This document shows, in pieces, positions 1 to 64,000 of a DNA stretch of 64,000 bases. The notes beneath the pieces were generated by a model. It searched no databases and had not been told where the DNA came from. It was given only the letters and a program-made list of their open reading frames with translations. The stretch is taken from contig OX393553.1 of assembly GCA_947650365.1 (NCBI GenBank), forward strand, positions 42,269,949-42,333,948, in the 5' to 3' direction. This DNA is from Chamaelirium japonicum (Eukaryota; Streptophyta; Magnoliopsida; Liliales; Melanthiaceae). A program made the translations under genes and the position numbers. How positions within the stretch are numbered: position 1 is the stretch's first letter; each line of letters starts with the position of its first letter.

Positions 1-1230
1 TATTAATGAATTAGAATGGATCGTGCGAATGAATTAGAATGGATAGTACGAATGAATTAGAATGGATCGTATGAATGAATTAGAATTGATACATACGAAT
101 GAATTAGAATGGATCGTATGAATGAATTAGATTGGATCATATGAATGAATTAGAATGGATCGTGCGTCGTACGAATGAATTAGAATGGATACTATTAATG
201 AATTAGAATGGATCATGCGAATGAATTAGAATGGATCGTACGAATGAATTAGAATGACTCGTATGAATGAATTAGAATGGATACATACGAATGAATTAGA
301 ATTGATCGTATGAATGAATTAGATTGGATCGTATGAATGAATTAGAATGGATCGTGTGTCGTACGAATGAATTAGAATGGATCGTATTAATGAATTAGAA
401 TGGATCGTGCGAATGAATTAGAATAGATCGTACGAATGAATTAGAATGGATCGTATGAATGAATTAGAATGGATACATACGAATGAATTAGAATGGATCG
501 TATGAATGAATTAGATTGGATCGTATGAATGAATTAGAATTGATCGTGCGTCGTACGACTGAATTAGAATGGATCGTATTAATGAATTAGAATGGATCGT
601 GCGAAATAATTAGAAAGGATCGTACGAATGAATTAGAACGGATAGTATGAATGAATTAGAATGGATACATACGAATGAATTAGAATGGATCGTATGAATG
701 AATTAGATTGGATCGTATGAATGAATTAGAATGGATCGTGCGAATGAATTAGAATGGATCGTACGAATGAATTAGAATGGATCGTATGAATGAATTAGAA
801 TAGATTGTATGAATGAATTAGAATGGATCATACGAATGAGTAAGAATGGATCGTGAGAATGAATTAGAATGGATCGTACGAATGAATTAGAATGGATCGT
901 ATGAATGAATTAGAATGGATACATACGAATGAATTAGAATGGATCGTATGAATGAATTACATTGGATCGTATGAATGAATTAGAATGGATCGTGCGTCGT
1001 ACGAATGAATTAGAATGGATCGTATTAATGAATTAGAATGGATCGTGCGAATGAATTAGAATGGATCATACGAATGAATTAGAATGGATCGTATGAATGA
1101 TTTAGAATGGATACATACGAATAAATTAGAATGGATCGTATGAATGAATTAGATTGGATCGCATGAATGAATTAGAATGGATCGTGCGTCGTACGAATGA
1201 ATTAGAATGGATCGTATTAATGAATGGATC
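1..1230 (+). repeat. 192-bp higher-order repeat (8 units), set 1
   Basis: The 30-bp marker unit (linker CGTGCGTCGTAC or CGTGTGTCGT) starts its linker at 161, 353, 545, 991 and 1183. Intervals are 192, 192, 446 and 192 bp. The period is six 23-bp units plus one 24-bp unit (linker ACATAC) and one 30-bp unit. Internal markers recur in order: TATTAATG, CGTGCG, CGTACG, CGTATG, ACATACG and ATTAGATTGG. The 446-bp gap shows a local rearrangement. Confidence 0.93.
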
Positions 1231-2230
1231 GTACGAATGAAATAGAATGTACAAAATCCATTCGTACGAATGAATTAGAATGGATCGTATGAATGAATTA
1301 GAATGGATCGTGCGAATGAATAAGAATGGATCGTACGAATGAATTAGAATGGATTGTACGAATGAGTTAGAATGAATCATATGAATGAATTAGAATGCAT
1401 ACATTCGTGCAAAAGAATTAGAATGGATTGTATGAATGAATTAGAATGGATCGTGCGAATGAATTAGAAAGGATCGTACGAATGAATTAGAATGGATACA
1501 TTCGTGCGAATGAATTAGAATGGATCGTGCGAATGAATTAGAATGGATCGTATGAATGAATTAGAATGGATCGTATGAATGAATTAGAATGGATCGTGCG
1601 AATGAATTAGAATGGATCGTGCGAATGAATTAGAATGGATCGTACGATACGAATGAAATATAATGGGTCGTACAAAGGAATTAGAATGGATCGTACGAAG
1701 GAATTAGACTGGATCGTACGAAGGAATTAGAGTGGATCATACGAATGAATTAGAATGGATACATTCGTGCGAATGAATTAGAATGGATCGGACATACGAA
1801 TGAATTAGAATGGATACATTCGTGCGAATGAATTAGAATGGATCGTATGAATGAATTAGAATGGATCGTACTTATGAATTAGAATGGATCGTACGAATAA
1901 ATTAGAATGGATCGTATTAATGAATTAGATTGGATCGTATGGATGAATTCAAATAGATCGTGCGAATGAAATAGAATGGATACAAATGAATTAGAATGGA
2001 TCATACGAATGAATTAGAATGGATCGTATGAGTGAATTCGAATGGATCGTGTGAATGAATTAGAATGGATTGTACGAAAGAATTAGAATGGATCGTGCTA
2101 ATGAGTAATAATGGATCGTACGAATGAATTAGAATGGATCGTATGAATGAATTAGAACAAAGGAATTAGAATGGATCGTTTGAAGGAATTAGAATGGATC
2201 GTACGGAGGAATTAGAATAGATCGCATACA
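1..2230 (+). repeat. + oriented satellite block
   Basis: The core reads on the + strand throughout. The first 1.2 kb is organised in 192-bp higher-order units. After that come ordinary 23-bp units with scattered 28-bp units. The block ends at a switch within GCATAC. It corresponds to 46904-49070 in copy B. Confidence 0.95.
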
Positions 2231-3572
2231 ATCCATTCTAATTCATTCGCACGATCCATTCGAATTCACCCATACGATCCATTCTAATTCATTCGTATGA
2301 TCCATTCTAATTAATTTGTATCCATTCTATTTAATTCGCACGATCCATTCGAATTCATTCGCATGATCCATTCTAATTCATTCATCCGATCCATTCTAAT
2401 TCATTCATACATTCCATTCTAATTCTTTCACACGATCCACTCTAATTCATTTATACGATCCATTCTAATTCCTTCGTCCGATCCATTCTAAATCCTTTGT
2501 TCTAAGTCATTCATACGATCCATTCAAATTCATTCGTACGATCCATTCTTACTCATTAGCACGATCCATTCTAATTCATTCGTACAATCCATTCTAATTC
2601 ATTCGCACGATCCATTCGAATTCACTCATACGATCCATTCTAATTCATTCGTATGATCCATTCTAATTCATTTGTATCCATTCTATTTCATTCGCACGAT
2701 CCATTCGAATTCATTCATACGATCCAATCTACTTCATTCATACGATCCATTCTAATTCATTCGTACGATCCATTCTAATTCATAAGTACGATCCATTCTA
2801 ATTCATTCGTACGATCCATTCTAATTCATTCATACGATCCATTCTAATTCATTCGCACGAATATATCCATTCTAATTCATTCGTACGTACGATAAATTCT
2901 AATTCATTCGCACGAATGTATCCATTCTAGTTCATTCGTACGATCCATTCTAATTCCTTCGTACGATCCATTCTAATTCCTTCATACGATCCATTCTAAG
3001 TCCTTTGTACGACCCATTATATTTCATTCGTATCATACGATCCATTCTAATTCATTAATACAATTCATTCGTACGATCCATTCTAATTCATTCGCACGAT
3101 CCATTCTAATTCATTCGCACGAATGTATCCAATCTAATTCATTCGTACGATCCATTCTAATTCATTTGCACGATCCATTCTAATTCATTTATACAATCCA
3201 TTCTAATTCTTTTGCACGAATATATCCATTCTAATTCATTCATACGATCCATTCTAATTCATTCGTACAATCCATTCTAATTCATTCGTACGATCCATTA
3301 TAATTCATTCGCACGATCCATTCTAATTCTTTCATACGATCCATTCTAATTCATTCGTACGAATGAATCCATTCTAATTCATTCGTACAATCCATTCTAT
3401 TTCATTCGTACGATCCATTCTAAGTCATTCGTATGATCCATTCTAATTCATTCACACGATCCATTCTAATTCATTCGTACGATCCATTCTAATTCATTCG
3501 CACGAATGTATCCATTCTAATTTGTTCGTACGCGTACGATCCATTCTAATTCATTCATACGGTCCATTCTAA
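2231..3572 (-). repeat. - oriented satellite block
   Basis: The core reads on the - strand. Compared with the matching copy B stretch (49071-50491), this copy lacks 69 bp (three units) just after the switch. It contains 28-bp units marked by GCACGAATGTATCC. Confidence 0.93.
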
Positions 3573-3670
3573 CGTACGAATGAATTAGAGTGGATCATAC
3601 GAAGGAATTAGAATGGATCGTACGAAGGAATTAGAATGGATCGTACGAATGAATTAGAATGGATACATTC
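3573..3670 (+). repeat. Short + island
   Basis: About four + units lie between two - blocks. The right switch sits in the linker of a 28-bp unit, where ACATTCGTAC can be read as either orientation. It is conserved at 50492-50590. Confidence 0.9.
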
Positions 3671-4710
3671 GTACAATCCATTCTAATTAATTCGTACGAT
3701 CCATTCTAATTCATTCGCACGAATGTATCCATTCTAATTCATTCGAACGATCCATTCTAATTCCTTCGTACGATCCATTCTTACTCATTAGCACGATCCA
3801 TTCTAATTCATTCGTACAATCCATTCTAATTCATTCGCACGATCCATTCTAATTCATTCATATGATCCATTCCAATTCATTCGCACGATCCATTCTAATT
3901 CATTCGCACGATCCATTCTAATTCATTTGTACGATCCATTCTAATTCCTTCGTACGATCCATTCTTACTCATTCGTACGATCCATTCTAATTCATTCGCA
4001 CGATCCATTCTAATTCATTCGCACGATCCATTCTAATTCATTCGTACGATCCATTCTAATTCCTTTGTACGACCCATTATATTTCATTCGTATGATCCAT
4101 TCTAATTCCTTTGTACTATCTATTCTAATTCATAAATACGATCCATTCTAATTCATTCGTACGATCCATTCTAATTCATTCGTACGATCCATTCTAATTC
4201 AATCGTACGATCCATTCTAATTCATTCGCACAATCTATTCTAATTCATTCATACGATCCATTCTAATTCATTCGCACGATCCATTCTAATTCATTCGTAC
4301 GATCCATTCTAATTCATTCGTACGATCCATTCTTACTCATTCATACGAGCTATTCTAATTCATCCGCACGAAGGTATCCATTCTAATTCATTCATACGAT
4401 CCATTCTAATTCCTTCGTACGATCCATTCTAATTCCTTCGTACGATCCATTCTAATTCATTCATACGATCCATTCTAATTCTTTCGTATGATCCATTCTA
4501 ATTCCTTCGTACGATCCATTCTAATTCGTTTGTTCTAATTCATTCGTACGATCCATTCTGATTCATTCGTACGATTCATTCTAATTCAATCCATTCTAAT
4601 TCATTCGTACGATCCATTCTTGCTCATTTGTACGATCCATTCTAATTCATTCCATTCTAATTCATTCCATTCGTACTCATTCGTACGATCCATTCTAATT
4701 CATTCCATTC
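3671..4710 (-). repeat. - oriented block with 15-bp contracted units
   Basis: These are ordinary - units until about 4585. From there to 4710 several units lack the 8-base CGTACGAT stretch, leaving 15-bp spacing (CCATTCTAATTCATT). The block ends on the palindrome CCATTCGAATGG, where orientation flips. It matches 50591-51629. Confidence 0.92.
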
Positions 4711-5260
4711 GAATGGATTGTATGAATGAATTAGAATGGATCGTATGAATGAATTAGAATGGATCGTACGAATGAATTAGAATGGATCGTACGAATGAAT
4801 TAGAATGGATACATTCGTGCGAATGAATTAGAATGGATCGTACAAATGAGTAAGAATGGATCATACGAATAAAATAGAATGGATTGTACGAATGAATTAG
4901 AATGGATTCATTCGTGCGAATGAATTAGAATGGATCGTGCGAATGAATTAGAATGGATCGTATGAATGAATTAGAATGGATACATTCGTGCGAATGAATT
5001 GGAATGGATCGTACGAATGAATTAGAATGGATCGTACTTATGAATTAGAATGGATCGTACAAAGGAATTAGAATGGATCATACGAATGAAATATAATGGG
5101 TCGTACAAAGGATTTAGAATGGATCGTGCGAATGAATTAGAATGGATCGTGCGATAAGAATGGATCGTACGAATGAAATAGAATAGATCGTACGAATGAA
5201 ATAGAATAGATCGTATGAATGAATTTGGATCGTGCTAATGAATTAGAATGGATCGTACGA
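4711..5260 (+). repeat. + oriented satellite block
   Basis: These are + units with 28-bp markers near 4805, 4905 and 4985 and a few contracted units near 5150-5230. The block ends in GGATCGTACGA, then CCATTCT. It matches 51630-52211. Confidence 0.92.
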
Positions 5261-6070
5261 CCATTCTAATTAATTCATACGATCCATTCTAATTCATTCG
5301 TACGACGCACGATCCATTCTAATTCATTCATACGATCCAATCTAATTCATTTGTACAATCCATTCTATTTCATTCGTACGATCCATTCTTACTCATTCGT
5401 ATGATCCATTCTAATTCATTAGCACGAATGTATCCATTCCAATTCATTCGTACGATCCATTCTAATTCATTCGCACGATCCATTCTAATTCATTCGCACA
5501 ATCTATTCTAATTCATTCATACGATCCATTCTAATTCATTCGCACGAATGTATCCATTCTAATTCATTCGTACGATCCAATCTAATTCCTTCGTACGAAT
5601 GTATCCACCATTCTTACTCATTCGTACGATCCATTCTAATTCATTCGCACGAATGTATCCATTCTAATTTATTCGTACGATCCATTCTAATTCATTCGTA
5701 CGATCCATTCTAATTCATTCGTATGATCTATTCTAATTCATTCGCACGAATGTATCCACTCTAATTCATTTGTACGATCCATTCTAATTCATTAGTACGA
5801 TCAATTCTAATTCATTCGTACGATCCATTCTAATTCATTCGTACGATCTATTCTAATTCATTCGTACAATCCATTCTAATTCATTCGCACGATCCATTCT
5901 AATTCATTCGCACGATCCATTCTAATTCATTCGTACAATCCATTCTTACTCATTCGTATGATCCATTCTAATTCATTCGAACGAATGTATCCATTCTAAT
6001 TCGATCCATTCTAATTCAATCGCACGATCCATTCTAATTCCTTCGTACGATCCATTCTAATTCCTTCGTA
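5261..6070 (-). repeat. - oriented satellite block
   Basis: It carries the reverse form of the 30-bp marker (GTACGACGCACG) near 5300 and an odd short unit near 5603. It matches 52212-53118. A third relative lies at about 26.0-26.56 kb. Confidence 0.92.
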
Positions 6071-6800
6071 CTTATGAATTTGAATGGATCATACGAATGA
6101 AATAGAATGGATCGTACGAAGGAATTAGAATGGATCGTACGAAGGAATAAGAATGGATCGTATGAATGAAATAGAATGGATCGTACGAATGAATTAGAAT
6201 GGATCGTAATAATGGATCGTACGTATGAATTTGTACGTATGAATGAATTAGAATGGATCGTATGAATGAATTAGAATGGATCGTGCGAATGAATTAGAAT
6301 GGATCGTACGATACGAATGAAATATAATGGGTCGTACAAAGGAATTAGAATGGATCGTACGAATGAATTAGAATAGATTGTGCGAATGAATTAGAATGGA
6401 TCGTACGAATGAGTAAGAATCGATCGTACGAATGAAATAGAATGGATTGTACGAATGAATTAGAATGTATCGTACGAAAGAATTAGAATGGATTGTATGA
6501 ATGAATTAGAATGGATCGTATGAATGAATTAGAATGGATCGTGCGAATGAATGAGAATGGATCGTACGAATGAATTAGAATGGATCGCACGAATGAATTA
6601 GAATGGATCGTACGAATAAATTAGATTGGATCGTATGAATGAATTAGAATGGATACATTCGTGCGAATGAATTAGAATGGATCCTACGAATGAGTAAGAA
6701 TGGATCATACGGAATGAATTAGAATGGATCGTATGAATGAATTAGAATGGATCGTGCGAATGAATTAGAATGGAACGTACGTACGAAGGAATTAGAATGT
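6071..6800 (+). repeat. + oriented satellite block
   Basis: The block starts with CTTATGAATT after a CGTA switch. It includes irregular units near 6205-6240 (GTAATAATGG, then GTACGTATGAATTTG). It matches 53119-53887. Confidence 0.92.
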
Positions 6801-9029
6801 ATGATCCATTCTAATTCATTCGTACAATCCATTCTATTTCATTCGTACGATCCATTCTTACTCATTCGTACGATCCATTCTAATTCATTCGCATGAATGT
6901 ATCCATTCTAATTCATTCGTACGATCCATTCTAATTCATTCGTACGATCCATTCTAATTCATTCGTATGATCCATTCTAATTTATTCGCACGATCCATTC
7001 TAATTCATTTGTACGATCCATTCTAATTCATTCGCACGAATGTATCCATTCTAATTCATTCGTACAATCCATTCTAATTCATTCCGACGATCCATTCTAA
7101 TTCCTTCATACGATCCATTCTAATTCCTTCGCACGATCCATTCTAATTCATTCGTACGATCCATTCAAATTCATTCGCACGAATGTATCCATTCTAATTC
7201 ATTTGTACGATCTATTCTATTTCATTTGTACGATTCATTCTAATTCATACAAACCATTCTATTTCATTCATACGATCCATTCTAATTCATTCGTACGATC
7301 CATTCTAATTCATTCGTACGATCCATTCAAATTCATTCGCATGATCAATTCTAGTTCATTCATACAATCCATTCTAATTCTTTCACATGATCCATTCTAA
7401 TTCATTCGTACGATCCATTCTACTTCATTCGTACGATCCATTCTAATTCATTCGCACGAATGTATCCATTCTAATTCATTCGTACGATCCATTCTAATTC
7501 ATTCGCACAATCTAATCTAATTCATTCATACGATCCATTCTAATTCTTTCGTACGATCCATTCTAATTCATTTGTACGATCCATTCTAATTCATTCGCAC
7601 GATCCATTCTAATTCATTCATACGATCCAATCTAATTCATTCATACGATCTATTCTAATTCATTCGCACGAATGTATCTATCTATTTCATTCGTATGATC
7701 AATTCTAATTCATTCGTACGATCCATTCTAATTCATTCGTACGATCCATTCTAATTCATTCGCACGATCCATTCAATTTCATTCATACGATCCAATCTAA
7801 TTCATTCATATGATCCATTCTAATTCATTCGCACAATCTATTCTAATTCATTCGTACAATCCATTCTAATTCATTCGCACGAATGTATCCATTCTAATTC
7901 CTTCGTACAATCCATTCTAATTCATTCGTATAATCCATTCTAATTCATTCGCACAATCTATTCTAATTCATTCGCACGAATGTATCGATTCTAATTCATC
8001 CGTATGATCTATTCTAATTCATTCGCACGAATGTATCCATTCTAATTCATTCGTACGAACCATTCTAATTCATTCGTACGATCCATTCTAATTCATTCGT
8101 ACGATCCATTCTAATTCATTCGCACAATCTATTCTAATTCATTCGTACGATCCATTCTAATTCATTCGCACGATCCATTCTAATTCATTCGTACGATCCA
8201 TTCTATTCCATTCGTACGATCCATTCTAATTCATTCGTACAATCCATTCTATTTCATTCGTACGATCCATTCTTACTCATTCGTACGATCTATTTTAATT
8301 CATTCGTACGATCCATTCTAATTCATTTGTACAATCCATTCTATTTCATTCGTACGATCCATTCTTACTCATTCGTATGATCCATTCTAATTCATTCACA
8401 CGAATGTATCCATTCTAATTCATACGTACGATCCATTCTAATTCATTCGTACAATCCATTCTATTTCATTCGTACGATCCATTCTTACTCATTCGTATGA
8501 TCCATTCTAATTCATTCGCACAATCTATTCTAATTCATTCGTACGATCCATTCTAATTCATTCGCACGAATGTATCCATTCTAATTCATTCGTACGATCC
8601 ATTCTTATTCATTTATACGATCCAATCTAATTCATTCATACAATCCATTCTAATTCATTCGTACGATCTATTCTAATTCATTCGTACGATCCATTCTAAC
8701 TCATTTGCACGAATATATCCATTCTAATTCATTCGTACGATCCATTCTAATTCCTTCGTAAGATCCATTCTAATTCATTCGTACGATCCATTCTAATTCA
8801 TTCATACGATCCATTCTAATTCATTCGCCCCGATCCATTCTAATTCATTCGCACGAATGAATCTATTCTAATTTATTCGTACAATCCATTCTATTTCATT
8901 CGTATGATCCATTCTTACTCATTCGTACGATCCATTCTAATTCATTCGCAAGAATGTATCCATTCTAATTCATTCGTACGATCCATTCCAATTCATTCGC
9001 ATGATCCATTCTAATTCATTCGCACGATC
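6801..9029 (-). repeat. - oriented satellite block
   Basis: This is a continuous - array of about 2.2 kb. Repeated 4-unit cassettes (CTATTTC, then CTTACTC units) occur at about 6825-6900, 8240-8290, 8335-8410, 8450-8520 and 8870-8960. It matches 53888-55971. The block ends in CGATCGTACG. Confidence 0.93.
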
Positions 9030-9813
9030 GTACGAATAAAATAGAATAAATTAGAATGAAGGAATTAGAATGGATCGTGCGAATGAATAAGAATGGATCG
9101 TACGAAGGAATTAGAATGGATCGTATGAATGAATTAGAATGGATCGTACGAATGAAATATAATGGATCGGACGAATGAATTAGAAGGGATCGTACGAATG
9201 AATTAGAATGGATCGTATGAATGAATTAGATTGGATCGTATGAATGAATTAGAATGGATCGTGCGTCTTGCGAATGAATTAGAATGGATCGTATTAATGA
9301 ATTAGAATGGATCGTGCGAATGAATTAGAATGGATCGTACGAATGAATTAGAATGGATGGTACGAAGGAATTAGAATGGATCGTACGAATGAATTAGAAT
9401 GGATCGTAATAATGGATCGTACGTATAAATTTGTACGTATGAATGAATTAGAATGGATCGAATTAGAATGGATCGTACGAAGGAATTAGAATGGATCGTA
9501 TGAATGAATTAGAATGGATACATACGAATGAATTAGAATGGATCGTATGAATGAATTAGAATGGATCGTATGAATGAATTAGATTGGATCGTACGAATGA
9601 ATTAGAATAGATCGTATTAATGAATTAGAATGGATCGTGCGAATGAATTAGAATGGATCGTACGAATGAATTAGAATGGATCGTACGAAGGAATTAGAAT
9701 GGATCGTATGAATGAATTAGAATGGGTCGTAATAATGGATCGTACGTATGAATTTGTATGTATGAATGAATTAGAATGGATCGAATTAGAATGGATCGTA
9801 CGAAGGAATTAGA
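9030..9813 (+). repeat. + oriented satellite block
   Basis: It opens with unusual shortened units (AATAAAATAGAATAAATTAG) shared with 55972. It contains a 30-bp-type unit near 9260 and paired irregular units (GTAATAATGG) near 9410 and 9730. It matches 55972-56742. Confidence 0.92.
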
Positions 9814-10270
9814 CGTACGATCCATTCTAATTCATTCGTACGATCCATTCTTACTCATTCGTACGATCCATTCTAATTCATTCGCACGAATGAATTAGAA
9901 TGGATTGTAAGAATGAATTAGAATTGATCGTACGAATTAATTAGAATGGATCGTACGAATGAATTAAAATAGATTGTATGAATGAATTAGAATGAATCAT
10001 GTCAAAGAATTAGAATGGATTGTATGAATGAATTAGAATGGATCGTATGAATGAATTAGAATGGATCGTGCGAATGAATTAGAATGGATTGTACGAATTA
10101 ATTAGAATGGATCGTATGAATGAATTAAAATAGATCGTGCGAATGAATTAGAATGGATCGTATGAATGAATTAGAATAGATTGTACGAATGAATTAGAAT
10201 GGATCGTGTGCATTCGTACGATCCATTCTAATTAATTCGTACGATCGTGCTAGTGAATTAGAATGGATAT
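9814..10270. repeat. Cluster of four orientation switches
   Basis: The order is - (9814-9887), + (9888-10210), - (10211-10243), + (10244-10270). The shortest pieces are about one unit long. Switches fall on palindromic linkers such as CATTCGCACGAATG. The same cluster is present at 56743-57200, so it predates the large duplication. Confidence 0.9.
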
Positions 10271-11662
10271 ATTCGTACGATCCATTTTAATTCCTTCGTA
10301 CGATCCATTCTAATTCCTTCATACGATCCATTCTAATTCCTTTGTACGACCCATTATATTTCATTCGTATGATCCATTCTAATTCCTTCGTACGATCCAT
10401 TCTTATTCATTGCCATTAATGTATCCATTCTAATTCATACGTACGATCCATTATAATTCATTTATACGATCCAATCTAATTCATTCATACAATCCATTCA
10501 AATTCATTCGCACGAATTTATCCATTCTAATTCATTCGTACGATCCATTCTAATTCATTCGCATGAATGAATCCATTCTAATTCATTCGTATGATCAATT
10601 CTAATTCACTAGCACGATCCATTCTAATTCATTCGCACGAATGTATCCATTCTAATTCATTCGTACGATCCATTCTAATTCCTTCATACGATCCATTCTA
10701 ATTCCTTTGCACGATCCATTCTAATTCCTTCATACGTACGATCCATTCTAATTCCTTCGTACGTACGATCCATTCTAATTAATTCGTACGATCCATTCTA
10801 ATTCATTCGCACGATCCATTCTAATTCATTCGCACGATCCATTCTAATTCATACGTACGATCCATTCTATTTCATTCGTACGATCCATTCTAATTAATTC
10901 GCATGATCCATTCTAATTCATTCGTACGATCCATTCTAATTCATTCATACGATCCATTCTAATTCATTCGCACAAATGTATGCATTCTAATTCATTCGTA
11001 CGATCCATTCTAATTTATTCGCACAATCTATTCTAATTCATTCATACGATCCATTCTAATTCATTCGCACGATCCATTCTAATTCATTCATAGGATCCAT
11101 TCTAATTCATTCGTATGATCCATTCTAATTCATTCGCACGATCCATTCTTACTCATTTGTACGATCCATTCTAATTCATTCGCACGATCCATTCTAATTC
11201 ATTAACACGATCCATTCTAATTCATTCGCACGATCCATTCTAATTCATTCGCACTCATACGATCCATTCTAATTCAGTCGCACGAATGTATCCATTCTAA
11301 TTCATTCGTACAATCCATTCTAATTCATTCGCACAATCTATTCTAATTCATTCGTACGATCAATTCTAATTCATTCGTACGATCCATTCTAATTCATTCG
11401 TACGATCTATTCTAATTCATTCGTACAATCCATTCTATTTCATTCGTACAATCCATTCTAATTCATTCGTACGATCTATTCTAATTCATTCGCACGATCC
11501 ATTCTAATTCATTCATACGATCCATTTTAATTCATTCGCACGAATGAATCCATTCTAATTCATTCATACAATCCATTCTATTTCATTCGCACGATCCATT
11601 CTAATTCATTCGTACGATCCATTCTAATTCATTCGCACGATCCATTCTAATTCATTCGTACG
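10271..11662 (-). repeat. - oriented satellite block
   Basis: This block of - units matches 57201-58932 but lacks about 504 bp relative to copy B, at about 10530-10565. The 10401-10530 part (CATTGCCATTAATG, then CATTTATACG and GAATTTATCC markers) has relatives at 16.5, 27.3, 31.2 and 57.4 kb. Confidence 0.91.
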
Positions 11663-11760
11663 TTAGAATGGATCGTATGAATGAATTAGAATGGATCGTA
11701 CGAATGAATTAGAGTGGATCGTACGAATGAATTAGAATGGATACATTCGTGCGAATGAAT

Positions 11761-13720
11761 TAGAATGGATCGTACGAAGGAATTAGAATGGATCGCATGA
11801 ATGAATTAGAATGGATATATTCGTGCAAATGAATTAGAATGGATCGTACGAATGAGTAAGAATGGATCGTACGAAAGAAATAGAATGGATCGTACGAATG
11901 AATTAGAATGGATAAATTCGTGCGAATAAATTAGAATGGATTGTATGAATGAATTAGATTGGATCGTATAAATGGATTAGAATAGATCGTACGCATGAAT
12001 TAGAATGGATACATTCATGGGAATGAATAAGAATGGATCGTACGAATGAATTAGAATGGATCGTACAAATGAATTAGAATGGATCGTACGAATGAATTAG
12101 AATGGATCGGACGAATGAAATAGAATGGATCGTACGTATGAATTAGAATGGGTCGTGCGAATGAATTAGAATGGATCGTGCGAATGAATTAGAATGGATC
12201 GTATGAATGAATTAGAATGGATCGTGCGAATGAATTAGAATGGATCATGCAAATGAATTAGAATGGATCGTACGTACGAAGGAATTAGAATGGATCGTGC
12301 GGAGGAATTAGAATGGATCGTACGAAGGAATTAGAATGGATCGTACGAATGAATTTGAATGAATACATTCGTGCGAATGAATTAGAATGGATCGTGCTAA
12401 TGAATTAGATATGATCATACGAATGAATTAGAATGGATACATTCAAGCGAATGAATTAGAATGGATCGTACGAAGGAATTAGAATGGATCGTACGTACGA
12501 AGGAATTAGAATAGATTGTGCGAATGAATTAGAATGGATTGTACGAATGAATTAGAATGGATCGTACGAAGGAATTAGAATGGATCGTACGAATGAATTA
12601 GAATAGATTGTGCGAATGAATTAGAATGGATACATTCGTGCGAATGATTTAGAATGGATCGTATGAATGAATTAGAATGGATCGTACGAATGAATTAGAA
12701 TGGATCGTATTAATGAATTAGAATGGATCGTACGAATGAATTAGAATGGATCGTACGAATGAATTAGAATGGATCGTACGAAGGAATTAGAATGGATCGC
12801 ACGAATGAATTAGAATGGATATATTCGTGCAAATGAATTAGAATGGATCGTACGAATGAGTAAGAATGGATCGTACGAAAGAAATAGAATGGATCGTACG
12901 AATGAATTAGAATGGATAAATTCGTGCGAATGAATTAGAATGGATTGTATGAATGAATTAGATTGGATCGTATAAATGGATTAGAATAGATCGTATGCAT
13001 GAATTAGAATGGATACATTCATGGGAATGAATAAGAATGGATCGTACGAATGAATTAGAATGGATCGTACAAATGAATTAGAATGGATCGTACGAATGAA
13101 TTAGAATGGATCGTACGAATGAAATAGAATGGATCGTACGTATGAATTAGAATGGGTCGTGCGAATGAATTAGAATGGATCGTACGAATGAATTAGAATG
13201 GATCGTATTAATGAATTAGAATGGATCGTACGAATGAATTAGAATGGATCGTACGAATGAATTAGAATGGATACATTCGTACGAATGAATTAGAATGGAT
13301 CGTACGAAGGAATTAGAATGGATCGCACGAATGAATTAGAATGGATATATTCGTGCAAATGAATTAGAATGGATCGTACGAATGAGTAAGAATGGATCGT
13401 ACGAAAGAAATAGAATGGATCGTACGAATGAATTAGAATGGATAAATTCGTGCAAATGAATTAGAATGGATTGTATGAATGAATTAGATTGGATCGTATA
13501 AATGGATTAGAATAGATCGTACGCATGAATTAGAATGGATACATTCATGGGAATGAATAAGAATGGATCGTACGAATGAATTAGAATGGATCGTACAAAT
13601 GAATTAGAATGGATCGTACGAATGAATTAGAATGGATCGTACGAATGAAATAGAATGGATCGTACGTATGAATTAGAATGGGTCGTGCGAATGAATTAGA
13701 ATGGATCGTGCGAATGAATT
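11761..13720 (+). repeat. Copy-A-specific triplicated block
   Basis: The marker ACATTCATGGG lies at 12011, 13015 and 13541, intervals of 1004 and 526 bp. Copy B has it once, at 59350. Each occurrence follows the same series: a GAGTAAG unit, a GAAAGAAATAG unit, an ATAAATTCGTGC linker, then ATTAGATTGG. All three share GTACGAAAGAAATAG where copy B has GTACGAATGAAATAG. The repeats differ from each other at about 1% of bases. Confidence 0.9.
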
Positions 13721-14604
13721 AGAATGGATCGTATGAATGAATTAGAATGGATCGTGCGAATGAATTAGAATGGATCATGCAAATGAATTAGAATGGATCG
13801 TACGTACGAAGGAATTAGAATGGATCGTGCGGAGGAATTAGAATGGATCATACGAAGGAATTAGAATGGATCGTACGAATGAATTTGAATGAATACATTC
13901 GTGCGAATGAATTAGAATGGATCGTGCTAATGAATTAGAATTGATCATACGAATGAATTAGAATGGATACATTCGTGCGAATGAATTAGAATGGATCGTA
14001 CGAAGGAATTAGAATGGATCGTACGTACGAAGGAATTAGAATAGATTGTGTGAATGAATTAGAATGGATTGTATGAATGAATTAGAATGGATCGTACGAA
14101 GGAATTAGAATGGATCGTACGAATGAATTAGAATAGATTGTGCGAATGAATTTGAATGGATACATTCGTGCGAATGATTTAGAATGGATCGTATGAATGA
14201 ATTAGATTGGATCGTATGAATGAATTAGAATGGATCGTGCGAATGAATAAGAATGGATCGTACGAATGAATTAGAATGGATCGTACGAAGGAATTAGAAT
14301 GGATCGTGCGAAGGAAATAGAATGGATCGTACGAAGGAATTAGAATGGATCGTACGAATGAATTAGAATGGATATATTCGTGCAAATGAATTAAAATGGA
14401 TCGTTTAAATGAATAAGAATAGATCGTACGAATGAATTAGAATGGAAAGTACGAATGAATTAGAATAGATTGTGCGAATGAATTAGAATAAATCGTATGA
14501 ATGAATTAGATTGGATCGTATGAATGAATTAGAATGGATCGTGCGAATGAATTAGAATGGATCATACGAATGAATTAGAATGGATCGTATGAATGAATTA
14601 GAAT

Positions 14605-14687
14605 GGATACATTCGTGCGAATGAATTAGAATGGATCGTACGAATGAGTAAGAATGGATCGTACGAATGAAATAGAATGGATTGTAC
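14605..14687 (+). repeat. 4-unit cassette, + example
   Basis: A 28-bp linker (ACATTCGTGC) is followed by a normal unit, a unit with core GAATGAGTAAG, and a unit with core GAATGAAATAG and linker TTGTAC. This ordered series, about 97 bp counting four full units, recurs at about 27735-27815, 53457-53540 and 60417-60490. It also occurs in reverse orientation at many sites. Confidence 0.9.
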
Positions 14688-15100
14688 GAATGAATTAGAA
14701 TGGATTCATTCGTGCGAATGAATTAGAATGGATCGTGCGAATGAATTAGAATGGATCGTACGAATTAATTAGAATGGATCGTACGAATGAATTAGAATGG
14801 ATACATTCGTGCGAATGAATTAGAATGGATCGTACGAATGAGTAAGAATGGATTGTATGAATGAAATAGAATGGATTGTACTAATGAATTAGAATGGATT
14901 CATTCGTGCGAATGAATTAGAATGGATCGTGCGAATGAATTAGAATGGATTGTACGAATGAATTAGAATGGATCGTACGAATGAATTTGAATGGATACAT
15001 TCGTGCAAATGAATTAGAATGGATCGTACGAATGAGTAAAAATTGATCGTACGAATGAAATAGAATGGATTGTACGAATGAATTAGAATGGATCGTACGA

Positions 15101-15724
15101 GCACGAATGTATCCACTCTAATTCATTCATACGATCCATTCTAATTCATTCGCACGAATATATCCATTCTAATTCATTCGTACGATCCTTTCTAATTCAT
15201 TCGCACGATCCATTCTAATTCATAAGTACGATCCATTCTATTTCATTCGTACGATCCATTCTAATTCATTCGCATGAAAGTATCCATTCTAATTCATTTG
15301 TACGATCCATTCTAATTCATTCGCACGATCCATTCTAATTCATTCATACGATCCATTCTAAGTAATTCGTACGATCCATTCTAATTCATTCGCACGATCC
15401 ATTCTAATTCATTCATACAATCCATTCTAATTCTTTCGCACGATCCTTTCTAATTCATTCGTACGATCCATTCTAATTCATTTGTACGATCCATTCTAAT
15501 TCATTCGCATGAATGTATCCATTCTAATTCATTCATACGATCCATTCTAATTCATTCATACGATCCATTCTAATTCATTTGCACGATTATATCCATTCTA
15601 ATTCATTCGTATGATCCATTCTAATTCATTCGTACGATCCATTCTAATTCATTCGCACAATCTATTCTAATTCATTCGTACGATCAATTCTAATTCATTA
15701 GCATGATCCATTCTAATACATTCG
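15101..15724 (-). repeat. - oriented satellite block
   Basis: It starts with a 28-bp unit carrying CCACTC and includes the markers CTTTCGCACGATCCTTTC near 15430 and CACGATTATATCC near 15583. It matches 60910-61532. A third relative is at about 25.36-25.98 kb. Confidence 0.93.
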
Positions 15725-16014
15725 GAATGGATCATACGAATGAATTAGAATGGATCGTATGAGTGACTTTGAATGGATCGTGCGAATGAATTAGAATGGA
15801 TTGTATGAATGAATTAGAATGGATCGTGCGAATGAATTAGAATGGATCGTGCAAATGAATTAGAATGGATCGTGCGAATGAATTAGAATGGATCGTACGA
15901 ATGAATTAGAATAGATTATGCGAATGAATTAGAATGGATCGTACGAATGAATTAGAATGGATACATTCGTACGAATGAATTAGAATGGATCGTATGAATG
16001 AATTAGAATAGGTA
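15725..16014 (+). repeat. + oriented satellite block
   Basis: About 12 units, starting after ACATTCGG and ending in AATAGGTACACGATCC. Both junctions are shared with 61533-61823. Confidence 0.92.
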
Positions 16015-16276
16015 CACGATCCATTCTAATTCATTCGTACGATCCATTCTAATTCATTCGTACAATCCATTCTATTTCATTCATACGATCCATTCTTACT
16101 CAGTCGTACGATCCATTCTAATTCATTCGCACGAATGTATCCATTCTAATTCATTCGTATGATCCATTCTAATTCATTCGTACGATCCATTCTAATTCAT
16201 CCGTACGATCCGTTCTAATTCATTCGCACGATCCATTCTAATTCATTCGCACGAATGAATCCATTCTAATTCATTC

Positions 16277-16359
16277 GTACAATCCATTCTATTTCATTCG
16301 TACGATCCATTCTTACTCATTCGTACGATCCATTCTAATTCATTTGCATGAATGTATCC
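16277..16359 (-). repeat. 4-unit cassette, - example
   Basis: On the + strand the order is GTACAATCC, a CTATTTC unit, a CTTACTC unit, a normal unit, then a 28-bp junction with GAATGTATCC. This is the exact reverse of the series at 14605-14687. It recurs at about 8870-8960, 22640-22700, 32240-32320, 33370-33450 and 62080-62140. Confidence 0.9.
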
Positions 16360-17500
16360 ATTCTAATTCATTCGTACGATCCATTCTAATTCATCCATAC
16401 GATCCATTCTAATTCATTCGCACAATCTATTCTAATTCATTCGTACGATCCATTGTAATTCCTTCGTACGATCCATTCTAATTCCTTCGTACGATCCATT
16501 CTATTTCATTCCCATGAATGTATCCATTCTATTTCATACGTACGATCCATTCTAATTCATTTATACGATCCAATCTAATTCATTCATACAATCCATTCTA
16601 ATTCATTCGTACGATCCATTCTAATTTATTCGCACGATCCATTCTAATTCATTCGCACGAATGAATCCATTCTAATTCATTCGTACAATCCATTCTATTT
16701 CATTCGTACGATCCATTCTTACTCATTCGTACGATCCATTCAAATTTATTCGCACAATCCATTCTAATTCCTTCGTACGATCCATTCTAATTCCTTCGTA
16801 CGATCCGTACGAATGAAATAGAATGGATTCGCACGAATGTATCCATTCTAATTCATTTGTACGATCCATTCTAATTCATTCGTACAATCCATTCTAATTC
16901 ATTCGCACGATCCATTCAAATTCACTCATACGATCCATTCTAATTCATTCATACGATCCACTCTAATTCATTCGCACGAATGTATCCATTCTAACTCATT
17001 CATACGATCCATTCTAATTCATTCGTACGAATGTATCCACTCTAATTCATTCATACGATCCATTCTAATTCATTCGCACGAATGTATCCATTCTAATTCA
17101 TTCGTACAATCCATTCTAATTCATTCGCACAATCTATTCGAATTCAGTCGTACGATCAATTCTAATTCATTAGCACGATCCATTCTAATTCATCCGTACG
17201 ATCTATTCTATTTCATTCGTACGATCCATTCTTACTCAATCGTATGATCCATTCTAATTCATTCGCACGAATATATCCATTCTAATTCATTCATACGATC
17301 CATTCTAATTCATTCGCACGATCCATTCTAATTCATTAATACGATCCAATCTAATTCATTCATACGATCCATTCTAATTCATTCGCACGATCCATTCTAA
17401 TTCATTCGTACGATCCATTCAAATTCATTCATACGATCCAGTCTAATTCATTCATACGATCCAATCTAATTCATTCATACGATCCATTCTAATTCATAAG

Positions 17501-17692
17501 TACGACGCACGATCCATTCTAATTCATTCATACGATCCAATCTAATTCATTCATACGATCCATTCTAATTCATTCATATGTATCCATTCTAATTCATTCA
17601 TACGATCCATTCTAATTCATTCGTACGATCCATTCTAATTCATTCGCACGATCAATTCTAATTCATTAATACGATCCATTCTAATTCATTCG
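17501..17692 (-). repeat. Reversed copy of the 192-bp higher-order repeat
   Basis: The reversed 30-bp marker TACGACGCAC starts at 17501 and again at 17693, exactly 192 bp apart. The units between carry the reverse of the set-1 markers in reverse order: CCAATC, CATATGTATCC, CGTACG, CGCACG, then CATTAATACG. In copy B the two markers are only 76 bp apart (63263 and 63339). Confidence 0.88.
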
Positions 17693-18217
17693 TACGACGC
17701 ACGATCCATTCTAATTCATTCTGTATCCATTATAATTCATTCGTACAATCCATTCTATTTCATTCGTACGATCCATTCTTACTCACGCACGATCCATTCG
17801 AATTCACTCATACGATCCATTCTAATTCATTCATACAATCCATTCTAATTCATTCGCACGAATGTATCCATTCTAATTCATTCGTACGATCCATTCTAAT
17901 TCATTCGTACGATCTATTCTAATTCATTCGTTCGATCCATTCTAATTCATTCGCATGATCCATTCTAATTCATTCGCATAATCTATTCTAATTCATTTTT
18001 AGTACGTTCCATTCTAATTCATTAGCACGATCAATGCTAATTCATTCGCACGATCCATTCTAATTCATTCATACGATCCATTCTAATTCATTCATACGAT
18101 CTATTCTAATTCTTTCGCACGAATGTATCCATTCTAATTCATTCGCACGAATGTATCCATTCTAATTCATTCGTACGATCCATTCTAATTTATTCACATA
18201 ATCTATTCTAATACATT

Positions 18218-18287
18218 GGATCGTACGAAGGAATTAGAATGGATCGTACGAATGAATTAGAATGGATACATTCGTGCGAATGAATTA
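18218..18287 (+). repeat. Short + island
   Basis: Three + units end in GAATTATGATCC. The same island with the same edges occurs at 63861-63930. Confidence 0.9.
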
Positions 18288-19637
18288 TGATCCATTCTAA
18301 TTCATTTGTATCCATTCTATTTCATTCGCACAATCCATTCGAATTCATTCGCACGATCCATTCTAATTCATTCATACAATCCATTCTAATTCATTCATAC
18401 AATCCATTCTAATTCTTTCACACAATCCACTCTAATTCATTCGTATGATCCATTCTAATTCATTCTTACAATCCATTCTATTTCATTCGTACGATCCATT
18501 CTTACTCATTCGTATGATCCATTCTAATTCATTCACACGAATGTATCCATTCTAATTCATTCGTACGATCCATTCTAATTCATTCGCACAATCTATTCTA
18601 ATTCATTCGTACAATTTATTCTAATTCATTCGTACGATCCATTCTAATTCATTCGTACAATCCATTCTATTTCATATGTACGATCCATTCTTACTCATTC
18701 ATATGATCCATTCTAATTCATTCGCACGAATGTATCCATTCTAATTCATTCGTACGATCCATTCTAATTCATTCGTACGATCCATTCTAATTCATTCATA
18801 CGATCCATTCATTCTAATTCATTCGTATGATTCATTCTAATTCATTCGTACGATCCATTCTAATTCATTCGTACGATCCATTCTAATTCATTCGTACAAT
18901 CCATGATATTTCATTCGTACGATCCATTCTTACTCATTCGTATGATCCATTCTAATTCATTCGCACGATCCATTCTAATTCATTTATACAATCCAATCTA
19001 ATTCATTCATATGATCCATTCTAATTCATTCGCACGAATGTATCCATTCTAATTCATTTGTACGATCCATTCTAATTCATTCGCACAATCTATTCTAATT
19101 CATTCGTTCGATCCATTCTAATTCATTAGCACGATCCATTCTAATTCATTCGTACGATCCATTCTATTTCATTAGTACGATCCATTCTTACTCATTCGTA
19201 CGATCAATTCTTACTCATTCATACGATCCATTCTAATTCATTCGCACGAATGTATCCATTCAAATTCATTCATACGATCCATTCTAAATCATTTGTACGA
19301 TCCTTTCTAATTCATTCGTACGATCCATTCTAATTCATTCGCACGATCCATTCTAATTCATTCGCACGAATGTATCTAGTCTAATTCCTTTGTTATATCC
19401 ATTCTAATTCCTTCGTATGATCCATTCTAATTCATTCACACGATCCATTCTAATTCATTCGCACGATCCATTCTAATTCAATCATACGATCCATTCTAAT
19501 TCATTCATACAATCCATTCTAATTCATTCTAATTTATTCATACGATCCATTCTATTTCATTCGTACGATCCATTCTAATTCATTCATACGATCCATTCTA
19601 ATTCATTCGCACGATCCATTCTAATTCATATGTACGA
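18288..19637 (-). repeat. - oriented satellite block
   Basis: Ordinary - units with frequent CTATTTC/CTTACTC pairs (about 18470-18530, 18660-18720 and 18900-18960). The copy A/B match ends inside this block only because copy B runs off the window. Confidence 0.92.
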
Positions 19638-19880
19638 GATCGTATGAATGAATTAGAATGGATATATTCGTGCGAATGAATTAGAATGGATCGTACGAAT
19701 GAACTAAAATGGATCGTGCGAATGAATTAGAATGGATCGTAGGAATGAATTAGAATGGATCGTACAAAGGAATTAGAATGGATCATACGAATGAAATATA
19801 ATGGGTCGTACAAAGGAATTAGAATGGATCGTACGAAGGAATTAGAATGGATCGTACGAATGAATTAGAATGGATACATT
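19638..19880 (+). repeat. + oriented satellite block
   Basis: About 10 units, starting after TGTACGAGAT and ending in the 28-bp-type linker ACATTCTTAC. It includes GAAATATAATGGG units also seen near 1650, 5090 and 21130. Confidence 0.9.
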
Positions 19881-20950
19881 CTTACAATCCATTCTAATTC
19901 ATTCGTACGATCCATTCTAATTCATTCGTACGATTTATTCGTATGATCCATTCTAATTCATTCGTACGAATGTATCCACTCTAATTCATTCATACGATCC
20001 ATTCTAATTCATTCGTACGATCCATTCTAATTCATTCGTACGATCTATTCTAATTCATTCGCACAATCTATTCTAATTCATTCGTACGATCCATTCTAAT
20101 TCATTCGTACGATCCATTCTATTTCATTCGTACGATCCATTCTTACTCATTCGTACGATCCATTCTAATTCATTCGCACGAATGTATCCATTCTAATTCA
20201 TTCGAACGATCCATTCTAATTCCTTCGTACGATACATTCTAATTCCTTCGTACGATCCATTCTAATTCCTTTGTACGACCCATTATATTTCATTCGTATC
20301 GTACGATCCATTCTAATTCATTCGCACGATCCATTCTAATTCATTCATACGATCCATTCTATTTCATTCATACGTACAAATTCATACGTACGATCCATTA
20401 TTACGATCCATTCTAATTCATTCGTACGATCCATTCTATTTCATTCATACGATCCATTCTAATTCCTTCGTACGATCCATTCTAATTCCTTCGTACGATC
20501 CATTTTATTTCATTCGTATGATCCATTCTAATTCATAAGTACGATCCATTCTAATTCATTCATACGATCCATTCTAATTTATTCGTACGATCCATTCTAA
20601 TTCATTCGCACGATCCATTCTAATTCATTCATACGATCCAATCTAATTCATTCATATGATCCATTCTAATTCATTCGCACTAATGTATCCATTCTAATTC
20701 ATTCATACGATCCATTCTAATTCATTAATACAATCCATTCTAATTCTTTTGCACGAATATATCCATTCTAATTCATTCGTACGATCCATTCTAATTCATT
20801 CCTACGATCCATTCTAATTCATTCGCACGAACCATTCTAATTCATTCATACGATCCAATCTAATTCATTCGTACGATCCATTCTAATTCATTCGCACGAA
20901 TGTATCAACTCTAATTCATTTGTACGATCCATTCTAATTCATTCATACAT
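19881..20950 (-). repeat. - oriented satellite block
   Basis: These are - units with short irregular pieces near 19930 and at 20375-20400 (CGTACAAATTCATACG). The latter is the reverse form of the irregular GTAATAATGG group seen in + blocks at 6205 and 9410. Confidence 0.9.
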
Positions 20951-21780
20951 GTACGAATGAATTAGAATGGATACATTCGTGCAAATGAATTAGAATGGAA
21001 TGTATGAATGAATTAGATTGGATCGTATGAATGAATTAGAATGGATCGTATGTATGAATTAGAATGGATACATTCATGGGAATGAATTAGATTGGATCAA
21101 ACAAAGAAATTAGAATGGATCATACGAATGAAATATAATGGGTCGTACAAAGGAATTAGAATGGATCGTACGAAGGAATTAGAATGGATCGTATAAAGGA
21201 ATTAGAATGGATACATTCGTGCGAATGAATTAGAATGGATCGTACGAATGAATTAGAATAGATTGTGCGAATGAATTAGAATGGATCGTACGAATGAATT
21301 AGAATGGATACATTCGTGCGAATGAATTAGAATGGATCGTATGAATGAATTAGATTGGATCGTATGAATGAATTAGAATGGATCGTGCGAAGGAATTAGA
21401 ATGGATCGTACGTGCGATTGAATTAGAATGGATTGTACGAATGAATTAGAATGGATCGTACGAATGAATTAGAATGGATCGTACGAATGAATTAGAATGG
21501 ATCGTATGAATGAATTAGAATGGATCGTATGAGTGAATTCGAATGGATTGTGCGAATGAATTAGAATGGATTGTACGAATGAATTAGAATGGATCGTATG
21601 AATGAATTAGAATGGATCATGCGAATGAATTAAATTGGATCGTACGAATGAATTAGCATAGATCGTGCTAATGAATTAGAATGGAACGTACGAATGAATT
21701 AGAATAGATTGTACGAATGAATTAGAATGGATCGTACGAATGAATTAGAATGGATCGTGCGAATGAATTAGAATGGATAC
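20951..21780 (+). repeat. + oriented satellite block
   Basis: These are + units, including an ACATTCATGGG marker near 21070 that links this stretch to the 12.0 kb and 40.15 kb blocks. The block ends at GGATAC, then ATTCTAATTCC. Confidence 0.92.
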
Positions 21781-22303
21781 ATTCTAATTCCTTCGTATGA
21801 TCCATTCTAATTCCTTCGTACGATCCATTCTATTTCATTCGTACGATCCATTCTTAGTCAATCGTATGATCCATTCTAATTCATTCGCACGAATGTACCC
21901 ATTCTAATTCATTCGTACGATCCATTCTAATTTATTCGTACAATCCATTCTAATTCATTCGCACGATCCATTCGAATTCACTCATACGATCCATTCTAAT
22001 TCTTTCATACGATCCATTCTAATTCATTCACATGAATGTATCCATTCTAATTCATTCGTACGATCCATTCTAATTCATTCGTATAATCCATTCTATTTCA
22101 TTCGTACGATCCATTCTTACTCATTCGTACGATCCATTCTAATTCATTCGCACGAATGTATCCATTCTAATTCATTCGTACGATCCATTCTAATTCATTC
22201 GTACGATCCATTCTAAATCATTCGTACGATCCATTCTAAATCATTCGCACGATCCATTCTAATTCATTCGCACGAATGTAGCCATTCTAATTCCTTCGTA
22301 CGA
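21781..22303 (-). repeat. - oriented satellite block
   Basis: About 22 - units with two CTATTTC/CTTACTC-type pairs. The block ends in CGTACGATG and changes orientation there. Confidence 0.91.
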
Positions 22304-22567
22304 TGAATGAATTAGAATGGATCGAGCGAATGAATTAGAATGGATCGTGCAAATGAATTAGAATGGATCGTACGAATGAATTAGAGTGGATACATTCGTA
22401 CGAAGGAATTAGAATGGATCGTACGAATGAATTAGAATGGATACATTCGTGCGAATGAATTAGAATGCATCGTATGAATGAATTAGAATAGATTGTGCGA
22501 ATGAATTAGAATGGATCATGCGAATGAATTACAATGGATCGTACGAATGAATTAGAATGGATACATT
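22304..22567 (+). repeat. + oriented satellite block
   Basis: About 11 + units with two 28-bp linkers. The right switch lies inside a third (ACATTCATTCATAC). Confidence 0.9.
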
Positions 22568-24070
22568 CATTCATACAATCCATTCTAATTCTTTCACATG
22601 ATCCATTCTAATTCATTCGTACGATCCATTCTAATTCATTCGTACAATCCATTCTATTTCATTCGTACGATCCATTCTTACTCATTCGTACGATCCATTC
22701 TAATTCATTCGCACGATCTATTCTAATTCATTCGTACCCATTCAAATTCATTCGCACGAATGTATCCATTTTAATTCATTCATACGATCCATTCTAATTC
22801 ATTCGCACAATCTATTCTAATTCACTCGAACGATCAATTCTAATTCATTACCACGATCCATTCTAATTCATTTGTACAATCTATTCTATTTCATTCGTAC
22901 GATCCATTCTTACTCAATCGTATGATCCATTCTAATTCATTCGCACGAATGTATCCATTCTAATTCATTAGTATGATCCATTCTAATTCATTCGTACGAT
23001 CCGTTCTAATTCATTCATACTACCAATTCTAATTCATTCGTACGATCCATTCTAATTTCTTCGTACGATCCATTCTATTTCATTCGTACGATCCATTCTA
23101 ATTCATTCATACGATCCATTCTAATTCATTCGTATGATCCATTCTAATTCATTCGCACAATCTATTCTAATTCATTCGTACGATCTATTCTATTTCATTC
23201 GTACGATCCATTTTACTCAATCGTATGATCCATTCTAATTCATTCGCACGAATGTATCCATTCTAATTCATTCGTACGATCCATTCTAATTCATTCGTAT
23301 GATCCATTCTAATTCATTCATACGATCCATTCTAATTCATTCGTACGATCCATTCTAATTCCTTCGTACGATCCATTCTATTTCATTCGTACGATCCATT
23401 CTAATTCATTCATACGATCCATTCTAATTCATTCGTACCATTCTAATTCTTTCGCACAATCTATTCTAATTCATTCGTACATTCTATTCTAATTCATTCG
23501 CACGAATGAATCCATTCTAATTCATTCATACAATCCATTCTATTTCATTCGTACGATCCATTCTTACTCATTCGTATGATCCATTCTAATTCATTCGTAC
23601 GATCCATTCTAATTCATTCGTACGATCCATTCTAATTCATTCATAAGATCCATTCTAATTCATTAGCATGATCCATTCTAATTCATTTGTACGATCAATT
23701 CTAATTCATTAGCACGATCCATTCTAATTCATTCGTACGATCTATTCTATTTCATTCGTACGATCCATTCTTACTCAATCGTATGATCCATTCTAATTCA
23801 TTCGCACGAATGTATCCATTCTAATTCATTCGTGTGATCCAATCTAATTTATACGGACGATCCATTCTAATTCATTCATACGACCCAATCTAATTCATTC
23901 ATACGATCCATTCTAATTCATTCGCACGAATGTATCCATTCTAATTCATTCATACGATCCATTCTAATTCATTCGTACGATCCATTCTAATTCATTCGCA
24001 CGAATGTATCCATTCTAATTCATTCGTACAATCTATTCTAATTAATTCGCACGATCCATTCTAATTCATT
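22568..24070 (-). repeat. - oriented block with a ~304-bp tandem duplication
   Basis: About 22.89-23.19 kb and 23.19-23.49 kb carry the same ordered variants: CTATTTC, TACTCAATCG, a 28-bp junction, CTTCG, CTATTTC, then CACAATCTATTC. The TACTCAA marker is at 22911 and 23214. The period of about 304 bp equals one 28-bp plus twelve 23-bp units. A partial third repeat starts near 23740. Confidence 0.85.
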
Positions 24071-24360
24071 GGATTGTGCGAATGAATTAGAATGGATCGT
24101 ATTAATGAATTAGAATGGATTAATTCGTGCGAATGAATTAGAATGGATCATGCGAATGAATTAGAAAGGATTGTACGAATGAATTAGAATAGATTGTACG
24201 AATGAATTAGAATGGATCGTGCGAAAGAATTAAATTGGATTGTATGAATGAATTAGAATGGATCGTGCGAATGAATTAGAATGGATCATACGAATGACTT
24301 AGAATGGATCGTATGAATGAATTAGAATGGATCGTGTGAATGAATTAGAATGGATCGTAC
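24071..24360 (+). repeat. + oriented satellite block
   Basis: About 12 + units, ending at a perfectly symmetrical head-to-head junction with the next block. Confidence 0.92.
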
Positions 24361-24380
24361 GATCCATTCTAATTCATTCA
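24337..24380. repeat. 44-bp perfect palindrome at an orientation switch
   Basis: The left arm is a + unit ending GGATCGT and the right arm is its exact reverse complement, with the centre at GTAC (24359-24362). All 22 base pairs match. Pairing then continues imperfectly, because both flanking blocks are the same satellite in opposite orientation. Confidence 0.93.
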
Positions 24381-27300
24381 TACGATCCATTCTAATTCAT
24401 AAGTATGATCCATTCCATTCTAATTCATTCGCATTCATTCTAATTCCTTTGTACGATCCATTCTAAATCATTCCCATGAATGTATCCATTCTAATTCATA
24501 CGTACGATCCATTCTAATTCATTCATACGATCCAATCTAATTCATTTGCACGAATATATCCATTCTAATTCAATCGTACGATCCATTCTAATTCATTCGC
24601 ACGATCCATTCTAATTCATTCATACGATCCATTCTAATTCATTCGTACGATCCATTCTAATTCATTCCCACGAATGTATCCATTCTAATTCATTCATACG
24701 ATCCATTCTAATTCATTCGCATGATCCATTCTAATTCATTCGCACGAATGAATCCATTCTAATTCATTCGTACAATCCATTCTATTTCATTTGTATGATC
24801 CATTCTTACTCATTCGTACGATCCATTCTAATTCATTCGCACGAATGTATCCATTCTAATTCATTCGTACGATCCATTCTAATTCATTCGCACAATCTAT
24901 TCTAATTCATTCGTACGATCAATTCTAATTCATTACCACGATCCATTCTAATTCATTCGCACGATCCATTCTAATTCATTCGCACGATCCATTCTAATTT
25001 ATTCGTACAATCCATTCTATTTCATTCGTACGATCCATTCTAATTTCATTCATACGATCCATTCTAATTCATTCATACGATCCATTCTAGTTCATTCGTA
25101 CAATCCATTCTATTTCATTCGTACGATCCATTCTTACTCATTCGTACGATCTATTCTAATTCATTCGCACGAATGTATCCATCTATTTCATTCGTATGAT
25201 CCATTCTAATTCATTCGTACGATCCATTCTAATTCCTTCGTACGATCCATTCTAATTCATACTTTCCATTCTATTTCATTCATACGATCCAATCTTACTC
25301 ATTCGTACGATCCATTCTAATTCATTCGCACGATCCATTCTAATTTATTTGCACGAATGTATCCATTCTAATTCTTTCATACGATCCATTCTAATTCATT
25401 CGCACGAATATATCCATTCTAATTCATTTGTACGATCCATTCTAATTCATTCGCACGATCCATTCTAATTTATACGTACGATCCATTCTATTTCATTCGT
25501 ACGATCTATTCTAATTCATTCGTACGATCCATTCTAATTCATTCGCACGAATGTATCCACTCTAATTCATTCGTATGATCAATTCTAATTCATTCGCACG
25601 ATCCATTCTAATTCATTCATACGATCCATTCTAAGTCATTCGTACGATCCATTCTAATTCATTCGCACGATCCATTCTAATTCAATCTACAATCCATTCT
25701 AATTCTTTCGCACGATCCTTTCTAATTCATTCGTACGATCCATTCTAATTCATTCGTACGATCCATTCTAATTCATTCGCACGAATGTATCTATTCTAAT
25801 TCATTCATATGATCCATTCTAATTCATTCATATGATCCATTCTAATTCATTTGCACGAATATATCCATTCTAATTCATTCGTATGATCTATTCTAATTCA
25901 TTCGTACGATCCATTCTAATTTATTCGCACAATCTATTCTAATTCATTCGTACGATCAATTCTAATTCATTAGCACGATCCATTCGAATTAATTCATACG
26001 ATCCATTCTAATTCATTCGTACGACGCACGATCCATTCTAATTCATTCATACGATCCAATCTAATTCATTCGTACAATCCATTCTATTTCATTCGTACGA
26101 TCCATTCTTACTCATTCGTATGATCCATTCTAATTCATTAGCACGAATGTATCCATTCTAATTCATTCGTGCGATCCATTCTAATTCATTCGCACGATCC
26201 ATTCTAATTCATTCGCACAATCTATTCTAATTCATTCATACGATCCATTCTAATTCATTCGCACGAATGTATCCATTCTAATTCATTCGTACGATCCATT
26301 CTAATTCCTTCGTACGAATGTATCCAGCATTCTTACTCATTCGTACGATCCATTCTAATTCATTCGCACGAATGTATCCATTCTAATTTATTCGTACGAT
26401 CCATTCTAATTCATTCGTACGATCCATTCTAATTCATTTGTATGATCTATTCTAATTCATTCGCACGAATGTATCCACTCTAATTCATTCGTACGATCCA
26501 TTCTAATTCATTAGTACGATCAATTCTAATTCATTCGTACGATCCATTCTAATTCATTCGTACGATCCATTCTAATTCATTTGCACAATCTATTCTAATT
26601 CATTCGTACGATCCATTCTAATTCATTCGCACGAATGTATCCATTCTAATTCCTTCGTACGATCCATTCTAATTCCTTCGTACGATCCATTCTAATTCCT
26701 TTGTACGACCCATTATATTTCATTCGTACGATCCATTCTAATTCCTTCGTACGATCCATTCTAATTCATTCGCACGAATGTATCCATTCTAATTCATTCG
26801 TATGATCCATTCTAATTCATTCACACAATCTATTCTAATTCATTAGTACGATCCATTCTAATTCATTCGCATGAATATATCCATTCTAATTCATTCGTAC
26901 GATCCATTCTAATTCATTCGCACAATCTATTCTAATTCATTCATACGATCAATTCTAATTCATTAGCACGATCCATTCTAATTCATTCGTACGATCTATT
27001 CTATTTCATTCGTACGATCCATTCTTACTCAATCGTATGATCCATTCTAATTCATTCGCACTAATGTATCCATTCTAATTCATTCGTACGATCCATTCTA
27101 ATTCATTCGCACGATCCATTCTAATTCAATCGTATAATCCATTCTAATTCATTCGCACGAATGTATCCATTCTAATTCCTTCATACGATCCATTCTAATT
27201 CATTCGTACGATCCATTCTAATTCATTCGCACGATCCATTCTAATTCCTTCGTACGATCCATTCTTATTCATTCCCATGAATGTATCCATTCTAATTCAT

Positions 27301-27598
27301 ACGTACAATCCATTCTAATTCATTTATACGATCCAATCTAATTCATTCATACAATCCATTCTAATTCATTCGCATGAATTTATCCATTCTTATTCATTCG
27401 TACGATCCATTCTAATTCATTCGCACAATCCATTCTAATTCATTCATACGATCCATTCTAATTCATTCGTACGATCCATTCTAATTCATTCGCACGATCC
27501 ATTCTAATTCATTCATACGATCCAATCTAATTCACTCATACGATCCATTCTAATTCTTTCGCACGAATGTATCCATTCTTATTCATTCGTACGTTCTA
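24361..27598 (-). repeat. - oriented block with out-of-order A/B segments
   Basis: A 3.2 kb - array. About 25.36-25.98 kb follows 15.1-15.7 kb, with the CTTTCGCACGATCCTTTC marker near 25705. From about 25985 it follows 5.27-5.83 kb, with GTACGACGCACG near 26020 and the irregular GTATCCAGCATTC near 26330. Around 27260-27370 it carries the CATTCCCATGAATG / CATTTATACG / GAATTTATCC series. Confidence 0.9.
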
Positions 27599-28555
27599 CG
27601 GAATGAATTAGAATGGATCATATGAATGAATTAGAATGGATCGTGCGAATGAATTAGAATGGATCGTACGTACGAAGGAATTAGAATAGATTGTGCGAAT
27701 GAATTAGAATGGATCGTACGAATGAATTAGAATGGATACATTCGTGCGAATGAATTAGAATGGATCATACGAATGAGTAAGAATGGATCGTACGAATGAA
27801 ATAGAATGGATTGTACGAATGAATTAGAATGGATCGTACGAATGAATTAGAATGGATCGTGTGAAAGAATTAGAATGGATTGTATGAATGAATTAGAATG
27901 GATCGTGTGAATGAATTAGAATGGATCGTGCGAATGAATTACAATGGATCGTGCGAATGAATTAGAATGGATCAAACGAAGGAATTAGAATGGATCGTAT
28001 GAATGAGTAAGAATGGATTAGAATGGATCGTACGAATGAGTAAGAATGGATCGTACGAATGAAATAGAATGGATCGTACGAATGAATTAGAATGGATCGT
28101 GCTAATGAATTAGAATGGATCGTACAAATGAATTAGAATAGATTGTGCGAATGAATTAGAATGGATCGTACGAATAAATTAGAATGGATCGTACGAATGA
28201 ATTTGAATGGATCGTACGAATGAATTAGAATGGATACATTCGTGCGAATGAAATAGAATGGATCGTGCGAATGAATTAGAATGGATCGTGTGAATGAATT
28301 AGAATGGATCGTGCAAATGAATTAGAATGGATCGTATGAATGAATTAGAATGGATTGTGCGAATGAAGTACAAAGGATCGAGCGAATGAATTAGAATGGA
28401 TCGTACGAATGAATTAGAATTGATCGTACAAATGAATTAGAATAGATTGTGCGAATGAATTAGAATGGATCGTACGAATGAATTAGAATGGATACATTCG
28501 TGCAAATGAATTAGAATGGATCGTATGAGTGCGAATGAATTAGAATGGATCATAC
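27599..28555 (+). repeat. + oriented satellite block
   Basis: These are + units. The 4-unit cassette is present at about 27735-27815. The block ends at GGATCATAC, then AATCCATTC. Confidence 0.92.
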
Positions 28556-28769
28556 AATCCATTCTAATTCTTTTACACGATCCATTCTAATTCATTTGTA
28601 CGAACCATTCTAATTCATTCGTACAATCCATTCTATTTCATTCGTACAATCCATTCTTACTCATTCGTATGATCCATTCTAATTCATTCGTACAATCCAT
28701 TCTAATTCATTCGTACGATCCATTCTAATTCCTTCGTACGATCCATTCTAATTCATTCGTACAATCCAT
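28556..28769 (-). repeat. - oriented satellite block
   Basis: About nine - units with one CTATTTC/CTTACTC pair. The right switch is AATCC, then ATACATTCGTGCG, which falls in a 28-bp-type linker. Confidence 0.9.
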
Positions 28770-30602
28770 ACATTCGTGCGAATGAATTAGAATGGATCGT
28801 ACGAATGAGTAAGAATGGATCGTACGAATGAAATAGAATGGATACATTCGTGCGAATGAATTAGAATGGATCGTACGAATGAGTAAGAATGGATTGTACA
28901 AATGAATTAAAATAGATCGTACTTATGAATTAGAATGGATCGTACGAATGAATTAGAATGGATCGTACGAATGAATTAGAATGGATCGTACGAATGAATT
29001 AGAATGTACGAATGAATTAGAATGGATACATTCGTGCGAATGAATTAGAATGGATCGTACGAATGAGTAAGAATGGATCATATTAATGAATTAGAAAGGA
29101 TCGTGCGAATGAATTAGAATGGATCGTACGAATGAATTAGAATGGATTGTACGAATGAATTAGAATAGATCATACGATTGAGTAAGAATGGATCGTACGA
29201 ATGAATTAGAATAGATTGTGCGAAAGAATTAGAATGGATTGTATGAATGAATTAGAATGGATCGAACGAATGAATTAGAATGGATCGTACGAATGAATTA
29301 GAATGGATCGTACGAATGAATTAGAATGGATCGTACGAATGAATTAGAATGGATCGTACGAATGAATTAGAATGGATCGTACGAATGAATTAGAATGGAT
29401 CGTACGAATGAATTAGAATGTACGAATGAATTAGAATGGATACATTCGTGCGAATGAATTAGAATGGATCGTACGAATGAGTAAGAATGGATCATATTAA
29501 TGAATTAGAAAGGATCGTGCGAATGAATTAGAATGGATCGTACGAATGAATTAGAATGGATTGTACGAATGAATTAGAATAGATCATACGATTGAGTAAG
29601 AATGGAACGTACGAATGAATTAGAATAGATTGTGCGAAAGAATTAGAATGGATTGTATGAATGAATTAGAATGGATCGAACGAATGAATTAGAATGGATC
29701 GTACGAATGAATTAGAATGGATCGTACGAATGAATTAGAATAGATCGTACGAATGAATTAGAATGGATCGTACGAATGAATTAGAATGGATCGTACGAAT
29801 GAATTAGAATGTACGAATGAATTAGAATGGATACATTCGTGCGAATGAATTAGAATGGATCGTACGAATGAGTAAGAATGGATCATATTAATGAATTAGA
29901 AAGGATCGTGCGAATGAATTAGAATAGATCGTACGAATGAATTAGAATGGATTGTACGAATGAATTAGAATAGATCATACGATTGAGTAAGAATGGATCG
30001 TACGAATGAATTAGAATAGATTGTGCGAAAGAATTAGAATGGATTGTATGAATGAATTAGAATGGATCGAACGAATGAGTAAATGAATTAGAATAGATTG
30101 TGCGAATGAATTAGAATTGATTGTGCGAATGGATTCGAATGGATACATTCATGCGAATGAATTAGAATGGATCGTACGAATGAGTAAGAATGGATCGTAC
30201 GAATGAAATAGAGTGGATTGTACGAATGAATTAGAATGGATCGTACGAATGAATTAGAATGGATACATTCGTGTGAATGAATTAGAATGGATCATACAAA
30301 GGAAATAGAATGGATCGTACGAAGGAATTAGAATAAATTGTGCGAATGAATTAGAATGGATCGTGCGAAGGAAATAGAATGGATCGTATGAATGAATTAG
30401 AATGGATCATACGAATGAATAAGAATGGATCGTACGAATGAATTAGAATAGATTGTGTGAATGAATTAGAATGGATCGTTTGAATGAATTAGATTGGATC
30501 GTATGAATGAATTAGAATGGATCATGTGAATGAATTAGAATGGATCGTACGAATGAATTAGAATGGATCGTATGAATGAATTAGAATGGATCGTACAAAG
30601 GA
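28770..30602 (+). repeat. + oriented satellite block
   Basis: About 1.8 kb of + units, most of it a very uniform three-fold higher-order repeat described separately. The last 500 bp has more mixed units. Confidence 0.93.
29001..30075 (+). repeat. 391-414 bp higher-order repeat, three tandem copies
   Basis: The marker AGAATGTACG (an 18-bp contracted unit) lies at 29001, 29415 and 29806, intervals of 414 (18 x 23) and 391 (17 x 23) bp. Each copy then shows a 28-bp unit, a GAGTAAG unit, CATATTAATG, GAAAGGATCG, CGATTGAGTAAG, GAAAGAATTAG and CGAACGAATG in the same order. The copies differ at only a few bases plus one unit number, so this looks like a recent expansion. Confidence 0.93.
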
Positions 30603-30848
30603 CGTACGATCCATTCTAATTCATTCGAACGATCCATTCTAATTCATTCGCACGATCCATTCTAATTCATTCACACGAATGTATCCATTCTAATTCATTC
30701 ATACGATCTATTCTAATTCATTCATACGATCCATTCTAATTCATTCATACGATCCATTCTAATTCATTTGCACGAATATATCCATTCTAATTCATTCGTA
30801 CGATCCATTCTAATTCATTCGCACAATCTATTCTAATTCATTCGTACG
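30603..30848 (-). repeat. - oriented satellite block
   Basis: About 10 - units with two 28-bp junctions. The right switch is CGTACGGG, then ATACATTCG. Confidence 0.9.
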
Positions 30849-31000
30849 GGATACATTCGTGCGAATGAATTAGAATGGATCGTATGAATGAATTAGATTG
30901 GATCGTATGAATGAATTTGAATTGATCGTGCAAATGAATTAGAATGGATCGTACGAATGAATTAGAATGGATTGTATGAATGAATTAGAATGGATCGTGT
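30849..31000 (+). repeat. Short + block
   Basis: About six + units ending GGATCGTG, then TATCCATTC. That junction also occurs at about 57784 in copy B, followed by similar - units (CATAAGTAC). Confidence 0.9.
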
Positions 31001-34000
31001 ATCCATTCTAATTCATTCGTACGATCCATTCTAATTCATAAGTACCATCCATTCTAATTCATTCATACGATCCATTCTAATTCATATGCACGAATATATT
31101 CATTCTAATTCATTCGTACGATCTATTCTAATTCCTTCGTACGATCCATTCTATTTCATTCGTATGATCCATTCTAATTCCTTCGTACACTCTATTCTTA
31201 TTCATTCCCATGAATGTATCCATTCTAATTCATACATACGATCCATTCTAATTCATTTATACGATCCAATCTAATTCATCCATACAATCCATTCTAATTC
31301 ATTCGCACGAATTTATCCATTCTAATTCATTCGTACGATCCATTCTAATTCATTCGCATAATCTATTCTAATTCATTCGTACGTTCCATTCTAATTCATT
31401 AGCACGATCCATGCTAATTCATTCATACGATCTATTCTATTTAATTCGTACGATCCATTATTATGATCCATTCTAATTCATTCGTACGATCCATTCTAAT
31501 TCATTCGCACAATCTATACTAATTCATTCATACGATCCATTCTAATTCATTAGCACGATCCATTCTAATTCATTCATACAATCCATTCTAATTCGTTTGC
31601 ATGAATGTATCCATTCTAATTCATTCGTACGATCCATTCTAATTCCTTCGTACGATCCATTCTAATTCCTTCGTACGATCCATTCTAATTCATTCCCATG
31701 AATGTATCCATTCTAATTGATACGTACGATCCATTCTATTTCATTCGTACGATCCATTCTTACTCATTCGTACGATCCATTCTAATTCATTCGCTCGAAT
31801 GTATCCACTCTAATTCATTCGTACGATCCATTCTAATTCATTCGCACGATCCATTCTAATTCATTCGCACGATCCATTCTAATTCATTCGTACGATCCAT
31901 TCTAATTCATTCGTACGATCTATTCTAATGCATTTGCACGATCCATTCTAATTCATTCATACGATCCATTCTAATTCATTCATACAATTCATTCTAATTC
32001 TTTCACACGATCCATTCTAATTCATTTGTACGATCCATTCTATTTCATTCGTACGATCCATTCTATTTCATTCGTACGATCCATTCTTATTCATTCGTAT
32101 GATCCATTCTAATTCATTCGCACGAATGTATCCATTCTAATTCATTCGTATGATCCATTCTAATTCATTCGTACGATCCATTCTAATTCATTCGCACGAT
32201 CCATTCTAGTTCATTCGCACGAATGAATCCATTCTAATTCATTCGTACAATCCATTCTATTTCATTCGTACGATCCATTCTTACTCATTCGTACGATCCA
32301 TTCTAATTCATTCGCACGAATGTATCCATTCTAATTTATTCGTACGATCCATTCTAACTCATTCGTACGATCCATTCTAATTCATTCCCATGAATGTATC
32401 CATTCTAATTGATACGTACGATCCATTCTATTTCATTCGTACGATCCATTCTTACTCATTCGTACGATCCATTCTAATTCATTCGCACGAATGTATCCAC
32501 TCTAATTCATTCGTACGATCCATTCTAATTCATTCGCACGATCCATTCTAATTCATTCATACAATCCATTCTAATTCATTCGTACGATCTATTCTAATTC
32601 ATTCGCACGATCCATTCTAATTCATTCATACGATCCATTCTAATTCATTCATACAATCCTTTCTAATTCTTTCACATGATCCATTCTAATTCATTCGTAC
32701 TATCCATTCTAATTCATTCGTATAATCCATTCTATTTCATTCGTACGATCCATTCTTACTCATTCGTACGATCCATTCTAATTCATTCGCACAAATGTAT
32801 TCATTCTAATTCATTCGTAAGATCCATTCTAATTCATTCGCATGATCCATTCTAATTCATTCATACGATCCATTCTAATTCATTCATACAATCCATTCTA
32901 ATTCTTTCAGCCGATCCATTCTAATTCATTCGTACGATCCATTCTAATTCATTCGTACAATCCATTCTATTTCATTCGTACGATCCATTCTTACTCATTC
33001 GTACGATCCATTCTAAATCATTCGCACGAATGTATCCATTCTAATTCATTCGTACGATCCATTCTAATTCATTCGCACGATCCATTCTAATTCATACGTA
33101 CGATCCATTCTATTTCATTCGTATGATCCATTCTAATTCATTCGTACGATCCATTCTAATTCATTCACATGAATGTATCCATTCTAATTCATTCGTACGA
33201 TCCATTCTAATTTATTCGCACGATCCATTCTAATTCATTCATACGATCCATTCTAAGTCATTCGTACGATCCATTCTAATTCATTCGCACGATCCATTCT
33301 AATTCATTCATACAATCCATTCTAATTCTTTCGCACGATCCATTCTAATTCATTCGTACGATCCATTCTAATTCATTCGTACAATCCATTCTATTTCATT
33401 CGTACGATACATTCTTACTCATTTGTATGATCCATTCTAATTCATTCGCACGAATGTATCCATTCTAATTCATTCGTACGATCCATTCTAATTCATTCGC
33501 ACGATCCATTCTAATTCATTCATACAATACATTCTAATTCATTCGTATGATCCATTCTAATTCATTCGTACGATCCATTCTAATTCATTCGCACGATCCA
33601 TTCTAATTCATTCGCACGAATGAATCCATTCTAATTCATTCGCACAGTCTATTCTAATTCATTCGTACGATCCATTCTAATTCATTAGCACGATCCATTC
33701 TAATTCATTCATACAATCCATTCTAATTCTTTATTCATTCGTACGATCCATTCCAATTCATTCGTACGATCCATTCCAATTCATTCGTACGATCTATTCT
33801 AATTCATTCGTATGATCCATTCCAATTCATTCGTACGATCCATTCTAATTCATTTGCACGAATGTATGCATTCTAATTCATTCGTACGATCCATTCAAAT
33901 TCATTCGCATGATCCATTCTAATTCATTCGTAGGATCCATTCTAATTCATTCGCGCGACCCATTCTAATTCATTTGTACGATCTCTTCCAATTCATTCGT

Positions 34001-36092
34001 ACGATCCATTCTAATTCATTCGCACGAATGTATCCATTCTAATTCATTCTTATGATCCATTCTAAATCATTCGCACGATCCATTCTAATTCATTCGTACG
34101 ATCCATTCCAATTCATTCGTACGATACATTCAAATTCATTCGCACAAATGTATCCATTCTAATTCATTCATACGATCCATTCTAAATCATTCGCATGATC
34201 CATTAAAATTCATTCGTACGATCCATTCTAATTCATTTGTACGATCCATTCTAATTCATTCGTACGATCCATTCTAATTCATTCGCACGAATGTATCCAT
34301 TCTTATTCATTCGTACGATCCATTCTAATTCATTCGCATGATCCATTCTAATTCATTTGTACGATCCATTCTAATTTATTCACACGAATGTATCCATTCT
34401 AATTCATTCATACGATCCATTCTAATTCATTCACACGATCCATTCTAATTCATTCGTGCGATCCATTCTAATTCATTCGTACGATCAATCTAATTCATTC
34501 GTACGTTCCAGTCTTATTCATTCGCACGAATGTATCCATTCTAATTCATTCGTACGATCCATTCTAATTCATTCGAATGATCCATTCAAATTCATTCGTA
34601 CGATCCTTTCTAATTCATTCGTATGATCCATTATAACTCATTCGTACGATCCATTCTAATTCATTCGCACGAATGTATCTATTCTAATTCAATAGTACTA
34701 TCCATTCTAATTCATTTGCACGATCCATTCTAATTCATTCATACGATCCATTCTAATTCATTCGCGTGAATGTATCCATTCTAAATCATTCGTACGATCC
34801 ATTCTAATTCCTTCGTACAATCCATTCTAATTCAATCGTATGAATGTATCCATTCTAATTCATTCGTACGATCTATTCTAATTCATTTGCTGATCCATTC
34901 GAATTCATTCGTAAGATCCATTCTAATTCATTAGCACGATCCATTCTAATTCATTCGTACGATCCATTCTAATTCATTCGTACATTGTAATTCATTCATA
35001 CGATCCAATCTAATTCATTCATATGATCCATTCTAATTCTTTCACACGATCCATTCTAATTCATTCGTATGATCCATTCTAATTCCTTTCTACGATCGCA
35101 CGAATGTATCCAATCTAATTCATTCGTACGATCCATTCTAATTCATTCGTACGATCTATTCTAATTCATTCGCAATGTATCGCAAGAATGTATCCATTCT
35201 AAATCATTCGTACGATCCATTCTAATTCATTCGCACAATCTATTCTAATTTATTCGTACGATCAATTCTAATTCATTAGCACGATCCATTCTAATTCATT
35301 CGTATGATCTATTCTAATTCATTCGTACGATCCATTCTTACTCATTCGTATGATCCATTCTAATTTATTCGCACGAATGTATCCATTCTAATTCATTCGT
35401 ACGATCCATTCTAATTCATTCGCACAATCTATTCTAATTCATTTGTACTCATACGATCCATTCTATTTAATTCATACGATCCATTCTAATTCATTCGTAC
35501 GATCCATTCTAATTCATTCGCACGATCCATTCTAATTCATTCATACGATCCAATCTAATTCATTTATACGATCCATTCTTATTCATTCGTATGATCCTTT
35601 CTAATTCCTTCGTACGATACATTCTAATTCGATCCATTCTCATTCATTCGTACGATCCATTCTAATTCATTCGCACGAATGTATCAAGATCCATTCTAAT
35701 TCATTCGCACGATCCATTCTAATTCATTCGCACGATCCATTCTTACTCATTCGTACGATCCATTCTAATTCATTCATACAATCCATTCTAATTCTTTTGC
35801 ACGAATGTATCCATTCTAATTCATTCGTACGATCCATTCTAATTCATTCATACGATCCATTCTAATTCATTCGCACGATCCATTCTAATTCATTCGCACA
35901 ATCCATTCTAATTCATACGTACGATCCATTCTATTTCATTCGTACGATCCATTCTAATTCATTCGTACAATCCATTCTAATTCATTCGTACGATCCATTC
36001 TTATTCATTCCCATGCATGTATCCATTCTTATTCATACGTACGATCCATTTTAATTCATTTGCATGAATATATCCATTCTAATTCATTCGTA
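31001..36092 (-). repeat. Longest - oriented block
   Basis: About 5.1 kb without an orientation change. It holds a 300-bp stretch colinear with 57.36-57.66 kb (31.2-31.5 kb), a 692-bp tandem duplication (31.69-33.07 kb), and a stretch at 33.85-34.85 kb where 28-bp junctions recur every 3-7 units. Confidence 0.94.
31691..33074 (-). repeat. ~692-bp tandem duplication
   Basis: The marker CATTCCCATGAATG starts at 31691 and 32383. Both are followed by CTAATTGATACG, a CTATTTC/CTTACTC pair, a 28-bp unit with CCACTC, a CTATTC unit and CTTTCACA in order. A third, more diverged version starts near 45307 (CATTACCATGAATG). The right limit is approximate. Confidence 0.85.
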
Positions 36093-36491
36093 GGATACAT
36101 TCGTGCGAATGAATTAGAATGGATCATACGAATGAGTAAGAATGGATCGTACGAATGAATTAGAGTAGATCGTACGAATGAATTAAAATGGATCGTGCTA
36201 GTGAATTAGAATTGATCGTACGAATGAATTAGAATAGATTGTGCGAATGAATTAGAATGGATCGTACGAATGAATTAGAGTAGATCGTACAAATGAATTA
36301 GAATGGATCGTGCTAGTGAATTAGAATTGATCGTACGAATGAATTAGAATAGATTGTGCGAATGAATTAGAATGGATCGTACGAATGAATTAGAATGGAT
36401 ACATTCGTGCGAATGAATTAAAATGGATCGTACGAATGAATTAGAATGGATCGTACGAATGAATTAGAATGGATCGTACGAATGAATTAGA
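36093..36491 (+). repeat. + block with a 115-bp duplication
   Basis: The marker TAGAGTAGATCG occurs at 36161 and 36276, 115 bp (five units) apart. Both copies continue with GTGCTAGTGAATTAG, GAATTGATCG and AATAGATTGTGCG. Confidence 0.91.
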
Positions 36492-37191
36492 TTACGATCC
36501 ATTCTATTTCATTCGTATGATCCATTCTAATTCCTTCGTACAATCAATTCTATTTCATTCATACGATTCATTCTAATTCATTCGTACAATCCATACATTT
36601 GTACGAAGGAATTAGAATGGATCGTACGAATGAATTAGATTAGATCGTATATATGAATTAGAATGGATCGTGCGAATTAATTAGAATGGATCGTACGAAT
36701 GAATTAGAATGGATCGTATGAATGAATTATAATGGATCGTACAAAGGATGTATACATTCGTGCGAATGAATTAGAATGGATCGTACGAATGAATTAGAAT
36801 GGATCGTACGAATGAATTAGAATAGATCGTACGAATGAATTAGAATGGATCGTATGAATGAATTAGAATGGATCATATGAATGAGTAAGAATGGATCGTA
36901 CGAATGAAATAGAATGGATTGTACGAATGAATTAGAATAGATTGTACGAATAAATTAGAATGGATACATTCGTGCAAATGAATTAGAATTGATCATACGA
37001 ATGAATTATAATGGATTGTACGAATGAATTAGAATATATCGTACATTCTAATTCCTTCGTACGATCCATTCTAATTCCTTCGTACGAATTAGAATGGATC
37101 GTACGAAGGAATTAGAATGGATCGTACGAATGAATTAGAAAGGATACATTCGTGCGAATGAATTAGAATGGATCGTATGAATGAATTAGAA
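36492..37191. repeat. Cluster of short alternating blocks
   Basis: The order is - (36492-36600), + (36601-37044), - (37045-37084), + (37085-37191). The 40-bp - piece is under two units. Switches fall at GTACATTC, CGTACGAATT and AACGCACGAATG. Confidence 0.88.
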
Positions 37192-38161
37192 CGCACGAAT
37201 GTATCCATTCTAATTCATTCGTACGATCCATTCTAATTCATTCGCACGATCCATTCTAATTCATTGATACGATCCATTCTAATTCATTCGTACGATCCAT
37301 TCTAATTCATTCGCACGAATGTATCCATCCTTTGTACGATCCATTCTAATTCATTCGTACGATCCATTCTAATTCATTCGTACGATCCATTCTAATTTAT
37401 TCGCATAATCCATTCTAATTCATTCATACAATCTAATCTAATTCATTCGTACGATCCATTCTAATTCATTCGTACGATCCATTCTAATTCATTCGTACGA
37501 TCCATTCTAATTCCTTCGTATGATCCATTCTAATTCCTTCGTACAATCCATTCTAATTCCTTCGTACGATCCATTCTAATTCATTCATACGATCCATTCT
37601 AATTCATTCGCACGAATGTATCCATTCTAATTCATTCGTACGATCCATTCTAATTCATTCGCACGAATGTATCCATTCTAATTCCTTCGTACGATCCATT
37701 CTAATTCCTTCGTACGATCCATTCTATTTGATTCGTATGATCCATTCTAATTCATTCATACGATCCATTCTAATTCCTTCATACGATTCATTCTATTTCA
37801 TACGATCCATTCTATTTCATTCATACGATCCATTCTAATTCATTCGCACGATCCATTCTAATTCATTCATACGATCCATTCTAATTCATTCGTACGATCC
37901 ATTCTAATTCATTTGCACGATCCATTCTAATTCATTCATACGATCCATTCTAATTCATTCGCACGATCCATTCTAATTCATTCATACGATCCATTCTAAT
38001 TCATTCGTATAATCCATTCTAATTCATTCGCACGATCCATTCGAATTCACTCATGTCGCACAATCTATTCTAATTCATTCGTACGATCCATTCTAATTCA
38101 TTCGCACAATCTATTCTAATTCTAATTCATTCGTACGATCCATTCTAATTCACTAGCACGA
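37192..38161 (-). repeat. - oriented satellite block
   Basis: About 42 - units with 28-bp junctions and an irregular stretch near 38055 (CTCATGTCGCAC). The block ends in GCACGATCGTACG. Confidence 0.91.
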
Positions 38162-38234
38162 TCGTACGAATTAATTAGAATGGATCGTACGAATGAAATA
38201 GAATGGATCATACGAATGAAATAGAATGGATCAT
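38162..38234 (+). repeat. Short + island
   Basis: Three + units, two with GAAATAG cores. The right edge is a near-symmetrical head-to-head junction (GGATCATACGATCC). Confidence 0.9.
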
Positions 38235-38641
38235 ACGATCCATTCTAATTCATTCGCACGATCCATTCTAATTCATTCGTATGATCCCTTCTAATTCATT
38301 CGCATGAATGTATCCATTCTAATTCATTCATATGATCCATTCTAATTCCTTCGTACAATCCATTCTATTTCATTCGTACGATCCATTCTTACTCATTCGT
38401 ACGATCCATTCTAATTCATTCACATGAATGTATCCATTCTAATTCATTCGTATGATCCATTCTAATTCATTTGTACGATCCATTCTAATTCATTCGTACG
38501 ATCAATTCTAATTCATTCGCACGATCCATTCTAAATCATTCGCACGAATGTATCCAATCTAATTCCTTCGTACGATCCATTCTAATTCATTCGTACGATC
38601 TATTCTAATTCATTCATACAATCCATTCTAATTCATTCGTA
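38235..38641 (-). repeat. - oriented satellite block
   Basis: About 17 - units including a cassette near 38355-38425. The right switch is the palindrome-like ATTCGTACGAAAG. Confidence 0.91.
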
Positions 38642-40249
38642 CGAAAGAATTAGAATGGATCGTACGAATAAATTAGAATGGATCGTACGAATGAAATAGA
38701 ATGGATCGTACTTATGAATTAGAATGGATCGTACGAATGAATTAGAATGGATCGTACGAATGAATTAGAATAGATCGTACGAATGAATTAGATTGGATAC
38801 ATTCGTGTGAATGAATTAGAATGGATCGTACGAATGTGTAAGAATGGATTGTACGAATGACATAGAATGGATTGTACGAAGGAATTAGAATGGATCGTAC
38901 GAATGAATTAGAATGGATCGTATGAATGAATTAGAATGGATCATATGAGTGAATTCGAATGGATCGTGCGAATGAATTAGAATGGATCGTGCGAATGAAT
39001 TAGAATGGATTGTACGAATGAATTAGAATGGATCGTATGAATGAATTAGAATGGATCGTGCGAATGAATTAGAATGGATCGTGCGAATGAAATAGAATGG
39101 ATCGTACGAAGGAATTAGAATGGATCGTACGAAGGAATTAGAATGGATACATTCGTGCGAATGAATTAGAATGGATCGTACGAATGAATTAGAATGGATA
39201 CATTCGTGCGAATAAATTAGAATGGATCGTATGAATGAATTAGAATGGATCGTAATAAGGAATTAGAATGGATTGTACGAACGAATTAGAATGGATCGTA
39301 CGAAGGAATTAGAATGGATCTCACGAAGGAATTAGAATGGATCATACGAATGAATTAGATTGGATCGTATGAATGAATTAGAATGGATCATGCGAATGAA
39401 TTAGAATGGATCGTACGAATGAATTAGAATGGATCGTATGAATGAATTAGAATAGATTGTATGAATGAATTAGAATTGATCATACGAATGAGTAAGAATG
39501 GATCGTGCGAATGAATTAGAATGGATCGTACGAATGAAATAGAATGGATCGTATGAATGAATTAGAATGGATACATACGAATGAATTAGAATGGATCGTA
39601 TGAATGAATTAGACTGGATTATATGAATGAATTAGAACGGATCGTGCGTCGTACGAATGAATTAGAATGGATCGTATTAATGAATTAGAATGGATCATGT
39701 GAATGAATTAGAATGGATCGTACGAATGAATTAGAATGGATCGTATGAATGAATTAGAATGGATACATACGAATGAATTAGAATGGATCGTATGAATGAA
39801 TTAGATTGGATCGTATGAATGAATTAGAATGGATCGTGCGTCGTACGAATGAATCAGAATGGATCGTATTAATGAATTAGAATGGATCGTGCGAATGAAT
39901 TAGAATGCATCGTACGAATGAATTAGAATGGATCAAATGAATGAATTAGAATGGATCGTACGAATGAATTAGAATGGATCGTATGAATGAATTAGAATGG
40001 ATCGTGCGAATGAATTAGAATGGATCGTACGAATGAATTAGAATGGATAAATTCGTGCTAATGAATTAGAATGGATTTTATGAATGAATTAGATTGGATC
40101 GTATAAATGAATTAGAATGGATCATACGTATGAAATAGAATGGATACATTCATGGGAATGAATAAGAATGGATCGTACGAAGGAATTAGAATGGATCGTG
40201 CGAATGAATTAGAATGGATCGTGCGAATGAATTAGAATGGATCGTACGA
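38642..40249 (+). repeat. + block with 192-bp higher-order set 2
   Basis: The 30-bp marker CGTGCGTCGTAC is at 39643 and 39835, 192 bp apart, with the same internal order as set 1. Near 40045-40165 it carries ATAAATTCGTGC and ACATTCATGGG, as in the 12.0 kb block. It ends at the GGATCGTACGA / GCACGAATG junction shared with 15100 and 60909. Confidence 0.92.
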
Positions 40250-40751
40250 GCACGAATGTATCCACTCTAATTCATTCATACGATCCATTCTAATTCATTC
40301 GCACGAATATATCCATTCTAATTCATTCGTACGATTCATTCTAATTCAATCAATTCTAATTCATTCGTATGATCCATTCTTACTCATTCGTACGATCCAT
40401 TCTAATTCATTCGCACGAATGTATCCATTCTAATTCATTCGTACGATCCATTCTAATTCATTCGCACAATCTATTCTAATTCAATCGTACGATCCATTCT
40501 AATTCATTAGCACGATCCATTCTAATTCCTTCGTACGATCCATTCTAATTCATTCGTATGATCCATTCTAATTCCTTCGTACGATCCATTCTAATTCATA
40601 CGATCCATTCTATTTCATTCATACGATCCATTCTAATTCATTCGCACGATCCATTCTAATTCATTCATACGATCCTTTCTAATTCATTCGTACAATCCAT
40701 TCTAATTCATTCGCACGATCCATTCTAATTCATCCATACGATCCATTCTAA
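40250..40751 (-). repeat. - oriented satellite block
   Basis: It opens exactly like 15101 and 60910 (a 28-bp unit with CCACTC, then a GAATATATCC unit) and diverges after about 100 bp. The right switch is TTCTAAAGTACGAATG. Confidence 0.91.
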
Positions 40752-40999
40752 AGTACGAATGAATTAGAATGGATCGTGCGAATGAATTAGAATGGATCGT
40801 ACGAATGAATTAGAATGGATCGTACGAATGAAATAGAATGGATTGTACGAATGAATAGAATGAATCGTATGAATGAATTTGATTGGATCGTATGAATGAT
40901 TTAGAATGGATCGTATGAATTAAATAGAATGGATCGTATGAATTAGAATGGATCGTACGAAGGAATTAGAATGGATCATACGAATGAAATAGAATGTAC
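40752..40999 (+). repeat. + oriented satellite block
   Basis: About 11 + units with several altered cores near 40850-40940. The block ends at GAATGTACGATCC. Confidence 0.9.
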
Positions 41000-43560
41000 G
41001 ATCCATTCTAATTCATTCGCACGATCCATTCGAATTCACTCATACGATCCATTCTAATTCATTCATACGATCCATTCTAATTCATTCATACGATCCATTC
41101 TAATTCATTCGCACGAATGTATCCACTCTAATTCATTCATACGATCCATTCTAATTCATTCGCACGAATGTATCCATTCTAATTCATTCGTACGATCCAT
41201 TCTAATTCATTCGCACAATCTATTCTAAGTCATTCGTACGATCAATTCTAATTCATAAGCACGATCCATTCTAATTCATTCGTACGATCTATTCTATTTC
41301 ATTCGTACGATCCATTCTTACTCAATCGTATGATCCATTCTAATTCATTCGCACGAATATATCCATTCTAATTCATTCGTACGATCCATTCTAATTCATT
41401 TGCACGATCCATTCTAATTCATTAATACGATCCAATCTAATTCATTCATACGATCCACTCTAATTCATTCGCATGATGCATTTTAATTCATTCGCACAAT
41501 CTATTCTAATTCAGTCGGATGAATGTATCCATCCTAATTCATTCATACGATCCATTCTAATTTATTCGTATGATCCATTCTAATTCATTCGCATGAATGT
41601 ATCTATTCCAATTCCTTCATACGATCCATTTTAATTCATTCGTACGATCCATTCTAATTCATTCGCACGATCCATTCTAATTCCTTCATTCTAATTCATT
41701 CGTACGAATGTATCTATTCTAATTCATTCGTACGATCCATTCTAATTCATTCGCACAATCTATTCTAATTCATTCATACATTCCAGTCTAATTCATTCTC
41801 ACGATCCATTCTAATTCATTCATACGATCCATTCTAATTCATTCATACAATCCATTCTAATTCTTTCACACGATCCATTCTAATTCATTCGTACAATCCA
41901 TTCTATTTCATTCGTACGATCCAATCTTAGTCATTCGTACTCGTACGATCCATTCTAATTCATTCGTACGATCCATTCTAATTTATTCGCACGAATGTAT
42001 CCAGATCCATTCTAATTCATTCGCACGATCCATTCTAATTCATTCGTACAATCCATTCTTACTCATTCGTACGATCCATTCTAATTCATTCGCACGATCC
42101 ATTCTAATTCATTCGTACAATCGATTCTTACTCATTCGTACGATCCATTCTAATTCATTCGCACGAATGTATCCATTCTAATTCATTTGTATGATCTATT
42201 CTAATTCATTCGTACGATCCATTCTAATTCATTCGCATGATCCATTCTAATTCATTCGCACGATCCATTCTAATTCATTCATACGATCCATTCTAATTCA
42301 TTCATGCAATACATTTTAATTCTTTCGTACGATCCATTCTAATTCATTCGTACAATCAATTCTATTTCATTCGTACGATCCATTCTTACTCATTCGTACG
42401 ATCCATTCTAATTCATTCGCACGAATGTATCCATTCTAATTCATTCGTACGATCCATTCTAATTCCTTCGTACGATCCATTCTAATTCCTTTGTACGACC
42501 CATTATATTTCATTCGTATGATCCATTCTAATTCATTCATACGATCCATACGATCCATTCTAATTCTTTCACACGATCCATTCTAATTCATTCATACGAT
42601 CCATTCTAATTCATTCGCACGAATGTATCCATTCTAATTCATTCGTCCAATCCATTCTATTTCATTCGTACGATACATTCTTACTCATTCATACGATCCA
42701 TTATAATTCATTCGCACAATCTATTCTAATTCATTCGTACGATCATTCTAATTCATTCTAATTTATTCGTAATTTGTACGATCCATTTTAATTCATTAGC
42801 ACGATCCATTCTAATTCATTCATACGATCTATTCTATTTCATTCGTACGATCCATTCTTACTCAATCGTATGATCCATTCTAATTCATTCGCACGAATGT
42901 ATCCATTCTAATTCATTCGTCCGATCCATTCTAATTCATTCGCAAGATCCATTCTAATTCATTAAAATGATCCAATCTAATTCATTCATACGATCCATTC
43001 TAATTCATTCGCATGAATGTATCCATTCTAATTCATTCGTACGATCTATTCTAATTCATTCGCACAATCTATTCTAATTCATTCATACGATCCATTCTAA
43101 TTCATTAGCACAATCCATTCTAATTCATTCGTACAATCCATTCTATTCCATCCCTATGATCCATTCCTACTCATTCGTACGATCCATTCTAATACATTCG
43201 CACGAATGTATCCATTCTAATTCATTCGTATGATCCATTCTAATTCATTCGTACGATCCATTCTAATTCATTCGTACGATCCATTCTATTAGAATAGATT
43301 TGCACTCTAATTCATTCATACGATCCAATCTAATTCATTCATACGATCCATTCTAATTCATTCGCACAATCTATTCTAATTCATTCACACGATCCATTCT
43401 AATTCATTCGCACGAATGTATCCATTCTAATTTATTCGTACGATCCATTCTAATTCATTCGCACAATCTATTCTAATTCATTCATACGATCCATTCTAAT
43501 TCATTCGTACGATCCATTCTAATTCATTCGCATGATCCATTCTAATTAATTCGTACGATC
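41000..43560 (-). repeat. - oriented satellite block
   Basis: About 2.6 kb of - units. The TACTCAATCG series occurs near 41320 and 42860. A partial + unit (TATTAGAATAGATTTGC) sits near 43288-43304. The right junction, ACGATC then GTGCTAGTGAATTAG, is the same as at 10243 and 57170. Confidence 0.92.
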
Positions 43561-44361
43561 GTGCTAGTGAATTAGAATGGATCGTACGAATGAATTAGAA
43601 TGGATACATTCGTGTGAATGAATTAGAATGGATCGTATGAATGAATTAGATTGGATTGTATGAATGAATTAGAATGGATCGTACGAATGAATTAGAAAGG
43701 ATCGTGCGAAAGAATTAGAATGGATTGTAAGAAAGAATTAGAATGGATCGTACGAATGAATTAGAATGGATCGTACGAATGAATTAGAATGGATATATTC
43801 GTGCAAATGAATTAGAATGGATTGTATGAATGAATTAGAATGGATCGTCCGAATGAATTAGAATAGATTGTGCAAATGAATTAGAATGGTTCGTACGAAT
43901 GAATTAGAATGGATACATTCGTGTGAATGAATTAGAATGGATCGTATGAATGAATTAGATTGGATCGTATTAATGAATTAGAATGGATCGTGCGAATGAA
44001 TTAGAATGGATCGTATGAATGAATTAGAATGGATACATTCGTGCGAATGAATTAGAATGGATCGTACGAATGAGTAAGAATGGATCGTACGACTGAAATA
44101 GAATGGATCGTACGAATGAATTAGAATGGATCGTGCGAATGAATTAGAATGGATCGTACGAATGAATTAGAATAGATTGTGCGAATGAATAAGAATGGAT
44201 CGTACGAATGAATTAGAATGGATCGTACGAATGAATTAGAATGGATCGTGCTAATGAATTAGAATGGATCGTACAAAGGATGGATACATTCGTGCGAATG
44301 AATTAGAATGGATCATACAAATGAATTAGAATGGATTGTATGAATCAATTAGAATGGATCG
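43561..44361 (+). repeat. + oriented satellite block
   Basis: It starts with GTGCTAGTGAATTAG like the tiny + pieces at 10244 and 57171, but runs on for 0.8 kb. Regular 28-bp units occur near 43605, 43795, 43915 and 44035. Confidence 0.92.
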
Positions 44362-44372
44362 CGATCCATTCT
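44351..44372. repeat. 22-bp perfect palindrome at an orientation switch
   Basis: The sequence around GGATCGCGATCC is perfectly self-complementary over 22 bp. It is a head-to-head junction like 24337-24380, with a shorter CGCG centre. Confidence 0.9.
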
Positions 44373-46487
44373 TACTCAATCGTATGATCCATTCTAATTC
44401 ATTCGCACGAATGCATCCATTCAAATTCATTCGTACGATCCATTCTAATTCATTCGTACAATCTATTCTAATTCATTCGCACGATCCATTCGAATTCACT
44501 CATACGATCCATTCTAATTCATTCATACGATCCATTCTAATTCATTCGCACGAATGTATCCATTCTAATTCATTCGTACGATCCATTCTAATTCATTCGT
44601 ACAATCCATTCTATTTCATTCGTACGATCCATTCTTACTCAATCGTACGATCTATTCTAATTCATTCGCAAGAATGTATCCATTCTAATTCATTCGTACG
44701 ATCCATTATAATTCATTCGCATGAATGTATCCATTCTAATTCCTTCGTACGATCCATTCTAATTCCTTCGTACGATCCATTCTAATTTCTTCGTACGATC
44801 CATTATATTTCATTCGTATGATCCATTCTAATTCATTCGTATGATCCATTCTAATTCCTTCGTACGATCCATTCTAATTCATACGATCCATTCTATTTCA
44901 TTCATACGATCCATTCTAATTCATTCGCACGATCCATTCTAATTCATTCATACGATCCAATCTAATTCATTCATACGATCCATTCTAATTCATTCGCACA
45001 ATCTATTCTAATTCATTCATACGATCCATTCTAATTCATTCGTACGATCCATTCTAATTCATTCGCACGATCCATTCTAATTCATTCGCACGAATGTATC
45101 CATTCTAATTCATTCGTACGATCCATTCTAATTCATTCGTACGATCCATTCTTACTCATTCGTAAGATCCATTCTAAGATCCATTCTAATTCATTCATAC
45201 AATCTATTCTAATTCTTTTGCACGAATGTATCCATTCTAATTCATTCGTACGATCCATTCTAATTCCTTCGTACGATCCATTCTAATTCCATCGTACGGT
45301 CCATTCTAATTCATTACCATGAATGTATCCATTCTAATTGATATGTATGATCCATTCTAGTTCATTTGTACGATCCATTCTTACTCATTCGTACGATCCA
45401 TTCTAATTCATTCGCACGAATGTATCCACTCTAATTCATTCGTACGATCCATTCTAATTCATTCGCACGATCCATTCTAATTCATTCATACGAGCCATTT
45501 TAATTCATTCGTACGATCCATTCTAATTCATTCACACGACCCATTCTAATTCATTCATACGATCCATTCTAATTCATTCATACAATCCATTCTAATTCAT
45601 TCGTACGATTCATTCTAATTCATTCGCATAATCTATTCTAATTCATTCGTACGATCCATTCTAATTCCTTCGTACGATCCATTCTAATTCCTTCGTACGA
45701 TCCATTCTAATTCATTCATATAATCTATTCGTATCTAATTCATTCGCACGATCCATTCTAATTCTTCATACGATTCATTCTATTTCATTCGTACGATCCA
45801 TTCTTACTCATTCGTATGATCCATTCTAATTCATTTGCACGAATGTATCCATTCTAATTCATTCCTACGATCAATTCTAATTCCTTCGTACGATCCATTC
45901 TAATTCCTTCGTAAGATCCATTCTAATTCATTCGCACGACCCATTATATTTTATTCGTATGATCCATTCTAATTCCTTTGTACAATCCATTCTAATTCAT
46001 TCTAATTTATTCGTACGATCCATGAATTAGAATGGATCGCACGAATGTATCCATTCTAATTCATTCATACGATCCATTTTAATTCCTTCGTACGATCCAT
46101 TCTAATTCCTTCGTACGATCCATTCTATTTCATTCATATGATCCATTCTAATTCCTTCGTACGATCCATTCTAATTCATTCCCATGAATGTGTCCATTCT
46201 AATTCATTCGTACGATCCATTCTAATTCCTTCGCACGATCCATTCTAATTCATTAATACGATCCAATCTAATTCATTCGCACGATCCATTCTAATTCATT
46301 CGCACAATCTATTCTAATTCATTCGTACGATCCATTCTAATTCATTCGTACGATCCATTCTAATTCATTCGCACGATCTATTCTAATTCATTCATACAAT
46401 CCAATCTAATTCATTCATACGATCCATTCTAATTCATTCGCACGAATGTATCCATTCTAATTTATTCGTACGATCCATTCTAATTCG
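44362..46487 (-). repeat. - oriented satellite block
   Basis: It begins mid-cassette (CTTACTCAATCG). It includes the diverged relative of the 692-bp duplication near 45307. A single + unit lies at about 46023-46040 (GAATTAGAATGGATCGC). It holds the longest open frame of the window (44336-44785), which is only phase-shifted repeat translation. Confidence 0.92.
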
Positions 46488-49070
46488 TATGAAGGAATTA
46501 AAATGGATTGGATACATTCGTGCGAATGAATTAGAATGGATCATACGAATGAGTAAGAATGGATCGTACGAATGAAATAGAATGGATCGTGCGAATGAAT
46601 TATAATGGATCGTGCGAATGAATTAGAATGGATCGTATGAATGAATTAGAATGGATCGTATGAATGAATTAGAATGGATCGTGCGTCGTACAAATGAATT
46701 AGAATGGATCGTATTAATGAATTAGAATGGATCGTGCGAATGAATTAGAATGGATCGTACGAATGAATTAGGATGGATCGTATGAATGAATTAGAATGGA
46801 TACATACGAATGAATTAGAATGGATCGTATGAATGAATTAGATTGGATCGTATGAATGAATTAGAATGGAACGTGCGTCGTACGAATGAATTAGAATGGA
46901 TCGTATTAATGAATTAGAATGGATCGTGCGAATGAATTAGAATGGATAGTACTAATGAATTAGAATGGATCGTATGAATGAATTAGAATTGATACATACG
47001 AATGAATTAGAATGGATCGTATGAATGAATTAGATTGGATCATATGAATGAATTAGAATGGATCGTGCGTCGTATGAATGAATTAGAATGGATCCTATTA
47101 ATGAATTAGAATGGATCGTGCGAATGAATCAGAATGGATCGTAAGAATGAATTAGAATGGATCGTATGAATGAATTAGAATGGATACATACGAATGAATT
47201 AGAATAGATCGTATGAATGAATTAGATTGGATCGTATGAATGAATTAGAATGGATCGTGTGTCGTACGAATGAATTAGAATGGATCGTATTAATGAATTA
47301 GAATGGATCGTGCGAATGAATTAGAATAGATCGTACTAATGAATTAGAATGGATCGTATGAATGGATTAGAATGGATACATACGAATGAATTAGAATGGA
47401 TCGTATGAATGAATTAGATTGGATCGTATGAATGAATTAGAATGGATCGTGCATCGTACGACTGAATTAGAATGGATCGTATTAATGAATTAGAATGGAT
47501 CGTGCGAAATAATTAGAATGGATCGTACGAATGAATTAGAATGGATCTTATGAATGAATTAGAATGGATACATACGAATGAATAGAATGGATCGTATGAA
47601 TGAATTATATTGGATCGTATGGATGAATTAGAATGGATCGTGCGTCATACGATTGAATTAGAATGGATCGTATTAATGAATTAGAATAGATCGTGCGAAT
47701 GAATTAGAATGGATCGTACGAATGAATTAGAATGGATCGTATGAATGAATTAGAATGGATACATACGAATGAATTAGAATGGATCGTATGAATGAATTAC
47801 ATTGGATCGTATGAATGAATTAGAATGGATCGTGCGTCGTACGAATGAATTAGAATGGATCGTATTAATGAATTAGAATGGATCGTGCGAATGAATTAGA
47901 ATGGATCATACGAATGAATTAGAATGGATCGTATGAATGAATTAAAATGGATACATACGAATAAATTATAATGGATCGTATGAATGAATTAGATTGGATC
48001 GCATGAATGAATTAGAATGGATCGTGCGTCGTACGAATGAATTAGAATGGATCGTATTAATGAATGGATCGTACGAATGAAATAGAATGTACAAAATCCA
48101 TTCGTACGAATGAATTAGAATGGATCGTATGAATGAATTAGAATGGATCGTGCGAATGAATTAGAATGGATCGTACGAATGAATTAGAATGGATTGTACG
48201 AATGAGTTAGAATGAATCATATGAATGAATTAGAATGGATACATTCGTGCAAAAGAATTAGAATGGATTGTATGAATGAATTAGAATGGATCGTGCGAAT
48301 GAATTAGAATGGATCGTACGAATGAATTAGAATGGATACATTCGTGCGAATGAATTAGAATGGATCGTGAGAATGAATTAGAATGGATCGTATGAATGAA
48401 TTAGAATGGATCGTATGAATGAATTAGAATGGATCATACGAATGAATTAGAATGGATCGTACGATACGAATGAAATATAATGGGTCGTACAAAGGAATTA
48501 GAATGGATCGTACGAAGGAATTAGAATGGATCGTACGAAGGAATTAGAGTGGATCATACGAATGAATTAGAATGGATACATTCGTGCGAATGAATTAGAA
48601 TGGATCGTACGTACGAATGAATTAGAATGGATACATTCGTGCGAATGAATTAGAATGGATCGTATGAATGAATTAGAATGGATCGTACGAATGAATTAGA
48701 ATGGATCGTACTTATGAATTAGAATGGATCGTACGAATGAATTAGAATGGATCGTATGAATGAATTAGATTGGATCGTATGGATGAATTCAAATGGATCG
48801 TGCGAATGAAATAGAATGGATACAAATGAATTAGAATGGATCATACGAATGAATTAGAATGGATCGTATGAGTGAATTCGAATGGATCGTGTGAATGAAT
48901 TCGAATGGATTGTACGAATGAATTAGAATGGATCGTGCTAATGAGTAATAATGGATCGTACGAATGAATTAGAATGGATCGTATGAATGAATTAGAACAA
49001 AGGAATTAGAATGGATCGTTCGAAGGAATTAGAATGGATCGTACGGAGGAATTAGAATGGATCGCATACA
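46488..49070 (+). repeat. + oriented satellite block, start of copy B
   Basis: About 2.6 kb of + units. The first 150 bp precede the 192-bp set. From 46904 it matches copy A from base 1. It ends in GCATAC like 2230. Confidence 0.94.
46650..48060 (+). repeat. 192-bp higher-order repeat, set 3 (eight markers)
   Basis: The 30-bp marker linker starts at 46680, 46872, 47064, 47256, 47448, 47639, 47831 and 48023. All intervals are 192 bp except one each of 191 and the compensating ordinary step. Marker variants pair with copy A: CGTGTGTCGT (353/47256), CGTACGACTG with GCGAAATAAT (545/47448). Copy A lacks one internal marker. Confidence 0.94.
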
Positions 49071-50491
49071 ATCCATTATATTTCATTCGTATGATCCATT
49101 CTTACTCATTAGCACGAACCATTCTAATTCATTCATACAATCCATTCTAATTCATTCGCACGATCCATTCGAATTCACCCATACGATCCATTCTAATTCA
49201 TTCGTATGATCCATTCTAATTCATTTGTATCCATTCTATTTAATTCGCATGATCCATTCGAATTCATTCGCACGATCCATTCTAATTCATTCATCCGATC
49301 CATTCTAATTCATTCATACATTCCATTCTAATTCTTTCACACGATCCACTCTAATTCATTTGTACGATCCATTCTAATTCCTTCGTACGATCCATTCTAA
49401 ATCCTTTGTTCTAAGTCATTCATACGATCCATTCTAATTCATTCGTACGATCCATTCTTACTCATTAGCACGATCCATTCTAATTCATTCGTACAATCCA
49501 TTCTAATTTATTCGCACGATCCATTCGAATTCACTCATACGATCCATTCTAATTCATTCGTATGATCCATTCTAATTCAATTGTATCCATTCTATTTCAT
49601 TCGCACGATCCATTCGAATTCATTCATACGATCCAATCTACTTCATTCATACGATCCATTCTAATTCATTTGTACGATCCATTCTAATTCATAAGTACGA
49701 TCCATTCTAATTCATTCGTACGATCCATTCTAATTCATTCATACGATCCATTCTAATTCATACGCACGAATGTATCCATTCTAATTCATTCGCACGTACG
49801 ATAAATTCTAATTCATTCGCACGAATGTATCCATTCTAGTTCATTCGTACGATCCATTCTAATTCCTTCGTACGATCAATTCTAATTCCTTCATACGATC
49901 CATTCTAAGTCCTTTGTACGACCCATTATATTTCATTCGTATCGTACGATCCATTCTAATTCATTCATACGATCCATTCTAATTCATTCATACGATCCAT
50001 TCTAATTCATTCGTACGATCCATTCTAATTCATTCGCACGATCCATTCTAATTCATTCGCACGAATGTATCCATTCTAATTCATTCGTACGATCCATTCT
50101 AATTCATTCACACGATCCATTCTAATTCATTCATACAATTCATTCTAATTCTTTTGCACGAATATATCCATTCTAATTCATTCATACGATCCATTCTAAT
50201 TCATTCGTACAATCTATTCTAATTCATTAGTACGATCCATTCTAATTCATTTGCACGATCCATTCTAATTCTTTCATACGATCCATTCTAATTCATTCGT
50301 ACGAATGAATCCATTCTAATTCATTCGTACAATCCATTCTATTTCATTCGTACGATCCATTCTAAGTCATTCGTATGATCCATTCTAATTCATTCGCACG
50401 ATCCATTCTAATTCATTCGTACGATCCATTCTAATTCATTCGCACGAATGTATCCATTCTAATTCATTCGTACGCGTACGATCCATTCTAA
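49071..50491 (-). repeat. - oriented satellite block
   Basis: It matches 2231-3572. It has 69 bp (three units, including CTATATTTC and CTTACTC cores) at its left edge that copy A lacks. Confidence 0.93.
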
Positions 50492-50590
50492 CGTACGAAT
50501 GAATTAGAGTGGATCGTACGAAGGAATTAGAATGGATCGTAAGAAGGAATTAGAATGGATCGTACGAATGAATTAGAATGGATACATTCG
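50492..50590 (+). repeat. Short + island
   Basis: Four + units, the partner of 3573-3670, with the same switch bases on both sides. Confidence 0.9.
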
Positions 50591-51629
50591 TACAATCCAT
50601 TCTAATTAATTCGTACGATCCATTCTAATTCATTCGCACGAATGTATCCATTCTAATTTATTCATACGATCCATTCTAATTCCTTCGTACGATCCATTCT
50701 TACTCATTAGCACGATCCATTATAATTCATTCGTACAATCCATTCTAATTCATTCGCACGATCCATTCTAATTCATTCATACGATCCATTCCAATTTATT
50801 CGCACGATCCATTCTAATTCATTCGCACGATCCATTCTAATTCATTCGTACGATCCATTCTAATTCCTTCGTACCATCCATTCTTACTCATTCGTACGAT
50901 CCATTCTAATTCATTCGCACGATCAATTCTAATTCATTTGCACGATCCATTCTAATTCATTCGTACGATCCATTCTAATTCCTTTGTATGACCCATTATA
51001 TTTCATTCGTATGATCCATTCTAATTCCTTTGTACCATCTATTCTAATTCATAAGTACGATCCATTCTAATTCATTCGTACGATCCATTCTAATTCATTC
51101 GTACGATCCATTCTAATTCATTCGTACGATCCATTCTAATTCATTCGCACAATCTATTCTAACTCATTCATACGATCCATTCTAATTCATTCGCACGATC
51201 CATTCTAATTCATTCGTACGATCCATTCTAATTCATTCGTACGATCCATTCTTACTCATTCGTACGATCTATTCTAATTCATCCGCACGAATGTATCCAT
51301 TCTAATTCATTCATACGATCCATTCTAATTCCTTCGTACGATCCATTCTAATTCCTTCGTACGATCCATTCTAATTCATTCATACGATCCATTCTAATTC
51401 ATTCGTACAATCCATTCTAATTCATTCGTATGATCCATTCTAATTCCTTTGTTCTAATTCTTTCATACGATCCATTCTGATTCATTCGTACGATTCATTC
51501 TAATTCCATCCATTCTAATTCATTCGTACGATCCATTCTTACTCATTCGTACGATCCATTCTAATTCATTCCATTCGAATTCATTCCATTCGTACTCATT
51601 CGTACGATCCATTCTAATTCATTCCATTT
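50591..51629 (-). repeat. - oriented block with 15-bp contracted units
   Basis: The partner of 3671-4710. Contracted CATTCCATTC units occupy about 51515-51629. The right switch is CCATTTGAATGG, one base off the copy A palindrome. Confidence 0.92.
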
Positions 51630-52211
51630 GAATGGATTGTATGAATGAATTAGAATGGATCATATGAATGAATTAGAATGGATCGTATGAATGAATTAGA
51701 ATGGATCGTATGAATGAATTAGAATGGATACATTCGTGCGAATGAATTAGAATGGATCGTACGAATGAGTAAGAATGGATCGTACGAATGAAATAGAATG
51801 GATTGTACGAATGAATTAGAATGGATTCATTCGTCCGAATGAATTAGAATGGATCGTGCGAATGAATTAGAATGGATCGTATGAATGAATTAGAATAGAT
51901 ACATTCATGCGAATGAATTGGAATGGATCGTACGAATGAATTAGAATGGATCGTACTTATGAATTAGAATGGATCGTACAAAGGAATTAGAATGGATCAG
52001 ACGAATGAAATATAATGGGTCGTACAAAGGATTTAGAATGGATCGTGTGAATGAATTAGAATGGATCGTGCGATGCGAATGAATTAGAATGGATCGTGCG
52101 ATAAGAATGGATCGTACGAATGAAATAGAATAGATCGTACGAACGAAATAGAATAGATCGTACGAATGAATGAATTTGGATCATGCTAATGAATTAGAAT
52201 GGATCGTACGA
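51630..52211 (+). repeat. + oriented satellite block
   Basis: The partner of 4711-5260, slightly longer because of an extra unit near 52070 (GCGATGCGAATG). Confidence 0.92.
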
Positions 52212-53118
52212 CCATTCTAATTAATTCATATGATCCATTCTAATTCATTCGTACGACGCACGATCCATTCTAATTCAGTCATACGATCCAATCTAATTAA
52301 TTCGTACAATCCATTCTATTTCATTCGTACGATCCATTCTTACTTATTCGTATGATCCATTCTAATTCATTAGCACGAATGTATCCATTCTAATACATTC
52401 GTACGATCCATTCTAATTCATTCGCACGATCCATTCTAATTCATTCGCACAATCTATTCTAATTCATTCATATGATCCATTCTAATTCATTCGCACGAAT
52501 GTATCTATTCTAATTCATTCGTACGATCCATTCTAATTCTTTCGTACGAATGTACCTACCATTCTTACTCATTCGTACGATCCATTCTAATTCGTTCGCA
52601 CGAATGTATCCATTCTAATTTATTCGTACGATTCATTCTAATTCATTCGCACGAATGTATCCATTCTAATTTATTCGTACGATCTATTCTAATTCATTCG
52701 TATGATCCATTCTAATTCATTCGTATGATCTATTCTAATTCATTCGCACGAATGTATCCACTCTAATTCATTCGTACGATCCATTCTAATTCATTCGTAC
52801 GATCAATTCTAATTCATTCGTACGATCTATTCTAATTCATTCGTACAATCCATTCTAATTCATTCGCACGATCCATTCTAATTCATTCGCACGATTCATT
52901 CTAATTCATTCGTACAATCCATTCTTACTCATTCGTATGATCCATTCTAATTCATTCGAACGAATGTATCCATTCTAATTCGATCCATTCTAATTCATTC
53001 GCACGATCCATTCTAATTCCTTCGTACGATCCATTCTAATTCCTTCGTACGATCCATTCTAATTCCTTTGTACGACCCATTATATTTCATTCGTATGATC
53101 CATTCTAATTCCTTCGTA
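52212..53118 (-). repeat. - oriented satellite block
   Basis: The partner of 5261-6070, about 100 bp longer at its right end (CCTTTGTACGACCCATTATA units). Its right junction also differs: CTTCGTATTAGAATGG rather than CTTCGTACTTATG. Confidence 0.91.
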
Positions 53119-53887
53119 TTAGAATGGATCGTGCGAATGAATTAGAATGGATTGTACGAATGAATTAGAATGGATCGTATGAATGAATTAGAATGGATCG
53201 TACTTATGAATTAGAATGGATCATACGAATGAAATAGAATGGATCGTACGAAGGAATTAGAATGGATCGTACAAAGGTATAAGAATGGATCGTATGAATG
53301 AAATAGAATGGATCGTACGAATGAATTAGAATGGATCGTAATAATGGATCGTACGTATGAATTTGTACGTATGAATGAATTAGAATGGATCGTATGAATG
53401 AATTAGAATGGATCGTGCGAATGAATTAGAATGGATCGTACGAATGAATTTGAGTGGATACATTCGTGCGAATGAATTAGAATGGATCGTACGAATGAGT
53501 AAGAATGGATCGTACAAATGAAATAGAATGGATTGTACGAATGAATTAGAATGGATCGTACGAAAGAATTAGAATGGATTGTATGAATGAATTAGAATGG
53601 ATCGTATGAATGAATTAGAATGGATCGTGCGAATGAATTAGAATGGATCGTACGAATGGATTAGAATGGATCGCACGAATGAATTAGAATGGATCGTACG
53701 AATGAATTAGATTGGATCGTATGAATGAATTAGAATGGATACATTCGTGCGAATGAATTAGAATGGATCGTACGAATGAGTAAGAATGGATCGTACGGAA
53801 TGAATTAGAATGGATCGTATGAATAAATTAGAATGGATCGTGCGAATGAATTAGAATGGATCGTACGTACAAAGGAATTAGAATGTA
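53119..53887 (+). repeat. + oriented satellite block
   Basis: The partner of 6071-6800, with the same GTAATAATGG / GTACGTATGAATTTG irregular units near 53338-53370 and a cassette at 53457-53540. Confidence 0.92.
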
Positions 53888-55971
53888 TGATCCATTCTAA
53901 TTCATTCGTACAATCCATTCTATTTCATTCGTACGATCCATTCTTACTCATTCGTACGATCCATTCTAATTCATTCGCACGAATGTATCCATTCTAATTC
54001 ATTCGTACAATCCATTCTAATTCATTCGTACGATCCATTCTAATTCATTCGTGTGATCCATTCTAATTTATTCGCACGATCCATTCTAATTCATTTGTAC
54101 GATCCATTCTAATTCATTCGCACGAATGTATCCATTCTAATTCATTTGTACAATCCATTCTAATTCATTCGGACGATCCATTCTAATTCCTTCGTACGAT
54201 CCATTCTAATTCCTTCGCACGATCCATTCTAATTCATTCGTACGATCCATTCTAATTCATTCGCACGAATGTATCCAATTTAATTCATTCGTACGATCTA
54301 TTCTATTTCATTTGTACGATCCATTCTAATTCATACGATCCATTCTATTTCATTCATACGATCCATTCTAATTCATTCGTACGATCCATTCTAATTCATT
54401 CGTACGATCCATTCAAATTCATTCGCACGATCAATTCTAGTTCATTCATACAATCCATTCTAATTCTTTCACATGATCCATTCTAATTCATTCGTACGAT
54501 CCATTCTAATTCATTCGCACGAATGTATCCATTCTAATTCATTCGTACGATCCATTCTAATTCATTCGCACAATCTAATCTAATTCATTCATACGATCCA
54601 TTCTAATTCTTTCGTACGATCCATTCTAATTCATTTGTACGATCCATTCTAATTCATTCGCACGATCCATTCTAATTCATTCATACGATTCAATCTAATT
54701 CATTCATACGATCTATTCTAATTCATTCGCACGAATGTATCTATCTATTTCATTCGTATGATCCATTCTAATTCATTCGTACGATCCATTCTAATTCATT
54801 CGTACGATCCATTCTAATTCATTCGCACGATCCATTCTATTTCATTCATACGATCCAATCTAATTCATTCATATGATCCATTCTAATTCATTCGCACAAT
54901 CTATTCTAATTCATTCGTACGATCCATTCTAATTCATTCGCACGAATGTATCCATTCTAATTCCTTCGTACAATCCATTCTAATTCATTCGTATGATCCA
55001 TTCTAATTCATTCGCACAATATATTCTAATTCATTCGCACGAATGTATCCATTCTAATTCATTCGTACGATCTATTCTAATTCATTCGCACGAATGTATC
55101 CATTCTAATTCATTCGTACGATCCATTCTAATTCATTCGTACGATCCATTCTAATTCATTCGTACGATCAATTCTAATTCATTCACACAATCTATTCTAA
55201 TTCATTCGTACGATCCATTCTAATTCATTCGCACGATCCATTCTAATTCATTCGTACGATCCATTCTATTTCATTCGTACGATCCATTCTAATTCATTCG
55301 TACAATCCATTCTATTTCATTCGTACGATCCATTCTTACTCATTCGTACGATCTATTTTAATTCATTCGTACGATCCATTCTAATTCATTCGTACAATCC
55401 ATTCTATTTCATTCGTACGATCCATTCTTACTCATTCGTATGATCCATTCTAATTCATTCGCACAATCTATTCTAATTCATTCGTACGATCCATGCTAAT
55501 TCATTCGCACGAATGTATCCATTCTAATTCATTCGTACGATCCATTCTTATTCATTTATACGATCCAATCTAATTCATTCATACAATCCATTCTAATTCA
55601 TTCGTACGATCTATTCTAATTCATTCGTACGATCCATTCTAACTCATTTGCACGAATATATCCATTCTAATTCATTCGTATGATCCATTCTAATTCCTTC
55701 GTAAGATCCATTCTAATTCATTCGTACGATCCATTCTAATTCATTCATACGATCCATTCTAATTCATTCGCACGATCCATTCTAATTCATTCGCACGAAT
55801 GAATCTATTCTAATTTTTACGTACAATCCATTCTATTTCATTCATACGATCCATTCTTACTCATTCGTACGATCCATTCAAATTCATTCACACGAATGTA
55901 TCCATTCTAATTCATTCGTACGATCCATTCCAATTCATTCGCACGATCCATTCTAATTCATTCGCACGATC
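53888..55971 (-). repeat. - oriented satellite block
   Basis: The partner of 6801-9029, about 145 bp shorter through loss of some cassette copies. The right switch is CGATCGTACG, as in copy A. Confidence 0.93.
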
Positions 55972-56742
55972 GTACGAATAAAATAGAATAAATTAGAATG
56001 AAGGAATTAGAATGGATCGTGCGAATGAATAAGAATGGATCGTACGAAGGAATTAGAATGGATCGTACGAATGAATTAGAATGGATCGTACGAATGAAAT
56101 AGAATGGATCGTACGAATGAATTAGAAGGGATCGTACGAATGAATTAGATTGGATCGTATGAATGAATTAGATTGGATCGTATGAATGAATTAGAATGGA
56201 TCGTGCGTCGTGCGAATGAATTAGAATGGATCGTATTAATGAATTAGAATGGATCGTGCGAATGAATTAGAATGGATCGTACGAATGAATTAGAATGGAT
56301 GGTACGAAGGAATTAGAATGGATCGTACAAATGAATTAGAATGGATCGTAATAATGGATCGTACGTATAAATTTGTACCTATGAATGAATTAGAATGGAT
56401 CGAATTAGAATGGATCGTACGAAGGAATTAGAATGGATCGTATGAATGAATTAGAATGGATACATACGAATGAATTAGAATGGATCGTATGAATGAATTA
56501 GAATGGATCGTATGAATGAATTAGATTGGATCGTACGAATGAATTAGAATAGATCGTATTAATGAATTAGAATGGATCGTGCGAATGAATTAGAATGGAT
56601 CGTACGAATGAATTAGAATGGATAGTACGAAGGAATTAGAATGGATCGTATGAATGAATTAGAATGGGTCGTAATAATGGATCGTACGTATGAATTTGTA
56701 TGTATGAATGAATTAGAATGGATCGTACGAAGGAATTAGACG
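55972..56742 (+). repeat. + oriented satellite block
   Basis: The partner of 9030-9813, with the same shortened opening units and the GTAATAATGG groups near 56350 and 56670. Confidence 0.92.
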
Positions 56743-57200
56743 TACGATCCATTCTAATTTATTCATACGATCCATTCTTACTCATTCGTACGATCCATTC
56801 TAATTCATTCGCACGAATGAATTAGAATGGATTGTAAGAATGAATTAGAATGGATCGTACGAATTAATTAGAATGGATCGTACGAATGAATTAGAATAGA
56901 TTGTACGAATGAATTAGAATGAATCGTGTCAAAGAATTAGAATGGATTGTATGAATGAATTAGAATGGATCGTATGAATGAATTAGAATGGATCGTGCGA
57001 ATGAATTAGAATGGATTGTACGAATGAATTAGAATGGATCGTATGAATGAATTAGAATAGATCATGCGAATGAATTAGAATGGATCGTATGAATGAATTA
57101 GAATAGATTGTACGAATGAATTAGAATGGATCGTGTGCATTCGTACGATCCATTCTAATTAATTCGTACGATCGTGCTAGTGAATTAGAATGGATACATT
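56743..57200. repeat. Cluster of four orientation switches
   Basis: - (56743-56815), + (56816-57137), - (57138-57170), + (57171-57200). This is the exact counterpart of 9814-10270. Confidence 0.9.
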
Positions 57201-57657
57201 CGTACGATCCATTTTAATTCCTTCGTACAATCCATTCTAATTCCTTCATACGATCCATTCTAATTCCTTCATACGATCCATTCTAATTCCTTTGTACGAC
57301 CCATTATATTTCATTCGTATGATCCATTCTAATTCCTTCGTACGATCCATTCTTATTCATTCCCATTAATGTATCCATTCTAATTCATACGTACGATCCG
57401 TTCTAATTCATTTATACGATCCAATCTAATTCATTCATACAATCCATTCTAATTCATTCGCACGAATTTATCCATTCTAATTCATTCGTACGATCCATTC
57501 TAATTCATTCGCACAATCTATTCTAATTCATTCGTACGTTCCATTCTAATTCATTAGCACGATCCATGCTAATTTATTCGTACGATCAATTCTATTTTAT
57601 TCGTACGATCCATTATTACGATCCATTCTAATTCATTCGTACGATCCATTCTAATTC
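57201..57657 (-). repeat. - block, partly absent from copy A
   Basis: The first 300 bp match 10271-10530. From about 57500 the sequence is missing in copy A but matches 31.34-31.5 kb, including CGTACGTTCC, CCATGC and the short CCATTATTACG unit. Confidence 0.9.
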
Positions 57658-57784
57658 AAATGGATCGTACGAATGAATTAGAATGGATCGTATGAATGAA
57701 TTATAATGGATCGTACAAAGGAATTAGAATGGATCGTACGAATGAATTAGAATGGATCGTATGAATGAATTAGAATGGATCGTG
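57658..57784 (+). repeat. + island found only in copy B
   Basis: About five + units without a counterpart in copy A. The right junction, GTGTATCCATTCC, resembles that at 31000. Confidence 0.9.
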
Positions 57785-58932
57785 TATCCATTCCAATTCA
57801 TTCGTATGATCCATTCTAATTCATAAGTACGATCCATTCTATTTCATTCGTACGATCCATTCTAATTCCTTCGTACAATCCATTCTAATTCATTCGTACA
57901 ATCCATTCTAAGTCATTCGCACAATCTATTCTAATTCCTTCGTACGTACGATCCATTCTAATTCCTTTGTACGATCCATTCTAATTCATTCGCACGAATG
58001 AATCCATTCTAATTCATTCATACGATCAATTCTAATTCACTAGCACGATCCATTCTAATTCATTCGCATGAATGTATCCATTCTAATTCATTCGTACGAT
58101 CCATTCTAATTCCTTCGTACGATCCATTCTAATTCCTTCGCACGATCCATTCTAATTCCTTCGTACGTACGATCCATTCTAATTCCTTCGTACGTATGAT
58201 CCATTCTAATTCATTCGTACGATCCATTCTAATTCATTCGCACGATCCATTCTAATTCATTCGCACGATCCATTCTAATTCATACGTACGATCCATTCTA
58301 TTTCATTCGTACGATCCATTCTAATTAATTCGCACGATCCATTCTAATTCATTCGTACGATCCATTCTAATTCATTCATACGATCAATTCTAATTCATTC
58401 GCACGAATGTATCCATTCTAATTCATTCGTACGATCCATTCTAATTCATTCGCACAATCCACTCTAATTCATTAACACGATCCATTCTAATTCATTCGCA
58501 CGATCCATTCTAATTCATTCGCACTCATACGATCAATTCTAATTCATTCGCATGAATGTATCCATTCTAATTCATTCGGACAATCCATTCTAATTCATTC
58601 GCACAATCTATTCTAATTCATTCGTACGATCAATTCTAATTCATTCGTACGATCCATTCTAATTCATTCGTACGATCTATTCTAATTCATTCGTACAATC
58701 CATTCTATTTCATTCGTATAATCCATTCTAATTCATTCGTACGATCCATTCTAATTCATTCGCACGATCCATTCTAATTCATTCATACGATCCATTCTAA
58801 TTCATTCGCACGAATGAATCCATTCTAATTCATTCATACAATCCATTCTATTTCATTCGCACGATCCATTCTAATTCATTCGTACGATCCATTCTAATTC
58901 ATTCGCACGATCCATTCTAATTCATTCGTACG
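57785..58932 (-). repeat. - oriented satellite block
   Basis: From about 57996 it resumes the match with copy A (10565). It ends at CGTACGTTAGAATGG like 11662, after a net loss of about 160 bp relative to copy A. Confidence 0.92.
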
Positions 58933-60909
58933 TTAGAATGGATCGTATGAATGAATTAGAATGGATCGTACTTATGAATTAGATTGGATCGTATGAATGA
59001 ATTAGATTGGATCATATTAATAAATTAGAATGGATCGTACGAATGAATTAGAATGGATCGTACGAATGAATTAGAATGGATACATTCGTGCGATTGAATT
59101 AGAATGGATCGTACGAAGGAATTAGAATGGATCGCACGAATGAATTAGAATGGATATATTCGTGCAAATGAATTAGAATGGATCGTACGAATGAGTAAGA
59201 ATGGATCGTACGAATGAAATAGAATGGATCGTACGAATGAATTAGAATGGATATATTTGTGCGAATGAATTAGAATGGATTGTATGAATGAATTAGATTG
59301 GATCGTATAAATGGATTAGAATAGATCGTACGCATGAATTAGAATGGATACATTCATGGGAATGAATAAGAATGGATCGTACGAATGAATTAGAATGGAT
59401 CGTACAAATGAATTAGAATGGATCGTACGAATGAATTAGAATGGATCGTACGAATAAAATAGAATGGATCGTACGTATGAATTAGAATGGGTCGTGCGAA
59501 TGAATTAGAATGGATCGTGCGAATGAATTAGAATGGATCGTACGAATGAATTAGAATGGATCGTGCGAATGAATTAGAATGGATCATGCAAATGAATTAG
59601 AATGGATCGTACGTACGAAGGAATTAGAATGGATCGTGCGAAGGAATTAGAATAGATCATATGAAGGAATTAGAATGGATCGTACGAATGAATTTGAATG
59701 GATACATTCGTGCGAATGAATTAGAATGGATCGTGCTAATGAATTAGAATTGATCATACGAATGAATTAGAATGGATATATTCGTGCGAATGAATTAGAA
59801 TGGATCGTACGAAGGAATTAGAATGGATCGTACGTACGAAGGAATTAGAATAGATTGTGCGAATGAATTAGAATGGATTATACGAATGAATTAGAATAGA
59901 TCGTACGAAGGAATTAGAATGGATCGTACGAATGAATTAGAATAGATTGTGCGAATGAATTAGAATGGATACATTCGTGCGAATGATTTAGAATGGATCG
60001 TATGAACGAATTAGATTGGATCGTATGAATGAATTAGAATGGATCGTGCGAATGAATTAGAATGGATCGTACGAATGAATTAGAATGGATCGTACGAAAG
60101 AATTAGAATGGATCGTACGAAGGAAATAGAATGGATCGTACGAAGGAATTAGAATGGATCGTACGAATGAATTAGAATGGATATATTCATGCAAATGAAA
60201 CAAAATGGATCGTTTGAATGAATAAGAATGGATCGTACGAATGAATTAGAATGGAAAGTACGAATGAATTAGAATAGATTGTGCGAATGAATTAGAATAA
60301 ATCGTATGAATGAATTAGATTGGATCGTATGAATGAATTAGAATGGATCGTGCGAATGAATTAGAATGGATCGTACGAATGAATTAGAATGGATCGTACG
60401 AATGAATTAGAATGGATACATTCGTGCAAATGAATTAGAATGGATCGTACGAATGAGTAAGAATGGATCGTACGAATGAAATAGAATGGATTATACGAAT
60501 AATTTAGAATGGATTCATTCGTGCGAATGAATTAGAATGGATCGTGCGAATTAATTAGAATGGATCGTACGAATTAATTAGAATGGATCGTACGAATGAA
60601 TTAGAATGGATACATTCGTGCGAATGAATTAGAATGGATCGTACGAATGAGTAAGAATGGATTGTATGAATGAAATAGAATGGATTGTACTAATGAATTA
60701 GAATGGATTCATTCGTGCGAATGAATTAGAATGGATCGTGCGAATGAATTAGAATGGATTGTACGAATGAATTAGAATGGATCGTACGAATGAATTTGAA
60801 TGGATACATTCGTGCAAATGAATTAGAATGGATCGTACGAATGAGTAAAAATTGATCGTACGAATGAAATAGAATGGATTGTACGAATGAATTAGAATGG
60901 ATCGTACGA
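58933..60909 (+). repeat. + oriented satellite block
   Basis: The partner of 11663-15100 with one copy of the ACATTCATGGG block (marker at 59350). The right junction is the same as at 15100 and 40249. Confidence 0.93.
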
Positions 60910-61532
60910 GCACGAATGTATCCACTCTAATTCATTCATACAATCCATTCTAATTCATTCGCACGAATATATCCATTCTAATTCATTCGTACGATCCATT
61001 CTAATTCATTCGCACGATCCATTCTAATTCATACGTACGATCCATTCTATTTCATTCGTACGATCCATTCTAATTCATTCGCATGAATGTATCCATTCTA
61101 ATTCATTTGTACGATCCATTCTAATTCATTCGCACGATCCATTATAATTCATTCATACGATCCATTCTAAGTAATTCGTACGATCCATTCTAATTCATTC
61201 GCACGATCCATTCTAATTCATTCATACAATCCTTTCTAATTCTTTCGCACGATCCTTTCTAATTCATTCGTACGATCCATTCTAATTCATTCGTACGATC
61301 CATTCTAATTCATTTGCACGAATGTATCCATTCTAATTCATTCATACGATCCATTCTAATTCATTCATACGATCCATTCTAATTCATTTGCATGATTATA
61401 TCCATTCTAATTCATTCGTATGATCCATTCTAATTCATTCGTACGATCCATTCTAATTCATTCGCACAATCTATTCTAATTCATTCGTACGATCAATTCT
61501 AATTCATTAGCACGATCTATTCTAATACATTC
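60910..61532 (-). repeat. - oriented satellite block
   Basis: The partner of 15101-15724, differing at about three bases in the first 130. Confidence 0.93.
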
Positions 61533-61823
61533 GGAATGGATCATACGAATGAATTACAATGGATCGTATGAGTGACTTCGAATGGATCGTGCGAATGAAT
61601 TAGAATGGATTGTACGAATGAATTAGAATGGATCGTGCGAATGAATTAGAATGGATCGTGCAAATGAATTAGAATGGATCGTGCGAATGAATTAGAATGG
61701 ATCGTACGAATGAATTAGAATAGATTATGCGAATGAATTAGAATGGATCGTACGAATGAATTAGAATGCATACATTCGTACGAATGAATTAGAATGGATC
61801 GTATGAATGAATTAGAATAGGTA
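61533..61823 (+). repeat. + oriented satellite block
   Basis: The partner of 15725-16014, with the same ACATTCGG start and AATAGGTACAC end. Confidence 0.92.
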
Positions 61824-63860
61824 CACAATCCATTCTAATTCATTCGTACGATCCATTCTAATTCATTCGTACAATCCATTCTATTTCATATGTACGATCC
61901 ATTCTTACTCAGTCGTACGATCCATTCTAATTCAATCGCATGAATGTATCCATTCTAATTCATTCGTACGATCCATTCTAATTCATTCGTACGATCCATT
62001 CTAATTCATTCGTACGATCCGTTCTAATTCATTCGCACGATCCATTCTAATTCATTCGCACGAATGAATCCATTCTAATTCATTCGTACAATCCATTCTA
62101 TTTCATTCGTACGATCCATTCTTACTCATTCGTACGATCCATTCTAATTCATCCATACGATCCATTCTAATTCATTCGCACAATCTATTCTAATTCATTC
62201 GTACGATCCATTGTAATTCCTTCGTACGATCCATTATAATTCCTTCGTACGTACGATCCATTCTAATTCCTTCGTACGATCCATTCTATTTCATTCCCAT
62301 GAATGTATCCATTCTAATTCAAACGTACGATCCATTCTAATTCATTTATACGATCCAATCTAATTCATTCATACAATCCATTCTAATTCATTCGTACGAT
62401 CCATTCTAATTTATTCGCACGATCCATTCTAATTCATTTGCACGAATGAATCCATTCTAATTCATTCGTACAATCCATTCTATTTCATTCGTACGATCCA
62501 TTCTTACTCATTCGTACGATCCATTCTAATTCATTCGCACAATCCATTCTAATTCCTTCGTACGATCCATTCTAATTCCTTCGTACGATCCGTACGAATG
62601 AAATAGAATGGATTCGCACGAATGTATCCATTCTAATTCATTTGTACGATCCATTCTAATTCATTCCTACAATCCATTCTAATTCATTCGCACGATCCAT
62701 TCGAATTCACTCATACGATCCATTCTAATTCATTCATACGATCCACTCTAATTCATTCGCACGAATGTATCCATTCTAATTCATTCGTACGATCCATTCT
62801 AATTTATTCGTACGAATGTATCCACTCTAATTCATTCATACGATCCATTCTAATTCATTCGCACGAATGTATCCATTCTAATTCATTCGTACGATCCATT
62901 CTAATTCATTCGCACAATCTATTCGAATTCATTCGTATGATCAATTCTAATTCATTAGCACGATCCATTCTAATTCATTCGTACGATCTATTCTATTTCA
63001 TTCGTACGATCCATTCTTACTCAATCGTATGATCCATTCTAATTCATTCGCACGAATGTATCCATTCTAATTCATTCATACGATCCATTCTAATTCATTC
63101 GCAGGATCCATTCTAATTTATTAATACGATCCAATCTAATTCATTCATACGATCCATTCTAATTCATTCGCACGATCCATTCTAATTCATTCGTACGATC
63201 CATTCAAATTCATTCATACGATTCAATCTAATTCATTCATACGATCCATTCTAATTCATAAGTACGACGCACGATCCATTCAAATTCATTCATACGATTC
63301 AATCTAATTCATTCATACGATCCATTCTAATTCATTCGTACGACGCACGATCCATTCTAATTCATTCTGTATCCATTATAATTCATTCGTACAATCCATT
63401 CTATTTCATTCGTACGATCCATTCTTACTCACACACGATCCATTCGAATTCACTCATACGATCCATTCTAATTCATTCATACAATCCATTCTAATTCATT
63501 CGCACGAATGTATCCATTCTAATTCATTCGTACGATCCATTCTAATTCATTCGTATGATCCATTCTAATTCATTCGTACGATCCATTCTAATTCATTCGC
63601 ATGATCCATTCTAATTCATTCGCATAATCTATTCTAATTCATTCGTACGTTCCATTCTAATTCATTAGCACGATCCATGCTAATTCATTCACACGATCCA
63701 TTCTAATTCATTCATACGATCCATTCTAATTCATTCATACGATCTATTCTAATTCTTTCGCACGAATGTATCCATTCTAATTCATTCGCACGAATGTATC
63801 CATTCTAATTCATTCGTACGATCCATTCTAATTCATTCACACAATCTATTCTAATTCATT
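61824..63860 (-). repeat. - oriented block with a one-unit + island
   Basis: The partner of 16015-18217. The single + unit is at 62592-62615. It lacks about 116 bp of the reversed 192-bp repeat (markers 63263 and 63339). Confidence 0.93.
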
Positions 63861-63930
63861 GGATCGTACGAAGGAATTAGAATGGATCGTACGAATGAAT
63901 TAGAATGGATACATTCGTGCGAATGAATTA
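63861..63930 (+). repeat. Short + island
   Basis: The partner of 18218-18287, with identical edges. Confidence 0.9.
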
Positions 63931-64000
63931 TGATCCATTCTAATTCATTTGTATCCATTCTATTTCATTCGCACGATCCATTCGAATTCATTCGCACGAT
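63931..64000 (-). repeat. - oriented block cut by the window end
   Basis: It continues to match copy A (18288-18357) up to the last base, so the large repeat extends beyond the window. Confidence 0.9.

What the first reader, a model, noticed from the sequence alone, without database searches (positions are those of the whole stretch)
1..64000. About 70 orientation switches in one satellite array
Blocks of + and - units alternate from one unit to 5 kb long, with about 24 kb + and 40 kb -. Most satellites run head-to-tail over long distances. Frequent inversions mean almost any block can pair with a neighbour, and base skew flips at each switch because the + reading is purine-rich (15/23) and G-rich over C (6 to 2).
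Basis: seen in the sequence. Interest (0 to 1): 0.8.

Follow-up and report, generated by a model that had tools for sequence, protein, structure and literature searches.

The report
Holocentric plant centromere DNA, inherited orientation switches
This stretch is almost certainly the centromere repeat of the holocentric plant Chionographis japonica, whose alternating repeat direction is already published; what the sequence adds is that the direction changes seen here are old and are copied along inside a module of roughly 47,000 bases rather than made afresh each time.

Summary
All 64 kb is one 23-bp satellite with 75 orientation switches (76 blocks, 24-5,102 bp; + 24.5 kb, - 39.5 kb). Mutated head-to-tail simulations gave 0 switches in 5 of 5 runs. 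"Frequent inversions" holds only in part: window 6-18284 and 46909-63927 are two copies of one module (98.0% ungapped identity). All 21 switches of the first copy recur in the second, and 16,088 of 16,098 aligned bases agree in orientation. One event (two switches) separates the copies. So the switches are inherited, about 52 per unit, and unlikely to be assembly chimeras.

The repeat matches the Chio1 (23 bp)/Chio2 (28 bp) centromeric satellite of holocentric Chionographis japonica (PMC10264360, PMC12722358): lengths, the 5-bp plus 1-bp difference, the 9-mer TTCGTACGA, a neighbour-monomer hairpin, mixed orientation. The full published monomer letters could not be read here. Alternating Chio orientation is in print; I found no account of the inherited multi-switch module. 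Breakpoint ends favour the GGATCGTACGA half of the unit; one switch keeps a 0.9-kb inverted-duplication scar. How most switches arose stays open; I favour orientation-blind break repair, then module duplication.

The parts
1..64000 (.). continuous 23-bp satellite array (Chio1-like units with Chio2-like 28-bp units), 76 oriented blocks, 75 switches
6..18284 (+). copy 1 of the composite module, 21 switches (the true left end lies before the window)
   Evidence: 98.0% ungapped identity to 46909-63927, 324 mismatches, 35 gaps; 21 of 21 switches matched
46909..63927 (+). copy 2 of the composite module, 23 switches (cut by the window end)
18286..46484 (.). rest of one module unit, second copy not visible in the window; about 52 switches in 1-46484 altogether
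48099..49044 (+). left arm of an inverted duplication around switch 49064 (in copy 1: matching stretches 1259-1620 and 1826-2204 around switch 2224)
   Evidence: 946 bp at 96.2%, inverted; arms older than the module duplication at 22 of 22 informative sites
49362..50307 (-). right arm of the same inverted duplication (in copy 1: 2454-2831 and 3062-3365)
57514..57995 (.). about 481 bp present in copy 2 and absent from copy 1, with the + block 57659-57783 and its two switches; boundaries approximate
   Evidence: third copy 31101-31503 matches 57256-57658 across the breakpoint at 95.3%
11663..15100 (+). local higher-order repeat with 97-bp period (97 = 3 x 23 + 28)
   Evidence: arithmetic
46525..49064 (+). 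local higher-order repeat with 192-bp period (also 1-2224)
15090..15140 (.). recurrent + to - junction (GAATG|TATCC type) next to the 28-bp unit motif; 40258 is a near-copy (4 edits per 120 bp) and 60918 its partner in copy 2 (1 edit)
5261..5915 (-). stretch that begins at switch 5260 and has an unswitched copy at 25980-26634 (98.0%)

Best explanation
The window is part of a Chio1/Chio2 centromeric satellite array of Chionographis japonica (or a very close relative): DNA that carries centromeric histone in one of the megabase centromere units of a holocentric chromosome. Orientation switches arose over time when breaks in the array, with ends mostly in the GGATCGTACGA half of the unit, were repaired from other array copies without regard to direction (inverted duplication, inverted templated copying, inversion). 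They were then passed on by duplication of large pieces, here a module of about 46-47 kb with about 52 switches. Shown here: the array, the switches, the module, inheritance of switches, one inverted-duplication scar, one loss of two switches. Inferred: species, CENH3 binding, and the repair mechanism.
For: Identity: 23-bp unit; 28-bp variant that differs by ACATT and A to G, as published for Chio1/Chio2; published 9-mer TTCGTACGA of the Chio monomer in the consensus, 505 + 306 exact copies on the two strands; predicted 8-bp hairpin between neighbouring units as in the paper; mixed orientation. Inheritance: 21 of 21 switches shared, 16,088 of 16,098 aligned bases in the same orientation at 98.0% identity. 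Scar: 946-bp inverted arms at 96.2%, older than the module duplication at 22 of 22 informative sites, 0 for conversion within a copy. Ectopic copying in both directions: 5261-5915/25980-26634 direct 98.0%, 53118-53443/20299-20624 inverted 97.9%, both starting at a switch. Break ends: 45 of 54 switches have at least one end in unit positions 14-21 against 57.5% of 699 simulated random-phase switches (P 8e-5); 31 of 37 after dereplication and removal of Chio2-motif junctions (P 0.001).
Against: Published monomer letters, species and CENH3 could not be checked here. An intact TCGTACGA is not nearer to switches than to random sites (15 of 54 within 10 bp, random 0.273), and neighbouring 8-bp windows score as well as the dyad or slightly better, so the signal is for half the unit, not for the dyad itself. 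Microhomology is not above chance (mean 0.93 and 1.19 against 0.77; P 0.27 and 0.07). Switch flanks have fewer distant copies at 96% or more than controls (12 of 80 against 188 of 600), against recent ectopic copying as the source of most switches. A local inverted partner is the best match at only 4 of 52 switches, strong at one. Removing a block restores register in 11 of 51 blocks against 6.7 expected, flipping in 2 of 51 against 0.87 (tolerance 1): neither route is demonstrated.
Confidence: 0.72

Rival explanations
1. Repeated true inversions inside a resident head-to-tail array, each flipping a segment in place.
For: Alternating blocks; flipping restores register at both ends in 5 of 51 blocks at tolerance 2; one junction recurs in inverted form (11662/40751, 5 edits per 120 bp).
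Against: 5 of 51 is close to the 2.4 expected by chance, and 0 of 51 at tolerance 0; switches are stable across a 2% divergence; one switch has clear inverted-duplication arms instead.
Confidence: 0.2
2. Assembly artefact: chimeric or fold-back joins in long reads, or mis-assembly of a repeat.
For: Repeats are hard to assemble; raw reads could not be examined.
Against: Two copies that differ by 324 mismatches and 35 gaps carry the same 21 switches, 20 of 21 within 2 aligned bases; 0 of 5 head-to-tail simulations give any switch; alternating Chio orientation is reported in two papers.
Confidence: 0.03
3. The two module copies are two haplotypes joined end to end by the assembler, not a tandem duplication.
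For: 2% divergence would fit an outcrossing plant (inference); the published contigs total 1,526 Mb against a 1C of 1,368 Mb, so some haplotype duplication is possible there if the window comes from that assembly.
Against: The second copy follows the first within one window; rearranged third copies of parts (for example 31101-31503, 25980-26634) show that copying inside the array is common. Even if true, the switches would still be confirmed twice.
Confidence: 0.12
4. Switches are maintained by selection because inverted neighbours form cruciforms or hairpins that help load CENH3.
For: Hairpin between neighbouring units, -6.8 kcal/mol, z -3.5; non-B DNA at centromeres is discussed for these repeats.
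Against: The hairpin forms within head-to-tail units and needs no switch; sister species Cha. luteum has consistently oriented arrays that carry CENH3; unit divergence does not change with distance from a switch (6.3-7.3% mismatch in all 8 distance bins).
Confidence: 0.07

Closest known systems
Chio1/Chio2 centromeric satellite of Chionographis japonica (Kuo et al. 2023, PMC10264360; Kuo et al. 2025, PMC12722358)
   Same: 23- and 28-bp monomers, 5-bp indel plus 1-bp substitution between them, 9-mer TTCGTACGA, 8-bp dyad with hairpin between neighbours, mixed and frequently alternating orientation, a higher-order repeat cluster (CL73) known
   Different: In the passages and sections I saw, no count of switches, breakpoint anatomy or 46-47-kb multi-switch module is described
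Chama satellite of Chamaelirium luteum (PMC12722358)
   Same: shares the 9-mer TTCGTACGA; centromeric in the sister genus
   Different: 60-bp monomer; arrays homogeneous and consistently oriented, higher-order repeats over several hundred kb
Human satellites 2 and 3 (PMC4022460)
   Same: CATTC-rich strand; 1,738 reads matched both strands and were set aside as possible inversion breakpoints
   Different: CATTC pentamer ancestry in human; here a 23-bp unit with CGTACG; no relationship tested
Alpha-satellite higher-order repeats (recalled, plus listing)
   Same: nested higher-order repeat copied as a module
   Different: alpha-satellite higher-order units usually keep one orientation (recalled); here one module holds about 52 switches

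Membership tests
Chio1/Chio2 satellite (C. japonica) | dominant 23-bp monomer | tested here: met
   758 spacings of 23 bp between successive perfect 14-base cores
Chio1/Chio2 satellite (C. japonica) | less abundant 28-bp variant; [quoted passage not shown]
   154 spacings of 28 bp; consensus GAATTAGAATGGATACATTCGTGCGAAT = 23-mer + ACATT, A to G; published relation
Chio1/Chio2 satellite (C. japonica) | 9-mer TTCGTACGA in the monomer | tested here: met
   in the consensus (reverse strand); 505 + 306 copies; published
Chio1/Chio2 satellite (C. japonica) | 8-bp dyad that pairs between neighbouring monomers | tested here: met
   8-bp stem between two units, -6.8 kcal/mol, z -3.53
Chio1/Chio2 satellite (C. 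japonica) | mixture of forward and reverse arrays | tested here: met
   75 switches; published
Chio1/Chio2 satellite (C. japonica) | full published monomer sequence (Fig. 3b, Supplementary Table 4) | not testable with these tools
Chio1/Chio2 satellite (C. japonica) | CENH3 enrichment and source organism | not testable with these tools
   no genome held for the window
Chama satellite (Cha. luteum) | 60-bp monomer, consistent orientation | tested here: not met
   23-bp period; 75 switches
Phage, plasmid or prokaryotic repeat | matches in phage, plasmid, viral or prokaryotic collections | tested here: not met
   no match (searches used window 1-6000 only; the others exact patterns)

The most novel reading that the evidence does not exclude
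Chio centromere units grow by tandem duplication of modules of 46-47 kb or more that carry dozens of fixed orientation switches, and each switch is a scar of a break in the GGATCGTACGA half of the unit repaired from another array copy in either direction. Orientation mixing would then record the orientation-blind ectopic copying that spread centromere units along holocentric chromosomes, and would explain why the sister species with macro-monocentromeres, expanded locally, stays in one orientation.
Probability: 0.3. Interest if true: 0.65.

Novelty: already known. Interest (0 to 1): 0.4.

Why it matters
Alternating orientation of Chio arrays is published, so the finding itself is not new. The added point, that a stable pattern of dozens of switches is inherited in a large module, turns orientation blocks into markers of descent: they can be used to trace how the roughly 100 centromere units of a holocentric genome copied one another, and to test the published proposal that hairpin-prone TTCGTACGA sites cause breaks and non-allelic copying.

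Tried and rejected
Tried without result: own genome (none held); exact patterns in viral contigs and genome contigs, 0 matches; phages and plasmids with window 1-6000 only, no match; unit strings in paper texts, one unrelated hit; paper searches on 23-bp satellites, orientation and inversion, nothing useful. The identification came from a paper in the listing.

Rejected or weakened: switches made by crossing at the 8-bp palindrome with long microhomology (not above chance; intact dyad not nearer to switches). Local fold-back as the general origin (4 of 52 switches with a local best inverted match, strong at one). Edge decay at switches (no gradient). Gene conversion between palindrome arms (0 of 22 informative sites). 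A first view that the + block 57659-57783 was newly inserted in copy 2: the third copy at 31101-31503 runs across the breakpoint, so loss from copy 1 is more likely.

Strong CpG decay was also not found: C to T in CpG 53 of 2,062 against 46 of 3,363 elsewhere.

Limits: outputs were cut by length; one search was followed by a filtered listing. The dereplicated set dropped 11 of 54 junctions that cluster at 11 or fewer edits, then 6 with a Chio2 motif within 10 bp; the control shows that 5% of non-switch window pairs lie within 10 edits, so that clustering is rough. The alignment is chained through 40-mers that occur exactly twice in the window with offsets of 45.5-47.6 kb, which may favour similar stretches.
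Full report
What was checked. The whole window aligns to a 23-bp unit, GAATTAGAATGGATCGTACGAAT, on one strand or the other. There are 76 blocks and 75 switches, + 24,476 bp and - 39,524 bp, blocks of 24-5,102 bp, each 88-97% identical to the unit. The count depends mildly on the switch penalty (79, 75, 67, 65, 59 at penalties 7-30; 211 at penalty 5, where blocks of a few bases are called), and five simulated head-to-tail arrays gave none.

The switches are inherited. Window 6-18284 aligns to 46909-63927 with 98.0% ungapped identity, 324 mismatches and 35 gaps, several of them whole units. The offset falls from 46.9 to 45.6 kb along the alignment because of those gaps. Of the 21 switches in copy 1, 18 fall on the same aligned base as a switch in copy 2, 2 lie within 2 bp and 1 (6073 against 53117) is 88 bp off in a poorly aligned stretch; 16,088 of 16,098 aligned bases have the same orientation. 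Copy 2 has two more switches, 57658 and 57783. They lie in about 481 bp missing from copy 1. A third related stretch, 31101-31503, runs across the breakpoint in the copy-2 form, so I infer that copy 1 lost them. Hence 75 is not a count of independent events: window 1-46484 holds 52 switches, and junctions cluster into 54 groups at 7 or fewer edits per 120 bp, with four recurrences inside the unit, one of them inverted. In the control, 1% of non-switch window pairs are within 7 edits and 5% within 10, so looser clustering is not safe. Two diverged copies with the same switches also make chimeric joins an unlikely source.

What it is. The 28-bp variant in the window, GAATTAGAATGGATACATTCGTGCGAAT, is the 23-mer plus ACATT and one A to G change. 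Kuo et al. 2023 (PMC10264360; [quoted passage not shown] Kuo et al. 2025 (PMC12722358; abstract, outline, sections 12 and 33 and passages) give the 9-mer TTCGTACGA of the Chio monomer and speak of frequently alternating orientation, in contrast to the consistently oriented 60-bp Chama arrays of Chamaelirium luteum. The 9-mer is in the unit (505 + 306 copies) and the hairpin is predicted. Spacings of 23 bp outnumber those of 28 bp by 758 to 154. The full published letters, the species and CENH3 binding could not be checked; a close relative of C. japonica would fit as well. NCBI now lists the plant as Chamaelirium japonicum.

How the switches arose. One scar is clear: around switch 49064 (2224 in copy 1) two arms of 946 bp lie inverted at 96.2% identity, 317 bp apart; 22 of 22 informative sites group the arms across copies, so the inverted duplication came before the module duplication. 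Elsewhere the local inverted partner is the best match at 4 of 52 switches counting this one, and only this one is strong. Some sequences that start at a switch have an unswitched copy far away: 5261-5915 with 25980-26634 (98.0%, direct) and 53118-53443 with 20299-20624 (97.9%, inverted). That fits copying from elsewhere in either direction, but switch flanks in general have fewer close distant copies than controls (12 of 80 against 188 of 600 at 96% or more), so most switches are old or arose otherwise. Rare shared 27-mers in window 1-46500 show strong short-range direct duplication (0.384 per 10,000 pairs at 250-500 bp against 0.045 at 32-46 kb) and a twofold short-range excess of inverted copies (0.080 against 0.039), part of which comes from the one palindrome.

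Breakpoints. Microhomology is not above chance. The ends are not uniform: at least one end lies in unit positions 14-21 in 45 of 54 switches, the same count when the window is read in reverse, against 402 of 699 simulated random-phase switches (P 8e-5); after dereplication and removal of Chio2-motif junctions it is 31 of 37 (P 0.001). Windows next to the dyad do as well or slightly better, and an intact TCGTACGA is not closer to switches than to random sites (15 of 54, random 0.273). The fair statement is that breaks favour the GGATCGTACGA half and avoid the AATTAGAA half. Of the + to - switches in the nonredundant set, 6 of 27 lie within 10 bp of the Chio2 motif GGATACATTCG (random 0.061, P 0.005; not significant at 30 bp and not for - to + switches). 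This motif contains a short stretch of the opposite strand (CATTCG), so it may help strands cross, but shared descent of those junctions is not excluded.

Verdict. What is added is a base-level count, the inherited multi-switch module of about 46-47 kb, its slow turnover (one change of two switches at 2% divergence), one datable inverted duplication and the bias of break ends. My searches for such a module in print (and the passages named above) found none, but only open-licence papers are held and supplements could not be read; Kuo et al. do report a higher-order repeat cluster, CL73. The wider account of human satellite inversions that I recall (Altemose et al. 2022) is not held; only passages of Altemose et al. 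2014 were seen.

Noticed in passing
11663-15100, 4720-5260, 51626-52211 (+): Local higher-order repeats with a 97-bp period, which equals three 23-bp units plus one 28-bp unit; in 11663-14350 a 1,530-bp tandem step of 97.8% identity over 1,158 bp.
   Followed up: partly
1-2224 and 46525-49064 (+): Local higher-order repeat with a 192-bp period, and related stretches near 39495-40048 at about 94-95% identity.
   Followed up: partly
whole window: Unit positions 15, 16, 18, 19 (CGTACG) are the most variable (up to 29% non-consensus) while the AATTAGAATGG part is mostly conserved; C to T in CpG is only about twice the rate elsewhere (53 of 2,062 against 46 of 3,363), modest for a repeat reported as rich in mCpG.
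   Followed up: partly
182 places, for example 3661, 15104, 40253: The 28-bp unit holds a tiny opposite-strand stretch (CATTCG then CGAATG), in effect a built-in micro-inversion; 169 of 182 copies return to the same orientation, 11 sit at + to - switches and 2 at - to + switches.
   Followed up: partly
25435-26634 (-): Two copied stretches meet near 25980: the left matches 15162-15713 (94.9%), which ends 11 bp before a switch, and the right matches 5261-5915 (98.0%), which starts at a switch.
   Followed up: partly
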